From an uncultured Parabacteroides sp. (GTDB lineage: Bacteria; Bacteroidota; Bacteroidia; Bacteroidales; Tannerellaceae), in assembly GCA_949295065.1 (NCBI GenBank), contig CASFJQ010000001.1:226169-290168 (forward strand): a stretch of 64,000 nt of DNA. Direction: 5' to 3'. The position numbers and the translations under genes are program-made. Each line of letters opens with the position of its first letter. The stretch's first letter is position 1. Positions 1 through 64,000 of the stretch are shown piece after piece. The notes below the pieces were generated by a model. That model saw nothing but the letters and a program-made list of their open reading frames with translations, ran no database searches and was not told the origin of the DNA.

Positions 1-373
1 TGCCTAGACCGACAGCCAGTTTGTCGATGAAGCAAAAACTTATTCCCGACAGAAGAATTATGGAAAACGACATTACAAACATAGCTTGTGTTATGTTCAC
101 TCTTGCTGCGTCGGTTTTCTTTTGTGCCAAATATACCGATGCAACAACAGATGCTCCGATTCCGAACATCAACGCTATGCCGGTATTAACCATGAATAAT
201 GGAGCTGTAATATTAACTGCGGCCAGAGCATCACTTCCTATTCCTTTTCCCACAAATATACCATCAGTGATAATGAAAACAGCAGAAAACACCATTCCCA
301 AAATAGTAGGAAGCAATAGCTTGCGAAACAAAGTGGAGACTTTCATTGTCCCGAAATCAATCTTTTTGTCCAT
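1..373 (-). CDS. MATE-family multidrug/cation efflux transporter, N-terminal part
   Basis: The minus-strand frame opens with ATG at 373 and stays open to the window edge, giving about 124 N-terminal residues of a gene that continues outside. It begins MDKKIDFGTMKVSTLFRKLL, followed by a hydrophobic first helix (PTILGMVFSAVFIITDGIFV), the stretch GKGIGSDALAAVNITAPLF, and further helices. This layout is typical of the first MATE repeat. MATE proteins are inner-membrane antiporters that export cationic drugs or metabolites using Na+ or H+ gradients; the substrate cannot be read from this fragment. A -7 type promoter box lies about 40 nt upstream on the same strand. The family call is fairly secure from the helix pattern and the GIGSDALAAVN region; the subfamily is not determinable. 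Confidence 0.85.
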   Translation of the reverse strand, partial: MDKKIDFGTMKVSTLFRKLLLPTILGMVFSAVFIITDGIFVGKGIGSDALAAVNITAPLFMVNTGIALMFGIGASVVASVYLAQKKTDAARVNITQAMFVMSFSIILLSGISFCFIDKLAVGLG

Positions 374-411
374 CTTTTGATTATCAGTATTTAATTTTTT
401 AGAAACGCTGG

Positions 412-419
412 CAAAAGTA
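412..419 (-). promoter_or_regulatory. Bacteroidota -7 box upstream of the MATE gene
   Basis: The minus strand reads TACTTTTG, matching TAnnTTTG, about 39 nt upstream of the MATE start codon. No TTTG box at the ideal 20-nt spacing is visible. Confidence 0.45.
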
Positions 420-528
420 AGACTCTTTGAACGGATAAAGATTAACAAATGGTAATTTCGGAGTATACGGAAAAATAAAGGGAGAGATTAGTGCAGAAGG
501 TTTTGTCGGTAATATATTATGAAACAAA

Positions 529-591
529 AAACACTGTGAATAGAGAGATTACAAGCATCATATCAATATAATCTCCGTATTCGCAGTGTTT
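529..591 (-). terminator. stem-loop downstream of trpB2
   Basis: AAACACTG at 529-536 pairs with CAGTGTTT at 584-591, and an inner arm GAGATTA at 545-551 pairs with TAATCTC at 569-575. The structure sits about 20 nt past the trpB2 stop codon. Both flanks are A/T-rich rather than clean T tracts, so its terminator role is inferred mainly from position. Confidence 0.5.
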
Positions 592-611
592 CTGTGTTGT
601 ATTATTTAGAA

Positions 612-1973
612 TCAGATAATCTTTTCCAATTCGCTGATGTTTCGTGCAACTTCTTCGTCTGTTACCTCATAGTTACGTAAATCACCTGAAATATACATAT
701 CATAAGCAGCCATATCAATCAATCCGTGACCAGAAAGGTTGAACAGAATTGTGCGTGGCTTACCTTCGATTTTTGCCTGTTCAGCTTCTCTGATTGCTGC
801 AGCAATGGCGTGTGAAGATTCCGGAGCTGGGATAATGCCTTCAGCTTGAGCGAACAAAGTGGCAGCTTTGAATGTTTCCAATTGCTGAATATCTACAGCG
901 CTCATCAAGTTTTCTTTCAATAGCTGACTTACGATAGAGCCAGCACCATGATAACGCAAACCACCAGCATGGATATTAGCCGGAGCAAAATTATGTCCGA
1001 GTGTGAACATAGGAATTAGCGGAGTATAACCGGCTTCGTCTCCAAAGTCATACTGGAATTGTCCGCGAGTCAATTTAGGACATGATGCCGGTTCAGCAGC
1101 TACAATACGTATTTCTTTACCTTCGTTAAGCTTATGACGCAAGAATGGGAATGTAATACCTGAGAAGTTTGAACCACCGCCGAAGCAACCGATAACTACA
1201 TCAGGATATTCGCCAGCCATTTCCATCTGCTTTTCAGCTTCAAGTCCGATAACAGTCTGGTGAAGCATAACATGGTTCATCACACTACCAAGAGTGTATT
1301 TGCAGTTTGGTGTCTGCATAGCCAGTTCAACAGCTTCAGAAATAGCCGTACCAAGACTTCCCTGATAGTTTGGAGTGTCAGTCAGGATTTTTCTTCCGGC
1401 CTTTGTACTCATACTAGGAGAAGCAATAACCTGAGCTCCGAAAGTCTGCATGATAGAACGGCGATAAGGTTTCTGGTGATAACTTACTTTCACCATATAT
1501 ACAGCCAGTTCCAGACCAAAAGCCTTAGCTGCGTATGACAAAGCTGCGCCCCACTGTCCGGCTCCAGTTTCGGTAGTAATGTTTGTCACGCCTTCCTGCT
1601 TGCAATAATAAGCCTGAGCAATAGCAGAGTTAAGTTTGTGTGAGCCGATAGGACTAACACTCTCATTCTTGAAATATATATGTGCCGGAGTGTCTAATGC
1701 TTTTTCCAATCCGTAAGCGCGAACAAGAGGAGTTGGTCGCCAAACTTTATATAAATCTCTAACTTCTTCAGGAATTTCAATCCATGTATCAGTAGTATTC
1801 ATTTCCTGATGAGCTGCAGCCTTGGAAAACAAAGGATATAAGTCTTCTTCCTTCATCGGCTGCTTTGTCTGAGGGTTAAGCATTGGCATTGGCTTGTTCT
1901 TCATGTCAGCCACTATATTATACCATGCAGTTGGTATATCTTTTTCTTCTAATAAGAACTTTTTTGTACTCAT
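612..1973 (-). CDS. trpB2: tryptophan synthase beta-like protein, TrpB2 type
   Basis: PLP-dependent enzyme of the TrpB2 subfamily, which condenses indole with serine to give tryptophan or salvages indole. The 453-residue length exceeds the roughly 400 residues of TrpB1 and fits TrpB2, including the N-terminal extension with WYNIVADM. Visible motifs are GSHKLNSA with the Schiff-base lysine at about residue 113, ETGAGQWG at about 135-142, and the phosphate-binding GGGSN at about 265-269. It stands alone: no trpA or other trp gene is adjacent, and the neighbours are a MATE transporter and asd. TrpB2 proteins are commonly unlinked to trpA, so indole salvage is plausible but inferred. A complete -33/-7 promoter precedes it and a stem-loop follows. 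Start ATG at 1973. Confidence 0.93.
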   Translation of the reverse strand: MSTKKFLLEEKDIPTAWYNIVADMKNKPMPMLNPQTKQPMKEEDLYPLFSKAAAHQEMNTTDTWIEIPEEVRDLYKVWRPTPLVRAYGLEKALDTPAHIYFKNESVSPIGSHKLNSAIAQAYYCKQEGVTNITTETGAGQWGAALSYAAKAFGLELAVYMVKVSYHQKPYRRSIMQTFGAQVIASPSMSTKAGRKILTDTPNYQGSLGTAISEAVELAMQTPNCKYTLGSVMNHVMLHQTVIGLEAEKQMEMAGEYPDVVIGCFGGGSNFSGITFPFLRHKLNEGKEIRIVAAEPASCPKLTRGQFQYDFGDEAGYTPLIPMFTLGHNFAPANIHAGGLRYHGAGSIVSQLLKENLMSAVDIQQLETFKAATLFAQAEGIIPAPESSHAIAAAIREAEQAKIEGKPRTILFNLSGHGLIDMAAYDMYISGDLRNYEVTDEEVARNISELEKII

Positions 1974-2032
1974 GATGTAGCTTTGTTAACAATTTGAAAT
2001 TAAAAACTGTGATTATCTTACCTGATAATGGG

Positions 2033-2064
2033 CAAAAGTAAGTAATAAATTTACATTTATCAAA
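2033..2064 (-). promoter_or_regulatory. promoter of trpB2
   Basis: On the minus strand TTTG (2061-2064) is followed after exactly 20 nt by TACTTTTG (2033-2040), the canonical Bacteroidota -33/-7 arrangement. The expected transcript start leaves a leader of roughly 50-55 nt before the trpB2 ATG. Confidence 0.8.
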
Positions 2065-2129
2065 TAATGGGTTTGCTTTTCTTTGAATTATTCAAGTCTG
2101 TTAATAATGATAACCGTATAAAAACAACA

Positions 2130-2159
2130 CAGCCCACAAACCGAAAGGTAAGTGGGCTG
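2130..2159 (-). terminator. rho-independent terminator of asd
   Basis: CAGCCCAC (2130-2137) pairs with GTGGGCTG (2152-2159). Read on the minus strand, the stem is followed by a T-rich run (TGTTGTTTTTATA). It lies about 65 nt beyond the asd stop codon. Confidence 0.75.
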
Positions 2160-2222
2160 CAGTTTTAGTTTCTTCCGATTCCTTGCAGTCACTGCAAAGA
2201 AAATGTTCTTTCGAAACTTCTA

Positions 2223-3233
2223 TTATTTAATATTTCCAACCTTAACCAAATATTCTGCAATCTGAACAGCATTCAAAGCGGCACCTTTCTTAATCTGGTC
2301 GCTAACAGTCCAGAATGTCAAACCGTTTGGATTTGAAATGTCTTTGCGGATACGGCCAACGTAAACAGGATCGTGGTCAGCAACGAACAAAGGCATTGGA
2401 TATTCTTTGTTTTCAGGATTGTCCTGAAGAATAATACCTTCAGCTTCTGCAAATGCTTTGCGAGCTTCTTCAACGCTTACCGGACGTTCTGTTTCAATCC
2501 AAGTAGATTCGCTGTGTGCACGCATAACAGGAACACGTACGCAAGTTGCGCTTACTTCGATATCTGAGTGCATGATTTTACGTGTTTCGTTATACATCTT
2601 CATTTCCTCTTTTGTATATCCGTTTTCAGTGAAAACATCTACGTGAGGAATCAAGTTGTATGCAAGCTGGTATGCGAACTTTTCAACTGTAGGTTCTTCA
2701 CCTTTAAGAATCTGTTCGTACTGTTTTACCAATTCAGCCATAGCAGTTGCACCGGCACCACTTGCAGCCTGATATGTAGAAACGTGAACACGTTTGATAT
2801 GCGAAATGTTTTCGATAGCCTTCAATGCAACAACCATCTGGATAGTTGTACAGTTAGGGTTTGCGATAATTCCACGAGGACGATCCAAAGCATCTTCCGG
2901 GTTTACTTCAGGAACAACCAATGGAACATCGTTGTCCATACGGAAAGCGCTAGAGTTGTCGATCATCACTGTTCCGAATTTAGTGATTGTTTCGGCAAAT
3001 TTCTTTGAAGTACCGGCACCAGCAGAAACAAAGGCTACGTCAATACCCTTGAAATCGTCATTTTCTTTTAATTCCTTTACAGTATACTGTTTACCACGGA
3101 ATGTATATTCTGATCCTGCACTGCGAGATGAACCAAAAAGAACCAGCTCATCAATTGGGAAATTTCTCTGGTCAAGCACACGAAGGAATTCCTGTCCAAC
3201 GGCTCCGCTTACTCCAACAATAGCTACTTTCAT
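2223..3233 (-). CDS. asd: aspartate-semialdehyde dehydrogenase
   Basis: Catalyses the NADPH-dependent reduction of aspartyl-4-phosphate to aspartate semialdehyde, the branch point to lysine/diaminopimelate, threonine and methionine. The 336 residues are the normal family length. The N-terminus [20 protein letters not shown] is the Rossmann nucleotide-binding loop. [12 protein letters not shown] at about 121-132 contains the catalytic cysteine (about residue 128), and [17 protein letters not shown] follows. The C-terminal half carries the dimerisation domain with [16 protein letters not shown]. It is monocistronic: a terminator lies downstream, and the promoter region is shared divergently with the lamin-tail gene at 3347. 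Start ATG at 3233. Confidence 0.97.
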
Positions 3234-3270
3234 TTTTTAGCGATTATTTAAATTAAAACAATAATATTAT

Positions 3271-3319
3271 TATCTTTGTCTTATATTGTATTTGCATATT
3301 CAAATTCGCTGCAAAGATA
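3271..3319. promoter_or_regulatory. divergent -7 boxes for asd (-) and the lamin-tail gene (+)
   Basis: TATCTTTG on the plus strand (3271-3278) points to the gene at 3347. TATCTTTG on the minus strand (3312-3319) points to asd. The two boxes face each other's transcript so the leaders overlap. Neither has a clear TTTG at the ideal distance. Confidence 0.55.
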
Positions 3320-3346
3320 GTATTTTTCACTTAAAACCATATAACT

Positions 3347-5704
3347 ATGAAACAAATTGTTTTTATTTTAGCCTTATTGCTTCCTATTTGTGGCTTTGCG
3401 CAGTTTTCGGATGATTTCTCAAACTCGGATTTGAATCAGAATTGGAAAGGAAATATCAGTAAGTTTTCTATAAAAGACGGTCAGTTATGGCTTGATGCAG
3501 AACCAGGAAAAGCGGGAATTGCTTCGATATACCATGAATATATTGTGTCTCCAACAATGGAATGGACTTTTGATGTTCTTTTGGATGTAAATCCGAGCAG
3601 TCAGAACAAGGTGGTTATTTATCCCTGTTATAATCCGGAAAATGATGATTATATATATCTTAATGTTGGAGCCAGCAAGAATGCTGACTTAGATTTGTTT
3701 CGTAAAGGTGGCATTTCAATTCTTGACAACAAGCCGCGAGAACTACCTTATTCGGACTTTCCGTGTGTTGTTCATATAAAACTTACTCTTGAGAATGGGG
3801 AAAAATGGACTTTGTATTCTTCATTGGACGGTATGGAATATACGAAAGAAGGCGAGGGTATTTATGATGTGGCGAATCCGGATAATAATGTCCTTTTCCA
3901 TATTCAGATGGAATATACAAAGACAAGATATAATTCATTTGGCATTGATAATGTAAGAATTTCTGATACAATATCTGATACTCCGCTTGAACCTGAAGAT
4001 TCAGAAGAAGATAACGTGGAAAAGCCTGTTTTGGAAGAAATATATTTTGTTACCTCTTCCAGATTACTGTTTGAATTCAATAAGGAAATCGATTATTCCA
4101 ACGCTATTGTCACTCTGTCGGAAATAGGACCGGCTACGAGATTCAACTATAATCAGGAAGCTATTGATAACAGTGAAGTGATTGTATCTTTTGCGTCAGA
4201 CTTTGAAATGAACAAAGAATATGAATTGCATATTGAAGGTTTTAAGGATTTGGATGGAAACATTGTTCCTGTTTCGGATGAGATTCTTTGTTTTTTAGAT
4301 GAAGAAGATGAAGACAGCGAAGAAGATGATGAAACAACTACTGATGAAACAGAAGATAATATTCCTTATGACGCTGTATATATATCTGAGATAATGGCAG
4401 ACCCGAAAGGCTCAGTTATGCCCGAAACAGAATACGTGGAATTATATAATTCTTATGACAGAACAGTTTCTTTGAAAAACTGGAATCTTGTTTACCGCAA
4501 TGATGTTTATACTGATTTGAGCAGTGTTGTTATTCCTTCGGAATCGTATGTGATTTTGTATCGTGAAGGAGATGAAATGAAAGATGAATTGCTGGATTGT
4601 TCATTCCCTTTGGAAGATTTTCCTGCTAATTTGGCAAATACCGGACAGAACGTTCAGTTACTTAATTCGTCGGGCACAGTTGTTGATAATGTAGATTATC
4701 CAAAGGCAACGCCCGGAGTTTCGTGGGAAAAAGGAGAAAACGGATGGGCATTGTCAACCGACAAGAATGGAGGAACGCCCGGAACACGCAATTCATCTCC
4801 TCTGCCCGAAGAAGAAGAGGAAGAAGAACCTGAGGATGAAGATAAAGACGAAGAAAACAATGAGCCTTCTCCAATCCTGATTTCCGAAGGCGATATAATA
4901 ATAAATGAACTTCTGCCGAATCCTTTGACTGGAGGAAGTGAATATGTTGAATTATATAACCGTTCCGGAAAATCTCTTCCTGTTTCCGGACTTGCTTTGT
5001 CAACAAGAAAGTCTGACGGAGAATTAAGAACAGTATATCGGCTGAACTCTTTGGATATAACTCTTGGCTCGGATGAATTCATTGTGCTTACTTCGGATGC
5101 CGGTGGAGTTACGGATAATTATTATACTCCGGACGAGAGTCTGATTCAGGAAATTAAAATGCCTGTTCTTTCGAACGATGGAGCTACGCTTGTGTTGTAT
5201 AACGCTTCGGATTCGAGTGTGGTTGACGAAGTTTCGTATGACGACAAATGGCATTCCGCAATGGTGAAAGATGAGAAAGGCGTTTCGCTTGAACGTATAA
5301 ATCCTGATGGACCAAGCAGCGATCCTGAAAACTGGACTTCGGCTTCCGAAGACTCCGGATACGGAACTCCAGGATATTTGAACTCGCAATATTTAAAGGA
5401 AAAAGATGATGATGAGCCTCTTGGAATTGAGAAGCCTGTTTATTCACCTGCTGATGGATTATATACTATTTCTTATGCTTTGGATAAAGCAGGCTATATG
5501 GCAAATGTTTATATTTATGATATTTCCGGCAGATTGCTGGATTCGCCTTTTGTAAAGTATTCTGTCGGGACAAGTGGTGTTTTGCAGTGGAACGGATTTG
5601 TTGGCGGACGGAAACCAGATTCGGGAGTTTATGTGATGTTTGTGGAAATATATCATCCTGAAGGTGATGTTCACAGAAAGAAATGTGCGTTTCTGATACG
5701 ATGA
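3347..5704 (+). CDS. secreted protein with two lamin-tail domains and a C-terminal FlgD/sorting-type domain
   Basis: The 785-residue protein begins with a Sec signal peptide (MKQIVFILALLLPICGFAQ). Residues about 20-205 form a beta-rich N-terminal module. Two lamin-tail-like domains follow: one near 338-480 (YISEIMADPKG, EYVELYN) and one near 515-680 (INELLPNPLTGGSEYVELYN). They are separated by very acidic linkers (about 320-340 and 486-505). The C-terminus, about 691-785, reads like a FlgD-Ig or type IX sorting module (VYIYDISGRLLD, PDSGVYVMFVEIY). Lamin-tail domains occur in surface or extracellular bacterial proteins, often beside nucleases, but no catalytic domain is visible here. The presence of porU/porV in the same window makes type IX export plausible; this is inference. 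A bidirectional terminator follows. Exact function unknown. Confidence 0.85.
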   Translation: MKQIVFILALLLPICGFAQFSDDFSNSDLNQNWKGNISKFSIKDGQLWLDAEPGKAGIASIYHEYIVSPTMEWTFDVLLDVNPSSQNKVVIYPCYNPENDDYIYLNVGASKNADLDLFRKGGISILDNKPRELPYSDFPCVVHIKLTLENGEKWTLYSSLDGMEYTKEGEGIYDVANPDNNVLFHIQMEYTKTRYNSFGIDNVRISDTISDTPLEPEDSEEDNVEKPVLEEIYFVTSSRLLFEFNKEIDYSNAIVTLSEIGPATRFNYNQEAIDNSEVIVSFASDFEMNKEYELHIEGFKDLDGNIVPVSDEILCFLDEEDEDSEEDDETTTDETEDNIPYDAVYISEIMADPKGSVMPETEYVELYNSYDRTVSLKNWNLVYRNDVYTDLSSVVIPSESYVILYREGDEMKDELLDCSFPLEDFPANLANTGQNVQLLNSSGTVVDNVDYPKATPGVSWEKGENGWALSTDKNGGTPGTRNSSPLPEEEEEEEPEDEDKDEENNEPSPILISEGDIIINELLPNPLTGGSEYVELYNRSGKSLPVSGLALSTRKSDGELRTVYRLNSLDITLGSDEFIVLTSDAGGVTDNYYTPDESLIQEIKMPVLSNDGATLVLYNASDSSVVDEVSYDDKWHSAMVKDEKGVSLERINPDGPSSDPENWTSASEDSGYGTPGYLNSQYLKEKDDDEPLGIEKPVYSPADGLYTISYALDKAGYMANVYIYDISGRLLDSPFVKYSVGTSGVLQWNGFVGGRKPDSGVYVMFVEIYHPEGDVHRKKCAFLIR

Positions 5705-5712
5705 CAAATTAA

Positions 5713-5747
5713 AAAAGTCTGCTATGTTTTCCGGATAGCAGACTTTT
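5713..5747. terminator. bidirectional terminator between convergent genes
   Basis: AAAAGTCTGCTAT (5713-5725) pairs perfectly with ATAGCAGACTTTT (5735-5747), giving a stem with T runs on both strands. It serves the lamin-tail gene (+) and the barrel gene (-), which converge here. Confidence 0.88.
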
Positions 5748-5756
5748 CTATTAAAA

Positions 5757-6971
5757 TCAGAACATAAAAGAAGTTGAAGCAACAAATCTATGGTTTGTGA
5801 CAGTGTGAGTATGAGTTATTCTTCCTCTTTGGTCTGCCTCGCCGAACCATGCTGTTGAAGGTGAATACTCGATGCCGAATTTCCAATGAGGCAATACGTA
5901 TGCACCGTAAACATTGAATGAAAGCAGCTGGCCAACTTCAAGTCCTACTCCATATTGGTCTATAATATCTTTTCCTGCTCCCAGGTTTTTCATATATCCG
6001 GCAAAGAAACCTTGTCTCCATTTCGAGCCGTGTACAATATTAATCCATGTTGAAGTCTGTCTGAAAGGAGAGTACTTCTGTTCTCCTGTCTTTTCATCAC
6101 GTTCAGTCACACCTATTCCGCTCAACATACAAATATGCGATAAGTTAGAGCCATAAATAGTTTTTGCCGACATTGTCCAGTCGTTGACGATATATTTCAG
6201 ATGAGCTTCAACTGCTCCTGATGTCACTCTTTCGTTTACTTTATAAATTTCTCCATTGACATTACACTGTGTTTGGGGAACAAGAGACAACATCTGCGCT
6301 CCAATTCCGGCAGTGAAATTATCTGAAGTGAAATCTATCGAGCCATATAGCTCCGGAATGCAGCTATGCTTGATATAGGACTCACTTTTGCCGTGCGGTC
6401 CCATAGATAGAAATTGCAATTGCCACAAGGCAGCGCCGGTAAGTTGGATTTTTCCAGTATTGAATTTATATCTTATTTGCGGAGCACGGCAGAAACCGTT
6501 GAATGGAGCTCCTGTTGATAGATTTATCATTAATGGATAAATATCTCCGAAAAGAGGATGCCATGTTTGTCCTATTAGCAAAGATGATTTAGTCCAGTCG
6601 AGTTTCAGATAAGCATGGCGTATACGGAGTAAAGTAAAATTACTTCCATATCCTCGAAAATCTGTTTCAATTTTTGCTGAAGTCTTTATTTTCCCAATTG
6701 ACGGTCCGTTTATATCAACTCCTAATCTAGTATATAAAAGATAAAAGCTGCCATTGCTTTGGTCGTTCAAATCCTTACCATTAGCATCATAATTATGATT
6801 TAAAGGATAAAGGTGAAACAAACCATCAACTATTTCAGAATTAGCTCTTGAGTTGTAGAATAAGTCTCCTCTTACCTGCCCGTAGAATTTATATGAGAAA
6901 TTATCCTTTTGTGAGTAACAAGTAAGGGATAGTAAGCTTAAAAAAACTGTCAAAAGAGATTTTGTATTCAT
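5757..6971 (-). CDS. outer-membrane beta-barrel (porin-like) protein
   Basis: 404 residues with a signal peptide (MNTKSLLTVFLSLLSLTCYSQ) and then alternating amphipathic strands. Examples are YKFYGQVRGDLFYNSR, KIKTSAKIETDFRGYG and LRIRHAYLKLDWTKSSLLIGQTWHPLFG. The protein ends in aromatic residues (VASTSFMF), as outer-membrane barrels do. The pattern resembles DcaP-like porins, in which an early strand pair RHAYLKLDW...LIGQTW is characteristic; the substrate is unknown. It is convergent with the lamin-tail gene and has no close co-directional partner. Start ATG at 6971. Barrel location is confident; the precise family is tentative. Confidence 0.75.
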   Translation of the reverse strand: MNTKSLLTVFLSLLSLTCYSQKDNFSYKFYGQVRGDLFYNSRANSEIVDGLFHLYPLNHNYDANGKDLNDQSNGSFYLLYTRLGVDINGPSIGKIKTSAKIETDFRGYGSNFTLLRIRHAYLKLDWTKSSLLIGQTWHPLFGDIYPLMINLSTGAPFNGFCRAPQIRYKFNTGKIQLTGAALWQLQFLSMGPHGKSESYIKHSCIPELYGSIDFTSDNFTAGIGAQMLSLVPQTQCNVNGEIYKVNERVTSGAVEAHLKYIVNDWTMSAKTIYGSNLSHICMLSGIGVTERDEKTGEQKYSPFRQTSTWINIVHGSKWRQGFFAGYMKNLGAGKDIIDQYGVGLEVGQLLSFNVYGAYVLPHWKFGIEYSPSTAWFGEADQRGRITHTHTVTNHRFVASTSFMF

Positions 6972-7054
6972 GTGTTTTTGTTGAATGATTGTCTGCCTAA
7001 TTTTTCTTTGGCAAAGATAATGTTTTTTTGATATTAATCAATGATTTAAGTATC

Positions 7055-7201
7055 GCAAGTTGCTCAACTTAAAAGTAAATAAAGCTTCAGATACAAGTAA
7101 ACAAGGTCTGAATATCTGTAATTTCACGAATTACTATCTAAAAATCTTGTTAACTTGCCTTTTGTCAACTTGTTATCTGTAAGTTGAGCTTGCGAAACTT
7201 G
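7055..7201. repeat. dispersed ~150-bp repeat with inverted ends (copy 1)
   Basis: The left end GCAAGTTGCTCAACTT (7055-7070) and right end TAAGTTGAGCTTGCGAAACT (from 7180) are inverted relatives. The interior has the signature order AGCTTCAGATACAAG, CTGTAATTTCACGAATTA, CTTGTTAACTTG, GTCAACTTGTTATCTG. The same order recurs at 47483-47638 (reverse orientation, very close match), 48521-48654, and shortened at 58012-58107. No reading frame of note. It could be a non-autonomous mobile element or a processed RNA hairpin. Confidence 0.75.
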
Positions 7202-7264
7202 GAACAATAGTCTATGCGTAATATAGTAATATTTATGGGAGCAAACTATATATACTAACTTCGT

Positions 7265-7352
7265 CACAACTGTGATTTGATTTCGCCACATTTGTGACTT
7301 AATTAAATCACAAGTGTGACCTAATTTCGCCACAGCTGTGGCGAAGATAATA
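7265..7352. repeat. 22-bp periodic palindrome array A (CACAnnTGTG)
   Basis: Four 10-bp cores of form CACAnnTGTG start at 7265, 7287, 7309 and 7331, exactly 22 bp apart. Cores are CACAACTGTG, CACATTTGTG, CACAAGTGTG and CACAGCTGTG, separated by 12-bp linkers. The last core lies in a perfect 20-bp palindrome TTCGCCACAGCTGTGGCGAA (7326-7345). The array is the middle of the 552-bp gap between the barrel gene and radC; no gene is visible there. Confidence 0.85.
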
Positions 7353-7361
7353 TGTTTAAGT

Positions 7362-7480
7362 TTAGCAAATAGCTTAACTTAAAAGTAAACAAGGCTTCAG
7401 GGACAAGTTTACAAGGTTAAAAACATCTGTAACTTTAAAATTAGGCTATAAAACTTTATAAACTTAGTTTGTGCGAATAG
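7362..7480. repeat. partial copy of the TTGACAAG-type repeat upstream of radC
   Basis: The stretch contains AGCTTAACTTAAAAGTAAAC, AAGGCTTCAGGGACAAG and CATCTGTAACTTTA, in the same order as the ~150-bp repeat but without its right terminal arm. It appears to be a degraded copy. The remaining ~40 bp before radC are A/T-rich. Confidence 0.55.
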
Positions 7481-7523
7481 AATTAAAATATTATTTTTAC
7501 GCAAATTAAAATAAAACCGGACT

Positions 7524-8213
7524 ATGAAACAGTTACCAATCAGTAAATGGGCCGAAGATGACAGACCACGTGAGAAAATGCTGCAACAAGGAGCTTCAGC
7601 GTTGACAAATGCCGAGTTGCTGGGAATTCTGTTGGGCTCAGGAAATTCAGAAGAAACGGCTGTAGGCTTGGCGCAGCGTATCCTTTCATCTTACAACAAT
7701 AATCTTAATGAACTTGGAAAGAAAACGCCTCAGGATTTGGAAAAAGAATTCAAGGGCGTTGGTCCTGCAAAAGCTGTAACCGTCCTTGCGGCAATTGAAT
7801 TGGGCAGACGCCGTGCGAAGGAGGAAATCCCAATCAGAACACGTATTACATGCAGCCGTGATATTTACGAAACACTTCATCCGCAACTTGCTGATTTGGC
7901 GCACGAGGAATTTTGGGTTATTTATCTGAACCGGGCAAATAAAATTATCGAGCAGAAAAAGATAGGTCAGGGCGGAACGGGTGAGGTGGTTGCTGATATA
8001 ATGCTCATATTGCGTACGGCTCTTATGGTTCTTTCCCCGGCAATTGTGGTGGTTCATAATCATCCTTCGGGAAATTGCAAACCCAGCAGACAGGACGATT
8101 TGCTGACAGGAAGAATAAAGGAGGCTTGCCGGAGTTTGAATATTCAGATGCTTGACCATGTTATTGTTTCGGACGGGCAATATTACAGTTATGCAGATGA
8201 AGGGCGTTTGTGA
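7524..8213 (+). CDS. radC: RadC-family JAB/MPN protein
   Basis: 229 residues, normal for RadC. The N-terminal helix-hairpin-helix-like region (about 25-95, with LLGILLGSG and FKGVGPAKAVTVLAAIELG) is followed by a JAB1/MPN domain. That domain carries the metal-binding motif VVVHNHPSGNCKPSRQDD, with His178, His180, Ser188 and Asp191 in H-x-H-x7-S-x2-D spacing. RadC is historically called a DNA-repair protein, but its biochemical role is unsettled; the motif indicates a metal-dependent hydrolase fold. It starts a same-strand run with the DUF59 gene (43 nt later) and lpxH. Start ATG at 7524. Confidence 0.95.
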   Translation: MKQLPISKWAEDDRPREKMLQQGASALTNAELLGILLGSGNSEETAVGLAQRILSSYNNNLNELGKKTPQDLEKEFKGVGPAKAVTVLAAIELGRRRAKEEIPIRTRITCSRDIYETLHPQLADLAHEEFWVIYLNRANKIIEQKKIGQGGTGEVVADIMLILRTALMVLSPAIVVVHNHPSGNCKPSRQDDLLTGRIKEACRSLNIQMLDHVIVSDGQYYSYADEGRL

Positions 8214-8256
8214 AAAGAGTTTTTTGATTATTTTTGCCAAAAAAATCAGGTAAACA

Positions 8257-8574
8257 ATGAATAACGAATTTTTGCAGACAGAAGAAGCTATCGTTGCGAT
8301 GCTGAAAACAGTATATGACCCGGAAATACCGGTTAATATTTACGACCTTGGACTTGTGTATAAGGTTGACGTTGATGAAGAAAAGAATGTTACAATAGAT
8401 ATGACTCTTACAGCGCCTAACTGTCCGGCTGCTGATTTTATTGTTGAGGATGTAAGAATGAAGGTGGAGTCGATTTCGGATGTTAAGAGTGTTGACGTAA
8501 ACCTTGTGTTCGAGCCGGAATGGGACAAAGACATGATGACTGAGGAGGCGAAACTGGAACTTGGTTTCCTGTAA
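8257..8574 (+). CDS. DUF59/MIP18-family iron-sulfur assembly protein (SufT-like)
   Basis: 105 residues forming a single DUF59 domain. Characteristic are the early stretch DPEIPVNIYDLGLVYKV and the central TLTAPNCPAADFI, whose cysteine is the conserved residue of the family. The end (FEPEWDKDMMTEEAKLELGF) matches small bacterial members called metal-sulfur cluster biosynthetic enzymes or SufT-like. They assist Fe-S cluster maturation or carriage. No suf genes are in the window. It lies between radC and lpxH with 43- and 19-nt gaps, so co-transcription is likely. Family call strong; exact partner proteins unknown. Confidence 0.93.
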   Translation: MNNEFLQTEEAIVAMLKTVYDPEIPVNIYDLGLVYKVDVDEEKNVTIDMTLTAPNCPAADFIVEDVRMKVESISDVKSVDVNLVFEPEWDKDMMTEEAKLELGFL

Positions 8575-8593
8575 AAACAAATCATAACGACAG

Positions 8594-9361
8594 ATGAGCC
8601 GTAACAAAATATATTTTGCCTCTGATGCCCATCTTGGTGCACGATTCCATAAAGATGCGTTGGCTGTTGAGCGCCGTCTTGTACGCTGGCTCGACAGCAT
8701 CAAGGATGAGGCGGCTGAGATTTGGTTTCTCGGAGATATGTTCGACTATTGGTATGAGTATAAGTATGTTGTGCCAAAAGGATTTACCCGTTTCCTTGGG
8801 AAAATAGCCGAACTGTCCGACAATGGTGTGAAGATTCATTTCTTCATCGGGAACCATGATATTTGGATGTTCGATTATCTTCCGCAGGAAGTTGGAGCTA
8901 TAATACACCGTAATCCTCTTACTGTGGATTTGCTTGGAAAGCGTTTCTTCCTTGGACATGGAGATGAAGTTGACTATCGCAGCAAGGCTTTTCGCGTAAT
9001 CAGGCAGATTTTCCGTAATCGTTTTTGCCAGATTCTGTATAGTGCGATTCATCCGCGCTGGACTTTCGGTTTTGCCCTCGGATGGTCGCTGCATAGCCGT
9101 AAGAAAGGTTTGGAGAAGAATGATAAAAACGAAGCTCCGGAATACATGGGCGAAGAGAAAGAATATCTTGTTCAATTTGCCAAATCATATCTTAAAGAGC
9201 ATAATGATATTAATTTTTTTATTTTCGGTCATCGTCATATTATGCTCGACCTTATGCTGACGCGTGACAGCCGCCTTCTTGTCGCCGGCGATTGGATGAG
9301 ACATTTCTCATATATTGTTTGGGATGGTGAAGTTCTTTGGCTCGACCAGTTCGAGGAGTAA
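8594..9361 (+). CDS. lpxH: UDP-2,3-diacylglucosamine diphosphatase (LpxH-type)
   Basis: 255 residues of the calcineurin-like phosphoesterase fold. It releases UMP from UDP-2,3-diacylglucosamine to give lipid X in lipid A synthesis, at the inner face of the inner membrane. All metal motifs are visible: SDAHLGA (Asp11, His13), GDMFDYW (Asp48), GNHD (Asn87, His88), LGHGDEVD (His122) and FGHRHI near residue 212. The extra C-terminal region with LARDS-like RDSRLLVAGDWM fits LpxH proteins of Bacteroidota, which diverge from the E. coli enzyme. It is the last gene of the radC-DUF59-lpxH run. Start ATG at 8594 follows the preceding stop by 19 nt. Confidence 0.9.
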   Translation: MSRNKIYFASDAHLGARFHKDALAVERRLVRWLDSIKDEAAEIWFLGDMFDYWYEYKYVVPKGFTRFLGKIAELSDNGVKIHFFIGNHDIWMFDYLPQEVGAIIHRNPLTVDLLGKRFFLGHGDEVDYRSKAFRVIRQIFRNRFCQILYSAIHPRWTFGFALGWSLHSRKKGLEKNDKNEAPEYMGEEKEYLVQFAKSYLKEHNDINFFIFGHRHIMLDLMLTRDSRLLVAGDWMRHFSYIVWDGEVLWLDQFEE

Positions 9362-9666
9362 TTTTTATGTGTGTGCGGTGTCTTATATAAAGAAACAAAG
9401 GCGGAATCATTTGTTTTCTACTGTATATTTTTTCGGAAAATCGGAGATAAAAATGGTTGTGTGAAAAAAACGGCGCGTAATATGCTGAATATTAATTGTA
9501 ATGATTACCTTTGTGGCATGTATAAATATTAAATGCAGAGTGGAAATTCTGATTTTTTATTCACTGAAGATATATCATTGAAAGTTCTTATATGAAATTA
9601 TAGCTGTGTGGAATTAATTCCTGTCATGAAAAATGAAGGAATTGTCCATGACTTTATATTGTATGT
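9362..9666. other. non-coding gap between lpxH and pepD, left part
   Basis: About 300 bp without a plausible gene. The only signal is a plus-strand TACCTTTG (9506-9513), which looks like a -7 box but has no coding sequence downstream; it could drive a small RNA or be chance. Nothing else recognised. Confidence 0.4.
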
Positions 9667-9794
9667 GGGTGTTGCAAAACATAAATAATGAAACACAGAG
9701 GCACAAAGTCACAGAGGTAATATATTGAGAATAAACAAAATAAAAATCTCCGTGCTCTCCGTGTCTCTGTGTTTAAATTAGTTTTGCAACATCC
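9667..9794. repeat. 128-bp inverted-repeat element of the CACAGAGG type
   Basis: The outer arms GGGTGTTGCAAAAC (9667-9680) and GTTTTGCAACATCC (9781-9794) match at 13 of 14 positions. The inner arms AAACACAGAGGCAC (9691-9704) and GTGTCTCTGTGTTT (9761-9774) match at 13 of 14. The CACAGAGG/CTCTGTG words recur near 30765, 35120, 36541 and 37780. No coding potential. Resembles a miniature inverted-repeat element. Confidence 0.7.
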
Positions 9795-9858
9795 TCCAAT
9801 TGATGGCTATCATTTTCCCTGTAGAGGGATCAAGATAGATTTCGCATAAAAATAAAAA

Positions 9859-9888
9859 AAAGCAGGCTGTCGTGAGACACCCTGCTTT
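9859..9888 (-). terminator. rho-independent terminator of pepD
   Basis: AGCAGGCTGTC and GACACCCTGCT form an 11-bp stem with one mismatch. On the minus strand it is followed by an eight-base T run. It sits about 20 nt beyond the pepD stop. Confidence 0.88.
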
Positions 9889-9910
9889 TGCTATATATTT
9901 ATGTTTGCTG

Positions 9911-11365
9911 TTAAATCTTTTCCAACACTCGTTTAATATATTCCCAAGTTCTTCCAACTGAAGAAATGCTTACACATTCATCCGGCGAATGAGGATGCCT
10001 CAAATCCGGGCCGATTGAAATCATGTCCATTGAAGGATATGCGCCCTGGATTATACCGCATTCCAATCCGGCATGCATAACTGTTACGTTTGGCTCTTTG
10101 CCATACAGTTCCTTGTATGTTTCTTTCATTATATTCAGAATTGGAGAATTAATATCCGGCTGCCAACCGTTATATCCATTTGCAATTTCAACTTTTCCTC
10201 CGGCAAGGGCGAATATGCTTTCAAGGCTTGAGCATACAGCATCTTTTCTGGTTTCGGAAGAGCTGCGGACAAGAATCATTATCTCAATCAGTTCGTCTGA
10301 AGTGCGGACAACAGACAAATTGCTTGAAGATTCAACAGTTCCGGGGAAATCATGCAGCATACTGATAGGACCATTCTGGCAACCTTCAATTGCATTAATC
10401 AAGTCGTCCTGGATTTCTTCAGGAATAAGAGTTGACGGAAGATCAACCATTTCTGCTGTGAAAGAAAGATTTGGCTCGATGCCTCGGTATTCTTCTCTGT
10501 ACATATCCTGATAGTCGGCAACAAGTTCCCACATTGCTTCAACATTATCACCCGGAATGGTTACAACAGCCACGGCTTCACGAGGAATAGCGTTTCTCAT
10601 GTTTCCTCCTTCGATTGACGACAGGCGTGCGCCATAATCGCAAACAGCTTCCTTGAGGAAACGGAACATCAGTTTGTTGGCGTTTGCTCGTCCAAGGTGA
10701 ATATCAACACCTGAATGTCCGCCTTTCAGACCGGTAAGAGATACTTTTACAGCGACATCTCCTTCCGGAATATATTTGTCTTCTTTGAATTGGAAAGTAA
10801 TATTCATATCAGCACCACCGGCACAACCCACAAAAAGCTGGCCTTCTTCTTCCGAATCACAGTTGAGGAGAATATCGCCTTTAAGGAATCCGGGTTTAAG
10901 GCCGAAAGCTCCGTCCATTCCGACTTCCTCGTCAACAGTAAACAAGGCTTCGATTGGACCATGTTTCAAGCTGTTGTCTGATAAAACAGCGAGAGCGAGA
11001 GATGCACCGATTCCGTTGTCAGCACCAAGTGTCGTACCTTGGGCTTTAACCCAATCTCCGTCGGCATAAGCATTGATAGGATCAGTAAGGAAATCATGCT
11101 CGACAGAAGAATTCTTCTGAGGAACCATGTCGAGGTGAGACTGCAGAGTCACTGTTTTTCTGTTTTCCATACCCGGAGTGGCGGGTTTGCGGATTAGGAT
11201 ATTTCCAACTTCGTCCTGCAGTGTTTCGAGTCCAAGCTTCTTGCCACATTCGGAAACATAACGTGTAACTGCTTCCATATGTCCTGTCGGACGGGGAATT
11301 TGTGTTAGGTCATAGAAATAACTCCATACCTGATTTGGAGATAGATTCTTGATTTCTGCTGACAT
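9911..11365 (-). CDS. pepD: aminoacyl-histidine dipeptidase (Xaa-His dipeptidase)
   Basis: Zinc metallopeptidase of family M20C that cleaves dipeptides such as beta-Ala-His and other Xaa-His or unspecific dipeptides in the cytoplasm. The length of 484 residues is typical of PepD. Visible metal and catalytic motifs are LQSHLDMVPQ (about 75-84), TTLGADNGIG (about 110-119) and DEEVGMDGAFGL (about 144-155). GLKGGHSGVDIH marks the start of the lid domain, and a terminal His motif is in VMHAGLECG. There is no signal peptide. The gene is followed by a strong terminator and preceded 53 nt upstream by the flippase-like gene on the same strand, so the two may be co-transcribed. Start ATG at 11365. Confidence 0.95.
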   Translation of the reverse strand: MSAEIKNLSPNQVWSYFYDLTQIPRPTGHMEAVTRYVSECGKKLGLETLQDEVGNILIRKPATPGMENRKTVTLQSHLDMVPQKNSSVEHDFLTDPINAYADGDWVKAQGTTLGADNGIGASLALAVLSDNSLKHGPIEALFTVDEEVGMDGAFGLKPGFLKGDILLNCDSEEEGQLFVGCAGGADMNITFQFKEDKYIPEGDVAVKVSLTGLKGGHSGVDIHLGRANANKLMFRFLKEAVCDYGARLSSIEGGNMRNAIPREAVAVVTIPGDNVEAMWELVADYQDMYREEYRGIEPNLSFTAEMVDLPSTLIPEEIQDDLINAIEGCQNGPISMLHDFPGTVESSSNLSVVRTSDELIEIMILVRSSSETRKDAVCSSLESIFALAGGKVEIANGYNGWQPDINSPILNIMKETYKELYGKEPNVTVMHAGLECGIIQGAYPSMDMISIGPDLRHPHSPDECVSISSVGRTWEYIKRVLEKI

Positions 11366-11418
11366 AAAAAAGTGTTTTAATTAGGAAGTGTGTGGCACTT
11401 CCTGGTTGATAATTATGT

Positions 11419-12426
11419 TTACTCAAGTTCAGAGTCTTGTTCTTCCTTGTTTATTATAGGCAATGCCACAACGCCAACCAGACCGCAAAGCCCGGTCCAT
11501 AAAGTCTGGACGGTGTGAACCACCAGAGCAAATGCGGCAGCATCGTTTTCGTTTACACCAAAACAAACCAAAGTGGCTATTACCATAAAATGCCACGGCC
11601 CGATTCCTCCCTGGACCGGCACGGCAACTGCAATGCTTCCCATTGCAAAGGCAATCAGTCCTACTGATATTCCCAAATTCTCTGTAAAGTCAAAAGCAAA
11701 GAATGTTATATAGAAATATATGAAATATCCAATCCATATTAACAGAGTCTCAGCAATGAAAAGACTCTTATTCCTCATAACCCAGATGCTTTTGATGCCA
11801 GTCCAGATATTATTTAGCATATCCTTTGCTTTCTTGACGAGTGTAAAGTTACTCATATATCTGAAAATAAACCAACCTGCAACAATAAAAAATACAACTA
11901 AGGCATAAATCCAGATGGAAGTGAACATTGAATAGAAGCCGTCGAGCAATGTAGGGTTTTTGGCAAAGAAACTGCCGAAGAAATTGAAGTTGAATATCAT
12001 TATGCTTAAGGTGATGAGCCCGACCATTATCGTGTCGCTTACACGGTCTATCAGTAAAGTGCCTAACAGCTTGGTAAAAGGAATTTTGTCATATTTCATA
12101 ACCATACCGCATCTCCACACTTCTCCAACTCGTGGCAAAACCAAATTTACTGCATAATTCCCCAATACGGCAAGAATGGCATTGCGCAGTTTGAAACGCT
12201 GTCCCAAGGATTCGATAAGCAAACCCCAGCGAAATCCTCTGATAATATTTGCGCCAAGACCGAAAATGAGAGAGAGCAGGATTATCTTATAGTTTACTCC
12301 ATTTCTGATGACATCCTTAATCTCTGTAATATCCATATTCCTGTATAGAAACCATAGAAGAAGGCATCCTAAAGCCAGTGGCAGGAATATTTTTAATATC
12401 GTTCGAAAAATATGAGCAAAATCCAT
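11419..12426 (-). CDS. flippase-like/lysylphosphatidylglycerol synthase TM-region family protein
   Basis: 335-residue integral membrane protein with about eight hydrophobic segments. It matches the UPF0104/LPG_synthase_TM family: the N-terminal pair of helices, then the conserved GLGANIIRGFRWGLLIES, and VLPRVGEVWRCGMVMKY (about 98-114). Later comes VPVQGGIGPWHFMV. The MprF-type aminoacyl-transferase domain is absent, so this is a stand-alone transmembrane part, a group often annotated as flippase-like. The lipid substrate is unknown. It lies divergent from rsmA and upstream of pepD on the same strand. A TATCTTTG box is found about 53 nt upstream. Confidence 0.85.
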   Translation of the reverse strand: MDFAHIFRTILKIFLPLALGCLLLWFLYRNMDITEIKDVIRNGVNYKIILLSLIFGLGANIIRGFRWGLLIESLGQRFKLRNAILAVLGNYAVNLVLPRVGEVWRCGMVMKYDKIPFTKLLGTLLIDRVSDTIMVGLITLSIMIFNFNFFGSFFAKNPTLLDGFYSMFTSIWIYALVVFFIVAGWFIFRYMSNFTLVKKAKDMLNNIWTGIKSIWVMRNKSLFIAETLLIWIGYFIYFYITFFAFDFTENLGISVGLIAFAMGSIAVAVPVQGGIGPWHFMVIATLVCFGVNENDAAAFALVVHTVQTLWTGLCGLVGVVALPIINKEEQDSELE

Positions 12427-12462
12427 CGTACGGGGAATATTTAAATTTTGAATAATTTATTG

Positions 12463-12486
12463 TACTTTTGTATGTCTGCAAAGATA
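12463..12486. promoter_or_regulatory. divergent -7 boxes for rsmA (+) and the flippase-like gene (-)
   Basis: TACTTTTG (12463-12470, plus) faces rsmA and TATCTTTG (12479-12486, minus) faces the membrane-protein gene. The boxes are only 8 nt apart, so polymerases starting in each direction would compete. Confidence 0.55.
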
Positions 12487-12528
12487 AAGAATTTATTGAA
12501 ATAGGAACTATATATTAACCTTTGGTGG

Positions 12529-13320
12529 ATGAGATTAGTAAAACCTAAAAAAGCATTAGGGCAGCATTTTCTTAAAGATTTGGACATTGCACGCCGCATA
12601 GCCGATACTTTGGCGGAGTACAAACATATTCCGGCTTTGGAAATTGGTCCGGGAATGGGAGTGCTGACTCAATATTTGTTGGAATACGGACACGACTTGA
12701 CAGTGGTTGAACTGGATGGAGAGTCTGTGGAATATCTTAAACAAAACTTTCCGGCTCTTGACGGCCGTATAATCGGTGATGATTTCCTTAAGTTGGATTT
12801 AAAGAAAATCTTTCCGGAACAGTTTTGTGTGATTGGTAATTATCCGTATAACATTTCGAGTCAGATATTCTTTAAAGTGCTTGATTATAAGGACCAGATT
12901 CCTTGCTGTTCGGGTATGATACAGAAAGAAGTGGCTGAGCGTTTGGCTTCAGGTCCGGGAAGCAAAGCCTATGGAATATTGAGTGTACTTTTACAGGCTT
13001 GGTATGACGTTGAATATTTATTTACTGTCAGTGAATATGTTTTCGACCCACCTCCAAAAGTAAAGAGTGCAGTCATCAAAATGACCAGAAACAGCCGTAC
13101 ATCTCTTGGCTGTAATGAGGCGTTGTTTAAGACTGTTGTGAAAACGTCGTTTAATCAGCGTCGTAAAACTCTTCGCAATTCAATGAAAGCTATTTTGGGG
13201 AAAGATTATCCGGATTATTCTTTGCCTGTTTTCGACAAACGTCCGGAGCAATTGTCGGTAGAGCAATTTGTTGAGCTTACCATAATGACAGACAATTGGC
13301 TTTCGGCGAATAAAGCCTGA
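12529..13320 (+). CDS. rsmA: 16S rRNA (adenine1518-N6/adenine1519-N6)-dimethyltransferase
   Basis: Dimethylates the two adjacent adenines in the loop of 16S rRNA helix 45 during 30S maturation. The 263 residues match the family length. Motifs are the entry KPKKALGQHFLKD, the S-adenosylmethionine loop LEIGPGMGVLTQYL (about 37-50), and motif IV NYPYNISSQI (about 104-113), where NYPY replaces the common NLPY. Near the C-terminus is NQRRKTLRNSM. Start ATG at 12529 gives the expected N-terminus MRLVKPKKALGQ. Transcribed from a promoter region shared with the divergent flippase-like gene; mgtE follows 152 nt downstream. Confidence 0.96.
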   Translation: MRLVKPKKALGQHFLKDLDIARRIADTLAEYKHIPALEIGPGMGVLTQYLLEYGHDLTVVELDGESVEYLKQNFPALDGRIIGDDFLKLDLKKIFPEQFCVIGNYPYNISSQIFFKVLDYKDQIPCCSGMIQKEVAERLASGPGSKAYGILSVLLQAWYDVEYLFTVSEYVFDPPPKVKSAVIKMTRNSRTSLGCNEALFKTVVKTSFNQRRKTLRNSMKAILGKDYPDYSLPVFDKRPEQLSVEQFVELTIMTDNWLSANKA

Positions 13321-13472
13321 GTTGAACTGTAATTTTGTGTCTGGTGTTTTATTAGAGATATAAAGTTTCATGTCGGAATGCATTTCCCTTATTGTGTGGA
13401 TGTTTTTGCATGAACCCCAAATGATTTAAGAATCTTGGACCTTTGTCAGGTCTCACAAAAACGTTGGTTATT

Positions 13473-14819
13473 ATGATTGAGCTAACGAAAGAATACATTG
13501 AAAAATTCCAAAACATAATTGCCGAGAGAGACGATGAAAAAGCAAAAGAGGAGCTGCGTGGTTTATATCCTGCCGATATAGCAGAACTCTATAAGGAGCT
13601 TGATTTGGATGAAGCCATCTATCTGTATCTGCTGATGGATGATGAGAAGGCGGCGGATGTGTTGATGGAACTTGACGAGGAAGACCGTCATAAGCTGTTG
13701 AAGGAACTTCCAAATGAGCTTATTGCCAAACGCTTTGTCGACAATATGGAAACCGACGATGCTGTGGATTTGATGCGTGAGCTCGATGAAGACACTCAGG
13801 AAGAGATTCTTTCACATATTCAGGACGTTGAGCAGGCGGGCGACATTGTTGACTTGCTGAAGTATGACGAAGATACTGCCGGTGGTTTGATGGGTACTGA
13901 AATGATCGTTGTGAACGAGAATTGGAGTATGCCGAAATGTATCGATGAAATGCGCAAGCAGGCAGAGGAAATGGATGAAATATATTACGTGTATGTAGTT
14001 GATGATGATGAACGTTTGCGTGGAGTTCTTCCATTAAAGAAATTGATAACCAATCCGTCCGTGTCGAAGATTAAACATGTGATGAAAAAGGATCCGATAT
14101 CGGTTCGTGATAGCGACAGTATTGAGGAAGTTACAGAAACGATTGAGAAATACGACTTGGTTGCTTTGCCGGTAGTAGACAGCATCGGCCGCCTTGTAGG
14201 ACGGATTACAATCGACGACGTAATGGATGAAGTTCGCGAACAGCATGAACGAGACTATCAGTTGGCATCCGGTATCTCTCAGGATGTTGAAACTTCGGAT
14301 AATGTATTTACTCAAACAGCTGCGCGTTTGCCTTGGCTTTTGATTGGAATGTTGGGCGGTTTGGGTAATTCCGTTATACTTGGAGGATTTGAAACCAGCT
14401 TTGCTACTAATCCCAAAATGGCATTGTTTATTCCGCTGATTGGTGGAACCGGAGGAAATGTTGGTATACAGTCATCAGCAATCATTGTTCAAGGTTTGGC
14501 AAACAACTCGTTGAAAGATGGTAATATTTTCCCTCAAATTCTGAAAGAGTCTGTAGTGTCATTGATTAATGCCAGTATAATCAGTATGGTTGTATTTATA
14601 TATAATTTCTTTATGTTGGGTGATAGAGGAATAACAGTTTCTGTTTCTTTAAGCTTGTTTGCTGTTGTGATTTTCGCCAGCGTATTCGGAACTCTGGTTC
14701 CTATGACTCTCGATAAACTGAAAATCGACCCGGCGTTGGCTACTGGACCGTTTATCACAATCACGAATGATATTATCGGTATGATGATTTATATGTTTAT
14801 AACATCTGCATTGACATAA
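13473..14819 (+). CDS. mgtE: magnesium transporter MgtE
   Basis: 448-residue MgtE-type Mg2+ channel of the inner membrane. Residues about 25-130 form the superhelical MgtE N domain (LYPADIAELYKELD, DDEKAADVLMELDEEDRHKL). About 135-255 hold a CBS-domain pair (VYVVDDDERLRGVLPLKKL, DLVALPVVDSIGRLVGRITIDDV). About 275-448 hold the transmembrane channel domain with LGGLGNSVILGGF and the conserved GGTGGNVGIQSSAIIVQGLA. The frame can be extended to a TTG at 13443, but ATG at 13473 gives the normal MIELTKEY start and is preferred. Cytosolic Mg2+ binding to the acidic N and CBS domains gates this family. Confidence 0.95.
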   Translation: MIELTKEYIEKFQNIIAERDDEKAKEELRGLYPADIAELYKELDLDEAIYLYLLMDDEKAADVLMELDEEDRHKLLKELPNELIAKRFVDNMETDDAVDLMRELDEDTQEEILSHIQDVEQAGDIVDLLKYDEDTAGGLMGTEMIVVNENWSMPKCIDEMRKQAEEMDEIYYVYVVDDDERLRGVLPLKKLITNPSVSKIKHVMKKDPISVRDSDSIEEVTETIEKYDLVALPVVDSIGRLVGRITIDDVMDEVREQHERDYQLASGISQDVETSDNVFTQTAARLPWLLIGMLGGLGNSVILGGFETSFATNPKMALFIPLIGGTGGNVGIQSSAIIVQGLANNSLKDGNIFPQILKESVVSLINASIISMVVFIYNFFMLGDRGITVSVSLSLFAVVIFASVFGTLVPMTLDKLKIDPALATGPFITITNDIIGMMIYMFITSALT

Positions 14820-14840
14820 GATGTACTCAAACTTAATTTT

Positions 14841-14968
14841 CAGGAGTTAAAGAAGTTATGGCTCTGCTTCGCATAGCCGGGAAGTAATAAGCAGATATAT
14901 TTCAGAAACAATAGTATTGGCTGTTAACTCCTATAACTCCTTTTTTAACACCAGTAACTCCATAGTTG
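14841..14968. repeat. hairpin repeat with ~10-bp periodicity (copy 1)
   Basis: The left arm CAGGAGTTAAAGAAGTTATG leads into GCTCTGCTTCGCATAGCCGG. The right arm GTTAACTCCTATAACTCC is its near complement. Each arm is itself built of AGTTA/TAACT words about 10 bp apart. Close relatives lie at 23321-23467 and 28301-28438. It follows mgtE and could also act as a 3' stem-loop. Confidence 0.65.
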
Positions 14969-15039
14969 TTCTATATTGATATTCATCAATTATTTTTGCA
15001 ATTGATATATGTTGTAGAACATATATAGTATAGGCTTAC

Positions 15040-15047
15040 TAATTTTG
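15040..15047 (+). promoter_or_regulatory. -7 box upstream of lrgA
   Basis: TAATTTTG, followed by a ~30-nt leader to the lrgA ATG. The upstream TTG (15012-15014) is a little too far to be an ideal -33 box. Confidence 0.5.
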
Positions 15048-15077
15048 CACCGTCATCTTATTTAAAGGAAATCTAAA

Positions 15078-15422
15078 ATGCTGACTCAAGTTTTTTATGT
15101 GTTGTTCTTCTATTTTGTAGGGGAATTTATAAGCTACTTTATCAATGGATTTATTCCTGGTAGTGTAATTGGAATGATGCTTCTTTTTGTTTCGTTGGCT
15201 TTTCATTGGGTAAAACCGGAGAAAGTCAAAAGAATATCAACTTTGCTTACAGATAATATGGGGTTGTTTTTCCTTCCCGCCGGAGTCGGATTGATGACAT
15301 CATTGGCTGTGATAAGTAAATACTGGCTTTTTATTTTGCTGGCATCTGTTGTTAGCACGATTCTTGTGATAGCTGTGGTTGCTCTTGTTCAACAAAATAT
15401 GGAAAAGAAAACTCATGAATAA
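15078..15422 (+). CDS. lrgA: CidA/LrgA-family small membrane protein
   Basis: 114 residues with four hydrophobic segments, the usual size for the holin-like LrgA/CidA group. Family features are FVGEFISYFINGFIPGSVIGMMLLF (about 16-40) and LLTDNMGLFFLPAGVGLM (about 62-79). The protein works with LrgB. The pair has been linked to murein hydrolase control and, in some bacteria, to export of small organic acids. Its stop overlaps the lrgB start by 8 nt, indicating translational coupling. A -7 box lies 31 nt upstream. Confidence 0.9.
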   Translation: MLTQVFYVLFFYFVGEFISYFINGFIPGSVIGMMLLFVSLAFHWVKPEKVKRISTLLTDNMGLFFLPAGVGLMTSLAVISKYWLFILLASVVSTILVIAVVALVQQNMEKKTHE

Positions 15423-16113
15423 CTTATTTCAAAGCGAGGTTTTTACACTCACATTAGTTATAGGAACATACCTTATGGCAACACTTCTTTATACCAAAAC
15501 CAAAATAAAGTTGCTTCATCCACTATTGACCTCTATTATGGTTATAATATTGTTCCTGAATGTTTTCGGAATAGAATATGAAACATTCAAGCAGGGAAGC
15601 CATCTGATTCATTTTATGCTAGGTCCGTCGGTTGTGGCATTGGGATATGTGTTGTATGAGCAGATGAAATATTTGAAAGGGAATGTGATATCAATTCTGA
15701 CATCCGTTTTTGTAGGAGCTATTGTCGGAATAGTCAGCGTCATTGTTATTGGAAAACTTATGGGAGCTGAAGATGCGCTTATAGCAACATTGGAACCTAA
15801 ATCAGTTACTACTCCGATTGCAATGGGCATATCGGAGAAAAACGGAGGAATACCGTCTCTTACCGCAGTAATTGTTGTGGCGGTAGGTATATTCGGAAGT
15901 ATTATTGGCCCTATGGTGATGAAAGTTCTGGGAATTGAAAGCCGCATAGCAAAAGGATTGGCACTAGGAGCTTCCTCTCACGGTGTCGGAACTGCTGCTG
16001 CAATACAGATTGGAGCTGTAGAAGGTGCGTTGAGTGGCTTGGCAATCGGATTGATGGGAATTATGACAGCAATACTTGTACCGGTAATTACATATATAAT
16101 CTCTTTATTCTGA
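15415..16113 (+). CDS. lrgB: LrgB-family membrane protein
   Basis: 232 residues with 6-7 transmembrane segments. LrgB signatures are YLMATLLYTKTKIKLLHPLL, LEPKSVTTPIAMGISEKNGGIPSLTAV (about 129-155), and GLALGASSHGVGTAAAI (about 183-199). LrgB acts with LrgA in the inner membrane. The reading frame extends upstream to a non-ATG codon inside lrgA, but ATG at 15415 gives MNNLFQSEVFTLTLVIG and the typical 8-nt overlap with the end of lrgA, so it was chosen. The EF-P gene follows after a fresh promoter. Biological role in Bacteroidales is not well established. Confidence 0.92.
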   Translation: MNNLFQSEVFTLTLVIGTYLMATLLYTKTKIKLLHPLLTSIMVIILFLNVFGIEYETFKQGSHLIHFMLGPSVVALGYVLYEQMKYLKGNVISILTSVFVGAIVGIVSVIVIGKLMGAEDALIATLEPKSVTTPIAMGISEKNGGIPSLTAVIVVAVGIFGSIIGPMVMKVLGIESRIAKGLALGASSHGVGTAAAIQIGAVEGALSGLAIGLMGIMTAILVPVITYIISLF

Positions 16114-16143
16114 ATAGTTAGTGGTCGTTTTTTTTAATTCTCT

Positions 16144-16175
16144 TTTGTTTCTTAAAAGGGAAAATAGTATTTTTG
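16144..16175 (+). promoter_or_regulatory. promoter of efp
   Basis: TTTG (16144-16147) and TATTTTTG (16168-16175) are separated by exactly 20 nt, a textbook Bacteroidota promoter. The leader to the efp ATG is about 45 nt. Confidence 0.82.
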
Positions 16176-16226
16176 CGCCGAGAAAAACTCTCTTCAAGAA
16201 TAATTACAAAATATAAAGTATAAAAT

Positions 16227-16790
16227 ATGATTAACTCTCAAGACATTAAGAAAGGTACTTGTATCCGTTTGGATGGCAAATTGTATTTCTGCGTAGATTT
16301 TCTTCATGTAAAACCAGGTAAAGGTAACACAATCATGCGTACAACTTTGAAAGATGTTGTTAAAGGTGGTGTTATCGAACGTCGTTTTAATATCGGTGAA
16401 AAATTGGAAGATGTTCGTGTTGAACGTCGTCCTTATCAGTATACATATCGTGAAGGTGAACACTTCCACTTTATGAATCAGGAAACTTTTGAAGATGTAA
16501 TCATCGACAAGGATTTGATTAATGGTGTTGAATTCATGAAAGAAGGCGAAATTGTTGATGTTGTATCTGATGCTTCAACTGAAACAGTTTTGTTCGCTGA
16601 TATGCCAACAAAAGTTCAGCTTACAGTTACATACACAGAACCGGGTATCAAAGGTGATACAGCAACTAACACATTGAAACCTGCAACAGTTGAAACTGGT
16701 GCTGAAGTTCGTGTTCCTTTGTTCATCAACGAAGGTGAAATCATCGAAGTAAACACTCAGGATGGTTCATATGTTGGTCGTATCCGCTAA
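16227..16790 (+). CDS. efp: elongation factor P
   Basis: Three-domain translation factor that binds between the P and E sites and relieves stalling at proline runs. The length of 187 residues is standard. Domain I carries the loop KPGKGNTIMRT with a lysine at the tip (Lys32), the position modified in many bacteria. Residues about 65-130 and 131-187 are the two OB-fold domains, ending with the conserved GEIIEVNTQDGSYVGRIR-like tail. Codons are strongly biased to GGT, GTT, GCT and CGT, fitting high expression. No epmA/epmB-like or other modification gene is adjacent. Strong promoter upstream, strong terminator downstream; monocistronic. Confidence 0.97.
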   Translation: MINSQDIKKGTCIRLDGKLYFCVDFLHVKPGKGNTIMRTTLKDVVKGGVIERRFNIGEKLEDVRVERRPYQYTYREGEHFHFMNQETFEDVIIDKDLINGVEFMKEGEIVDVVSDASTETVLFADMPTKVQLTVTYTEPGIKGDTATNTLKPATVETGAEVRVPLFINEGEIIEVNTQDGSYVGRIR

Positions 16791-16820
16791 TTTTTAGTAT
16801 AAGTAAATCAACTAATATAG

Positions 16821-16857
16821 TAAGTCCGGAAGATTTTTCTTCCGGACTTATTTTTTT
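16821..16857 (+). terminator. rho-independent terminator of efp
   Basis: TAAGTCCGGAAGA (16821-16833) pairs with TCTTCCGGACTTA (16838-16850), a 13-bp perfect stem, followed by a run of seven or more T. Confidence 0.93.
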
Positions 16858-16926
16858 GTAAAACCACATCAAATTGTCTGGTGATAAAAAAGATGATTTA
16901 AAAAATAATTAATTGCAATTAATTTA

Positions 16927-16934
16927 TACCTTTG
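16927..16934 (+). promoter_or_regulatory. -7 box of the GH109-like gene
   Basis: TACCTTTG about 40 nt before the ATG at 16974. An upstream in-frame TTG at 16932 lies inside this box and therefore cannot be the start codon. Confidence 0.6.
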
Positions 16935-16973
16935 CGGATAAATCATGCTAACAACGAAAAACATAAATCAATC

Positions 16974-18551
16974 ATGGGAAAATTCAACAAATTGATTTTG
17001 GGCGCTTGTGCCATGTTTACTTTGGCATCGGCTCCTCAGTTAAATGCACAATCATTATCGCCTTCAACTAAATGGCATTGGGAGAAAGGTACAATTGTAA
17101 TAGAATCTCCAGAACGTCCTGCTGGTCAGCAGCATGCTGTCGGACTTACAGTTCCAAAAATGGAAGTCGTAAGAGTTGGCTTCGTTGGTTTGGGTATGCG
17201 TGGACCTGGCGCAGTGGAACGTTTTACTCATATTCCGGGAACACATATTGTTGCTCTTTGTGATTATGAAGAAGAAAGAGCTGAAAAATGTCAGAAATAT
17301 TTGCGTGAGGCAAGTTTGCCAAAAGCAGATGTTTATTCCGGAGCTGAAGGTTACAAGGCTCTTTGCGAACGTGAAGATATTGACTTGGTATATATCGCAA
17401 CAGACTGGGATCATCATTTCCCTGTTGCCAAATATGCAATGGAACATGGAAAGAATGTAGCAATAGAAGTTCCTTCTGCCATGAACTTGGAACAATGCTG
17501 GGAACTTATTGACCTTAGTGAGAAAACTCGCAAGCATTGTATGATTCTTGAAAACTGCTGTTACGACTGGTTTGAGATGAATACATTGAATATGGCTCAG
17601 CAAGGTGTTTTCGGTGAAGTTCTCAGAGCTCAGGGTGCATATATCCACAATCTCGATCAGTTCTGGGATTATTACTGGAAAAACGGAAAAGAAGACAAAC
17701 TAGGATGGCGCTTGCGTTATAACATGGAAAACCGTGGTGACGTTTATGCTACTCACGGTCTTGGCCCGGTTGCTCAGGCATTGGATATTCACCGTGGCGA
17801 CCGCATGACTACTTTGGTAGCTATGGATACTAAGTCTGTTCATGGAAAAGCTTTGGTTGAAAGAGCAACAGGTGAAAAATGCGATAACTTCCGCAATGGT
17901 GACCACACAACAACTCTTATCCGTACTGAAAACGGAAAGGTTATCGAAATTCAGCATAATGTTATGAATCCTCAGCCATACAACAGATTGTATCAGCTGA
18001 CAGGAACAAAAGGCTTTGCAAACAAATATCCGGTTGAAGGTTATGCTTTGGATGCATCTCAGATGGCAGCTTCTGGCGTTCAGCCAAAAGTAGATAATCT
18101 GAATTCTCATTCATTCATGCCGGAAGCTGAAATGAATGCTTTGGTTGAGAAATATCAGCATCCTATCCTTAAGAAATATGGTGAAATGGCTAAGGAAGTA
18201 GGCGGACACGGCGGGATGGACTTTATCATGGACTCTCGTCTTGTTTATTGCTTGCAGAATGGTCTTCCTTTGGACATGGATGTTTATGATATGGCTGAAT
18301 GGTGTGCTTTGGCAGAACTTGGTGCAATATCAATGGACAATGGCTGTGCTGCAGTCGCATTCCCTGATTTCACTCGCGGACACTGGAATGACGTTAAAGG
18401 ATTCAAACACGCTTTCGCTTCTCCTGAAGATGAAGCTAAGGCAGAGCAGGCTGCAAAAGCTGCAACTGCAAAACTGAAAGAAGAAGGTGCTAAAGAATGG
18501 GCTAAGATTGCAAAGCAAGAAGCAAAGGCTGCAAAGAAGAATAAAAAGTAA
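16974..18551 (+). CDS. secreted Gfo/Idh/MocA-fold protein, GH109-like (alpha-N-acetylgalactosaminidase type)
   Basis: 525 residues. A Sec signal peptide (MGKFNKLILGACAMFTLASA...LNAQ) is followed by a Rossmann domain with VRVGFVGLGMRGPGAVERF (NAD-binding loop). Next come CDYEEERAEKCQ, DLVYIATDWDHHFPVAKYAMEHGKNVAIEVPSA and the C-terminal alpha/beta domain. The GLGMRG loop and the EVPSA motif are typical of GH109-type members, which cleave alpha-GalNAc by an NAD-dependent redox-assisted mechanism. The specific substrate is inference. A notable oddity is the last ~40 residues, rich in Ala, Lys and Glu (AEQAAKAATAKLKEEGAK), predicted helical and not part of the catalytic fold. ATG at 16974 was chosen because the longer TTG start falls in the promoter. 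Isolated gene with its own promoter and terminator. Confidence 0.85.
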   Translation: MGKFNKLILGACAMFTLASAPQLNAQSLSPSTKWHWEKGTIVIESPERPAGQQHAVGLTVPKMEVVRVGFVGLGMRGPGAVERFTHIPGTHIVALCDYEEERAEKCQKYLREASLPKADVYSGAEGYKALCEREDIDLVYIATDWDHHFPVAKYAMEHGKNVAIEVPSAMNLEQCWELIDLSEKTRKHCMILENCCYDWFEMNTLNMAQQGVFGEVLRAQGAYIHNLDQFWDYYWKNGKEDKLGWRLRYNMENRGDVYATHGLGPVAQALDIHRGDRMTTLVAMDTKSVHGKALVERATGEKCDNFRNGDHTTTLIRTENGKVIEIQHNVMNPQPYNRLYQLTGTKGFANKYPVEGYALDASQMAASGVQPKVDNLNSHSFMPEAEMNALVEKYQHPILKKYGEMAKEVGGHGGMDFIMDSRLVYCLQNGLPLDMDVYDMAEWCALAELGAISMDNGCAAVAFPDFTRGHWNDVKGFKHAFASPEDEAKAEQAAKAATAKLKEEGAKEWAKIAKQEAKAAKKNKK

Positions 18552-18581
18552 ATCCTCAGTTGAGGACTTCAAAATATGAAA

Positions 18582-18619
18582 AACAGAGCTTGCATTGATT
18601 GCAGGCTCTGTTTTTTTTT
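18582..18619 (+). terminator. rho-independent terminator of the GH109-like gene
   Basis: AACAGAGC and GCTCTGTT frame a loop, and an eight-to-nine base T run follows directly at 18611. Confidence 0.9.
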
Positions 18620-18656
18620 GTCGCTTTTATTTTGTGTTAAACATCCGGGAATAAAA

Positions 18657-18682
18657 ATAGCCCCAACCGGTGTCAGGGCTAT
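18657..18682 (-). terminator. terminator-like hairpin downstream of ackA
   Basis: ATAGCCC (18657-18663) pairs with GGGCTAT (18676-18682). The minus-strand read continues with TTTTTATT. It lies about 130 nt past the ackA stop, with a repeat in between. Confidence 0.7.
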
Positions 18683-18740
18683 CCAAACACGAATCCTTTG
18701 TGTTTAGTGTAAGCTGTGAGGATCCGATATTCTAGTTAAT

Positions 18741-18812
18741 TAGTTGACAAGTTAACAAGTTGACAAGAAACATTTATGAAAACCTTGTCAACTTGTTCCC
18801 TCGTTACCTTGT
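18741..18812. repeat. TTGACAAG-type inverted repeat next to ackA
   Basis: AGTTGACAAGTTAACAAG-type words with an 8-bp repeat unit face CTTGTCAACTTGTTCCC about 25 bp later, giving a stem. Similar blocks lie between ackA and pta and at many other gene borders. Confidence 0.65.
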
Positions 18813-20015
18813 TTACTTCTTATTAAGAATTTCCATTGTATCAGATGCAATCATGAACTCTTCGTCAGTAGGAACAACCAATACTTTTACCTTACTGTCT
18901 GGAGTGCTGATTACCATTTCCTGTCCGCGCATTCCTTCGTTTTTCTCGAAGTCGATTTTCATTCCCATATATTCCATATCCTGGCAAACCACACGGCGAG
19001 TTGCCCACTGGTTTTCACCAACTCCACCTGTCCATACAAGAATGTCGCAACCGTTCATTGCTGCAGCATAAGCACCGATATATTTCTTGATGCGATAGTT
19101 GTAAACATCCAAAACCATAGTTGCACGCTTGTTGCCATGAGCATCGGCATCTTCGATTTCGCGCATATCTGAAGAAATCTCAGACAAACCAGCAACACCG
19201 CTTTTCTTGTTCAACAAGTCAGACAAACCAGCAGCATCCAAACCTTCTTTTTCCATGATGAATGGAATTGCTCCCGGGTCGATGTCACCGCAACGAGTTC
19301 CCATCATCAAACCTTCAGTTGGAGTAAGACCCATTGTTGTGTCGATACATTTACCATTCATGATAGCAGCGATTGAACCACCATTACCAACGTGAGCAGT
19401 GATAATCTTCTGATCTTCATATTTTACACCAAGGATATCGCAGGCACGCTTTGAAACATAGCGATGGCTTGTTCCGTGGAAACCGTAACGGCGGATACCA
19501 TATTTAGTATAATATTCGTAAGGCAATCCATACATATAAGCTCTTTCAGGCATTGTCTGGTGGAATGCTGTATCGAATACGCCAACCTGAGGAATACCAG
19601 GAATCAATGCTTCCATAGCAGCGATACCTTTCAAGTTTGCAGGATTGTGAAGCGGAGCCAATTCTGTACATTCTTCAACCTTATCCAAAACTTCCTTAGT
19701 CAAAAGCACGCTTGAAGCAAACTTTTCACCACCGTGAACCACGCGGTGACCAACAGCGTCAATTTCCTTGTAATCCTTGATACAGCCGTAAGTCTCGTCT
19801 GTCAATACGCTAAGGATAAACTGAATACCTTCCTGGTGTCCCGGAATATTTTTCTCAAGTATAACTTTCTTTCCGTCTTTGTCTGTCAATTTAAGGAATG
19901 AATCAGACAAACCGATTTTCTCGATACCTCCTTGAGCCATAACATCACCGGAAGTCATATCGAACAATTTATATTTGATTGAACTACTACCGCAGTTTAA
20001 TACTAAGATTTTCAT
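18813..20015 (-). CDS. ackA: acetate kinase
   Basis: Converts acetyl phosphate and ADP to acetate and ATP, the energy-yielding last step of acetate fermentation, in the cytoplasm. The 400 residues are the standard length. The N-terminus MKILVLNCGSSSIKYKLFDM is the phosphate-binding ASKHA entry. Also visible are GHRVVHGGEKF (about 87-97), FDTAFHQTMPERAYMYGLPYEYY (about 147-169), GFHGTSHRYVS (about 178-188), AHVGNGGSIAAI (about 207-218) and GLTPTEGLMMGTRCGDIDPG. Downstream of pta on the same strand with a 114-nt spacer holding a repeat; the pta-ackA order is the common operon arrangement. Start ATG at 20015. Confidence 0.98.
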   Translation of the reverse strand: MKILVLNCGSSSIKYKLFDMTSGDVMAQGGIEKIGLSDSFLKLTDKDGKKVILEKNIPGHQEGIQFILSVLTDETYGCIKDYKEIDAVGHRVVHGGEKFASSVLLTKEVLDKVEECTELAPLHNPANLKGIAAMEALIPGIPQVGVFDTAFHQTMPERAYMYGLPYEYYTKYGIRRYGFHGTSHRYVSKRACDILGVKYEDQKIITAHVGNGGSIAAIMNGKCIDTTMGLTPTEGLMMGTRCGDIDPGAIPFIMEKEGLDAAGLSDLLNKKSGVAGLSEISSDMREIEDADAHGNKRATMVLDVYNYRIKKYIGAYAAAMNGCDILVWTGGVGENQWATRRVVCQDMEYMGMKIDFEKNEGMRGQEMVISTPDSKVKVLVVPTDEEFMIASDTMEILNKK

Positions 20016-20047
20016 GTTTATTGAGTTTATTAGTTGTAAATTTTAAT

Positions 20048-20126
20048 AGTTGACAAGTTGACGAGTTAACAAGGGAACAAGATATTAATCTTTTATTTCT
20101 AAAACCTTGTCAACTTGTTCCCCTGT
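20048..20126. repeat. TTGACAAG-type inverted repeat between pta and ackA
   Basis: TAGTTGACAAGTTGACGAGT faces AACCTTGTCAACTTGTTCCC across about 35 bp. It fills nearly the entire pta-ackA spacer and would form a stem in the shared transcript. Confidence 0.65.
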
Positions 20127-20129
20127 ATC

Positions 20130-21143
20130 TTATTTATTAGCTTTCAATCCTATAGACTGGTTGCAAGCAATTGCTACCATTTTGTAGATATCATCTACAG
20201 AGCATCCGCGAGACAAATCGTTAACAGGAGCAGCCATACCCTGAAGGATTGGACCAACAGCTTCAGCACCGCCAAGACGCTGAACAAGTTTGTAGGCAAT
20301 GTTTCCAACTTCCAATGTCGGGAATACCAATACGTTTGCCTTACCTGCGATTTCACTTCCCGGAGCTTTCTGAGCAGCAACTTTTTCAACCAAAGCTGCG
20401 TCAGACTGCAATTCACCGTCGATTTTCAAATCCGGAGCCATTTCTTTTGCCAAGCGAGTAGCTTCAACCACTTTGTCAACCATTTCGTGTGAAGCACTTC
20501 CTTTAGTTGAGAAGCTCAACATTGCAACGCGAGGTTCGATACCGGCAATGTGGCGTGCTGTCTGAGATGTAGCAACAGCGATGCTAGCCAATTCCTGAGC
20601 GTTAGGATTAGGCATAACAGCACAGTCGGCAAATACGAACAAACCATTCTCTCCATACTGAGGAGTTTTAGTGAACATAAGGAATGCACCTGAAACACAG
20701 CTCATTCCTGGAGCAGTCTTGATAATCTGCAATGCAGGGCGAAGAACATTTCCTGTAGTGTTCAAAGCACCGGCAATTTCACCGTCGGCATCGCCAGACT
20801 TAATCATAAGGCAAGCAAGGAACAATGGGTCTTCAACCAAAACTGCAGCCTTTTCAGGAGTCATGCCTTTTTTCTGACGCAACTGAACCAAAAGGTCGGC
20901 ATATTCAGCCTTTTTAGCGTGGTTCTTAGGGTCAATAATTGTTGCTTCAGAAATGTGGTTCAAACCATATTCTGCTGCAAGTTTGTTGATTTCAGCAGGG
21001 TCACCGATAAGGATGATTTCTGCAACTCCATCAGCCAACAGACGGTCGGCTGCTTTCAATGTTCTTTCTTCAGTTCCTTCAGGAAGAACGATGCGCTGCT
21101 TGTTAGCCTTCGCGCGTGCAATAATGTCTTGCATTAAGTCCAT
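20130..21143 (-). CDS. pta: phosphate acetyltransferase
   Basis: Interconverts acetyl-CoA and acetyl phosphate, feeding AckA. With the ATG at 21143 the product is 337 residues, the short single-domain type typical of Bacteroidota. The frame can be read further upstream to 21302, but the added residues ([19 protein letters not shown]) look like translated non-coding [23 protein letters not shown] is the natural N-terminus. Key stretches are [69 protein letters not shown] and [18 protein letters not shown]. The last contains the catalytic-loop SFSTKGS. First gene of a pta-ackA operon. Confidence 0.97.
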
Positions 21144-21345
21144 AGGGAAGAATTTATTTATGTTTTGTGTTAAATCTTTTTCTGCTACAAAATTAGGCAA
21201 AATGCAATATAGAGTTTGCAAAATCGTATAAATAAATTCAGGAATAGGTGTCAGTTTCAGAATATTTAACAATAATATGCCTGTCTGAATAGTTCTAACC
21301 AATTGAAAAAGGCTGATTTCAATAGCAAAATGAAAGATTGTTATG

Positions 21346-21433
21346 TTTCCGAAAAAAGCTCGGCATCTTTCCCGGAAAACACTGCAGTGTTTCCGAAAAA
21401 AGATGCCGAGCTTTTCCTGGAAATAACCTGTTC
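21346..21433. repeat. 22-bp periodic array F (TTTCC...GGAAA)
   Basis: Four consecutive 22-bp units begin TTTCCG, TTTCCC, TTTCCG and TTTTCC at 21346, 21368, 21390 and 21412. The first and third units share TTTCCGAAAAAAG. The array folds back on itself: AGCTCGGCATCTTT (21357-21370) is the exact complement of AAAGATGCCGAGCT (21399-21412), and AACACTGCAGTGTT lies at the centre. It sits in the 364-bp gap between cdaA (-) and pta (-). The rest of the gap holds no gene. Confidence 0.85.
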
Positions 21434-21507
21434 GAAATTCCCGGAATTAATATCCTAATGTAACTTCAATTCCTTACGGAAAGAAAACAAATTTGTTCCT
21501 GAGAAGA

Positions 21508-22284
21508 TTATCCAACCACCCTTTCCCCCGAAAGAATCTGCTGTAACTCTTCTGCAGTAACATTCACACTCAGATTACCTTTGTGTGCCACAGAAATCTT
21601 TCCTCTTTCTTCAGAAACGATGATGACTATTGCGTCTGTTTCGAGTGACATACCAAGACCGGAGCGATGGCGCAATCCCATTTCTTTAGGCAAACTTGCG
21701 TTTTGTGCAACGGGCAGAATACATCCGGCAGCCTTGATTCTGTTGTCGGCAATAATCATTGCGCCGTCGTGCAAAGGGCTGTTCTTGAAGAATATATTTT
21801 CAATCAGGCGGGCATTCACGTCGGCATTGAACATTTCACCGGTGTGTTCATAAACAGTCAGTTCCATTTCCTGCTGTATGCAAATAAGTGCGCCTGTTTT
21901 CTTTTTAGCCATATTCATACATGCAAGAACAACGGGAGCGACAAATTTACTTTCGTTTTCGTTGTTCGGGTCGCGTTTGCTGAATATCTTGCTGAGGAAT
22001 TTCCATCCTCTGTGTGAGCCCAGCACAAGAAGGAAACGCCTGATTTCGTCCTGGAAAAGAACCACCAGCACAACGAAACCAACACTGATAAATTTATCCA
22101 GTATGGCTCCCATAAGCTTCATTTCCAGAACGTGCGAAATAAGAATCCATACAACAATAAAAGAAATCACACCGCTGAATATCGCCAAAGTCCCCGACGT
22201 CTTCATTATCTGATATGTCTTATACAGGAAGAAGGCAACAAGCAATATGTCTATTAAATCTTTAACGCCGAATTGTAGCCACAT
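21508..22284 (-). CDS. cdaA: diadenylate cyclase CdaA
   Basis: Makes cyclic di-AMP from two ATP; membrane-anchored. 258 residues: three N-terminal transmembrane helices (about 7-70), then the DAC/DisA_N domain. The catalytic motifs are both present: DGAMIIADNRIKAAGCILPV (DGA near residue 172) and MGLRHRSGLGMS (RHR near residue 202). The preceding gene folP ends only 13 nt upstream of the start, so the two form an operon on the minus strand. No cdaR-like regulator is adjacent, unlike the cdaA-cdaR-glmM operon of Firmicutes. C-di-AMP usually governs potassium and osmotic balance; its targets here are unknown. Confidence 0.95.
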   Translation of the reverse strand: MWLQFGVKDLIDILLVAFFLYKTYQIMKTSGTLAIFSGVISFIVVWILISHVLEMKLMGAILDKFISVGFVVLVVLFQDEIRRFLLVLGSHRGWKFLSKIFSKRDPNNENESKFVAPVVLACMNMAKKKTGALICIQQEMELTVYEHTGEMFNADVNARLIENIFFKNSPLHDGAMIIADNRIKAAGCILPVAQNASLPKEMGLRHRSGLGMSLETDAIVIIVSEERGKISVAHKGNLSVNVTAEELQQILSGERVVG

Positions 22285-22297
22285 TTTGTTTATTTGT

Positions 22298-23191
22298 TTA
22301 TATAGTTTTTTTAGTTAATGGGTTGACAAACTTGCAAGTTGACGAAGTTGCCACCTCTCCGGAAAGCATTTCGTATATTCTTACAGTTTCAACAGCTTCT
22401 TTCACATCGTGAACTCTCAATATATTTGCGCCGTTGAGCAATGCGAAGGTGTTAAGTACGCTAGTCCCTTTAAGAGTTTCGTCGGCTGTACATCCCAGTA
22501 GTTTGTAAATCATACTTTTCCTTGATATGCCTACAAGAATAGGCAGATCAAACAGTTCGAAATCTTTCAGATGTCTCATCAGTTCGTAATTCTGATCCAG
22601 AGTTTTGCTGAAACCGAAACCTGGATCCAGAATAATATCGTGCACGCCCATCATCCGCAATCTTTCCACCTTTGCAGATAAATCCGTCATGATGTCAGCG
22701 GTAAGATTGACGTAGTTAGTGTTCTGTTGCATAGTCTGAGGTGTTCCGCGCATATGCATCAAAATATATGGAACATGAAGCTCAGCCACGGTTCGGAACA
22801 TATCTTTGTCAAGGTCGCCGCCCGAAATATCATTGATAATGGCAACTCCAAATTCTTCAACGCAACGTCGTGCCACTTCAGCCCTGAAAGTATCTACCGA
22901 AACTATTGCTTCAGGAAAATCTTTCATGATAATTTTCAGAGCTGTTTCCAGTCTTTTCATTTCCTCGTCGGCAGAAATGTCGTCAGCGTCGGGTCGCGAA
23001 GAATAACCGCCGATGTCAATTATATCTCCGCCTTCATTGATTATAGTCTCTATACGGTTTTTTATTGAAGATTCTGTCTGCATGCGGCTTCCCTCGTAGA
23101 ACGAGTCCGGAGTAACATTCAATATACCCATTACCAGAGGTTTTTCCATCGACAGAAGCTCTCCTTTTATATTTAGAGTCGAGTGTTTCAT
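22298..23191 (-). CDS. folP: dihydropteroate synthase
   Basis: Condenses 6-hydroxymethyl-7,8-dihydropterin pyrophosphate with p-aminobenzoate in folate synthesis; the sulfonamide target. With ATG at 23191 the product is 297 residues. Motifs are MGILNVTPDSFYEGSR (about 29-44), IIDIGGYSSRPDA, FPEAIVSVDTFRAEVA, INDISGGDLDK, ILMHMRGTPQTMQ, ILDPGFGFSKTLDQNYELM and VGISRKSMIYKLLG, the complete TIM-barrel set. A longer frame starts at TTG 23215, but that codon lies inside a TATCTTTG promoter box, so the ATG is preferred. The stop lies 13 nt before cdaA. Confidence 0.97.
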   Translation of the reverse strand: MKHSTLNIKGELLSMEKPLVMGILNVTPDSFYEGSRMQTESSIKNRIETIINEGGDIIDIGGYSSRPDADDISADEEMKRLETALKIIMKDFPEAIVSVDTFRAEVARRCVEEFGVAIINDISGGDLDKDMFRTVAELHVPYILMHMRGTPQTMQQNTNYVNLTADIMTDLSAKVERLRMMGVHDIILDPGFGFSKTLDQNYELMRHLKDFELFDLPILVGISRKSMIYKLLGCTADETLKGTSVLNTFALLNGANILRVHDVKEAVETVRIYEMLSGEVATSSTCKFVNPLTKKTI

Positions 23192-23212
23192 TTCCGAATG
23201 ATTATTTGCTCG

Positions 23213-23220
23213 CAAAGATA
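23213..23220 (-). promoter_or_regulatory. -7 box of the folP-cdaA operon
   Basis: Minus-strand TATCTTTG about 22 nt before the folP ATG at 23191, implying a leader of only 15-20 nt. Confidence 0.6.
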
Positions 23221-23320
23221 GAAATTCTTCTTTTATTCTTACTTTTGCTCCGTCTATAAAAACTTGTATTTAAGTAGGTGCTCAAAAATATTTTTATAGA
23301 TCAAATTTATTTGAACATGG

Positions 23321-23467
23321 CTTATAGGAGTTATAAGGAGTTATGGGAAGTTAAAGCTCTGCTTCGCGACGCAAAGAAGTTAAAAGCCGGTAGATTTAAG
23401 ATACAAAATGGTATTGGCCTTTAACTTCTATTACTCCTTTTAACTCCTGTAACTTCATTAGTTATAC
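23321..23467. repeat. hairpin repeat with ~10-bp periodicity (copy 2)
   Basis: The left arm AGGAGTTATAAGGAGTTATG and the right arm TACTCCTTTTAACTCCTGTA are near-complements about 75 bp apart. AGCTCTGCTTCGCGACGC sits in the interior and GTTATACAA at the right edge. Both arms repeat AGTTA/TAACT words every 10 bp. It occupies most of the gap between folP (-) and murF (+). Confidence 0.7.
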
Positions 23468-23512
23468 AATCCGAAATATTTAAAATATAAAATTAATTTT
23501 GAACAGTTTATT

Positions 23513-24796
23513 ATGAAGTTGTCAGAACTATATGATTTATATCTTCAGCACCCAATGGTGACCACCGACAGCCGCAATTGCCCTGCCGGTTCAATCTTCT
23601 TCGCCCTCAAAGGCGAGCGTTTCGACGGGAACAAATATGCTGAAGGAGCTTTGGCTTCCGGAGCTGCTTATGCAGTTATCGACAATGCGGAATTTAAAAG
23701 TGATGAGCGCATGATTCTCGTTGAAGATGTTCTTTCCACATTGCAGCAACTGGCACGCCTGCATCGTCAGACTCTTGGTATTCCGGTTATAGGAATCACC
23801 GGCACAAACGGAAAGACAACCACAAAGGAATTGCTCGCTGCGGTGTTGTCTAAAAAATACAATCTTCTATACACATCAGGAAATCTGAACAACCAGATTG
23901 GAGTTCCGCTCACTATTCTCAAGATGACGGCAGAACACGAAATGGCTGTCATTGAGATGGGTGCCAACCATCCGGGCGATATAAAAGAACTGGTGGATAT
24001 TGCTGCTCCGGACTACGGGCTGATAACCAACGTCGGCCGTGCGCATCTCGAAGGTTTCGGCTCTTTCGAAGGAGTGATGAAAACCAAAGGCGAACTTTAT
24101 GACTTTATTCGACATAATGGAGGAAAGATTTTCCTTAATGCTTCAAACCCTTATCTGTCCGCTATGGCAAATGGATTGGAAAGCATAACATACGGAACAG
24201 GCAACGATTGTTTTGTGTATGGAAAGGAAATTGAATGTGACCCGTTCCTTTCTTTCTCTTGGATAGGAAATGCAAATATATATGATGTAAAAACGCATCT
24301 GATAGGTTCTTATAATCTCGACAATCTCCTTGCAGCTGTGGCCGTTGGTTCTTATTTTGGCGTTCCCGCCGAAGCAATCAACAATGCATTGGAGAGTTAT
24401 GTGCCTACCAACAACCGTTCGCAGTTCAAAAAAACTGAAAGGAACAGTCTGATTATAGATGCCTATAATGCTAATCCAAGCAGTATGAAAGTTGCTATCG
24501 ACAACTTTGCCGCAATGAAAGGTTCGCCAAAGGCTGTTGTCCTTGGCGATATGAAGGAACTTGGTCCCGAAAGCGATGCTTTGCATCTCGAAGTGGTAGA
24601 GCAGTTGCGCAATTATGGTTTCGATAAGGTTTATCTTTGCGGCGAGCATTTTATGAATGTTGCTTCAGACTTTTCTCCGTTTGCCGGCACAGCTGAGATG
24701 GTCGAGGCTTTAAAAAAAGATAATATTTCAGGATATCATATTCTGATTAAAGGTTCCCATAGTATGGGATTGGAGAAGATCGCTGATTTATTGTGA
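23513..24796 (+). CDS. murF: UDP-N-acetylmuramoyl-tripeptide--D-alanyl-D-alanine ligase
   Basis: Adds the D-Ala-D-Ala dipeptide to the UDP-MurNAc tripeptide, the last cytoplasmic step of the peptidoglycan precursor. 427 residues, within the family range. The N-terminal Mur ligase domain contains TDSRNCPAGSIFFALKGERFDGN. The central ATPase domain contains GITGTNGKTTTKELLAAVL (P-loop, about 94-112), NLNNQIGVPLTIL and AVIEMGANHPGDI. The C-terminal domain contains NNRSQFKKTERNSLIIDAYNANPSSM and VLGDMKELG. Other mur genes are not nearby. A TAATTTTG box ends only 12 nt before the ATG, suggesting a very short leader. Confidence 0.96.
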   Translation: MKLSELYDLYLQHPMVTTDSRNCPAGSIFFALKGERFDGNKYAEGALASGAAYAVIDNAEFKSDERMILVEDVLSTLQQLARLHRQTLGIPVIGITGTNGKTTTKELLAAVLSKKYNLLYTSGNLNNQIGVPLTILKMTAEHEMAVIEMGANHPGDIKELVDIAAPDYGLITNVGRAHLEGFGSFEGVMKTKGELYDFIRHNGGKIFLNASNPYLSAMANGLESITYGTGNDCFVYGKEIECDPFLSFSWIGNANIYDVKTHLIGSYNLDNLLAAVAVGSYFGVPAEAINNALESYVPTNNRSQFKKTERNSLIIDAYNANPSSMKVAIDNFAAMKGSPKAVVLGDMKELGPESDALHLEVVEQLRNYGFDKVYLCGEHFMNVASDFSPFAGTAEMVEALKKDNISGYHILIKGSHSMGLEKIADLL

Positions 24797-24873
24797 TTTT
24801 AAATATTGAAAATTCTTGCTGATTCCGATTTTAAGTGTTAGCTTTACAACTCACCTAATCTGATAAATCTGTT

Positions 24874-26787
24874 ATGGAAAGAGAAAAGCTTAAAACACGT
24901 TCACTAAAGGAGTTGGCAGGAATTTTTCTTATATTCATTTCCTTGTCGTCATGTTTGCAAAATAGTGATAAGGCGGAAAGTGATAATGAATATTGCGGCT
25001 ATTTGTTTGCATATTTTGAAGGCAGCGGAACTCCGGAACTCCAGGAACAACTTCGGTTTGCAATTAGCCGTGATGCAGTGAACTGGTATGCCCTCAACAG
25101 CAATAACCCGGTAATTTCATCAGATACAATTTCTTGCAGCGGAGGAATCCGCGACCCACATATCCTGCGTGGAGAAAACGGTGATGGCTTCTATATGGTT
25201 GCCACAGATATGTTTACGGTGAAGAATGGCTGGGGTGAAAATCCGGGAATTGTTTTGATGAAATCGGACAATCTTATTGATTGGAAACACTCCTATATTG
25301 AACTGGCAAAGGAATATCCTGAGAACTTCGGTGATGCTCATTGGGTTTGGGCTCCGCAGACTATTTATGACCCTTCAGTGAAAAAGTATATGATTTACTT
25401 TACTCTCAACCGTAAAGAAAAAGGAGGGCTTGTCACTTACTATGCTTATGCAAATAAAGACTTCTCAGGATTTGAAGATGAACCAAAGATTCTTTTTGAC
25501 GCACGTTTTGGTTCTATCGACAACGATATAATTTATAAGGATGGATTATGGCATCTTTTCTATAAAGGAAATACGAAGGATGAAAATGGAAAAGAAATTA
25601 TAAATGGAATACAGAAAGCTGTTTCATCCGAATTGCACGGCGAGTGGAAAGAAGACTTCAAATATATTGATGCTTATGCAGGAAAAACACCTGTTGAGGG
25701 TTCAAGTGTTTTTAAGCTTAATGATTCGGATACATATATACTTATGTATGACCTTTATACTTCGGGAAAGTTTGAATATCAGACAAGCCGCGATTTGATC
25801 ACTTTTGATTCTGTTCCAAAAAGTTTTTCCAAAGATTTCAATCCTCGTCATGGAAGTGTAATCTCCATTACACGTTCAGAAATGGATATGCTTGAGGCAA
25901 AATGGGGAAAGAAACATTTTGTGTCAAACGGCAATCCCTTGATTCAACATAAACATACTGCTGATCCTGCTGCAGTTGTATTTGGAGACAGCCTGTGGCT
26001 TTTTACCGGACATGATTTTGAGGGAAACCAGAATGGTTATAAACTGAAAGACTGGTGTGTGTTTTCCACTTCGGATATGAAAAACTGGACTGAATATCCA
26101 GTACCTTTATCTGTTTCTGATTTTAAGTGGGATAAAACAGGTGACGCTTATGCTTCGCATGTTGTTGGCAGGAATGGAAAATATTTTTGGTATATCAGCA
26201 CTAACGGCTCAGGAATTGGTGTAGCAGTGTCAGACCGTCCTGAAGGTCCTTATAAAGATGCAATAGGTAAACCTTTGCTAACAAACGAAGATTGTGCCGG
26301 AGCTTCTCACAGTTGGGTATGTATCGACCCGGCAGTATTTATTGATGACGATGGAAAAGCTTGGATTTTCTGGGGAAATCAGATATGTTATTATGCCCGA
26401 TTGAAGGATAATATGGTTGAGATAGATGGAGATATAAAGAGGATTGATTTTGATGGATTCAAATTTACCGAAGCTCCTTGGGTCCACAAGTATAATGGTA
26501 AATACTATCTTACATATGCTTCAGGTTGGCCCGAAAGGATAGCTTATGCTATGGCTGACAATATTGAAGGTCCTTATGTGTATAAAGGAATAATATCCGA
26601 AATTGCAGGGAATTGTAATACAACACATCCCTCAATAGTTGAGTTTAAAGGGAAATGGTATTTCTTTACTCATAATGGAGCATTGTCTGATGGCTCAAGC
26701 TATAGCCGTTCAGTATGTGTGGAAGAGCTGGAGTATAATCCTGATGGAACAATAAAGAGAGTTGAAATAGTCAATGATGCTATTTAG
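24874..26787 (+). CDS. lipoprotein with two tandem GH43 domains
   Basis: 637 residues. A lipoprotein signal (FLIFISLSSC, Cys27) places it on the outer membrane or periplasmic face. Two five-bladed GH43 propellers follow. Domain 1 (about 40-345) shows GGIRDPHI (Asp94), SIDNDIIY (Asp218) and VEGSSVF (Glu275). Domain 2 (about 355-637) shows HTADPAAVVFGDSLWLF (Asp364), CIDPAVFIDDDGKAWIFWG (Asp485) and FTEAPWVHKYNGKYYLTYASG (Glu533). Each set fits the GH43 base / pKa modulator / acid trio, so both domains look catalytically complete. GH43 enzymes mostly act on arabinan or arabinoxylan side chains; exact substrate unknown. Followed after 59 nt by a second GH43 gene, likely one operon. Confidence 0.88.
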   Translation: MEREKLKTRSLKELAGIFLIFISLSSCLQNSDKAESDNEYCGYLFAYFEGSGTPELQEQLRFAISRDAVNWYALNSNNPVISSDTISCSGGIRDPHILRGENGDGFYMVATDMFTVKNGWGENPGIVLMKSDNLIDWKHSYIELAKEYPENFGDAHWVWAPQTIYDPSVKKYMIYFTLNRKEKGGLVTYYAYANKDFSGFEDEPKILFDARFGSIDNDIIYKDGLWHLFYKGNTKDENGKEIINGIQKAVSSELHGEWKEDFKYIDAYAGKTPVEGSSVFKLNDSDTYILMYDLYTSGKFEYQTSRDLITFDSVPKSFSKDFNPRHGSVISITRSEMDMLEAKWGKKHFVSNGNPLIQHKHTADPAAVVFGDSLWLFTGHDFEGNQNGYKLKDWCVFSTSDMKNWTEYPVPLSVSDFKWDKTGDAYASHVVGRNGKYFWYISTNGSGIGVAVSDRPEGPYKDAIGKPLLTNEDCAGASHSWVCIDPAVFIDDDGKAWIFWGNQICYYARLKDNMVEIDGDIKRIDFDGFKFTEAPWVHKYNGKYYLTYASGWPERIAYAMADNIEGPYVYKGIISEIAGNCNTTHPSIVEFKGKWYFFTHNGALSDGSSYSRSVCVEELEYNPDGTIKRVEIVNDAI

Positions 26788-26846
26788 AAAATCTGATTGG
26801 ATAATTAAGTGTTTGGTATAATATAAATCAATTAATAGTCAATATT

Positions 26847-27881
26847 ATGAGGTGGTTTTTCGTATTTTTGCTTGTTGCAGCTTTTAATCTTTCTGCTCAA
26901 AATACTTCTCCTGTTGATGAAAAAGATATGGCTGCCTATTTAATGGTTTTTCATTCTGACAAGACACATAGCTTACATATGGCTTTGAGTTATGACGGAT
27001 ATACTTTTACTGCTCTAAATAATGCCAAGCCGGTTATTTCCGGAGATACAATAGCTTTGCAGAAAGGAATAAGAGACCCGCATATATTCCGAGGACCTGA
27101 TGGAGCTTTTTATCTGGCTATGACAGACTTGCACATATATGCTAAAGATAAAGGATACAGATTGACAGAATGGGAAAGAGATGGTGAGAAATATGGCTGG
27201 GGCAATAATAAGGCTCTTGTCTTGATGAAATCTGTTGACCTTATCAATTGGAGCCGTGCCAATATCAGGTTTGATTTGTTGTCAGACAGACTTTCCGACA
27301 TTGGATGTGTTTGGGCTCCGGAGGTTACTTATGATAATGAGAAAGGTAAACTTATGGTATATTTTACTATGAGGCATGGCAATGGGCAGAATAAATTATA
27401 TTATGTATATGTAAACAATGATTTCAACAAGGTTGAATCTTTACCTGAGGTTTTGTTTGAATACCCCCAAAATAGCATTTCCGCAATAGACGGCGATATT
27501 ACTTTTTGGGGCGGAAAGTATCACTTGTTTTACGTTGCGCATGATGGAATAGCTGGAATTAAACATGCTATTTCCGAACACGCGAACAAAGGATATGAAT
27601 ATCTTCCCGAATGGTGTGATTATGAAGATGGAGCATGTGAGGCTCCTAATGTGTGGAAAAGAATAGGTGAGGATAAATGGGTGTTGATGTATGATATATA
27701 TAGCATAAATCCTCATAATTTTGGTTTTGCAGAAACTTCGGATTTTATTTCCTTTAAAAATCTGGGACATTTCAATGAGGGAGTTATGAAAACAACGAAT
27801 TTCTCTTCTCCGAAACATGGAGCTGTTATTCATATTACTCTTGATGAGGCTAAGAGGCTCGAGGAGTTTTGGAATAGATAA
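26847..27881 (+). CDS. secreted GH43-family glycoside hydrolase
   Basis: 344 residues with a signal peptide (MRWFFVFLLVAAFNLSAQ) and one GH43 domain. Candidate catalytic residues are Asp77 in GIRDPHIF, Asp217 in AIDGDITFWGGKYHLFY and Glu265 in CEAPNVWK. It resembles domain 1 of the preceding tandem protein: the shared layout includes NAKPVISGDTI / NNPVISSDTI, IRDPHI, and GW(G)xN near residue 118. This points to duplication. The likely role is release of alpha-arabinosyl or beta-xylosyl residues; specificity is inference. It is the second gene of a two-gene unit and is followed by a long repeat region rather than a SusCD locus. Confidence 0.87.
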   Translation: MRWFFVFLLVAAFNLSAQNTSPVDEKDMAAYLMVFHSDKTHSLHMALSYDGYTFTALNNAKPVISGDTIALQKGIRDPHIFRGPDGAFYLAMTDLHIYAKDKGYRLTEWERDGEKYGWGNNKALVLMKSVDLINWSRANIRFDLLSDRLSDIGCVWAPEVTYDNEKGKLMVYFTMRHGNGQNKLYYVYVNNDFNKVESLPEVLFEYPQNSISAIDGDITFWGGKYHLFYVAHDGIAGIKHAISEHANKGYEYLPEWCDYEDGACEAPNVWKRIGEDKWVLMYDIYSINPHNFGFAETSDFISFKNLGHFNEGVMKTTNFSSPKHGAVIHITLDEAKRLEEFWNR

Positions 27882-27897
27882 AATGGAAAGTATATTT

Positions 27898-28232
27898 ATG
27901 CATTTCTCCGCATAAATACTTTATCGTAGAATCATGAATCGGGGTTGATTGGAATAATTGTTAATTATTGTTGTTAAGTCACATCATTCCCCTGTTTATT
28001 AAAGAAATAGCATAATTGTGAAACATCGCTCCGGAAACTTCCTGTATATAGAGTGAGATAAAAATGTAACTGAGAGAATATTAAAAATTGAGACAAAAAA
28101 TATATACGGAAGTATTTCCAAATATATACGGAAGTATTTCCTAATATATATAGAAGTAATTTGGAATATATATAGATGTACGGGCAAATATATATAGATG
28201 TATTTCATCACAGGGTCGAACCTGTAATTCGG
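27898..28232. repeat. ~330-bp dispersed repeat, copy 1 (inverted copy at ~47125-47435)
   Basis: The order of conserved words is CATTTCTCCGCATAAAT, CTTTATCGTAGAATC, GTTAAGTCACA, TGTTTATTAAAGA, ATAATTGTGAAACAT, GGAAACTTCCTGTATATAGA, AAAAATTGAGACAAAAA, the 22-bp array, and TCGAACCT. The same order appears on the opposite strand near 47.1-47.4 kb. No reading frame. The 596-bp gap between the GH43 gene and the porin contains this repeat and the hairpin at 28301, and nothing else recognised. Confidence 0.8.
28099..28208. repeat. 22-bp periodic array D (AATATATA...)
   Basis: Five units of exactly 22 bp start with AATATATA at 28099, 28121, 28143, 28165 and 28187. Units 1 and 2 differ only at the last base. 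Units 3-5 begin AATATATATAGA. It lies inside the ~330-bp repeat; the opposite copy (array E) has one unit fewer. Confidence 0.88.
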
Positions 28233-28300
28233 AAAGAGTTAATAGGTGGAAGTTAAGTAGTATTCAATATTGATTATACCCAAGTTTGGCAAGTTTAACC

Positions 28301-28438
28301 TAAGGGAGTTACAGTAGTTATATGAAATTATGGCTGCTTAGCCGGGAAGTTAAAAGCCTGTAGGTTTTAGGAACTGACAGTATTGGCTTATAACTCCTGT
28401 AACTTCGTTTTAACTTCTGTAACTCCTTATGTTATACA
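28301..28438. repeat. hairpin repeat with ~10-bp periodicity (copy 3)
   Basis: The left arm TAAGGGAGTTACAGTAGTTA and right-arm words TAACTCCTGTAACTTC and TAACTTCTGTAACTCC, ending GTTATACAA, match copies at 14841 and 23321. The interior carries GGCTGCTTAGCCGGGAAGTT. It follows the porin gene on its 3' side and may terminate it. Confidence 0.65.
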
Positions 28439-28477
28439 ACAACTTGCTAAACTTGAGTTATAATAAAATGTGTGTTT

Positions 28478-29743
28478 TTATAATCCCAATTCCACCTGGA
28501 ATCTGAACTGCCATCGGTTATAAGTAGGATCCACCGGATTGATTTTATGGTTATATGAAGCATCGGCTTGAACCTTCAGACTATGGCCAATCAGGTATTT
28601 GGTAACACCGATAGTAGTCTGGTTATATCTTTCATATCCGACCATTTTCTGAATCTTTTCTTCCGGGAACATTGTTGAGTTGCGCAATGCAATTTCCCAG
28701 TTTTTCGGGAACAGATAACTTGTCTGGATATTCAGACCATTACCATTGTATATTGAAGTTTCATTGTCGCCAGTGAATAAAGGTTCGGAACATTTACGTC
28801 CCATAAAGTCAGTGTAGAATGCAAAACCATTGTATTTCAAGATAAAGTCAACAAAGTAACTGTTAATGTCTCGGGTTTCGTTGTTAGGCATTATAGCGCC
28901 CTTCTGTCCTTGAAGTCTGTTAGTGTTGTCATTGAAAGAATAAGCACCGGCAAGAAGGATTTTTACACTTTCTTCGCGTTCGTAGTCGCCTTCTGTGATA
29001 TCACCCAAAGATTTGAAACGTCCAAGAGGAAACAATTCAACGCGACCTGTATATGCGAAACCGCTGTTTTTGCTTACGCTCCAGTTTCGTCCTTCGCCCA
29101 AAGTGATAGAACCTTTCAGACCGATATTGAAATCAGCAAAAAGCTTTTCATAGTATTCTGTAAAAATACCGAAGTCGCGGTCTATATTGAACTCGGAGTT
29201 AACGATACTTCTGTCAACAAACTGAAGAGCACTTGAAGAGTTTACACGTGCACGGTTTGCCTTTATTTTTGTCTGTCCGAAACCGATGCTGAAATTGTTG
29301 GTTGGCATATAGAACACCATAGCATCGCGGATGATATTTACATTTCCGTTAGGAATAACTTCAGCATCGTATGGTGAGAATCCCAACTGTATAGAATATA
29401 ATAATTTAGGTGAGAAAATATAACCGTCGAAACGCAGACGCAGACGTTTTACTCGGGCTTCTGTTTCTGTGTGTGAGAAATTGTCGTCAAATGAAGCTGA
29501 AGCCATACTTTGCATGCGGAAACGCATGGTCATTTTGTAGCTTTTGTTCTTTGGCTCGAAAGAAATACCTTTACCAACTTCGATATTAGGCATGTTGCGT
29601 AAATGTTCCAGCATTTCTTCTGATTCGTTGTTCGTTGTCAGGGTGTCAATAAACGATGTCCAGCTGTTGGTCTTCTTTTCCTGTGCCGACAAGCTGAAGC
29701 TGCAAATTAATAAGAATAATGATAAAATGTTTCTGAACTTCAT
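28478..29743 (-). CDS. porin, phosphate-selective Porin O/P type
   Basis: 421 residues with a signal peptide (MKFRNILSLFLLICSFSLSAQ) and a beta-barrel. Porin O/P features are the early EKKTNSWTSFIDTLTT spacer, YKMTMRFRMQSMASAS, RVKRLRLRFDGYIFSPKLLYSIQLGFSP, FSIGFGQTKIKANRARVNSSSALQFVDRS and the terminal aromatic-bearing strand NRWQFRFQVELGL. The family forms anion-selective channels, for phosphate or polyphosphate, in the outer membrane; selectivity here is inference. Single gene divergent from rex, with a TATCTTTG box 17 nt before the start codon. Confidence 0.85.
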   Translation of the reverse strand: MKFRNILSLFLLICSFSLSAQEKKTNSWTSFIDTLTTNNESEEMLEHLRNMPNIEVGKGISFEPKNKSYKMTMRFRMQSMASASFDDNFSHTETEARVKRLRLRFDGYIFSPKLLYSIQLGFSPYDAEVIPNGNVNIIRDAMVFYMPTNNFSIGFGQTKIKANRARVNSSSALQFVDRSIVNSEFNIDRDFGIFTEYYEKLFADFNIGLKGSITLGEGRNWSVSKNSGFAYTGRVELFPLGRFKSLGDITEGDYEREESVKILLAGAYSFNDNTNRLQGQKGAIMPNNETRDINSYFVDFILKYNGFAFYTDFMGRKCSEPLFTGDNETSIYNGNGLNIQTSYLFPKNWEIALRNSTMFPEEKIQKMVGYERYNQTTIGVTKYLIGHSLKVQADASYNHKINPVDPTYNRWQFRFQVELGL

Positions 29744-29759
29744 GTGTTTGAAATTTTTG

Positions 29760-29767
29760 CAAAGATA
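29760..29767 (-). promoter_or_regulatory. -7 box of the Porin O/P gene
   Basis: Minus-strand TATCTTTG, 17 nt before the ATG at 29743. The TTTG upstream is at a 15-nt distance, shorter than ideal. Confidence 0.55.
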
Positions 29768-29873
29768 ACTTAATAGTTATTACAAACGGGAAACAGTGAT
29801 GTTACAATATTGTTACATAATTGAGATTGACGAATTTGTTGCATCTTCTTGTTTAACGAAAAAAAGAAAATTG

Positions 29874-29881
29874 TAATTTTG
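29874..29881 (+). promoter_or_regulatory. candidate -7 box upstream of rex
   Basis: TAATTTTG with TTG at 29849-29851, a spacing of 22 nt. The leader to rex would be about 155 nt and includes the partial repeat end GTTGAGCTTGCGAAACTTG at 30001-30019. Between the porin and rex no gene is visible. Confidence 0.45.
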
Positions 29882-30039
29882 CAATTTACATTAGTTTGCA
29901 AGGTTGCAAGTTGACAAGGAGTGATGTGTGAATACAAGCTTTAAGGAGAAGTATATGGATAGCTTTCTTCTTTGTTGGTCCAGCTTTTTGTCAACTGAAA
30001 GTTGAGCTTGCGAAACTTGAATTAAATAACATTAAAGGA

Positions 30040-30681
30040 ATGACTGTTGACGATATAAAACCGGTTATAAAGGTTCCGGAGCCGACGTTGAGGAGACTGC
30101 CATGGTATTTGGCGTTTTTGAAGCTGTTGAAGGCTCGTGGTGAAGAATTTGTTTCGTCCACACAAATAGCGAAAGAGATAAATGTTGATCCTAGCCAGGT
30201 TGCGAAGGATTTGTCGTATGTCAATGTTTCAGGTAAAACTCGTGTTGGATATGAGATAGATGCGTTGATTGAGGAACTTGATGATTTTTTAGGTTTTGCT
30301 TCTTCTCATAAAGCTGTAATATTCGGAGTCGGAAGTTTGGGAGCGGCATTGCTTCAGGATTCTGGTTTGAAACAGTACGGCCTTGAAGTGGTTGCCGGAT
30401 TTGATGTCCGCCGTGAATTGTCTGGAAAATCAATAAATGGAATACCGGTTTATCATATCGATGATTTCCCTGCCATCCGCAAGAAACTTGGGGCAACTAT
30501 AGGCATAGTTACTGTTCCTGTGGACAAGGCTCAGGAAGTTACTGATTATATGATAAAGGGTGGAATACGTGCGTTATGGAATTTTACACCTTTCCGTATC
30601 CGTGTGCCGGAGAATATTGTGGTGCAGAACACTTCGTTGTATGCTCATTTGGCGGTGATGTTTAATAGGATTCAGGAGTGA
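30040..30681 (+). CDS. rex: redox-sensing transcriptional repressor Rex
   Basis: Dimeric repressor that leaves DNA when the NADH/NAD+ ratio rises, controlling fermentation and respiration genes. 213 residues. The N-terminal winged helix (about 1-80) contains VSSTQIAKEINVDPSQVAKDLSYV and GKTRVGYEIDALIEEL. The Rossmann domain contains AVIFGVGSLGAALLQ (about 92-106) and AGFDVRRE. The C-terminal swapping helix contains RIRVPENIVVQNTSLYAHLAVMFNRI. Pta/AckA in the same window are plausible indirect targets, but no Rex operator was identified. Monocistronic, followed by a repeat block. Confidence 0.96.
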   Translation: MTVDDIKPVIKVPEPTLRRLPWYLAFLKLLKARGEEFVSSTQIAKEINVDPSQVAKDLSYVNVSGKTRVGYEIDALIEELDDFLGFASSHKAVIFGVGSLGAALLQDSGLKQYGLEVVAGFDVRRELSGKSINGIPVYHIDDFPAIRKKLGATIGIVTVPVDKAQEVTDYMIKGGIRALWNFTPFRIRVPENIVVQNTSLYAHLAVMFNRIQE

Positions 30682-30849
30682 CAGGTAACAGGTGACAAGT
30701 TGACAAGGGAACAAGTTGACAAGGGGTTAAGTGCTGAGTTGGGAAATTGAATTTTTAAACTCCATGTCTCTGTGAGCTCTGTGCTGAATTTAGATTTTTC
30801 AGATCCTTGTATCTGAAGCCTCGTCCCCTTGTCTCTAAAATACACATTT
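30682..30849. repeat. TTGACAAG/CTCTGTG repeat block between rex and the FAH gene
   Basis: Contains AACAGGTGACAAGTTGACAA, AACAAGTTGACAAGG, CCATGTCTCTGTGAGCTCTG and CTTGTATCTGAAGCCTCG, i.e. pieces of two repeat families joined together. No gene in it. Confidence 0.6.
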
Positions 30850-31464
30850 ATGAAAATAATAGCAGTAGGAATGAATTACGCAGCTCACAATAAAGAGCTG
30901 AATCATACGTTAGAATTAAAAGAGCCGACAATCTTTATGAAGGCCGATTCGGCATTGTTGAAAGACGGAAAGCCGTTTTTTATTCCGGATTTCACCAATG
31001 AGGTGCATTATGAAACGGAGTTGGTGGTGCGTATCGACCGTTTGGGAAAGAATATAGCCGAGCGTTTTGCCCATCGTTATTATAATGAAGTGACAGTTGG
31101 AATTGACTTTACTGCACGTGACCTGCAGCGCGATTTGCGTTCGAAAGGTTTGCCATGGGAAATAAGCAAGGCGTTCGACAATTCTGCAGTGATTGGGCAG
31201 TTTGTTCCTCTTTCATCAGTGGGAGAAGTTCAGAATCTGAATTTCCATCTTGATATAAACGGGCAGACAGTTCAGAGCGGATGCACTGCCGATATGCTTT
31301 TCTCCGTAGATAAGATTGTGGCTTATGTCAGTCGCTTTTTTACTCTGAAGATAGGAGACTTGATTTTTACCGGAACACCGGTTGGGGTTGGACCGGTTGC
31401 TATCAATGACCATTTGCAGGGTTATATTGGCGAAGAGAAGTTGCTGGACTTCCATGTCCGGTAA
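30850..31464 (+). CDS. fumarylacetoacetate hydrolase (FAH)-family enzyme
   Basis: 204 residues from the ATG at 30850; an upstream TTG at 30829 in the repeat block is not credible. The C-terminal FAH domain is complete: MNYAAHNKEL, PTIFMKADSALLKDG, HYETELVVRI with the metal-binding glutamates, VTVGIDFTARDLQ, and FTGTPVGVGPV. Compact single-domain members act as acylpyruvases, oxaloacetate decarboxylases or 2-hydroxyhepta-2,4-diene-1,7-dioate isomerases. The sequence alone does not distinguish among these; oxaloacetate/acylpyruvate activity is the more likely guess for such short enzymes. The next gene, porU, starts 30 nt downstream, so the two may be co-transcribed even though their roles are unrelated. 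Confidence 0.88.
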   Translation: MKIIAVGMNYAAHNKELNHTLELKEPTIFMKADSALLKDGKPFFIPDFTNEVHYETELVVRIDRLGKNIAERFAHRYYNEVTVGIDFTARDLQRDLRSKGLPWEISKAFDNSAVIGQFVPLSSVGEVQNLNFHLDINGQTVQSGCTADMLFSVDKIVAYVSRFFTLKIGDLIFTGTPVGVGPVAINDHLQGYIGEEKLLDFHVR

Positions 31465-31493
31465 CCCGGTATTGAAAGTCGTAAACAAATGAA

Positions 31494-34400
31494 ATGCTGA
31501 TGAGAAGATTTCTCTGTACAATTATTTTATTTCTTTTGTGTTTGTCGGTTGTTTTTGCTGCCGACAGCCGTTATGCTGCCCATTCGGTGCTGTCGTCCGG
31601 ACGATGGGTAAAAATCAGTGTTGATGCAAACGGCGTATATAAGTTAACCGAAGCGCAGCTAAAACAGATGGGTTTTCAGGATATTTCCAAAGTATCTGTC
31701 TGTGGTTATGGTGGCTGGCCACAATCTGAAACACTTACCGGAGATGAGCTTGACGATGTTCCCCAGGTTGCTGTTTATCGTGGTAACGGATATATACTTT
31801 TTTATGGTAAAGGTCCTGTTAAATGGGAATATGGAAAAGTAGGTGATACGGAAACTTTTGTGCATACCAATAATCCGTATTCAACGCTGGGATATTATTT
31901 TGTAACTGATGCTCTTCCGGTAATTGATATGGAAACTGAAGCTTCAGTTGATGGTGCCGTGCGTAAAATCACAACTTTTGATGATTACAGCCTTTGGGAA
32001 AAGGAGCTTGTTTCGGTGAATACTTCAGGTCGTGATTTGTTCGGCGAGTCTTTTCAGATGAATCCTACGCAAACTTTCAGCATGAATATTCCGGGAATAA
32101 CTGCGGATGACGCTATTGTGTCTTTTCGTTTTATTTCCAAGACGAGCACAAGAACATCGGTGAGTGTTGATGCTAACAGCACAACTGTTATCAGTACAAG
32201 CATTGCCGGACCTTCAAGTAGTAGCACAGAATCATATACAGCAGCACGAAGCGTAACTAGTGCCGGGCGTTGGCAAGGCGAGAAATCGGAAGATGTGAAA
32301 CTGACTGTAAGCTTTGATGCTACTGGTAACCAGAATACATATCTGGACTATATACGTGTCCAGTCAAAACGGGCTTTGAAGCAATACGGAAATTCTACGT
32401 TTTTCCGCAGTCTGGATGCCCGTAACAATGTTTCCCGCTTTGTAATTGCCGATGCTACAGCTTCTACTGTGGTTTTTGACATTACGGATGCAGAGAATCC
32501 GAAAATTATGTCCGGTTCTTTATCTGACTCTGAATACAGCTTTTCAATTAAAGCAGAATCTGCTTTGCGGGAGTTTGTGGCTGTTGAGGCAGATAAACTT
32601 ACTTCCACACCGACGGTGGTGGGTGAAATAGTGTCGCAGGATTTGCATGGACTTGAGCAGACGGATATGGTGATAATAGTTCCTCCTGCTTTTCAGACGG
32701 AAGCTGAGCGCCTTGCTGAATTTCATAAGGAGAAGGACGGACTAAAGGTGACGGTTGTCAATCCTGAATCTATTTACAATGAATTTTCAAGCGGAACTCC
32801 TGATGCTACAGCATATCGCCGCTTTATGAAAATGTTTTATGACCGAAAGACATCGGATGATGATGCACCTAAATATCTGTTGCTTTTTGGTGATGGTGCT
32901 TATGATAACCGTGGTCTTACTCAGGAATGGAAGAATCAATCATCTTTGCTGAAGAATATGCTATTGACATATCAGTCTGAGAATTCTTTGGATATTGATT
33001 CTTATACTACTGATGATTATTTCGGATTTCTGAAAGATAATACCGAAACATTCTATGCTCCTTCTGCTGAACTTTGCCTTGGTATCGGGCGGTTTCCGAT
33101 AAGAACAACAGCAGAAGCAAAGGCGGCTGTTGATAAGGTGGTGAATTATACGTCAGACGCAAGCTGGGGCGATTGGAAAACTAATCTTTGTTTTATGGCT
33201 GATGATGGTAGCAATGCTGATAGCTATACAACTCTTCACATGGACCAGTCTAATCAGCTGACGGATATAGTGAATACCAACAGATCTGAGTTCAATATCA
33301 GCAAACTGTTCTTTGATGCTTATAAGAAAGACCGTACGGGTGGAAATGCTTCGTATCCCGATGTGAAGAATGCATTGCAGAAGCAGTTGAAGAATGGGGT
33401 TTTCTTGCTGAATTATACAGGTCATGGTGGAACTGAGGCTCTTTCTGATGAGAAGGTTATAACGAAGAGTGATATCGTTCAGGCTTCGTATGAGCATTTG
33501 CCGCTGTGGATTACGGCAACTTGCGATTTTACTCGTTTTGACGCTATGACAACTTCGGCAGGTGAGGAAGTGTTTTTGAATGAGAAAAGTGGTGGTATTG
33601 CTCTTTATACAACCACAAGAGTTGTTATGCCAGGACCGAATTTCCGACTTAATAAAGCTCTGATTGAACGTTTGTTTGCTCCTCTGACTGGGGAAAGATA
33701 TACGTTGGGTGAGGTGATGAAGGAAACTAAGCTCAGTTCAACTCTCCGCAACGATGCCAACAAGCTTAATTTCGTTCTGATTGGCGACCCGGCTCTTACA
33801 TTGGCATATTCAAAAGAACAGATAAAGGTTACGGAGATTAACGGACAGTTGGTTTCAGACTTGTCGGAACCTGTGCAGCTGAAGGCTTTGTCGAAGGTGA
33901 CTCTCAAAGGTGAGGTTCAGTCGTTCAGCGGTGAGAAGATTCAAGATTTCAATGGATTAGTAAATCTTTCGGTGCTGGACAGTAAGGTGACTCTTACAAC
34001 TTTGGATAATAACAACACCGGAACGACATTCCAATATACTGATTATCCTAATACTATATATATAGGTGCTGATTCGGCACGAAACGGCTCGTTTACGTTC
34101 AATTTCACTGTACCTAAAGATATTTCGTATTCGAATGATGCAGGAAAAATGATTTTCTATGCTTCGGACGAAGCTAATAGCCGTGATGCCCAAGGTGTGT
34201 TCCAGGAATTTATAGTTGGCGGAACATCCGATGATGCCGGTGAGGATAATCAGGGTCCTGATATTCGTTATCTGTATCTGAACGATACTACTTTTGTTTA
34301 CGGAGGAAAGGTGAATACCACGCCACTGTTTGTTGCCTGTGTATGGGATAAGAATGGTGTTAATGTTGCCGGAAGCGGCTTGGGACACGATATGGTTCTG

Positions 34401-34913
34401 ACAATCGACAATAGTCCTTTCAATTCTTATGTGTTGAATGATTATTATCAGGTGTTGCCGGATAGTGATGGTGCGGGGCTTATTGTTTTCTCTATTCCGG
34501 AATTGGAATCCGGAACTCATACTGCAGAGTTGAAAGTTTGGGATGTATATAATAATTCTACAACTCAGACATTCACTTTTGAAGTGGTCGAGGATTTGAA
34601 GCCTGAGCTTATAAATCTGACTGCAGGACCGATTCCGGCTCGCGACCAGATTCGTTTCTTCCTGAAACATAATCGTCCGGAGTCGCAGATGACGATAACT
34701 ATTCAAGTGTTTGATATGGCTGGAAGACTGATGTGGGATCATGAGGAAACAGGTTCTTCAGACTTGTTTGATGACTATGTAATTACATGGGATTTGTGTG
34801 CTAATGGAGGAACACGTTTGCGTGCAGGAGTTTATCTGTATCGTGTTTGTATGACTTCTGGAAAGTCTGCAGAAGTTACTGCTGCCAAGAAATTGATTAT
34901 ATTGGCGCAGTGA
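31494..34913 (+). CDS. porU: type IX secretion system sortase PorU
   Basis: 1139 residues, normal for PorU. A signal peptide (FLCTIILFLLCLSVVFA) leads into the N-terminal region SGRWVKISVDANGVYKLTEAQLKQMGF, typical of PorU. A gingipain-type C25 peptidase domain follows, with catalytic His about 644 in LLNYTGHGGTEAL and Cys about 677 in LWITATCDFTRFD. The C-terminus (VFDMAGRLMWDHEETG, RLRAGVYLYRVCM) is a sorting-type module. PorU is the surface sortase that removes cargo C-terminal domains and attaches them to A-LPS or another anchor, in complex with PorV. It is followed, after a 400-bp repeat region, by porV, the usual partner order. An equally possible start is the ATG at 31500. Confidence 0.95.
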   Translation: MLMRRFLCTIILFLLCLSVVFAADSRYAAHSVLSSGRWVKISVDANGVYKLTEAQLKQMGFQDISKVSVCGYGGWPQSETLTGDELDDVPQVAVYRGNGYILFYGKGPVKWEYGKVGDTETFVHTNNPYSTLGYYFVTDALPVIDMETEASVDGAVRKITTFDDYSLWEKELVSVNTSGRDLFGESFQMNPTQTFSMNIPGITADDAIVSFRFISKTSTRTSVSVDANSTTVISTSIAGPSSSSTESYTAARSVTSAGRWQGEKSEDVKLTVSFDATGNQNTYLDYIRVQSKRALKQYGNSTFFRSLDARNNVSRFVIADATASTVVFDITDAENPKIMSGSLSDSEYSFSIKAESALREFVAVEADKLTSTPTVVGEIVSQDLHGLEQTDMVIIVPPAFQTEAERLAEFHKEKDGLKVTVVNPESIYNEFSSGTPDATAYRRFMKMFYDRKTSDDDAPKYLLLFGDGAYDNRGLTQEWKNQSSLLKNMLLTYQSENSLDIDSYTTDDYFGFLKDNTETFYAPSAELCLGIGRFPIRTTAEAKAAVDKVVNYTSDASWGDWKTNLCFMADDGSNADSYTTLHMDQSNQLTDIVNTNRSEFNISKLFFDAYKKDRTGGNASYPDVKNALQKQLKNGVFLLNYTGHGGTEALSDEKVITKSDIVQASYEHLPLWITATCDFTRFDAMTTSAGEEVFLNEKSGGIALYTTTRVVMPGPNFRLNKALIERLFAPLTGERYTLGEVMKETKLSSTLRNDANKLNFVLIGDPALTLAYSKEQIKVTEINGQLVSDLSEPVQLKALSKVTLKGEVQSFSGEKIQDFNGLVNLSVLDSKVTLTTLDNNNTGTTFQYTDYPNTIYIGADSARNGSFTFNFTVPKDISYSNDAGKMIFYASDEANSRDAQGVFQEFIVGGTSDDAGEDNQGPDIRYLYLNDTTFVYGGKVNTTPLFVACVWDKNGVNVAGSGLGHDMVLTIDNSPFNSYVLNDYYQVLPDSDGAGLIVFSIPELESGTHTAELKVWDVYNNSTTQTFTFEVVEDLKPELINLTAGPIPARDQIRFFLKHNRPESQMTITIQVFDMAGRLMWDHEETGSSDLFDDYVITWDLCANGGTRLRAGVYLYRVCMTSGKSAEVTAAKKLIILAQ

Positions 34914-35313
34914 TTAACAAGGAAAAGGGAATAAGTTGACGAGATGACGAGTTGACAAGGTGATAAGGCAATAAGGTGAAATAGTATAGAACTCCTTGAC
35001 TCCTTAACTTCTTGACTCCTCCACTTCTCACAAAATAATTCTCTCTCCCAATACAATAAAATGAAACAAAATAGGTTTAGTATTTTATAAGTTGACGAGT
35101 TAACGAGTTGACAAGGGTATGAAACACGGAGACTTGGAGGCACAGAGGGGAAAGGTTTAGAGTTGAGAGTTTAGAGATTAGAGTTTATAGTTGTGAGTTT
35201 ATATTTAAAGAATATAGAAACTAATAACTATCGGCCTCTAACTCCAATAACTCCATATAACTCCTTCTTGACTCCTTGACTTCTCAACTCCTTGACTCCT
35301 TAAAACCAAGTAT
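34914..35313. repeat. composite repeat region between porU and porV
   Basis: The 400-bp gap contains no gene. It is built of TTGACGAG/TTGACAAG words (34935-34965, 35090-35115) and CCTTGACTCC/TTAACTTC words (34990-35030, 35230-35305). A CACGGAGACTTGGAGGCACA block lies near 35121, followed by short GAGTTTAGAG reiterations to 35200. The CACGGAG...AAAGAATATAGAAA part resembles the blocks at 36540-36620 and 37750-37810. Confidence 0.65.
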
Positions 35314-36501
35314 ATGTCTATAATGAATTTGAAATCAAAAGTTTTATGCCTGCTGTTATGCGGTATGGCAACAATATCCGGACTTAATGCTCAGAGCAAG
35401 AATGATTTTGCTCCGATAAACACAGCTGTCCCAGCTCTGTCAATTGCTCCGGATGCACGTGGCGGTTCAATGGGTGATAATGGTGTGTCAACACTTCCGG
35501 ACGTGAATTCACAATATTGGAACCCTGCAAAATACGCGTTTGCCTACAGCCAGGCAGGAGTGTCGCTTTCATATACTCCGTGGTTGCGTAAGTTGGTAAA
35601 TGATGTGGCTCTTGCAAACCTTTCAGGTTATTATAAGTTGGGTAACAGTGACATGCAAGCATTAGGTTTCTCTTTGAGATATTTCTCAATGGGTGAAGTG
35701 ACTACCAATGACGATAACGGAATTTTCCTGATGGGAACGAATCCTTATGAAATGGCATTCGATGTGAGTTATAGCCGTAAACTATCTGAATATTATTCAA
35801 TGGCGGTTGCCTTGAGATATATCCGTTCCGACCAGGGCGCTGATGTTGATGCCGAGATGTCTGCCGGAAATGCTTTTTCTGCTGATATTGCAGGTTATTT
35901 GGAGAAATATGTTATGTTGGGCCCGGCAGAATCATTGTGGAGTTTTGGCTTTAATATCTCAAATGTCGGTTCAAAAATATCATATGATGGCGGAAATAAG
36001 AACTACTTCTTGCCTACAAAGCTGAATATCGGTACAGGTTTGCTTTATCCTATTGACGATTATAACCGTATCGGTGTTTATCTTGACATAAGTAAATATC
36101 TTGTTCCGAGTTTACCTTTGAATCCTGGAACAACACCTGAGGAACAGGAAGAGTATTATAAGCTTAAAGACGAATACAACACCATGTCTCCGATTACAGG
36201 TATTTTCAAATCATTCAGTGATTCCCCGGGTGGATTCAAAGGAGAGTTGCAGGAAATAATGCTTTCTATCGGTGCAGAATATAGTTATAATGAGCAGTTC
36301 TTTGTTCGTGGTGGTTATCATTATGAAAATGAGAATATGGGTAACAGAAAGTATTTCTCTTTCGGTGCCGGTTTCCGTATGAGCGTGTTTGAAATTGATG
36401 CGGCATATCTTATCAGTACAGTGCCAAGCAATCCTTTGGACCAGACATTGCGATTCTCACTGTCATTTGATATGGATGGAATAAAGAATTTGTTCAGATA
36501 A
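35314..36501 (+). CDS. porV: type IX secretion system outer-membrane protein PorV
   Basis: 395-residue FadL-like outer-membrane barrel that shuttles type IX cargo from the translocon to the PorU attachment complex. A signal peptide (KVLCLLLCGMATISGLNAQ) is followed by the PorV hallmark AVPALSIAPDARGGSMGDNGVSTLPDVNSQYWNPAKYAF. Strands such as VSLSYTPWLRKLVNDVALANLSGYYKLG continue to the C-terminal RFSLSFDMDGIKNLFR. Directly downstream of porU on the same strand, as in other Bacteroidota. Start ATG at 35314; a second ATG at 35323 (MNLKSK) is possible. Confidence 0.95.
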   Translation: MSIMNLKSKVLCLLLCGMATISGLNAQSKNDFAPINTAVPALSIAPDARGGSMGDNGVSTLPDVNSQYWNPAKYAFAYSQAGVSLSYTPWLRKLVNDVALANLSGYYKLGNSDMQALGFSLRYFSMGEVTTNDDNGIFLMGTNPYEMAFDVSYSRKLSEYYSMAVALRYIRSDQGADVDAEMSAGNAFSADIAGYLEKYVMLGPAESLWSFGFNISNVGSKISYDGGNKNYFLPTKLNIGTGLLYPIDDYNRIGVYLDISKYLVPSLPLNPGTTPEEQEEYYKLKDEYNTMSPITGIFKSFSDSPGGFKGELQEIMLSIGAEYSYNEQFFVRGGYHYENENMGNRKYFSFGAGFRMSVFEIDAAYLISTVPSNPLDQTLRFSLSFDMDGIKNLFR

Positions 36502-36511
36502 AAGTTTACAT

Positions 36512-36655
36512 GTTGACGAGGGGACGAGTTGACAAGGGGTTAAACACGGAGGCGCAGAGACACAGAGAGAAAAGGTTGAGAGTTTAGGGATTAGAGTTTA
36601 AAGAATATAGAAATCTTCTTGACTACTTAACTACTTGACTCCTTCACTCCTTCCC
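36512..36655. repeat. composite repeat, left copy of an inverted pair flanking ispF-SUI1
   Basis: The segment from 36520 to 36559 is an exact 40-bp inverted match of 37786-37825. It begins GGGGACGAGTTGACAAGG and ends GGAGGCGCAGAG. Similarity continues through AAAGAATATAGAAA and CTTGACTACTTAACTAC to about 36655. No coding capacity. Confidence 0.85.
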
Positions 36656-36673
36656 CCAAAATATCAATAAAAT

Positions 36674-37153
36674 ATGAAATTAAGAGTAGGTTTCGGTTAC
36701 GACGTTCATAAACTTGTAGAAGACCGTGAGCTTTGGCTTGGTGGAATCAAGATAGAACATACATTAGGCTTGTTGGGGCATAGTGACGCTGATGTACTTA
36801 TTCATGCAATATGTGATGCTTTGCTTGGTGCGGCAAATATGCGTGATATAGGTTATCATTTCCCGGACACTGCAGGCGAGTATAAGAATATCGACAGTAA
36901 GATATTGCTCCGCAAGACTATGAAACTCATTCGAGAAGCCGGATATGAATTGGAAAATATAGATGCTACAGTTGCTGCTGAACGTCCGAAATTAAATCCG
37001 CATATACCTGAAATGAAGCGAGTTCTTGCAGAAACAATGTCTGTTGATGCAGAAGATATATCAATTAAAGCAACTACAACTGAAAAACTTGGTTTTACCG
37101 GTCGTCAGGAAGGAATTGCGGCTTATGCTACGGTGCTTATCAGGAAAGATTGA
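36674..37153 (+). CDS. ispF: 2-C-methyl-D-erythritol 2,4-cyclodiphosphate synthase
   Basis: Trimeric zinc enzyme of the MEP isoprenoid pathway that cyclises 4-diphosphocytidyl-methylerythritol 2-phosphate, releasing CMP. 159 residues, the family length. Metal-binding and signature motifs are GFGYDVHKL (Asp10, His12), GHSDADVLIHAICDALLGAA (His at about 44), GYHFPDT, and the C-terminal KATTTEKLGFTGRQEGIAAYA. Flanked by repeat blocks on both sides and lying between the 40-bp inverted repeats. Start ATG at 36674. Confidence 0.97.
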   Translation: MKLRVGFGYDVHKLVEDRELWLGGIKIEHTLGLLGHSDADVLIHAICDALLGAANMRDIGYHFPDTAGEYKNIDSKILLRKTMKLIREAGYELENIDATVAAERPKLNPHIPEMKRVLAETMSVDAEDISIKATTTEKLGFTGRQEGIAAYATVLIRKD

Positions 37154-37172
37154 TATAGCATAAAGACAGGTC

Positions 37173-37262
37173 AAAAATATATACGGTCCCATATGATCAT
37201 GGGTTCGGTCCCGCGTTGCGTTGGGTTCGGTCCTACGATTGTGCGGGACCGTATATATTTTT
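37173..37262. repeat. 22-bp periodic array C (CGGTCC...) in a hairpin frame
   Basis: Three 22-bp units start CGGTCC at 37184, 37206 and 37228. Units 1 and 2 end GGGTT; unit 3 ends GGGAC. The array is enclosed by a perfect 18-bp inverted repeat: AAAAATATATACGGTCCC (37173-37190) and GGGACCGTATATATTTTT (37245-37262). With a T run at the end it could also terminate ispF transcription. Confidence 0.85.
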
Positions 37263-37341
37263 AAGCTGAACTTTAGAAACTTGAGTGCTGTATTTTGATA
37301 CCGTTGGAAAAATCATTAGCTTTGAAAAAAATATTATTGAA

Positions 37342-37692
37342 ATGAAGAATAACGACTGGAAAAGCCGTCTTGGAGTGATGTATTCTACCAATCCGGATTT
37401 TCAATATGAAACAGATGAGGTTCAGGAAGAAGAAACTCTTCCTAAGGATAAACAGCAATTGCGTATTTCACTGGATAAACGTAATCGAGGTGGAAAAATG
37501 GTTACTTTGGTTACCGGTTTCCGTGGAACTTCAGATGACCTTGCTGCTCTGGGAAAGATGCTGAAGGTAAAATGTGGAGTTGGCGGTTCTGCTAAAGATG
37601 GCGAGATTATCATCCAGGGCGATTTCCGTCAGAAAGTGCTGGAGATGTTGTTGAAGGAAGGATATGGGAAGAGTAAGATTGCTGGAGGATAA
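37342..37692 (+). CDS. SUI1/eIF1-like translation factor homologue (YciH type)
   Basis: 116 residues from ATG 37342; a GTG at 37285 would add 19 residues of translated non-coding DNA. The N-terminal ~40 residues are variable (MKNNDWKSRLGVMYSTNPDF, then an acidic linker). The remaining ~70 form the SUI1 fold: LRISLDKRNRGGKMVTLVTGFRG, DLAALGKMLKVKCGVGGSAKDGEIIIQGDFRQKVLEML. This is the pattern of the bacterial YciH family, proposed to influence start-codon fidelity; its cellular role is not settled. It sits between ispF and an addA-like gene, inside the inverted-repeat frame. Confidence 0.93.
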   Translation: MKNNDWKSRLGVMYSTNPDFQYETDEVQEEETLPKDKQQLRISLDKRNRGGKMVTLVTGFRGTSDDLAALGKMLKVKCGVGGSAKDGEIIIQGDFRQKVLEMLLKEGYGKSKIAGG

Positions 37693-37836
37693 GGAGTTGA
37701 GGAGGTATGAAGTCAAGGAGTGGAGTAGTTAAGTAGTCAAGAAGGTTTCTATATTCTTTAAACTCTCTACCTTTCCCCTCTGTGCCTCTGCGCCTCCGTG
37801 TTTAACCCCTTGTCAACTCGTCCCCTTGTTCCCTAG
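37693..37836. repeat. composite repeat, right copy of the inverted pair flanking ispF-SUI1
   Basis: In reverse orientation it repeats the block at 36512-36655, including the exact 40-bp match 37786-37825. It begins immediately after the SUI1 stop and ends 16 nt before the helicase gene. Confidence 0.85.
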
Positions 37837-37851
37837 TAAAAAATCATTAAA

Positions 37852-40800
37852 ATGCTGACAATCTATAGAGCTTCTGCCGGTGCCGGCAAAACACATAAAC
37901 TGACAGGTGAATATTTGCTTCTGCTGTTTTCTCAGCCTGGAGCTTATAAGCGTATCTTGGCTGTAACCTTTACCAATAAGGCTACGGATGAGATGAAGGG
38001 CCGTATTGTGGAAGAATTGTATAATCTGGCTTCAGGTCATAAGTCGGATTATGTAGAAATGCTGTCGGAGACATACAAAATGGATGAGGAACAGGTGCGT
38101 GAACAGGCAAAGAAAATCCTGATTACTATATTGCATGATTATTCTGCATTCAATATAAGTACGATTGATAAGTTCTTCCAGCAGACAATGCGTGCTTTTA
38201 CCCGTGAAATAGGTTTGCAGGGTGGTTATGGAATTGAGATGGACCAGGACCTTGTGCTTTCAGATGCAGTTGACCGCCTGCTTGCCGGTTTGGAGAATCC
38301 GGAGAACAAAGAGCTTCTCGGTTGGATGTTACGCTTTGCAGAAGATAAGATTGAAGGTGGCGGAGAATGGAATTTACGTCGTGATATAATGTCGCTCGGC
38401 TCTGAAGTTTTCAAGGAGAGTTATAAGGCTTTCAGTGATGAACTGCTGTCTGACATAAAGGATAAAAAAGCTTTGGAAGATTATAAGAGTTCCTTGTTTA
38501 AAATTCTAACGTCGGTAGAGAAAGAGGTGCGTAATATTGCTTCCGAAGCCAAAGATATAATGAACCGATATTCGTTGTCGCCAACGGATTTTAAGGGCGG
38601 AAGCCGTTCACCGATGTGCCTGTTTGATAAATGGGCAAAAGGAGAAATGAAGCCGCCTACTGCTACATTTGCAGGATTGGAGGATAATGCTTCTGCATAT
38701 ACAACCAGAACAACACCGGAAGATAAAAAAACAGCAATCATGTCTGCCTTTTCAGCTGGTTTGAATGATTGTGTGAAGCGTATGGTGGCACGTTTTGATA
38801 ATCTGACTCATTATTATACAGCCAATGAAATTGTAAGATATTATTATACTCTTGGTATTCTTGCAGATATATCAAGGAATATCGCGGAATACAGAGAGGA
38901 AAAGAATGTAATGCTTATCGCCGATACAACTGAACTTTTGAGTAAAGTTATCAACGGAAGCAATGCGCCTTTTATATATGAGAAAACGGGAACCCGGATA
39001 GACCATTATATGATTGACGAGTTTCAGGATACCAGCGGAATGCAGTGGCGTAACTTCAAACCTCTGGTTGAGGAAAGTGTATCGAACAATAGGGATAATC
39101 TTATTGTTGGTGATGTTAAGCAGAGTATTTACCGTTTCCGCAACTCGGATTGGAAATTGCTTGATGAGCAGGTGGCAAAGGATTTTACTGAAGATGTTGT
39201 CCGTGAAGAAACGCTGAAAGATAATTGGCGAAGCTGCAGGAATATTGTCTCGTTCAATAATAGTTTTTTCACTGCTGCTCCGTTTTTGCTGCAGGATTTA
39301 TACAATAATAATATAGAAACGTCATCTTTGTCGGACGAGGAGAAAGCGTTGTACAATACTCGTCTGATGAGTGCTTATAAGAAAAGTTACCAGAGAGTGC
39401 CGGCTCCGTTCCGTAACAAGGACGGACATGTAAGAGTAGAGTTTGTTCAGTCTGACGATGATGCCGACTGGAAACAAAAAGTCCTTGAACGCTTGCCTGA
39501 GCATTTGGAAAAACTTCAGGATAATGGCTTCGAATTGCGTGACATAGCAATATTGGTTCGCACAAATATGGAAGGTGCTGCAGTTGCCGAAGCACTGATG
39601 GCTTATAAGGATTCTCATCCGGACAGTCCATATAAATATGATATTATCTCAGATGATGCTCTTTTCGTAAGCCGTTCGTTCGTCATAAGATTTATGGTGC
39701 AAATGCTGCGTCATATCAATAATCCTGGAGATGATGCTTGCAGGAGAATTGCATTATTCTCATATCGTATTGTGTCCGGTCATTGGGAACGGACTGATTT
39801 TACTGATGTGGAACTTGAGGAATTACAAAGAATATCATCACTCCCGTTATACGAAATGGTTGAATCGGTGTACAGACTGTTCATGCCATATTTCCCGGTA
39901 AACGAGCAGGTGTTTGTCCAGGCTTTTCTGGATATGGTTGCAGAATATTCGGGAAAGGAAAGTGCAGACTTGAGCCGCTTCATAAAATGGTGGGATGAAA
40001 GAGGATACAGAAAAACCATAGCAACGCCGGATGCCCAAAATGCAATCCGTATTATGACTGTTCATAAATCAAAAGGCTTGGGATTCAAGGCTGTTATCAT
40101 TCCGTTCTGTGACTGGGAGATTGACCACAAGCCGACGAAACCGGTTGTGCTGTGGTGTCATCCTAAGGAGAAGCCTTTTAACAAGTTGCATCTTGTGCCT
40201 GTGCGTTATGGTCAGGTTCTTGCCGGAACTATTTTCGCGTCAGATTATTTCAAGGAGAAACTTCATGCTTACATAGATAACCTGAATACTCTTTATGTTG
40301 CTTTCACACGCTCTAAGGAAGAACTGATAGTGATGGCTCCGATGCCAAAGAAGCCGGGAGAAGCTCCAAGTTCTATATCTGGATTGTTGTGGGATGTGCT
40401 TGATTGCCATATCCCGGACACTGCTGAAGGAGAAAAATTGGAAGATATAACGGCTTTCTTTGATAAAGAAAAGGCTTTGTTTGAGATGGGAGACTGGTGG
40501 AAGACATCTCAGAAAACCGGTTCGTCAGAAATGAAAGAACTTCCTATTCGTCCGGTATGCTCGGTTTCTTCCGACAATCGTTTACATTTGAGACTTCATG
40601 GCAAAGGTTTCTTCTTTAATGATGAGCGACGCAAACACGGAACATTGATGCATGAAATCTTGAGTGCTGTCCGAACGTCGGCAGATATAGAAAAAGCTGT
40701 TGAATATTACAGACTTTCGGGCGTTATATCAGGAGAAGAAAGCGGAGAGCTGGTAGGTCGTCTTCATAAATTGCTGGAAAAGACAGAAGTCTCATCCTGG

Positions 40801-41058
40801 TATGACGGCGAGGCAAAGGTTTTGAACGAAGTTGATATTCTTGCGGGAAAAGGAATGTCGAAGCGTCCGGACAGAGTTATGATTTATCCTGATAAAGTTG
40901 TTATAGTTGATTATAAATTCGGAGAAAAAGAGGAGAAAAAATATCATACACAGGTGCGGAATTATATAAAGCTTATTCACAAAATGGGCTATCAGAATGT
41001 TGAGGCTTATATCTGGTATGTGGAGCTTGATAAAATTGAAATAGTGAAAGAAACATAA
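37852..41058 (+). CDS. UvrD-like helicase / nuclease, AddA- or RecB-like
   Basis: 1068 residues. The N-terminus RASAGAGKTHKLTGEYL is a Walker A loop (Lys13), followed by AVTFTNKATDEMKGRIVEEL (motif Ia). MIDEFQDTSGMQW is Walker B, VGDVKQSIYRFRNSD is motif III, and RIMTVHKSKGLGFKAVIIPF is motif V. LYVAFTRSKEELIVMAP is motif VI. The last ~100 residues carry a PD-(D/E)XK nuclease core (RPDRVMIYPDKVVIVDYKFGE, then YHTQVRNYIKLI). This domain order fits AddA/RecB, which processes double-strand breaks for recombination. The usual partner (AddB or RecC) is not next to it in this window. Upstream is a repeat block; psd follows 69 nt later under its own promoter. Confidence 0.92.
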   Translation: MLTIYRASAGAGKTHKLTGEYLLLLFSQPGAYKRILAVTFTNKATDEMKGRIVEELYNLASGHKSDYVEMLSETYKMDEEQVREQAKKILITILHDYSAFNISTIDKFFQQTMRAFTREIGLQGGYGIEMDQDLVLSDAVDRLLAGLENPENKELLGWMLRFAEDKIEGGGEWNLRRDIMSLGSEVFKESYKAFSDELLSDIKDKKALEDYKSSLFKILTSVEKEVRNIASEAKDIMNRYSLSPTDFKGGSRSPMCLFDKWAKGEMKPPTATFAGLEDNASAYTTRTTPEDKKTAIMSAFSAGLNDCVKRMVARFDNLTHYYTANEIVRYYYTLGILADISRNIAEYREEKNVMLIADTTELLSKVINGSNAPFIYEKTGTRIDHYMIDEFQDTSGMQWRNFKPLVEESVSNNRDNLIVGDVKQSIYRFRNSDWKLLDEQVAKDFTEDVVREETLKDNWRSCRNIVSFNNSFFTAAPFLLQDLYNNNIETSSLSDEEKALYNTRLMSAYKKSYQRVPAPFRNKDGHVRVEFVQSDDDADWKQKVLERLPEHLEKLQDNGFELRDIAILVRTNMEGAAVAEALMAYKDSHPDSPYKYDIISDDALFVSRSFVIRFMVQMLRHINNPGDDACRRIALFSYRIVSGHWERTDFTDVELEELQRISSLPLYEMVESVYRLFMPYFPVNEQVFVQAFLDMVAEYSGKESADLSRFIKWWDERGYRKTIATPDAQNAIRIMTVHKSKGLGFKAVIIPFCDWEIDHKPTKPVVLWCHPKEKPFNKLHLVPVRYGQVLAGTIFASDYFKEKLHAYIDNLNTLYVAFTRSKEELIVMAPMPKKPGEAPSSISGLLWDVLDCHIPDTAEGEKLEDITAFFDKEKALFEMGDWWKTSQKTGSSEMKELPIRPVCSVSSDNRLHLRLHGKGFFFNDERRKHGTLMHEILSAVRTSADIEKAVEYYRLSGVISGEESGELVGRLHKLLEKTEVSSWYDGEAKVLNEVDILAGKGMSKRPDRVMIYPDKVVIVDYKFGEKEEKKYHTQVRNYIKLIHKMGYQNVEAYIWYVELDKIEIVKET

Positions 41059-41061
41059 CAG

Positions 41062-41093
41062 TTTGTGTTATTCAGTAAAAATGAATATTTTTG
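41062..41093 (+). promoter_or_regulatory. promoter of psd-pssA
   Basis: TTTG (41062-41065) and TATTTTTG (41086-41093) separated by exactly 20 nt, 34 nt before the psd ATG. It starts 3 nt after the helicase stop codon. Confidence 0.8.
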
Positions 41094-41127
41094 CAAGTCA
41101 TATAATTAACGAAATAAAAAAGAACAC

Positions 41128-41799
41128 ATGAAAGTACATAAAGAAGGAACCGGTTTACTGTTATCTTTGTTTACAATAATTTTTATTGTCAACGTAACGC
41201 TGTATCATACAGTAGGTAAGGGTGGATTGTTCTATACTGTTGCCTTTTTTACTTCTGTGTTTTTTCTGTTAGTGCTTAATTTTTTCCGTAGTCCTTTCCG
41301 CAGATTCCCTTATGATTCTGAAGGGTTGGTTATTGCTCCAGCTGACGGAACTATTGTGGCAATAGAGGAAGTTATGGAAAATGAGATACTTCACAGACCT
41401 TGTATGCAGATTTCCATTTTTATGTCTGTATTCAATGTTCATGCCAACTGGTTCCCTGTTAACGGAACGGTTAAGCATGTGTCACATAATAACGGCAGAT
41501 TTATGGCTGCTTATCTTCCTAAAAGCAGTACTGAAAATGAACGTTCGGCTGTAGTAATCACAACACGAAGCGGTGTGGAAGTCCTGGCACGCCAGATTGC
41601 CGGAGCAATGGCACGACGAATTGTTACATATGCCAAACCGGGAGAAAAATGCCATGTTGATGAACAGATGGGATTTATCAAATTTGGTTCCAGAGTTGAT
41701 GTCTATCTGCCGGTCGGAACAGAAGTCCTTGTAGAAATGGATCAGAAAGTGACCGGAAACCAAACCCCGATAGCTCGTTTGGGGAAATATAATGCTTAA
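41128..41799 (+). CDS. psd: phosphatidylserine decarboxylase
   Basis: 223-residue short-type Psd. It decarboxylates phosphatidylserine to phosphatidylethanolamine, the main Bacteroidota phospholipid, at the inner membrane. Two N-terminal transmembrane segments (about 8-52) precede the catalytic domain with YDSEGLVIAPADGTIVAIEE and MQISIFMSVFNVHANWFPVNG. The self-cleavage site is FGSRVDVYLP; Ser188 would become the pyruvoyl group of the alpha subunit. The sequence FGS rather than the E. coli LGST is usual for the archaetidylserine-decarboxylase-like short class. Forms an operon with pssA 16 nt downstream, so both steps of PE synthesis are co-expressed. Confidence 0.96.
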   Translation: MKVHKEGTGLLLSLFTIIFIVNVTLYHTVGKGGLFYTVAFFTSVFFLLVLNFFRSPFRRFPYDSEGLVIAPADGTIVAIEEVMENEILHRPCMQISIFMSVFNVHANWFPVNGTVKHVSHNNGRFMAAYLPKSSTENERSAVVITTRSGVEVLARQIAGAMARRIVTYAKPGEKCHVDEQMGFIKFGSRVDVYLPVGTEVLVEMDQKVTGNQTPIARLGKYNA

Positions 41800-41815
41800 G
41801 AATGTTTGATATATC

Positions 41816-42517
41816 ATGAATATCAGAAAATATATACCTAACACTATAACCTGTCTGAATTTAGTATCAGGATGTATAGCCAGTGTGATGGCTTTCGAAG
41901 GGAATTTGTTGTTTGCATTATTGTGGATTGTTGCAGCAGCAGTCTTTGATTTCTTTGATGGTCTTGCGGCTCGTGCATTGAAAGCATATTCTCCAATGGG
42001 GAAGGAGTTGGATTCTCTGGCAGATGTTGTAAGTTTCGGTGTAGCTCCGGGTATGATTCTGTTTACTTCGTTACGGATTTGGGCATCATCTTCTTCTGTA
42101 GGATGTTTGTCTGAATATATTCCGTATCTTGCCTTTGTTGTTCCTGCATTTTCCGGATTAAGATTAGCCAAGTTTAATATAGATGAACGACAGACAACTT
42201 CATTTATTGGACTGCCGGTTCCGGCACATGCGCTGTTATGGTCGTCGGCTGCATATTCATTGCAGGAATGGTTGTTGAGCGGACAGATTTGGGTAGCAGT
42301 TGTCATAATTGCAGCATTCTGTGCAACTTCATATCTGTTGGTTTCAGAAATCCCTATGTTTTCCCTTAAGATTAAATCTCTTTCCTGGAAGGGCAATGAG
42401 TTGCGCTATATTTTGATAATAGCATCAGCTTTGTTGATAATAACTTTTGGATTTATCGGTATTTCCGGTGCTATTTTGCTTTATATATTGTTATCAGTTA
42501 TAGGCGGGAAGAAATAA
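41816..42517 (+). CDS. pssA: CDP-diacylglycerol--serine O-phosphatidyltransferase
   Basis: 233-residue multi-pass membrane enzyme of the CDP-alcohol phosphatidyltransferase family, making phosphatidylserine for Psd. The motif D-G-x2-A-R-x8-G-x3-D-x3-D is complete in DGLAARALKAYSPMGKELDSLAD (about 45-67). The start IRKYIPNTITCLNLVSGCIASVMAF is typical of Gram-positive/Bacteroidota type II PssA. About seven hydrophobic segments. Second gene of the psd-pssA operon; the DUF4834 gene follows 49 nt later on the same strand. Confidence 0.96.
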   Translation: MNIRKYIPNTITCLNLVSGCIASVMAFEGNLLFALLWIVAAAVFDFFDGLAARALKAYSPMGKELDSLADVVSFGVAPGMILFTSLRIWASSSSVGCLSEYIPYLAFVVPAFSGLRLAKFNIDERQTTSFIGLPVPAHALLWSSAAYSLQEWLLSGQIWVAVVIIAAFCATSYLLVSEIPMFSLKIKSLSWKGNELRYILIIASALLIITFGFIGISGAILLYILLSVIGGKK

Positions 42518-42566
42518 ATATAACTTCTGCCTGAAACAAATGTATTTTAATAAAGGGTTTTGAATT

Positions 42567-42872
42567 ATGTTTAAGTTTTTGTTTTTCATATTTTTCTTTT
42601 TTATACTTCTTGTATTGTTGATGGGATTTTCCATTATCCGTACGATAAAGAGAGTTCTTTTCGGTAGTGGGAATTCAAAACAGACATATCAACAACAAAG
42701 AAACACGTCTTCAAATCGTTCGGCTAGTGGACAAGCATCAGGTCAAAACAAACGTTCATCGTCTGATTATGCTGAAACCGAAGAATATGACGAAACTAAT
42801 CTTTACAAGCGTCACAAAAAAGTGTTTGGCAAGGACGAAGGAGAGTATGTTGATTATGAGGAAATAAAATAA
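42567..42872 (+). CDS. DUF4834-family small membrane protein
   Basis: 101 residues. One very hydrophobic N-terminal helix (MFKFLFFIFFFFILLVLLMG, then FSIIRTIKRVLFG) is followed by a Gln/Ser/Asn-rich linker and an acidic C-terminus with ETNLYKRHKKVFGKDEGEYVDYEEIK. This layout and the position right after pssA agree with the DUF4834 family of Bacteroidota; function unknown. Probably the last gene of the psd-pssA transcript. It converges with the deaminase gene only 8 nt away, without a visible classical terminator. Confidence 0.85.
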   Translation: MFKFLFFIFFFFILLVLLMGFSIIRTIKRVLFGSGNSKQTYQQQRNTSSNRSASGQASGQNKRSSSDYAETEEYDETNLYKRHKKVFGKDEGEYVDYEEIK

Positions 42873-42880
42873 TTCCTCTT

Positions 42881-43324
42881 TTATCTTTTTTTCTTGAAAA
42901 AAGCTTTCATTTCGGCAGCGCACTCTTCTTCCATAACGCCACTTTTAACTGTCGCTTTCGGATGGAATGCTTTTGGTGCATATAAGCTGTATCCGCGTTT
43001 TTCGTCGGATGCGCCATAAACAATATTGCTGATTTGTGACCAGCCAATTGCGCCGGCGCACATTATGCATGGCTCAACAGTCACATACAGAGTGCATCCT
43101 GTCAGATATTTTGCTCCGAGAACATTTGCTGTGGCAGTGATAGCAAGCATTTCGGCATGAGCAGTGACGTCATTCAAACGCTCTGTCTGATTGTGAGCTC
43201 TTGCTATTATCTGGTTGTTACATACAATAACAGCTCCCACAGGCACTTCTCCTTCTTCGGCTGCTGCCTTAGCCTCAATCAAGGCTTGTTTCATGAAATA
43301 ATTGTCATCAAAAGGGTTAATCAT
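42881..43324 (-). CDS. tadA: tRNA-specific adenosine deaminase-like nucleoside deaminase
   Basis: 147-residue zinc cytidine/adenosine deaminase. Motif 1 is VTAHAEMLAI (His-Ala-Glu, about 52-58) and motif 2 is VEPCIMCAGAI (Pro-Cys-x2-Cys, about 84-93). The N-terminus FMKQALIEAKAAAEEGEVPVGAVIV matches TadA, which converts A34 to inosine in tRNA-Arg(ACG); a guanine-deaminase relative is less likely. Its start codon overlaps the stop of the upstream 75-residue gene in the four bases ATGA, so the pair is translationally coupled. Convergent with the DUF4834 gene. Confidence 0.92.
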   Translation of the reverse strand: MINPFDDNYFMKQALIEAKAAAEEGEVPVGAVIVCNNQIIARAHNQTERLNDVTAHAEMLAITATANVLGAKYLTGCTLYVTVEPCIMCAGAIGWSQISNIVYGASDEKRGYSLYAPKAFHPKATVKSGVMEEECAAEMKAFFKKKR

Positions 43325-43548
43325 CTTCTCATTTCATTTTCGTTGAACAATGTTGGATAGTCCTTCTCAAGAGTTTTCAGGATGTGTGACAGAATAGTTT
43401 CTCTGTACCATCTTGATTTGTTTGCAATCTTATATTTGTGCAAATAGCGGTCCACCATTTTCTGCTCTTCTTCGTTAAGCATAAATGTGACCTTATACAC
43501 CCTTGGATGATTTGGCTGTGCCGTAGAATATTTGCGTTCTGTTTTCAT
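43321..43548 (-). CDS. small conserved hypothetical protein, possibly DNA-binding
   Basis: 75 residues: a Tyr/Pro-rich head (MKTERKYSTAQPNHPRVYKV), a strand TFMLNEEEQKMVDRYLHKY, then KIANKSRWYRETILSHILKTLEKDYP. The beta strand followed by two helices, with SRWYRETILSHIL, recalls ribbon-helix-helix regulators or toxin-antitoxin antitoxins, but the match is not strong. Coupled to tadA by an ATGA overlap. A TACATTTG promoter box lies 6 nt upstream of the start codon, so the transcript may be nearly leaderless. No function is claimed. Confidence 0.8.
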   Translation of the reverse strand: MKTERKYSTAQPNHPRVYKVTFMLNEEEQKMVDRYLHKYKIANKSRWYRETILSHILKTLEKDYPTLFNENEMRR

Positions 43549-43553
43549 AAATG

Positions 43554-43645
43554 CAAATGTACGAATATATTAATGTAGAAGAGAAACATAATTGTGGTAA
43601 AATTTATAATAATATCACTAAAAGATGAAATGATTCTTATCTTTG
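43554..43645. promoter_or_regulatory. divergent -7 boxes between the tadA pair (-) and yraN (+)
   Basis: Minus-strand TACATTTG (43554-43561) ends 6 nt from the ATG at 43548. Plus-strand TATCTTTG (43638-43645) lies 43 nt before the yraN ATG. Confidence 0.55.
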
Positions 43646-43687
43646 CGTGAATCAAGATGAAATAAGTCGGAAAATATATTTATAAAT

Positions 43688-44059
43688 ATGGCCAAAGCAT
43701 ACGAAACAGGAAAAGAAGGTGAATATGAAGCCCGTGTATATCTGCAGAAAAATGGTTATAATATTCTGCATACAAACTGGCATTATCACCATTTTGAGTT
43801 GGATATAGTTGCAGAGAAAGATGGAATGTTAGTGGTTGTTGAAGTGAAAACCCGTTCTTCCGATTATCTGGTTTCACCCGAAGATTCAGTTGATAACAGG
43901 AAAATTCGCCGTATTGTGAGTGCTGCTGATTCATACGTCCGTTATTTCAATCTGGCAATGCCTGTCCGTTTTGATATTATTTCGCTAGTGAAAAATAACG
44001 ACGGCAGTTATGTTGTTGAGGAACATTTTGAAGATGCTTTTTTCGCACCAATAAAATGA
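43688..44059 (+). CDS. YraN/UPF0102-family nuclease-fold protein
   Basis: 123 residues, family length. Signature pieces are GKEGEYEARVYLQKNGYNILHTNW, FELDIVAEKDGMLVVVEVKTRSS and RKIRRIVSAADSYVR. The arrangement E...D-x(n)-EVK is the PD-(D/E)XK endonuclease core (Glu13, Asp38, Glu52, Lys54 approximately). The family role is uncertain; membership in a Holliday-junction-resolvase-like clan is by fold only. Likely co-transcribed with birA, which starts 36 nt later. Confidence 0.92.
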   Translation: MAKAYETGKEGEYEARVYLQKNGYNILHTNWHYHHFELDIVAEKDGMLVVVEVKTRSSDYLVSPEDSVDNRKIRRIVSAADSYVRYFNLAMPVRFDIISLVKNNDGSYVVEEHFEDAFFAPIK

Positions 44060-44094
44060 TATTTCTAAATTACCTAAGAAAATAATAGCTTTAT

Positions 44095-44847
44095 ATGAAT
44101 AACAATGAAGAAAATACACCTCGTATAATACATTTGAAGGAAACAAACTCTACAAATGCGTATTTGAGAAATTTGCTTCAAACCGAACGCTTGCCCGAAG
44201 GTAGTGTTGTGTATGTTGATTTCCAGACTGCCGGACGCGGTCAGCTCGGGAATGTTTGGGAATCGGAAGAAGGAAAGAACATAACTTTCAGTGTAGTGAT
44301 TTATCCAGATGTTATTCCGGCAAATATGCAGTTCGTAATTTCGGAGATTGCGGCATTGAGTGTTAAGGAAACATTGGACTGTTATACGGACGGATGTACT
44401 GTAAAATGGCCTAATGATGTTTATTGGCACGACAAGAAAATATGCGGAATGCTAATCGAGAATGATTTGTCCGGTAAATTCATTTACCAGTCTATTCTCG
44501 GTATTGGGATAAACATAAACCAGCAGATTTTCCGTGGCGATGCTCCGAATCCAATATCTCTTTCACTGGTTACAGGAAAAGAATACGACAGAGACGAAGT
44601 GCTTGCCAAATTCCTTGAAATATTCTATGATAAATATCTGACAGTTCTGAAAGGTGAGTTGGATTTAATACACAAAACCTATAAAGCCGCTTTGTATCGT
44701 GGCGAAGGCTTTTATCCATATAAAGATGAAAACGGAACATTCAATGCCTGTATCCACGAAATTGAATCTTCCGGACATATGTTGTTGCGTCTTGAAAACG
44801 GAGAAATTCGCCGTTATGCATTCAAGGAAGTTTCAGTAGTTTTATAA
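44095..44847 (+). CDS. birA: biotin--[acetyl-CoA-carboxylase] ligase
   Basis: 250-residue monofunctional biotin protein ligase that activates biotin as biotinyl-AMP and transfers it to carboxyl-carrier lysines. Motifs are LKETNSTNAYLRNLL, VVYVDFQTAGRGQLGNVWESEEGKNITFSVVI (the GRGQ-type biotinyl-AMP loop, about 42-48), VKWPNDVYWHDKKICGMLIEND (catalytic KWPND) and LGIGININQ. It lacks the N-terminal winged helix of the E. coli repressor, so it should not regulate transcription directly. Downstream of yraN; terminator-like hairpin after the stop. Confidence 0.96.
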   Translation: MNNNEENTPRIIHLKETNSTNAYLRNLLQTERLPEGSVVYVDFQTAGRGQLGNVWESEEGKNITFSVVIYPDVIPANMQFVISEIAALSVKETLDCYTDGCTVKWPNDVYWHDKKICGMLIENDLSGKFIYQSILGIGININQQIFRGDAPNPISLSLVTGKEYDRDEVLAKFLEIFYDKYLTVLKGELDLIHKTYKAALYRGEGFYPYKDENGTFNACIHEIESSGHMLLRLENGEIRRYAFKEVSVVL

Positions 44848-44852
44848 ATAAA

Positions 44853-44890
44853 GACAGCGATTATCTTTCCGCCGATAGAGAATCGCTGTC
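44853..44890. terminator. hairpin between birA (+) and GH97 (-)
   Basis: GACAGCGATT (44853-44862) pairs with AATCGCTGTC (44881-44890), a 10-bp perfect stem. The minus-strand exit is T-rich (TTTATTTATAAAA), favouring termination of the GH97 transcript, about 110 nt past its stop. Confidence 0.65.
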
Positions 44891-45003
44891 CAACAAGTTA
44901 GGAATTGATTTTGGTCATACAAATGTATATACATTATATTACAGATGTGTAACACTTGTATTACGGTATTATTACGTGAGTGACTCAACTTCTTCCCTGA
45001 AAC

Positions 45004-46977
45004 TTATTTTTTAATCATCTTCATAGCAAAACCACCACCTGAAGCAAGATGTATTTTAACCTTTGAATTCTTGTCAATCTGGATAGTTTCAACAGCGAAG
45101 TCTTCTGCATTCTTTGATGCGTTTATACCATCTTTAAATAATGTAGCAATATATTTTTCACCTTCACCAAGGAAAGAGAAGTCAAGTTCAATATCTCTTT
45201 CGTCCCAGTTGCTTAAACCGCCGATATACCAGTTGTCGTCTTTCTGGCGTGCAGATACGATATATTCGCCTAATTTGCCTTTCAGAATCTTAGTATCATC
45301 AACTTCCACTGGAATAGAAGCAATGAAGTTCAGACATTCCGGTTCTTCACGATAATTGCTCGGAGCGTCGCAAAGCATTGTGAACGGAGAATCGTGTACG
45401 ATATAAGTAGCCAGCTGATGGCAGCGTGTTCCCATACTAGCCGGAGTATAATACATTGCCTTGAAATCTCTCTTTGTAGCATTGCGCATAGCACCCGGAG
45501 TGTAGTCAACATATCCGCACATCATTCTGATGAATGGGAAAGTAACATCATAAAGTGGCATATTCTTTTCAAGTTTAGTCCACTTCACTTCTTCCATACC
45601 GAACACGCTCTCATAGTTGATTACGTTCGGATAAGTTCTGTTCAATCCTGTTGGTTTGTAGATACCATGGTAATCCAGCATAAGTTTGTATTTTGCCGCA
45701 ACTTCAGCAATGCGGTAAATCATTTCAACTCCAGTCTGGTCATCACGGTCAAGGAAGTCCACCTTGAAACCTTTTATTCCCATTTCCGAATATTTCTTGC
45801 AAGCTTCCTCAAGCTGGTCGTCAAGGACGTTGAATACAGTCCACAGTACGATATCCACACCTTTGCTCTTTCCATAAGCAACAAGTTCAGGAAGGTCAAT
45901 TTCCGGAACAGTTGTCAACATATCACCTTTTTTAGGATTATACCAACCTTCGTCCATAACAATATATTCAAGTTTGTTTTCGGCAGCGAAGTCGATATAA
46001 TGTTTATATGTTGTCATATTAATACCGGATTCGAAATCAACACCTTTCAAATTCCAGTCGTTCCACCATTCCCAAGCCACTTTGCCCGGTTTTACCCATG
46101 AATAATCACCGATTCTGTTTGGAGAAGCCAAAGCATATACCAGATTGTTTACCGGCATTTCTCTGTCATCTTCAGTTATAGCCAATATTCTCCAAGGATA
46201 ATCACGAGTTCCTTCGGTACGTGCAATATAATCTTCAGTTTCCGTAACCATCATCTGGCAACGAGTTGGATGAATCTTTGTTGCTTTCGGATATTTTGCA
46301 AATGTACCTTTAAGTGTTGTGTTGTTTTGTGGAACAACAAACATACCTGGATAAGCTTCCAAATCCGATTCCATCAGCGTAACTTTTACGCTTCCGCAAT
46401 CAACAGTTGCCGGAAGGAAAGCCCACTGTTTGCGTGCTTTTGAAAGTTTCTCAACAGAATAGATATTCTGGAAAGCCATAGCCTCAGGCTTCTTTTCATT
46501 TGTTGTATAAGGCAGATAAGAAGTATAATCGCCGGCAAAATTGAATTCCGCAGTTTCGTCTTTGATGATCAGTTCATCTTTTTCTGCAGTTTTCAGACGA
46601 TAAGCAACACCGTCGTCGTATGCTCTGAATTCAACACTCCATTTACTCTTGAATTTTAGTTCCATCACGTTTGCAGTTTCCTGGAACGAAGGGAAGCGAT
46701 AGAAAGGAGAAACAACTTCCTGGTCGATTTTGCTTTCTTTCTTTGATGCTTTTTCAGCAGAAAATACATCTTCATTTCCGGTAAGGCCTATTTTGCTGTC
46801 TTTCATAATCAGCTCGTCCTTGTGGAAAATAGAATAAGAGAGTTCTTTTTCTCCGGTTGTGATTTCAACCTTAATGTCTTTGTCGGGCGATAACAATGTG
46901 TAAATCTTAGAGGCTGCCCAAGCCGGTAAGTTGCAGCACAACAGGAGAAGTGCGCATACTTTTGCTGAGTTTTTCAT
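45004..46977 (-). CDS. glycoside hydrolase family 97 protein
   Basis: 657 residues with a signal peptide (KVCALLLLCCNLPAWAA). An N-terminal beta-sandwich (about 25-290) leads to a TIM barrel (about 295-560) and a C-terminal beta domain. GH97 markers are SKWSVEFRAYDDGVAYR, VAWEWWNDWNLKGVDFESGIN, YIVMDEGWY, KGFKVDFLDRDDQTGVEMIYRIAE, LDYHGIYKPTGLNRTYPNVINYESVFGMEEVKW and HQLATYIVHDSPFTMLCD. GH97 has inverting alpha-glucosidases (SusB) and retaining alpha-galactosidases. Asp407 in FKVDFLDRDDQ is placed like the nucleophile of the retaining group, so alpha-galactosidase activity is the better inference. Periplasmic. Not in a SusCD locus. Confidence 0.93.
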   Translation of the reverse strand: MKNSAKVCALLLLCCNLPAWAASKIYTLLSPDKDIKVEITTGEKELSYSIFHKDELIMKDSKIGLTGNEDVFSAEKASKKESKIDQEVVSPFYRFPSFQETANVMELKFKSKWSVEFRAYDDGVAYRLKTAEKDELIIKDETAEFNFAGDYTSYLPYTTNEKKPEAMAFQNIYSVEKLSKARKQWAFLPATVDCGSVKVTLMESDLEAYPGMFVVPQNNTTLKGTFAKYPKATKIHPTRCQMMVTETEDYIARTEGTRDYPWRILAITEDDREMPVNNLVYALASPNRIGDYSWVKPGKVAWEWWNDWNLKGVDFESGINMTTYKHYIDFAAENKLEYIVMDEGWYNPKKGDMLTTVPEIDLPELVAYGKSKGVDIVLWTVFNVLDDQLEEACKKYSEMGIKGFKVDFLDRDDQTGVEMIYRIAEVAAKYKLMLDYHGIYKPTGLNRTYPNVINYESVFGMEEVKWTKLEKNMPLYDVTFPFIRMMCGYVDYTPGAMRNATKRDFKAMYYTPASMGTRCHQLATYIVHDSPFTMLCDAPSNYREEPECLNFIASIPVEVDDTKILKGKLGEYIVSARQKDDNWYIGGLSNWDERDIELDFSFLGEGEKYIATLFKDGINASKNAEDFAVETIQIDKNSKVKIHLASGGGFAMKMIKK

Positions 46978-47124
46978 ATATATATTATTTTAAAGTTGCT
47001 TTTCGATAGTAAAGATATGGAAATATTTTAAATATTGGCTATAGTTTTGCGAGTTGAATAATTTTTGGCAGCAGACTTTATTAAGGGTTATAAGAGTTAA
47101 AATCAACATTTTATAGTGTGTGAA

Positions 47125-47435
47125 TATTGTTGGAATTTAGGTTCGGATCCGCGGTGAAATATATCTATATATATATGCGCATACATCTATATATATTCTG
47201 AATTACTTCTATATATATTTGGAAGTGCTTCCGTATATGTTTTTGTCTCAATTTTTGATATTTTCTCAGATAGATTTATTATCCGGCTCTATATACAGGA
47301 AGTTTCCGGAAAGAAGTTTCACAATTCCGCTATCTCTTTAATAAACAGCGAAATACTGTGACTTAATAACAGTATTTAACAAACGGGACAATCAGACTAA
47401 ATTTTTGATTTTACGATAAAGAATTTATGTGGAGA
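47125..47435. repeat. ~310-bp dispersed repeat, copy 2 (opposite orientation to 27898-28232)
   Basis: Reads, in reverse, the same word order as the copy at 28 kb: AATTGTGAAACTT, GGAAACTTCCTGTATATAGA, AAAAATTGAGACAAAAA, the 22-bp array and TCCGAACCT. Outside lie GTTATTAAGTCACAG and CATAAATTCTTTATCGT. This, the ~150-bp repeat at 47483 and the array at 47714 fill the 814-bp gap between GH97 and the YgjP-like gene; no gene is seen. Confidence 0.8.
47163..47250. repeat. 22-bp periodic array E (inverted relative of array D)
   Basis: Units start at 47163, 47185, 47207 and 47229 (ATCTATATATAT, ATCTATATATAT, TTCTATATATAT, TTCCGTATATGT), each exactly 22 bp. It has one unit fewer than array D, and several units differ, so the two copies have changed in unit number and sequence while keeping the spacing. 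Confidence 0.88.
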
Positions 47436-47482
47436 AGTGATGAAAAATCAAAGAGTAAAAGCAAAGGTGTTAAATAATATTT

Positions 47483-47638
47483 TCAAGTTTTGCAAGCTTA
47501 ACTTCCAGATAACAAGTTGACAAGAAGACAAGTTAACAAGATTTTTGGATAATAATTCGTGAAATTACAGGTGCTCTGACCTTGTCAACTCGTATCTGAA
47601 GCCTTTTAAACTTTTAAGTTGAGTAACTTGCGAAACTT
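47483..47638. repeat. dispersed ~150-bp repeat with inverted ends (copy 2)
   Basis: In reverse orientation it aligns closely over its whole length with 7055-7201. Shared words include AAGTTACTCAACTTAAAAG, GGCTTCAGATACGAG, CTGTAATTTCACGAATTA and CAAAAATCTTGTTAACTTG. Confidence 0.8.
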
Positions 47639-47713
47639 AAATAATATTTAATGTTCACCAGATTCCTTTGGTAATCAGATATATAAAAGAATTGTGAAAC
47701 ATGCGCTCGGAAA

Positions 47714-47778
47714 CTTCCCATGTTTTGAAAAAAAGCTGCCTATGTTTCCGGAAAAAGGTCGGCAGCTTTTCTTGGGAA
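47714..47778. repeat. 22-bp periodic array G with terminator-like stem
   Basis: Units start at 47714, 47736 and 47758, and CTTCCCATGT recurs at 47779 (spacing 22, 22, 21). AAAAGCTGCC (47731-47740) pairs with GGCAGCTTTT (47761-47770), which may terminate the YgjP-like gene (-). The upstream AATTGTGAAACATGCGCTCG and GGAAACTTCCCATG resemble the flank of arrays D and E. Confidence 0.7.
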
Positions 47779-47791
47779 CTTCCCATGTATT

Positions 47792-48496
47792 TTACCAGGA
47801 GCTAATCGAGATTCCTTTCAGCTCCGCTCTCAAAGCCTTTGCCTTATTATCTGTCACCTTATCCATCAGTGCCCAAAATCTGTCACTGTGATTCATTTCT
47901 ATAGTATGGCAAAGTTCGTGCAGGATTACGTAGTCGATAAGATGCCAGGGCAATCTCATAAGAAAAAGCGAGAGATTGATGTTTTTGCTTGTCGAACAAC
48001 TTCCCCAGCGGGATTTGCTGCTGTTGATTTTTATCTGTTTGAACGAAAAACCGAACTTACGTGCCAAAGCTAATGCCCGTTGTGGAAGTAGTCGCTTCGC
48101 TTCGTGGCGCATGGCAGATATAAGCATATTGTTCAGTATTTCCTGAATTTCATTTCTGTTGAAATCAGTGAAATTAGGACATGCTATGTTTAGAATCCCG
48201 TTTTTAAGAGACATATAAAAGTTTTCTCTTTCGCGCCGGTATATATTTACCTGAAAAGAGGCAGTTTTGATAACAGAGTTTTCGTTTATGACAGAATGTT
48301 TGGGCTGACTGTCCAGAATAGATTTGATTTTTCCTTTGTTTTTCAGGATGATGGAAATCAGATATTCCAGACTCCCGTATTCCGGCATAACCGCATAAAC
48401 CTCACCGTTTTTGATTTTTACGGAGTAACTTTTTGCTCTTGGATTGAGCCTTATGATAACCCGTCCCAGTTCTTTATCGTCAAAATAATTTTCCAT
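47792..48496 (-). CDS. YgjP/DUF45-type zinc metallopeptidase (M48-like)
   Basis: 234 residues without signal peptide. An N-terminal beta region (VIIRLNPRAKSYSVKIKNGEVYAVMP) precedes the DUF45 core: ALARKFGFSFKQIKINSSKSRWGSCSTSKNINLSLFLMRLP, then VILHELCHTIEMNHSDRFWALM. His193, Glu194, His197 and the later His203 supply the zinc site, and SRWGSC is the family hallmark. Some members are tied to restriction systems, but most are stand-alone proteins of unknown substrate, as here. A TATCTTTG box ends 8 nt from the ATG, suggesting a nearly leaderless transcript. Array G lies just past the stop codon. Confidence 0.92.
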   Translation of the reverse strand: MENYFDDKELGRVIIRLNPRAKSYSVKIKNGEVYAVMPEYGSLEYLISIILKNKGKIKSILDSQPKHSVINENSVIKTASFQVNIYRRERENFYMSLKNGILNIACPNFTDFNRNEIQEILNNMLISAMRHEAKRLLPQRALALARKFGFSFKQIKINSSKSRWGSCSTSKNINLSLFLMRLPWHLIDYVILHELCHTIEMNHSDRFWALMDKVTDNKAKALRAELKGISISSW

Positions 48497-48504
48497 AATT
48501 GTGG

Positions 48505-48512
48505 CAAAGATA
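48505..48512 (-). promoter_or_regulatory. -7 box almost touching the YgjP-like start codon
   Basis: Minus-strand TATCTTTG, 8 nt upstream of the ATG at 48496. The expected transcription start would leave only a few leader nucleotides. Confidence 0.5.
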
Positions 48513-48520
48513 GTTAATGT

Positions 48521-48654
48521 GTTAAAGGTGACAAGGCTTCAGAGACAAGTTGACAAGGTTAAAACAACTGAAACTTTACAATTTATCATCTAAAAACCTT
48601 GTTAACTTGTCTCCTTGTTAACTTGTTATCTGTAAGTTGAGCTTGCGAAACTTG
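48521..48654. repeat. dispersed ~150-bp repeat with inverted ends (copy 3)
   Basis: Contains AGGTGACAAGGCTTCAGAGA, AACCTTGTTAACTTGTC and GTTATCTGTAAGTTGAGCTT, then GCGAAACTTG. Same order and orientation as 7055-7201. It lies directly upstream of the gpmI promoter. Confidence 0.75.
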
Positions 48655-48663
48655 AGTCATTCA

Positions 48664-48695
48664 TTTGATTAATATAATGATAATTTGTATCTTTG
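48664..48695 (+). promoter_or_regulatory. promoter of gpmI
   Basis: TTTG (48664-48667) and TATCTTTG (48688-48695) separated by exactly 20 nt; leader about 60 nt. Confidence 0.85.
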
Positions 48696-48762
48696 CACGG
48701 TTAAAATAGGTATTTGTAAAAGATAATCAAAGCGTTATTTTTAAATTAAATAATATAGAGAT

Positions 48763-50277
48763 ATGGCTAAAAAAGCACTATTAATGATTTTGGATGGTTG
48801 GGGCTTTGGAGACAAAGGCAAAGATGATGTTATTTTCAACACTCCAACTCCGTATTGGGATTCTTTGTTGGCAAATTATCCTTACTCTCAGTTGCAGGCA
48901 AGTGGTGAGAATGTAGGTTTGCCAGATGGTCAGATGGGTAACTCTGAAGTTGGTCACTTGAATATCGGTGCCGGCCGAATTGTTTATCAGGACTTGGTTA
49001 AGATTAACCGTGCTTGTGCCGACAACAGCATTATGCAGAACAAGGAAATAGTTTCTGCATTCTCTTATGCTAAGGAAAATGGAAAGAATATCCACTTCAT
49101 GGGTCTTACTTCAAACGGTGGTGTTCACTCTTCATTGGATCATTTGTTCAAATTGTGCGATATCGCTAAAGAATACGGTTTGGAAAACACTTTCATCCAC
49201 TGTTTCATGGATGGTCGTGACACAGACCCTAAGAGCGGTAAAGGCTTTATCGAAGAACTTTCTGCTCACTGCGAAAAATCAGCAGGTAAAATCGCTTCAA
49301 TCGTAGGTCGTTTCTACGCAATGGACCGCGACAAACGTTGGGAACGTGTAAAAGAAGCATATGATTTGTTGGTTAACGGTGTAGGTAAAAAAGCTAATTG
49401 CATGGTTCAGGCTATGCAGGAATCTTATGACGAAGGTGTAACTGACGAGTTCATCAAACCTATCGTTAATGCTAACGTTGACGGAACAATCAAGGAAGGC
49501 GACGTAGTTATCTTCTTCAACTACCGTAACGACCGTGCTAAGGAATTGACAATCGTTCTTACTCAGCAGGATATGCCGGAAAACGGAATGAAGACTATCC
49601 CAGGTTTGCAGTATTACTGCATGACTCCGTATGATGCTTCATTCAAGGGCGTTCACATCTTGTTCGACAAGGAAAATGTTCAGAATACTTTGGGCGAATA
49701 TCTTGCTAACAATGGCAAGACTCAGTTGCACATTGCTGAAACTGAAAAATATGCCCACGTTACATTCTTCTTCAACGGTGGTCGTGAAACTCCGTATGAA
49801 AACGAAGAACGTATCCTTGTTCCTTCTCCAAAAGTTGCTACATACGACTTGAAGCCTGAAATGAGTGCATACGAAGTTAAAGACAAATTGGTTGAAGCTA
49901 TCAACACTCAGAAATATGACTTCATCGTTGTTAACTACGCTAACGGTGATATGGTTGGTCACACTGGTATCTATGAAGCAATCGAAAAGGCTGTTGTTGC
50001 TATCGACAATTGCGTGAAAGATACAGTTGAAGCTGCTAAAGCAAATGATTATGAAGTAATCATCATCGCTGACCACGGTAACGCTGACCATGCATTGAAC
50101 GAAGACGGCACTCCAAACACAGCTCACTCTTTGAATCCTGTTCCATTTGTTTATGTAACAGAAAACAAAGCTGCTAAAGTTGAGAACGGTGTTCTTGCTG
50201 ACGTTGCTCCTTCTATCCTTCATATCATGGGTATGGAACAGCCGGCTGAGATGACTGGAAAATGCTTGATTAAATAA
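48763..50277 (+). CDS. gpmI: 2,3-bisphosphoglycerate-independent phosphoglycerate mutase
   Basis: Interconverts 3- and 2-phosphoglycerate in glycolysis and gluconeogenesis using two metal ions. 504 residues. The alkaline-phosphatase-like domain includes [10 protein letters not shown] (Asp11) and [21 protein letters not shown] (phospho-acceptor Ser61). The inserted phosphotransferase domain includes [21 protein letters not shown] and [22 protein letters not shown]. The closing metal motifs are [16 protein letters not shown] and [30 protein letters not shown]. Codons are strongly biased, as in efp and susC, fitting high expression. Monocistronic with a canonical promoter; the four-helix-bundle element begins 13 nt after the stop. 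Confidence 0.98.
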
Positions 50278-50289
50278 TAAGTAAATTGA

Positions 50290-50774
50290 AAATTGAAAGT
50301 TGAAAATTGAAAATTTGAGACTGGATATTTTTTGATAAGACAAAATGCAGGATAGAAATAATATTATCCGCACAAAATCATATGCGTTTGCTATTCGTAT
50401 AGTAAACGCATATAAATTTTTGCTGACAACGCATAAAGAGTATGTTTTGTCAAAACAACTATTGCGTTCTGGAACAGCTATAGGTGCATTGGTGTCTGAA
50501 TCAACACATGCACAAAGTTCGGCTGATTTTCTAAACAAAATTAATGTAGCATTGAAGGAAGCAAATGAAACTTTATATTGGTTGTCTTTGTTGAAAGATA
50601 CAGGATACTTATCGGAAGAAGAATATTTGTCGATTAATAATGATGCAAAGGAACTTGTTGCATTATTGGTATCTATTGTTAAGTCGATGAAAAGTAAACT
50701 CTACAGATAGACAATTCCCTCTGCTTTTTTGAAGTGCTTTTAATTTTCAATTTTCAATTTTCAACTTTCAATTT
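50290..50774. mobile_element. IVS-like element: four-helix-bundle gene between 26-bp perfect inverted repeats
   Basis: The left end (50290-50315) begins AAATTGAAAGTTGAAAAT and is the exact complement of the right end (50749-50774), which closes ACTTTCAATTT. Both ends extend as further TTGAAAA/TTTTCAA reiterations. The enclosed ~430 bp hold one gene of the family found in intervening sequences of 23S rRNA genes. It lies between gpmI and the DUF3109 gene and removes the intergenic DNA before the DUF3109 start. Mobility is inference. Confidence 0.6.
50345..50710 (+). CDS. four-helix-bundle protein (23S rRNA intervening-sequence family)
   Basis: 121 residues, almost entirely helical. The family pattern is visible in RTKSYAFAIRIVNAYKFL, VLSKQLLRSGTAIGALVSESTHAQSSADFLNKINVALKEANETLYWLSLLKDTGYL and a last helix AKELVALLVSIVKSMKSKL. 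The central GTAIGAxVxES and ALKEAxETxYWL stretches are typical. Crystal structures of family members show a pentameric four-helix bundle; function remains unknown, and a link to reverse transcriptases or rRNA insertions has been noted in other genomes. Here it is an isolated gene within inverted repeats. A/T content is higher than in neighbouring gpmI and codon use is less biased, consistent with an insertion. Confidence 0.9.
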   Translation: MQDRNNIIRTKSYAFAIRIVNAYKFLLTTHKEYVLSKQLLRSGTAIGALVSESTHAQSSADFLNKINVALKEANETLYWLSLLKDTGYLSEEEYLSINNDAKELVALLVSIVKSMKSKLYR

Positions 50775-50781
50775 AAAAACA

Positions 50782-51363
50782 ATGATACAGATAGACGACA
50801 CATTAGTAAGCCTCGATGTAATCGAGCGTTTTTTCCTTTGCGATTTGGCACACTGTAAGGGCGAATGCTGTGTTGAAGGAGATTCCGGAGCACCGCTCGA
50901 AATGTCGGAAATAGCAGAACTGGAAAAGGTTTTGCCTGAAGTATGGAACGATCTTTCTCCGAAAGCTCAGGCTATAATAAAGAAACAGGGCGTAGCTTAT
51001 AAGGATGAGGATGGTGACATGGTGACATCAATCGTGGATGGAAAAGATTGCGTGTTCACTTGCTATGATTCTGACGGAACATGTAAATGTGCGATTGAAA
51101 AAGCATATCGTGAAGGACGTGTCAATTTCTACAAACCTGTTTCGTGTCATCTATATCCTATAAGAATAACCAAATATGATACATTCGAAGCTGTTAATGT
51201 CCACAGATGGGATGTTTGTAAGGCAGCTGAGATTCTGGGTTTGCGCGAAAAGGTGCGTGTTTACAAATTCCTTAAGGAACCTTTGATTCGCCGTTTCGGT
51301 AAAGAGTGGTATGATGCACTTGAAGAATGTGCTGAAGAATGGCTTAAACAAAAGGATAAATAA
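50782..51363 (+). CDS. DUF3109-family cysteine-rich protein
   Basis: 193 residues from the ATG at 50782; a longer frame would start within the AATTTTCAATTTTC repeat and is rejected. The N-terminal cluster FFLCDLAHCKGECCVEGDSG (Cys20, 25, 29, 30), the central DCVFTCYDSDGTCKCAIEKAYREG and the later PVSCHLYPIR mark the DUF3109 (YkgJ-like zinc/iron-chelating) family. The cysteines likely bind a metal or Fe-S cluster; the role is unknown. Its start codon follows the inverted-repeat end by 7 nt, so its original promoter region has probably been replaced. A terminator follows about 100 nt downstream. Confidence 0.9.
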   Translation: MIQIDDTLVSLDVIERFFLCDLAHCKGECCVEGDSGAPLEMSEIAELEKVLPEVWNDLSPKAQAIIKKQGVAYKDEDGDMVTSIVDGKDCVFTCYDSDGTCKCAIEKAYREGRVNFYKPVSCHLYPIRITKYDTFEAVNVHRWDVCKAAEILGLREKVRVYKFLKEPLIRRFGKEWYDALEECAEEWLKQKDK

Positions 51364-51467
51364 AACATTTTAAGTATAAAATAAGTTTGCTGAACAAAAA
51401 ATTAACCTGAATCGAATACGTTTGAAAAGTTTCTGCCTTTTCTACATTTTCTTATAAATAGTAATGG

Positions 51468-51535
51468 AATGATGTGATACAAGACTTTGGCGACTTTGCC
51501 GTATGTTCTGAAGTCTTGAATCACATCATTTTTTT
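51468..51535 (+). terminator. terminator downstream of the DUF3109 gene
   Basis: AATGATGTGAT (51468-51478) pairs with ATCACATCATT (51520-51530), and AAGACTT pairs with AAGTCTT inside. A run of seven T follows. Confidence 0.88.
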
Positions 51536-51888
51536 GCATTGATGAAAAAAATTTTCCCTCCTAATTTCTGTCTTTTTGTTATTTAATGTATCGCATAAAT
51601 TAAATATGTGTGTATAATACAATACCAAAATATTGTAAAACTGTTAATATAATGTATTAAAGTGTAAGAAATAGTTTAATAAGTCTTGCATCTTGTAAAT
51701 GTTAAAAATACATTTATATGTTGTAATAAATAAATTATTTATAATTTTACTGCAGATTTAATTTCGATTTTCAACTATATAATGCTTTAGGCTGAATAAT
51801 AATAAAAGTCTCTAACAAGCTTTTTTTATGTATCGTTGTAAATAGATGTGAATACTTGTGATGTTTTTAAACTAAAAAATGGGTAAAA
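51536..51888 (+). other. long A/T-rich leader region of susC
   Basis: About 350 bp with no gene. A weak promoter candidate TAATTTTA (51742-51749) with TTG at 51721-51723 would give a ~130-nt leader. Nothing else is recognised; no anti-sigma/sigma pair or hybrid two-component regulator is adjacent. Confidence 0.35.
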
Positions 51889-54800
51889 ATGAGGAAAGGT
51901 AATTTTATTTCATTGGTCTCATGTTCCCTATTAATTGGAACAATGGCTGTGACAGCTCAGACAAAAACGATAACAGGAACAGTCGTTTCATCGGAAGACA
52001 ATATGCCTGTTATAGGTGCATCTGTTGTTGTTAAAGGAACTACAGTTGGAACAGTAACAAATTTGGATGGTAACTTCACACTTGATGTTCCGGATAATGC
52101 AAAGACTATTGAAATATCTTATGTGGGTATGCAGAGTCAGGTATTGACTATAAAACCACATATGGAGATTAGGTTAGTTACAGATTCTCAGAATCTGGAT
52201 GAAGTTGTTGTTACAGCAATGGGTTTAACCCGTGAAAAGAAGTCATTGGCATATGCAGTTCAGGAAGTAGGCTCTGAAGATTTGACAAAGGCAGGACAGT
52301 TGAATGTAACCAGTGCTTTGTCAGGAAAGGTAGCCGGAGTCCAGATTAACCAGTTTGGTGGTAGCGTAGGTGCTTCTTCTCGTATATCTATCCGTGGTAA
52401 CTCTTCTTTGCAGAGCGACCAGCAGCCGTTGATTGTTGTTGACGGTGTGCCAATTTCAAATGATACACAGCGTACAGGTGATAACACATATAACGGTGTT
52501 GACTATGGTTCTGGTTTGAATGATATCAACCCTGAAGATATCGAATCAATGACAGTGCTGAAAGGTGGTTCAGCTGCATTGTATGGTATGCGTGCCGGTA
52601 ATGGTGTTATCTTGATTACAACAAAATCAGGAAAGAAAAACAATGGTATCCGTGTTTCATATGACGGAAACATAACAATCGACCGCATAGCAAATCTTCC
52701 TAAATTGCAGAACTCTTACGGTCAGGGTAACAACGGTGATGAATATCACTGGCAGCTCAATGCTCCTAATTTGTCTTATCAGGAATATGCTCAGCAGTAT
52801 GGTTTCAACTGGGTTGACGGTTCAAATGGTATCAATGACTTCTATGATGAATCTTGGGGTCCACGTTTGGATGCAGGTTTGAACCTTGTTCAGTTCGACA
52901 GTAATGGAGAGGCTGTTCCTTGGGTTTCAAATCCTAACAATGTGAAGGATTTCTTCCAGACAGGTGTTTCTCAGAACCATACAATTTCTGTTTCTGCAAA
53001 TTCCGAGAAAGCTAATACCCGTGCTTCTTTGTCTTACAGAGACCAGGTTGGTACTGTGCCTAATACAGACCAGAAGAGATATTCTGCTTCATTGAATACA
53101 AGCATCACGCTTAACAAATATATTAAATATGACTTGAGTACAAGTTATACACGTACTCAGAGTGATAACCTTGTTGGACAGGGATATGGTGGTAACAACC
53201 CTATCAACTCATTGTTCGCTTGGTCCGGTCGTCAGATTAATATGCAGAGCCTGAAAGACAATTGGGATCAGAAAGATGCAACTGGTAGTTATACATTTTA
53301 TAACTGGAATACGAACTATCATATGAACCCGTATTTCACAGTTTGCGAAAATACTAACAGTTACCAGCGTGACCGTGTGTTCGGTAAGACATCACTCTAT
53401 TATCAGCCGTTTGAATTTTTGAAATTCGAAGGACGTGCAGGTTTGGATTACTATAATTCAACAGCATTTGAACGTCACTATATTGACCGTTCAGATTATC
53501 CGGAAGGTGGTTTCTTGCAGACTAATAATAAGAATACTGAATTAAACTTGGACTTCATTGCAAGTTTCAACAAAACATTCGGAGACTTCAACATTACAGC
53601 TATGGCTGGTGCTAACTATCGTGATGTAAGTTGGGAGATGACAGAATTTGGCGCTAATGCGTTGACAGTGCTGGGTGTTTATACAATAGCTAATAAGAAA
53701 GGAGATGCTGTTACAACGATGGATCACAGCCATATCCGTTCTAACTCAGTATATGCAAATGCTTCGGTAGGTTGGAAGAACCAGTTGTATTTGGATGTAA
53801 GTGCACGTAATGACTGGAGTTCTACTATTCATGACGCATTCTTCTATCCTTCTGCAAGTTTGAGCTGGATTGCAACAGAAACATTGCCATGGCTGAAAGG
53901 TGACGGTTCTGTCCTTTCTTTCTTGAAATTGCGTGGAGGTTGGGCAGAAATCGGTAATGCAACTACTGCATATCGTAATAGAGCTTATTATTATTTTAAT
54001 ACAGATGGCTCTTTTAATGGTGTCTCAGAAATATATAAGAGTTTGACATATCCTAATGAGAATCTTCGTCCTGAAAGTATCAAGACTTGGGAAATTGGAG
54101 GTGAATTTGGATTCTTGCATAACCGCTTGCGTTTGGATGTGGCTTATTATCACAAGACTACAACAGACCAGATCTTGAATGTATCAACACCATATTCTAC
54201 AGGATATTCAGCAATGCTTATCAATGCCGGTGAAATCCAGAACAAGGGTGTTGAAATCCAGTTGAGTGGTGATATCCTTCAGAATAAGAATGGTTTGAAC
54301 TGGACAAGTACATTCAACTTCTCAAAGGATAACAGTAAGGTTATTGAACTTTATCCAGAAATGGACTTGACAACTTACCAGATTGGTTGGACTTGGGGTA
54401 TTGCAACTCAGGCAATCGAAGGTGAAAAGTGGGGTACTTTGGTTGGTACTGGTTTCAACCGTGTTTCTCAGGCCGATGTTGATGCAGGAACTGCAACTGC
54501 CGACCAGATTGGTTCAATCAAGGTTAATTCAAATGGTTTGGCTCAGACAGCAAGTGCGGTTAAATTCGGTAATGTAACTCCGGACTTCCTTTTGAACTGG
54601 CGAAATGATTTCTCAATCAAGAACTTAAGCTTCGGATTCTTGCTTGATATGCGTGTCGGTGGTGACATCTGGTCTCAGACAATGGCACATAGTTACACTG
54701 CCGGTACTTCAGTTGTTACTGCAGAAAATGGTATTCGTGAACGTGAAATCGTTGCAGGTGTTGACGTAATGCAGGATGAAAAGTTCGTAATGCAGGATGC

Positions 54801-55146
54801 TAATGGTAATTGGGTAACTAATACAATAAAGACAAATGCATACAGCTGGTTCAAGAATGATGTTTCTGAATACTATACATTTGACGGTTCATACCTGAAA
54901 TTGCGTGAGGCTTATATCTCATACACTTTCCCTAAAGCTTGGATGGCTAAGACTCGCTACATCAGCAATGCTACAGTGTCATTGATTGGTAACAACCTTG
55001 CTTTACTTTGGGTGCATAAGTCAAACAAGATGAGACTTGACCCTGAAACTGGTGGTGTATCCAGCGATAGCCGTGGTGTAGGTTTCGAGCATTCAGCTGT
55101 TCCTTCATCTCGTAGTTTCGGTTTGAAAGTGAATCTTACATTTTAA
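51889..55146 (+). CDS. SusC/RagA-family TonB-dependent outer-membrane transporter
   Basis: 1085 residues. After a signal peptide comes a carboxypeptidase-regulatory-like domain (TKTITGTVVSSEDNMPVIGASVVVKGT, about 24-100). The plug has the DEVVVTAMGLTREKKSLAYAVQEV entry, SGKVAGVQINQFGGSVGASSRISIRG, DINPEDIESMTVLKGGSAALYGMRAGNGVILITTKSG, and then a 22-strand barrel ending in SFGLKVNLTF. SusC proteins import oligosaccharides or peptides captured by their SusD partner, powered by TonB. The susD-like gene starts 10 nt downstream. Strong codon bias suggests high expression. No glycoside hydrolase, sulfatase or regulator is adjacent, so the substrate cannot be deduced. Confidence 0.97.
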   Translation: MRKGNFISLVSCSLLIGTMAVTAQTKTITGTVVSSEDNMPVIGASVVVKGTTVGTVTNLDGNFTLDVPDNAKTIEISYVGMQSQVLTIKPHMEIRLVTDSQNLDEVVVTAMGLTREKKSLAYAVQEVGSEDLTKAGQLNVTSALSGKVAGVQINQFGGSVGASSRISIRGNSSLQSDQQPLIVVDGVPISNDTQRTGDNTYNGVDYGSGLNDINPEDIESMTVLKGGSAALYGMRAGNGVILITTKSGKKNNGIRVSYDGNITIDRIANLPKLQNSYGQGNNGDEYHWQLNAPNLSYQEYAQQYGFNWVDGSNGINDFYDESWGPRLDAGLNLVQFDSNGEAVPWVSNPNNVKDFFQTGVSQNHTISVSANSEKANTRASLSYRDQVGTVPNTDQKRYSASLNTSITLNKYIKYDLSTSYTRTQSDNLVGQGYGGNNPINSLFAWSGRQINMQSLKDNWDQKDATGSYTFYNWNTNYHMNPYFTVCENTNSYQRDRVFGKTSLYYQPFEFLKFEGRAGLDYYNSTAFERHYIDRSDYPEGGFLQTNNKNTELNLDFIASFNKTFGDFNITAMAGANYRDVSWEMTEFGANALTVLGVYTIANKKGDAVTTMDHSHIRSNSVYANASVGWKNQLYLDVSARNDWSSTIHDAFFYPSASLSWIATETLPWLKGDGSVLSFLKLRGGWAEIGNATTAYRNRAYYYFNTDGSFNGVSEIYKSLTYPNENLRPESIKTWEIGGEFGFLHNRLRLDVAYYHKTTTDQILNVSTPYSTGYSAMLINAGEIQNKGVEIQLSGDILQNKNGLNWTSTFNFSKDNSKVIELYPEMDLTTYQIGWTWGIATQAIEGEKWGTLVGTGFNRVSQADVDAGTATADQIGSIKVNSNGLAQTASAVKFGNVTPDFLLNWRNDFSIKNLSFGFLLDMRVGGDIWSQTMAHSYTAGTSVVTAENGIREREIVAGVDVMQDEKFVMQDANGNWVTNTIKTNAYSWFKNDVSEYYTFDGSYLKLREAYISYTFPKAWMAKTRYISNATVSLIGNNLALLWVHKSNKMRLDPETGGVSSDSRGVGFEHSAVPSSRSFGLKVNLTF

Positions 55147-55155
55147 TTAATCTAA

Positions 55156-56646
55156 ATGCAGAAAAATAGTATGAAAAATATATTGAAATTATCAACAGTT
55201 ACGTCTCTTGCTGTTACATTATTGTTGGGTAGTTGTACTAACAGTTTTGAGGAAGTGAACACGGATCCGGATGCTTTGGAAACAGGCTCACCTACAAATA
55301 TGCTAGGTTATGTCCTCAGAGCGACTGCTTCTGTTCAAGGTGGTTTTGATGCTACTGAAGCATGGGCCGGATATATTTCTAAAATACAGTATATGGACAA
55401 TTATTCTTATTTGCCAACAAACAACACTTACGGTAATAAGTTTTCTAATTGTTACCGAATGAATGTTCAGTTGGATGATGTTTTGTCTCTTACTGATGAA
55501 AATGCTGATTCTTTTAAAAACATTCGTTGGGCTGCCCGTATTTTTAAAGAATATTTGTGGCTTTTGAATACAGACCAGTTTGGCGATATGCCTTTCTCTG
55601 AAGCCAACAAAATCGAGGATGGCGTAATGAAGGCTAAATACGATTCTCAGGAAGTCATCTATCCTGCTATTTTGGAAAACTTGAAAACAATAGCAGATGA
55701 GATGTCGGAAGGAGAAGGAACAGACAATATTGGTGACGGTGACTTCCTCTTCGGCGGTGATGTACAGTTGTGGCGTAAATTCTGTAATTCTCTTCGTATG
55801 CGTGCTGCTATGCGAATTGTGAATGTTGCTCCTGATTTGTCAAAGAGCACAATCGAGGAAATTTGCCAGAATCCAAGTAAGTATCCGCTTTTGGAAACAA
55901 GCGACGAAAATGCTTATTTCTACTGGCAGGGAACTGACCCATATTTCGAACCGTATTATAATGACTTCCGTACACGTGACGATTATGGTATGAGCAATAT
56001 CTTCGTTAATCATTTGAAGAGCACAAATGACCCGCGTATTTCAGCAGTTATGCAGCCGGCAGAAACCGACAATGAATATCGCGGATACGAAAACGGAGCT
56101 TTGTCTGCACCTTCAAATATCAAGACTATTTCTCGTATGGGAGTTATATATCGTGAAACTCCGGATGGCTTTACTCCATTATTGAAATCTTGCGAAAATT
56201 ATTTCATAAAGGCTGAAGCAGCTTTGTTAGGATGGAATGTCGGAACAACTGCTGAGGAAGCATACGAACAGGCAGTAAGAATTTCAATGGAGGATAATGG
56301 CATTGCAGAGGCTGACGCTGACGCATACTTGGCAGGTGCAGGAAAATGGGACGGCACATTAGAACGTATCTATATGGAAGAATGGGTTGCTTTGTTCAAG
56401 GAAAACTGCGAAGCATGGTCATTGTATCGCAGAACTGGTTACCCGAAGGAAATATTGACTTCAGGAGAATATCCTGGTAAGTTCTGTATTTTCGGAACTG
56501 CTCACAATGACGTTCCTTTCCGTATGCCTTATCCTAACAACGAATATCTGTACAACCAGGATAATATTAATGCTGCGGTTGTGGATATCGTAGATAATAC
56601 TTGGGGAAAACAAATGTGGTGGGATACACGTACGGGAGTATATTGA
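55156..56646 (+). CDS. SusD/RagB-like outer-membrane lipoprotein (SusD_2 type)
   Basis: 496 residues. The lipoprotein signal is VTSLAVTLLLGSC. The body is TPR-like helical: FEEVNTDPDALETGSPTNMLGYVLRATA, WAGYISKIQYMDNYSYLP, IRWAARIFKEYLWLLNTDQFGDMPFSEA, RKFCNSLRMRAAMRIVNV and YIMEEWVALFKENCEAWSLYRRTGYP-like C-terminus. These features place it in the SusD-like_2 group. It sits on the cell surface as a lid on SusC and binds the substrate. The start may be the ATG at 55156 or the one at 55171 (MKNILKL), which gives a more ordinary signal peptide. Followed by a bidirectional terminator. Confidence 0.94.
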   Translation: MQKNSMKNILKLSTVTSLAVTLLLGSCTNSFEEVNTDPDALETGSPTNMLGYVLRATASVQGGFDATEAWAGYISKIQYMDNYSYLPTNNTYGNKFSNCYRMNVQLDDVLSLTDENADSFKNIRWAARIFKEYLWLLNTDQFGDMPFSEANKIEDGVMKAKYDSQEVIYPAILENLKTIADEMSEGEGTDNIGDGDFLFGGDVQLWRKFCNSLRMRAAMRIVNVAPDLSKSTIEEICQNPSKYPLLETSDENAYFYWQGTDPYFEPYYNDFRTRDDYGMSNIFVNHLKSTNDPRISAVMQPAETDNEYRGYENGALSAPSNIKTISRMGVIYRETPDGFTPLLKSCENYFIKAEAALLGWNVGTTAEEAYEQAVRISMEDNGIAEADADAYLAGAGKWDGTLERIYMEEWVALFKENCEAWSLYRRTGYPKEILTSGEYPGKFCIFGTAHNDVPFRMPYPNNEYLYNQDNINAAVVDIVDNTWGKQMWWDTRTGVY

Positions 56647-56685
56647 TCCTGCATTTATTATTAAACATACAACTTAGATAAAAGA

Positions 56686-56712
56686 AAAGGTCATCCGGCG
56701 GGATGACCTTTT
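56686..56712. terminator. bidirectional terminator between susD (+) and the aminotransferase (-)
   Basis: AAGGTCATCC and GGATGACCTT form a 10-bp stem. A seven-base T run follows on the plus strand and a TTTTCTTTT run on the minus strand. Confidence 0.9.
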
Positions 56713-56760
56713 TTTGTTGACTTGTCTCTGAAGCCTTGTCAACTTTCTCTTATTTCAATT

Positions 56761-57954
56761 TTATTTCAACAAAGCCAATGCTTCCTTGATTCTGCGCATA
56801 GCTTCGATGATATTCTCATCAGAAGTAGCATAGCTCATTCTGATGCATTCAGGAGCACCGAAAGCACCACCGCCAACACAAGCAACATGGCCAACTTCCA
56901 ACAGATACATTGCCAAGTCAGCAGCAGATTCAATCTTACGATCGCCATTTGATTTGCCGAAATATGAACTACATTTAGGGAACAAATAGAATGCGCCCTG
57001 AGGAACATTAACCTCGAAGCCTGGGATTTCCTTGGCAAGCTTCACGATAAGGTCGCGACGGCGTTCGAATGCTTTACGCATTTCTTCAACAGGTTCCTGA
57101 GTTCCGGTGTAAGCGGCTTCAGCAGCTTTCTGAGAAACAGAGCAAGGACCAGAAGTATATTGACCCTGAAGTTTGTTCACACCTTTAACAATCCATTCCG
57201 GACCGGCAATGAAACCAATTCTCCATCCAGTCATTGCATAAGCTTTTGAAACACCGTTTACGATAACAACACGGTCGCGGATTTCCTCAAACTGGGCGAT
57301 ACTTTCATGTTTGCCGATATAATTTATGTGTTCATAAATCTCGTCGGCGATTACATAAACCTGCGGATATTTTGCAAGCACTTTTGCCAATCCTTCCAGT
57401 TCTTCTTTGCTGTAAACAGAACCTGTCGGGTTTGAAGGTGAGCAAAGAATCAGAAGTTTTGTTTTCGGAGTAATTGCAGCTTCCAGCTGTGCAGGAGTGA
57501 TTTTGAAGTCCTGCTCAATACCGGCAGTTACAGTAACAGGCGTTCCTTCCGCCATTTTTACCATTTCAGGATAACTTACCCAATATGGAGCCGGGATAAT
57601 TACTTCGTCTCCGCAATCAACCAATGCCATGATTGTGTTGCAAACTGACTGTTTTGCTCCGTTAGCGCATGAAATCTGGGCTGCAGTAAATTCCAGTCCG
57701 TTTTCATTTTTCAGTTTGTTTACGATGGCATTGCGCAATTCAGGATATCCTGCTACTGGAGAATATCTTGAATAGTTGTTATCTACTGCCTTTTTAGCAG
57801 CTTCTTTGATATGTTCCGGTGTGTTGAAGTCCGGTTCACCAACACTCATGTTGATAATATCAATACCTTGTGCTTTCAATTCAGCACTTTTCTGCGACAT
57901 TGCCAATGTTTCAGACGGTGACAATCTGTTCAATCTTTCAGATAATTTCGCCAT
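56761..57954 (-). CDS. aspC: pyridoxal-phosphate aminotransferase, aspartate aminotransferase type (class I, subgroup Ib)
   Basis: 397 residues from ATG 57954 (MAKLSERLNRLSPSETLAMS). A longer frame to 57996 starts at TTG and adds an unlikely head. Class I fold motifs are INMSVGEPDFNTPEHIKEA, YSPVAGYPELRNAI, ISCANGAKQSVCNTIMAL, CSPSNPTGSVYSKEELEGLA, VIADEIYEHINY and VSKAYAMTGWRIGFIAGP, with the PLP lysine at about 237. The N-terminal form resembles subgroup Ib aspartate aminotransferases, which in some organisms also act on prephenate. Product: oxaloacetate/aspartate exchange, linking to asd earlier in the window. Convergent with susD; a repeat separates it from ribBA. Confidence 0.95.
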   Translation of the reverse strand: MAKLSERLNRLSPSETLAMSQKSAELKAQGIDIINMSVGEPDFNTPEHIKEAAKKAVDNNYSRYSPVAGYPELRNAIVNKLKNENGLEFTAAQISCANGAKQSVCNTIMALVDCGDEVIIPAPYWVSYPEMVKMAEGTPVTVTAGIEQDFKITPAQLEAAITPKTKLLILCSPSNPTGSVYSKEELEGLAKVLAKYPQVYVIADEIYEHINYIGKHESIAQFEEIRDRVVIVNGVSKAYAMTGWRIGFIAGPEWIVKGVNKLQGQYTSGPCSVSQKAAEAAYTGTQEPVEEMRKAFERRRDLIVKLAKEIPGFEVNVPQGAFYLFPKCSSYFGKSNGDRKIESAADLAMYLLEVGHVACVGGGAFGAPECIRMSYATSDENIIEAMRRIKEALALLK

Positions 57955-58011
57955 TGTTCCAAGAATTTTTAAGGTTATTATTTTAAAGTATCGCAAGCGG
58001 AGATTTATATT

Positions 58012-58107
58012 AGTTGACGAGGTTTCAGATACAAGTTAACAAGGTTTTTGGCTGCCTTGTTAACTTGTATCCTCGTCATCTTTGCAAATCGAGCTTGCGA
58101 GACTTAC
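58012..58107. repeat. shortened copy of the TTGACAAG-type repeat (copy 4)
   Basis: Contains TTGACGAGGTTTCAGATACA, then GTTAACAAGGTTTTTGGCTG, CCTTGTTAACTTGTATCCTCG and GAGCTTGCGAGACTT. The two halves complement each other (AACAAGG...CCTTGTT), making a hairpin just past the end of ribBA (-). Confidence 0.7.
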
Positions 58108-58109
58108 TT

Positions 58110-59324
58110 TTATTTCAAATTATGAAGAGTATGTCCCATTCTGTCCTTCTTGGTTCTCAGATAAAATTCGTTGAACTTGTTAGGAGTAACTTCGATAGGA
58201 ATATTTTCTGCAACAGACAATCCGTATGCTTCCAGACCAACGCGCTTCACTGGATTGTTTGTCAACAGACGCATTTTTGTAATACCAAGATGTTGCAGGA
58301 TTTGAGCGCCGACTCCATAGTCGCGTTCGTCAGCCTGGTGGCCAAGGCAAATATTTGCCTCGATTGTGTCCATGCCATTTTCCTGGAGTTTGTAAGCCTT
58401 CATCTTTTCCATAAGTCCGATGCCACGTCCTTCCTGGTTCAGATAAATCACAGCTCCACGTCCTTCCTTCTCGATGAGTCGCAATGCTTTGTGAAGCTGC
58501 TCACCGCAGTCGCAGCGCATTGAACCGAAAATATCTCCGGTTGCACATGATGAGTGAACTCTCACCAATACAGGTTCGTCACCTTTCACGTCGCCTTTGA
58601 TTATTGCTATATGTTCAAGTCCGTTACTTTTCTGACGGAAAGGAATCAGACGGAAATGACCGTATTCAGTCGGCATATCTACTTCCTCGCCCTGCTCAAC
58701 GATAGATTCCTGTTTCAGACGGTATGCTATGAGGTCGGCTATTGAAATAAGTTTCAAATCATATTTGTCAGCCATCTCTCTCAATTCAGGCAATCTTGCC
58801 ATAGTTCCGTCATCGTTCATTATTTCCATAAGAGCAGCTGCAGGATATAATCCGGCAAGTCGTGCCATATCTACGCTCGCTTCTGTATGTCCGGCTCTGC
58901 GAAGCACTCCTTTGTCTTGGGCATAAAGCGGATTGATATGTCCCGGACGGCCGAATGTCTCAGGCTTAGAATTCGGATCTGCCAAAGCACGGATTGTTGC
59001 GGCACGGTCAGTTGCGGAAACACCGGTCGAACAGCCTTCCAGCTTGTCGATTGTAACCGTAAACGGTGTACCAAGCACAGATGTGTTGTTGCTGACCTGA
59101 TGTGGCAAATCCAACTCTTTACAGCGGGACATTGTAATCGGAGCGCACAGCACTCCTCTGGCATGTTTCAGCATGAAATTGATTTTCTCCGGAGTAACTT
59201 TCTCAGCAGCGATAATAAGGTCGCCTTCATTTTCGCGATCTTCGTCGTCGACCACTATGACGAATTTGCCCTCGCGGAAATCTTCAATTGCTTCTTCGAT
59301 CGAATCTAATTTAATTTTGCTCAT
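58110..59324 (-). CDS. ribBA: bifunctional 3,4-dihydroxy-2-butanone-4-phosphate synthase / GTP cyclohydrolase II
   Basis: 404 residues performing the two entry reactions of riboflavin synthesis. The N-terminal RibB half (about 1-205) has [65 protein letters not shown] and [18 protein letters not shown]. The C-terminal RibA half (about 206-404) has the zinc-cysteine cluster [67 protein letters not shown] and [14 protein letters not shown]. Both domains keep their signature residues, so both activities are expected. No other rib genes are adjacent. Start ATG at 59324; lptF/G lies 76 nt further upstream on the same strand. Confidence 0.97.
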
Positions 59325-59400
59325 ATTATTTCTGTTTTTTGAGTTTCTTGTTTACAACTTGTCTGCCAGCTCGAAACATTAAAGTCCAACTTGCAAAACT

Positions 59401-61344
59401 TCAGTTGATAATTCCCAGCATCTCATCACTCGTCTTCTTAATCATTTTGATATCGCTAAGCAATAGCTTTCTCTGATAAACTGCAAGAAGATATACAGGA
59501 ATTCCGACAGGCAAGATAATACCTATTATTATACCTGTTTTACCTTTGAGACGCAGATTCATACTGTTGTATCCTCCGATGACAGGATAATCCATCAGCT
59601 TGTTCAAGACAAGATTCTGGTCGGAGTTCGAAAGCTCTTCAACCAGATATTCCATTTCGTTGGCAAGTTTTTCTGCCTCGATGTCCTTTCCTCCGCTCTT
59701 CCAGAAATGAATATAGTTTATCCATCTCTTATGGTTGTTAATATATTTCTGGCAGTCTGACGAAAGCTGCTGGATTCTTGGCTTCAGACTTGCATAGTCC
59801 GGCGTATAAATGACAACTTCCTTCTTTTCGATTTTTCGTCCCTGACGTTTGCCGACAATATTTTTCAGCGCATTGATATAAGTATCGGCATTCAGGATAA
59901 CTGAATCTTTTGCCGCCTTATATGTAAGGAAAATTCCCAGCGGAGTCAGAACTGCCGAGCTCAGCCACATTCCTTGCCAAACTTCCCACACTCCGTCTCT
60001 TGCCATTTTTATACCGATATTGTCAACGATATAATAGAAAATGAACAGGATTACGGACAGCACGACCGGCATTCCCAATCCTCCTTTTCGGATAATGGCG
60101 CCAAGCGGAGCGCCGATGAAGAAGAAAATCATGCAGGCAAATGACAGTGTGAATTTCTTGTGCCATTCCGACAAATGCTTGCGCACCTTGTATGCCTCGT
60201 CGCCAACGGTCGCAGCTTTGAAGAAATTGTCTGTCCTTATGTTTTCAGCCCTGTTTCTTGCCCTTTTCAACATATTCACTTTTTCGCTCGGTCTGCTTTC
60301 GTTATACAGGCTGTCGAAATTCAATACAATATTTCCTGAACTAACTTTATAATCCTCGAATATGTTTTCCTTTTCCTTTTCCTTATCTCCGTCATCAACC
60401 TTTTTCTTGGCAGTCTCCGGGGCCTTGTTGTATGACTGTTTGTACGACAGTTTGTAAATATGCGCAGCCTGCTCATTCTTTATGCTGTCCAGCTTTACAG
60501 TCATCGAGTCTATCGAAGTCTGCAAATCATGCAGATTCTTTCCCATATACTGGTTTTGCATAAGCGATTCGTCCGTGCGGTTGAAATTGGCGTCAAATTC
60601 AATCAGGATATCTTTCGTCTTGAATGTCTCGCGTCTGTACGGAACAGCCTTTTGCACCGAGCTGGTCTTGCTCTGGCTCTTCAGATTCTCGAAAGATTCA
60701 CCGTTGAAAAGCGAAAGAACAAGAAACATCTTGTCTGCCGAAGTCTTCAGACGGCCTGAATCGGCAACAATCACCCTCGCATTGTTGAATCCCTGCGAAT
60801 AGTCGTATATCATCATATCCTTGAGCAGGCCGGTTTTCGGCACCTTTTCTTTTACATACACATTGAACCCCGTAATCTCTTTATAGAAAGTACCTTCCGG
60901 AATTTCCAGCTCCGGCGATTTCTGTCGCATCGAAAACAGCAGAGTATATAGCTTGACCTGCACGACCGGCATCACATAGTTCTGGAAAAAGAAAGCACCC
61001 ACACTCACAAAAGCCAAAGTTATAATCAGCGGGCGCATGATGTGTATGAGCGATATGCCTGCCGATTTCATCGCAAGCAGCTCAAGCCTTTCACCCAAAT
61101 TCCCGAAAGTCATGAGTGATGCAAGTAGGATTGCAAGAGGCAAAGCCATCGGTACAAGAAACAATGCCGCATAGAAAAACATCTCGGCCAATACAAGGAT
61201 GCCAAAACCTTTTCCCACCATATCATCAATGTATCTCCACAGAAACTGCATCAATACGATGAACAGACATATACCGAATGTCATCATAAACAAAGGCAGG
61301 AATGTCTGCAGCATGAATGTATAAAGTCGTTTTATTCTCAACAT
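59401..61344 (-). CDS. LptF/LptG-family LPS export permease
   Basis: 647 residues, longer than the ~360 of E. coli LptF or LptG. The first ~110 residues hold transmembrane helices (MLRIKRLYTFMLQTFLPLFMMTFGICLFIVLMQFLWRYIDDMVGKGF, and the LLASLMTFGNLGERLELLAMKSAGIS loop). A large periplasmic jellyroll region follows, with QNYVMPVVQVKLYTLLFSMRQKSPELEIPEG. Three more helices lie around 420-510 (FACMIFFFIGAPLGAIIRKGGLGMPVVLSVILF). The extra C-terminal ~120 residues, with a coiled-coil-like WKSGGKDIEAEKLANEMEYLVEELSN and a final hydrophobic segment, are a Bacteroidota feature. The protein should extract LPS from the inner membrane with LptB. Same strand as ribBA. Confidence 0.93.
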   Translation of the reverse strand: MLRIKRLYTFMLQTFLPLFMMTFGICLFIVLMQFLWRYIDDMVGKGFGILVLAEMFFYAALFLVPMALPLAILLASLMTFGNLGERLELLAMKSAGISLIHIMRPLIITLAFVSVGAFFFQNYVMPVVQVKLYTLLFSMRQKSPELEIPEGTFYKEITGFNVYVKEKVPKTGLLKDMMIYDYSQGFNNARVIVADSGRLKTSADKMFLVLSLFNGESFENLKSQSKTSSVQKAVPYRRETFKTKDILIEFDANFNRTDESLMQNQYMGKNLHDLQTSIDSMTVKLDSIKNEQAAHIYKLSYKQSYNKAPETAKKKVDDGDKEKEKENIFEDYKVSSGNIVLNFDSLYNESRPSEKVNMLKRARNRAENIRTDNFFKAATVGDEAYKVRKHLSEWHKKFTLSFACMIFFFIGAPLGAIIRKGGLGMPVVLSVILFIFYYIVDNIGIKMARDGVWEVWQGMWLSSAVLTPLGIFLTYKAAKDSVILNADTYINALKNIVGKRQGRKIEKKEVVIYTPDYASLKPRIQQLSSDCQKYINNHKRWINYIHFWKSGGKDIEAEKLANEMEYLVEELSNSDQNLVLNKLMDYPVIGGYNSMNLRLKGKTGIIIGIILPVGIPVYLLAVYQRKLLLSDIKMIKKTSDEMLGIIN

Positions 61345-61496
61345 TTCAAATTATGAAGCTTTTGTTATGTTGTTACGGGCAGAATATAAAAGACTGGATA
61401 TGTTCGGATAAAACATACATGAATTTTAAAAAACCCGTATAAATTGCCGTTATAAGTTTAGCAGACAAAAATACGGTAAAAAACGCGAATAATCTT

Positions 61497-61883
61497 TCAA
61501 ATTCCCAATTTTCTTTTCAAAGTGGCAATTTGTGAATCCCATAAATCAATATAATATTCTTTTTCGGAAGGAGGAGCGAAATCTGTTATCTCAAGGGTTG
61601 TGATTCCGGTGAGTTCTGTTTGGTATATTGCGAATTCAAAGAAGGAGTTTGAGTCTTTGTCGTTGTCCCATTGGAATTTTATATTGCGTTCAGGGTTTAT
61701 TTCAATGACAGAAGCCATTTGTTCTTCTTTCTTCCATGAGAATGAATATCTGTTGTTGGGAGATATCGTAACCTTTTCGGCAAACCACGATGAAAGCCCG
61801 TTCCCGGTCGTTAAATGATTCCAGAGTCTGTGTCTCGAAACTCGGTTCATTGTATATTCAATATGAAACTCCTCTTTTTTCAT
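61497..61883 (-). CDS. START-like (SRPBCC) domain protein
   Basis: 128 residues, one helix-grip domain. Residues MKKEEFHIEYTMNRVSRHRLWNHLTTGNGLSSWFAEKV form the first strand and helix. NRYSFSWKKEEQMASVIEINPERNIKFQWD and FFEFAIYQTELTGITTLEITDFAPP are central strands. YIDLWDSQIATLKRKLGI is the long C-terminal helix. It resembles the START-like family regularly found next to the lptF/G gene in Bacteroidota, and related to AHSA1-type proteins. Ligand and function unknown. Transcribed in the same direction as lptF/G, from upstream DNA lacking a clear promoter. Confidence 0.85.
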   Translation of the reverse strand: MKKEEFHIEYTMNRVSRHRLWNHLTTGNGLSSWFAEKVTISPNNRYSFSWKKEEQMASVIEINPERNIKFQWDNDKDSNSFFEFAIYQTELTGITTLEITDFAPPSEKEYYIDLWDSQIATLKRKLGI

Positions 61884-62084
61884 AAGAACTATAATTCAAA
61901 AGTTAACAGAACGTATTTGTTTTCAAAATATTACTGCTTGCAATATATGAAAATGTTTTTGAATTGCAAATTTTTCATTTTATAAAATAATCTTTATATG
62001 AAAATTTGTCTGCCATGCGATTGCTTTGATTTCACATGAAAATGTCTGATTCTTTTCCCTTTCGGTATATCCTTTTTATCGGCT

Positions 62085-62172
62085 CACCTAGGTGGTTCGT
62101 TCAATCCACCTAGGTGAGCCAATCAATCCACCTAGGTGGTCCGATTGAACCACCTAGGTGAGTCAAAAAAAC
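62085..62172. repeat. 22-bp periodic palindrome array B (CACCTAGGTG)
   Basis: Four identical 10-bp palindromes CACCTAGGTG at 62085, 62107, 62129 and 62151, exactly 22 bp apart, with 12-bp linkers of differing sequence. GGCTCACCTAGGTGG (62081-62095) is the exact complement of CCACCTAGGTGAGCC (62106-62120). The architecture is the same as in array A, with a different core. The open reading frame of the next gene begins 15 bp after the last palindrome. The remainder of the ~290-bp gap (61884-62084) holds nothing recognised. Confidence 0.9.
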
Positions 62173-62175
62173 TAA

Positions 62176-64000
62176 TTAGAATTTCCTTGTTTGTTTACAG
62201 CTATAGAAAATGCAAATGCAGCAGGAAAATATGCTATTAAACATGCTTCAGTTTATGTTGTTAAAGAAAATCCAGCTAACACGTTTAAATGGAATTCTAT
62301 TACTGGTGATGTTTACCTAGGTTATGGCGGTAGCTTGGATGATTTGAAATTGACTTCTTCAGATAAGATTGCTTGGGGTAAATTTAGCTTGGGTACAGCT
62401 GTAGATGTTAAGACTTTGGTTACTGGAAAATATGTAGTTAACATCTTGGTTTCTGCAAACAAGGAAACTTCAGAAATGAGAAGTGTTATCTATTCAAAAC
62501 AAGCTGCAGCTTCTGCTGGTAAAGCAACTCCGGTAATTTCAGGTTCAACAGAAAGTACAGATTTCTACAAAGATGCTGTTCACGCTCAGTGGGTTGTTAG
62601 TGCAAATGCTGATAATACAGTAACATTCATCAACCGTGAAACAAATGCCAAGATAGAAAATGTAACATTGTTCAAGACTCCTAAGGCTAATGTTTACACA
62701 ACAAGTTCAGTTGCACTAACAGATGATAAAACTTCTCCTACATCTATTAATTTGAATAGTGTATTCGTAGAACTTCGCAAAGTTGACAACACAACTCAGT
62801 GGGATGGTTTCTTGAAGTTGGATGAAGAAGGTTTGAACACAGAATATACTTTGAGTGTCGACAATAGCACAACATTTGAAGAAATTGAAGCTAACTTGAT
62901 TGCAGATGATGATACTTCTACTATAATTATGACAAATGATGTAACAGTTCCAGCTTTGACATTCAAATTGGCTCAGTCAAAATCAGAAGTTGGTTTGAAC
63001 GAAACGAAATTGGATACTTTAATGGTTAATCCTATCGTATTTAAATATTATAAAGATGGTGAATTGACTGAAGTTAAAGATACTTTGAAGGCTATCAAGT
63101 ATAATTTCGTTTCATTGGTAAATACTGGTAAGAAAGTAGTTAAGGCTGATTTCGGTTTGGCTGATAACACTGGTACTTCTGGTAAATTTGTATTCCGTAA
63201 GAATGGTGACAGATATCAGATTGCAAATAACAAAGGTTATGAAGATTATACTTTTGTTCAGTATGATAAGACAAACAAAATATTTGAATTGACATCAACA
63301 ACAGGAGATGATTCTGGTATTACAGATGCTGCATCATTCAGCCTGAACCCAGTAGCCGTAGCTCCAAGCTATGATGTTCCAGAATCACATATCGCATTGC
63401 AGATTAATGGTGCTTATCTTGGTGCAAAAGCAGATGGTAACGCTATCATGACTAACGATACATTAATGTTGAAGTCAACAGTTGCTGACGCTGCATTCTC
63501 ATTCTACGCATTCAGCGCAGATAAGGAAGAAGCTAAGACTCCTTCTTACTATTTGTCTTCAAATGGTATGATGATGTATAGCCCTGCTAACGAAATTGCA
63601 GCTATCAACAAGGAAATCTCTGAACTTAGCCCAGTATTTGATGCAGAAGAAATTGCAGAATTGGAAGCTAAGAGAGATGCTTATATGGTAAACGGCGAAA
63701 ATTTGGTTAAATTCCAGAGAGCTAAATATGAAGCAGCTGACAAAGTTGCTTTGGCTGATACAACTTATACTAAAGACGATGATTTGAAACCGTTCAAATT
63801 CAATGTTCTTGATGTTGATGGTCAGGCTGTATTGAAGAATGCTGCAAGCGGTTATGTTAAAGCAATCAACGATGTAGTAGTATTTACTTCAAGTATTGAT
63901 AACGCAGCTAAATTCGATGTAGTTGCTGCTGAAGCTCCAACATCTAACGAATCAGTATCAGCTTCTGAAGTTAAAGTAATCGCTAACAACGGTTCAATCA
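62176..64000 (+). CDS. large surface/secreted-type protein lacking its N-terminus (DUF6383-like end), partial
   Basis: The frame opens after TAA at 62173-62175 and stays open to the window edge: over 600 residues with Bacteroidota high-expression codons (GGT, GCT, GTT, TTG, AAA). No ATG occurs until 62476. There is no signal peptide, ribosome site or promoter, and the first codons read as mid-protein sequence (IENANAAGKYAIKHASVY). Later parts such as YLSSNGMMMYSPANEI and KDDDLKPFKFNVLDVDGQAV are beta-rich, secreted-type. The final NESVSASEVKVIANNGSI looks like the beginning of a DUF6383 or type IX sorting-type C-terminal domain that continues outside. Alternatives are a silent promoterless cassette, a pseudogene, an invertible 5' end, or an assembly join near 62170-62200. 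Coding nature is confident, intactness is not. Confidence 0.7.

Follow-up and report, generated by a model that had tools for sequence, protein, structure and literature searches.

Seven short tandem arrays lie in the intergenic DNA of the 64,000-nucleotide stretch analysed here (the window). The first-pass annotation had assigned a 22-bp period to all of them, and each was found again at its position with lag 22 as the peak (Table 1). With a 44-base match window, lag 22 gives the maximum among lags 16-28 in all seven regions, tied with lag 21 for array 21346. In dinucleotide shuffles (300 per region), the best lag equalled or exceeded the lag-22 value once for 21346 and never for 7265, 28099, 37184, 47163, 47714 and 62085. 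Arrays 21346 and 47714 are weaker and fall below the threshold of the tandem-array listing.

Table 1. Tandem arrays of the window, with family, position and unit structure.
Array	Position	Strand	Units and features
F2 solo array	7265..7352	.	4 units x 22 bp, box CACNNNNGTG + 12-bp linker
F3 array	21346..21432	.	units TTTCC-GGAAA, forming one long hairpin; DNA fold z -8.5
F4 array	28099..28208	.	5 units x 22 bp (AATATATACGGAAGTATTTCC); fold z only -2.1
F7 array	37177..37259	.	3 units x 22 bp, first CGGTCC at 37184; outer inverted repeat ATATATACGGTCC / GGACCGTATATAT
F4 array	47163..47250	.	4 units x 22 bp; fold z -1.2
Array put in F3 by motif	47714..47791	.	units 22/22/21; long hairpin AAAAGCTGCC..GGCAGCTTTT
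F1 solo array	62085..62172	.	4 units x 22 bp (CACCTAGGTG + 12-bp linker)

The excess at lag 22 over neighbouring lags is present both in the window and in the intergenic DNA of the genome. Using a 30-base window, the intergenic DNA of the window contains 11 lag-22 matches for 0.1 expected, against 2 and 0 at lags 21 and 23. In the intergenic DNA of 390 kb of the genome, 19 lag-22 matches are found versus 0.4 in shuffles, with 3, 5, 6 and 11 matches at lags 20, 21, 23 and 24, 13 at lag 44, 52 at lag 8 and 35 at lag 16. The signal at lag 44 is twice the 22-bp period. We read lags 8 and 16 as a separate intergenic repeat with TTGACAAG units, which probably accounts for lags 24 and 32 as well. Samples of 100 kb from the same genus, with at most 0.2 matches expected, show 4 and 2 matches at lags 21 and 22 in genome G010 and 2 and 6 in G012, in each case with different letters. 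The G018 sample has one lag-22 match, which alone is no excess, and a 61.7-kb sample from another family of the same order has no matches at lags 21-23.

Array families and their common architecture

The units had been described as unrelated and locus-specific, a view that has to be abandoned for most of the arrays, which belong to dispersed families. Array 62085 (F1) occurs at 18 distinct places in the genome. In 17 of these 18 copies, the number of units is four in 14, three in two and five in one, and many F1 copies have position-specific linkers and ends in common, such as AAAATATCGGCT ... AGCCGATATTTT. Arrays 28099 and 47163 are related as copies of one longer dispersed element (84% identity over 223 bp), and 21346 and 47714, judging by motif, look like a single family, F3. 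F2 (7265) has at least two further members in the genome DNA examined; for F7 (37184), we noticed no second copy when the listed arrays of 611 kb of genome were compared. Further families with a pitch of 21, 22 or 23 bp are also present in the genome DNA examined.

What the arrays have in common is their architecture, namely an intergenic element of about 100 bp, usually made of four tandem 22-bp palindromes, with complementary ends. The fixed 22-bp pitch with changing letters, and the palindromes at a constant position of the unit, were correctly recognised from the outset. For one letter family, three CACN4GTG boxes at 22-bp pitch were searched for in one genome per species, covering 84,980 species. 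This CAC-family scan returned at least 118 stretches and, among the matches listed, 71 of the 80 with titles are from Bacteroidota. Leaving out the nine with titles outside Bacteroidota gives 109 loci (71 Bacteroidota-titled and 38 untitled ones retained) among the matches listed, in which the number of units per array is four in 80, three in 19, five in six, six in three and 11 in one. CACN4GTG arrays are found in only 4 of 247 genomes drawn across the order (0 for the reversed control pattern), so that the CAC letter family is patchy. Over the stretches compared, two relatives carry arrays that are letter-identical to arrays of named Parabacteroides records, G010 to P. faecalis and G025 to isolate STD2_99, which makes Parabacteroides the most likely genus of the window.

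Winged-helix HU genes beside the arrays

In a hypothesis-free scan of the genes next to CACN4GTG arrays, in which 80 of the 134 listed neighbour proteins were taken, the most common Pfam family is HU-HIG (with the overlapping model Bac_DNA_binding), with 7 of the 80 proteins; the next family has 3. The protein of locus L243 matches HU-HIG (PF18291) with 127.3 bits for a cut-off of 26.2. This model also matches in 9 of 14 control genomes with ordinary HU, and the number of matches per genome within the genus ranges from 1 to 54, all subtypes and ordinary HU counted. The AlphaFold model of the partner protein (alignment A2; pLDDT 86.2, pTM 0.52) displays an HU/IHF body followed by a C-terminal winged helix (wHTH). 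The HU fold covers residues 30-119 and the wHTH residues 134-198. Profile and structure comparisons agree on this composition, matching HU/IHF chains at residues 28-120 and HTH or wHTH chains at residues 129-198; in structure, BVU_2165 of Bacteroides vulgatus (4fmr) comes closest. The partner proteins of the arrays belong to the HU-HIG family and combine an HU/IHF fold with a C-terminal wHTH; we refer to HU/IHF-type proteins of this kind as HU-wHTH.

We compared the HU genes of the genus with and without a wHTH, with gene ends from a mechanical ORF caller; those drawn from the genus-wide HU-HIG scan are the best-scoring match, one per genome. A lag-22 array is located within 400 bp upstream of 21 of 21 same-genus HU-wHTH genes and of 0 of 9 HU-HIG genes without wHTH (Fisher p 7e-8), while the 400 bp downstream, used as a control, contain an array in 2 of the 34 genes of this first HU set. 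In a second set, collected after the rule had been seen, a lag-22 array is upstream of 10 of 12 genes with and 1 of 8 without wHTH. Allowing lags 21-23 gives 10 of 12 versus 3 of 8, with a downstream match in 4 of 20; by our own reading, two of the three matches without wHTH are AT-rich or low-complexity lag-21 ones. Two-unit sites are visible by eye at both misses of the second HU-wHTH set. The wHTH type was called by eye from the C-terminus in the first set and by profile coverage in the second. As a background rate, 17 of 533 sampled genes (3.2%) have a match at lag 22 and 42 of 533 (7.9%) at lags 21-23. The HU counts exclude L246 and L271 (198 and 73 bp of upstream sequence), L249 and L283 (no ORF recovered) and the ordinary HU genes L247 and L248. 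At loci ascertained through their arrays, excluding two weak non-HU matches (L128, L171), the array is upstream of 9 of 9 HU-wHTH genes at a distance of 10-118 bp.

The genome of the window (G000) has candidate partners of this kind for two of its families. Taking the first start codon of each open frame as the reference point, an F2 copy is located about 204 bp upstream of one HU-wHTH gene (G000:C5:51174-51542) and an F1 copy about 250 bp upstream of a different one (G000:C8:103672-104004). The third wHTH-type gene of this genome (L246) has no array within its 198 bp of upstream sequence, and L248, one of the two ordinary HU genes, has a lag-21 array 339 bp upstream. For F3, F4 and F7, which make up five of the seven window arrays, no HU-wHTH partner gene was found; for F4, the 20 loci of this genome (86.8% complete) and its relatives that contain F4-like matches include none. 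These three families may have other partners, have partner genes that the incomplete assembly lacks, or represent a different class of hairpin element.

Put in register, the letters of the arrays co-vary with the proteins. When the half-sites of 30 gene-linked arrays are placed in the CAC-seeded register, the core is common and the flanks are variable. Mantel correlations of half-site with protein similarity in this register are 0.43-0.46 for the HU body, the wHTH and the recognition helix and 0.30 for the wing, with 0 of 5000 permutations reaching these values. With 22 non-redundant pairs, the first three give 0.35-0.42 (0-5 of 5000) and the wing 0.18 (177 of 5000). Without the register, the correlation is weak (0.15, 436 of 5000; non-redundant 0.09, 1278 of 5000). 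Since the correlation is as high for the HU body as for the wHTH, it could arise from linked inheritance alone. Using the gene-linked array of genome G025 as a query, matches are found at 25 distinct places in G025, 9 in G015, 10 in G016 and 20 in G010; in G015 and G016, these include the copy that adjoins the orthologous HU gene.

These associations suggest that the arrays are private binding sites of HU-wHTH proteins. Face-aligned protein binding, one of the options raised initially, fits the HU-wHTH genes found beside the arrays; binding itself is our inference.

Conservation, placement and folding of the solo arrays

Five of the eight solo arrays examined in G015 have an orthologous filled site in G016, and their half-sites are constrained. 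After turning the units read as inverted, the changes between the two genomes amount to 3/120 in CAC/GTG, 13/240 in the arms and 16/80 in the 4-nt core, the difference between CAC/GTG and the core having a p of 8e-5. The box finder wants CA[CT]N4[AG]TG at the end units and hence favours conserved boxes, and no pair was lost in this way. Divergence of the intergenic flanks (115/765) is an over-estimate, some flank edges being non-homologous. The solo copies thus look constrained.

Could the arrays be selfish elements of the REP or MITE type, spread by a transposase or by copying, for which HU-wHTH is a passenger or helper without a site-specific role in the host? We find this rather doubtful, even with several observations in its favour. 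Whole-element copies end sharply and have complementary termini: across the first six end positions of 79 distinct four-box arrays, pairing of the outer arms reaches 75.7%, with 25% expected by chance (inner dyads pair at about 44-63%). The insertion that contains array 21346, located between pta and cdaA, is lineage-specific: there are 205 bp in the window, whereas the flank matches are at most 132 bases apart in the 28 relatives where both could be located (fewer than 30 in 25 of these 28). The intergenic contexts of the arrays resemble the background. On the other hand, the conservation of half-sites at orthologous solo arrays speaks against such an origin, and a random inserter would not end up ahead of almost every wHTH-type HU gene that was examined. 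A RAYT mover, as in REPtrons, is also absent from the genome sequence searched, with 0 matches to PF01797 (Y1_Tnp) in G000 (86.8% complete) and matches in 5 of 14 controls.

Two candidates for a clean empty site of a CAC-family solo array between close species were rejected. At L318, G025 is filled and the G016 match ends before the array; at L322, the flanks are about 5-6 kb apart in G016 and G025. Neither comparison resolves an insertion junction, so that 21346, an F3 array, is the sole filled/empty case. A two-ended autonomous transposon was likewise discarded, a second exact two-box cluster being absent from every CAC-array locus scanned. Thirteen stretches from viral contigs were included in the two-box-cluster and HU-gene scans only.

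An ordinary regulon, with HU-wHTH acting as a transcription factor on target genes whose operators are the solo arrays, appears unlikely. The gene-linked arrays are indeed placed like operators: at 17 of the 21 HU-wHTH genes, 19-90 bp separate the end of the array from the start codon. However, the gene end nearest to a solo array is a 3' end in 16 of 20 cases from three genomes (ten of the 20 are five orthologous pairs and thus non-independent), and in a wider set arrays have a median distance of 80 bp from gene ends and of 181 bp from gene starts. Being nearer to gene ends than to starts, the solo arrays look unlike ordinary promoter operators. Placement between convergent genes is also similar to that of other intergenic regions (16 of 71 arrays versus 23 of 127; 18 arrays inside predicted ORFs were excluded from this orientation count).

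The folding of several arrays favours a role as RNA, in which hairpin ladders would serve as terminators, as stabilisers of mRNA or as small RNAs. Folded as DNA, several arrays are far better than shuffles (z of -9.3, -8.5, -5.7, -4.1 and -3.3), and F3 and F7 look terminator-like, F3 resembling a bidirectional terminator hairpin. The structural RNA ladder considered in the first-pass annotation nevertheless left little sign. In the 79 four-box arrays, G-T mismatches show little of the asymmetry over A-C mismatches that pairing of one strand would leave (518 vs 438 expected, given without a p-value), Rfam has 0 matches in the window at gathering thresholds, F4 folds near chance (z -2.1 and -1.2) and arrays also occur between divergent genes. 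We consider an RNA role quite improbable.

Replication-origin iterons of small mobile elements, with HU-wHTH as the initiator, would account for a 22-bp pitch upstream of a gene for a DNA-binding protein and for the VapE-like gene that adjoins HU-wHTH in L243, L256 and L263. At the remaining HU-wHTH loci that were examined, the neighbours are GH3, porin or sigma-factor genes, L256 also adjoins rpsL/rpsG, and many solo copies come without genes, which makes this origin highly unlikely. As the neighbouring genes otherwise differ between the HU-wHTH loci, the conserved unit is the array plus the gene. Equally far-fetched is a purely mutational origin, in which template switching at hairpins generates functionless palindromic tandem repeats: it leaves unexplained why the pitch is fixed, why arrays usually have four units (80 of 109 loci) and why they lie upstream of HU-wHTH genes, and has in its favour two units that are exact whole 22-bp inversions between orthologous G015 and G016 arrays, as fits hairpin-mediated flips (only these two inversions are convincing, flips of the core only being weak, with 3 observed versus 1.10 expected from the core pool).

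A putative protein-DNA system and described elements

The explanation that we favour, and hold to be fairly probable for F1 and F2, is a two-part system in which the arrays are docking sites of a cognate HU-wHTH protein, with one gene-linked copy and dispersed solo copies. A dimer of one HU-wHTH paralog would occupy each 22-bp palindrome, the winged helices reading the half-sites and the HU body bending the DNA. Because the pitch corresponds to two helical turns, four dimers could stack on the same side of the helix. The HU-wHTH gene would be autoregulated, with the array immediately upstream as its operator. The other copies, roughly 8-24 in each genome, would serve as solo docking sites that multiply through copying of the whole element and persist through selection on their half-sites; being mostly away from promoters, they are probably chromosome-structuring or gene-boundary sites. 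If each paralog has its own letters, the architecture would stay constant as the sequence changes.

The closest described elements are BrickBuilt and REP/RAYT, and each differs in one tested defining feature. BrickBuilt is a MITE of Porphyromonas gingivalis, also in Bacteroidales, and is described as intergenic, present at 19 loci, limited to the species and made of spacerless 23-bp tandem units, with 1 to 22.8 copies of one unit, a leader/tail element and IS5-like ends; 22-, 23- and 41-nt tandem repeats reported earlier in P. gingivalis W83 are also mentioned there (PMC4596501). Our arrays are similar in that they are tandem repeats with a period near 22-23 bp, scattered over intergenic DNA and bounded by terminal inverted repeats, and are unlike BrickBuilt in having usually four palindromic units, many letter families and an adjoining gene for a DNA-binding protein. 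The 23-nt BrickBuilt consensus AGAYCATARTATCCTCTCRTRTG has 0 matches in the window at up to 3 mismatches, and its best agreement with the window arrays, in any rotation, is 15/23 positions. REP/BIME sequences and their RAYT proteins (REPtrons) are small extragenic palindromes in many copies, some beside the gene of a cognate protein (PMC3733652). The arrays resemble REP as extragenic palindromes in many copies (18 places for F1) and are unlike REPtrons in their HU-wHTH partner, fixed 22-bp pitch and usual four units. The tetranucleotides that tag the edges of REP units, GTAG/CTAC and CGTC/GACG, counted anywhere in the array, each occur in 1 of the 7 window arrays.

Contrary to CRISPR spacers, the variable parts of the arrays are partly palindromic. 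Iterons and other multi-operator arrays, ParB-parS and MatP-matS are phased repeats for a DNA-binding protein with gene-linked and dispersed copies. Unlike these, the arrays described here would involve many paralogous protein-site pairs per lineage, an HU body and the copying of whole four-unit elements. We know of no described link between the HU-HIG family and tandem palindrome arrays, and a literature search, with most subscription journals outside its scope, returned no description in which we recognised palindrome arrays linked to HU.

HU and IHF are textbook nucleoid proteins, and the docking-site explanation can tentatively be extended to the chromosome as a whole. It is conceivable, if still more doubtful than not, that Bacteroidales maintain a set of private address systems, in which every one of several paralogous HU-wHTH nucleoid proteins would own a letter family of four-palindrome arrays spread over the chromosome. 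Together they would bend and bridge the nucleoid at defined boundaries between genes, and new protein-array pairs would arise and amplify within each species. If true, the multiplied winged-helix HU proteins and their private arrays would offer a new handle on bacterial chromosome organisation and explain part of the puzzling repeats of gut Bacteroidales. An unexplained class of repeats would become a protein-DNA code that can be tested, with dozens of protein-site pairs supplied by nature.

Flanking motif and inverted units of the arrays

The flanks of many 22-bp arrays of the F3 and F4 families carry a conserved motif, AATTGTGAAAC, which may mark one end of these elements. In several copies, GTTCAC, partly complementary to the motif, stands about 30 bp ahead of it. 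Besides the window, the motif was found at sites on contigs C1 and C2 of the same genome (G000). When orthologous arrays of the closely related species G015 and G016 are compared, single 22-bp units are exactly inverted (locus pairs L316/L325 and L319/L324).

HU-HIG genes and their neighbors

Genomes of the genus differ widely in how many matches to the HU-HIG model they contain, with counts of 1 to 54. At loci L243, L256, and L263, a VapE-like (PF05272) gene adjoins the gene of the HU-HIG protein with a C-terminal winged helix (HU-wHTH), on the array's far side. At L256, the HU-wHTH gene and its array also adjoin rpsL/rpsG. L259 and L260 match L256 at 90-93% identity across about 2.1 kb of this locus, and on that basis probably share the arrangement.

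Other intergenic repeats

The window also contains a TTGACAAG-type intergenic repeat with a pitch of 8/16 bp, separate from the 22-bp arrays, with some stretches contained within elements whose ends resemble AAGTTTCGCAAGTTACTCAACTT. For this repeat, lags 8 and 16 were strongly over-represented in the lag scan of intergenic DNA (390 kb of G000). The AATATATGAAAAAAATTTTTCAT family, with a 23-bp pitch, was seen in four copies in G000. Two convergent genes flank a further, weak repeat of 22 bp, which is absent from the arrays listed in the first-pass annotation.

Positions of the flanking motif and of the other repeats
Feature	Location	Strand
AATTGTGAAAC motif	window 28014	+
AATTGTGAAAC motif	window 47326	-
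AATTGTGAAAC motif	window 47690	+
8/16-bp-pitch repeat	window 6972-7523, 18734-18767, 20048-20073, 30679-30725, 34937-35301, 36618-36652, 47510-47640	
AATATATGAAAAAAATTTTTCAT family	G000 C1:26232, C1:71029, C1:200289, C2:80047	
Weak 22-bp repeat	window 44915-44966
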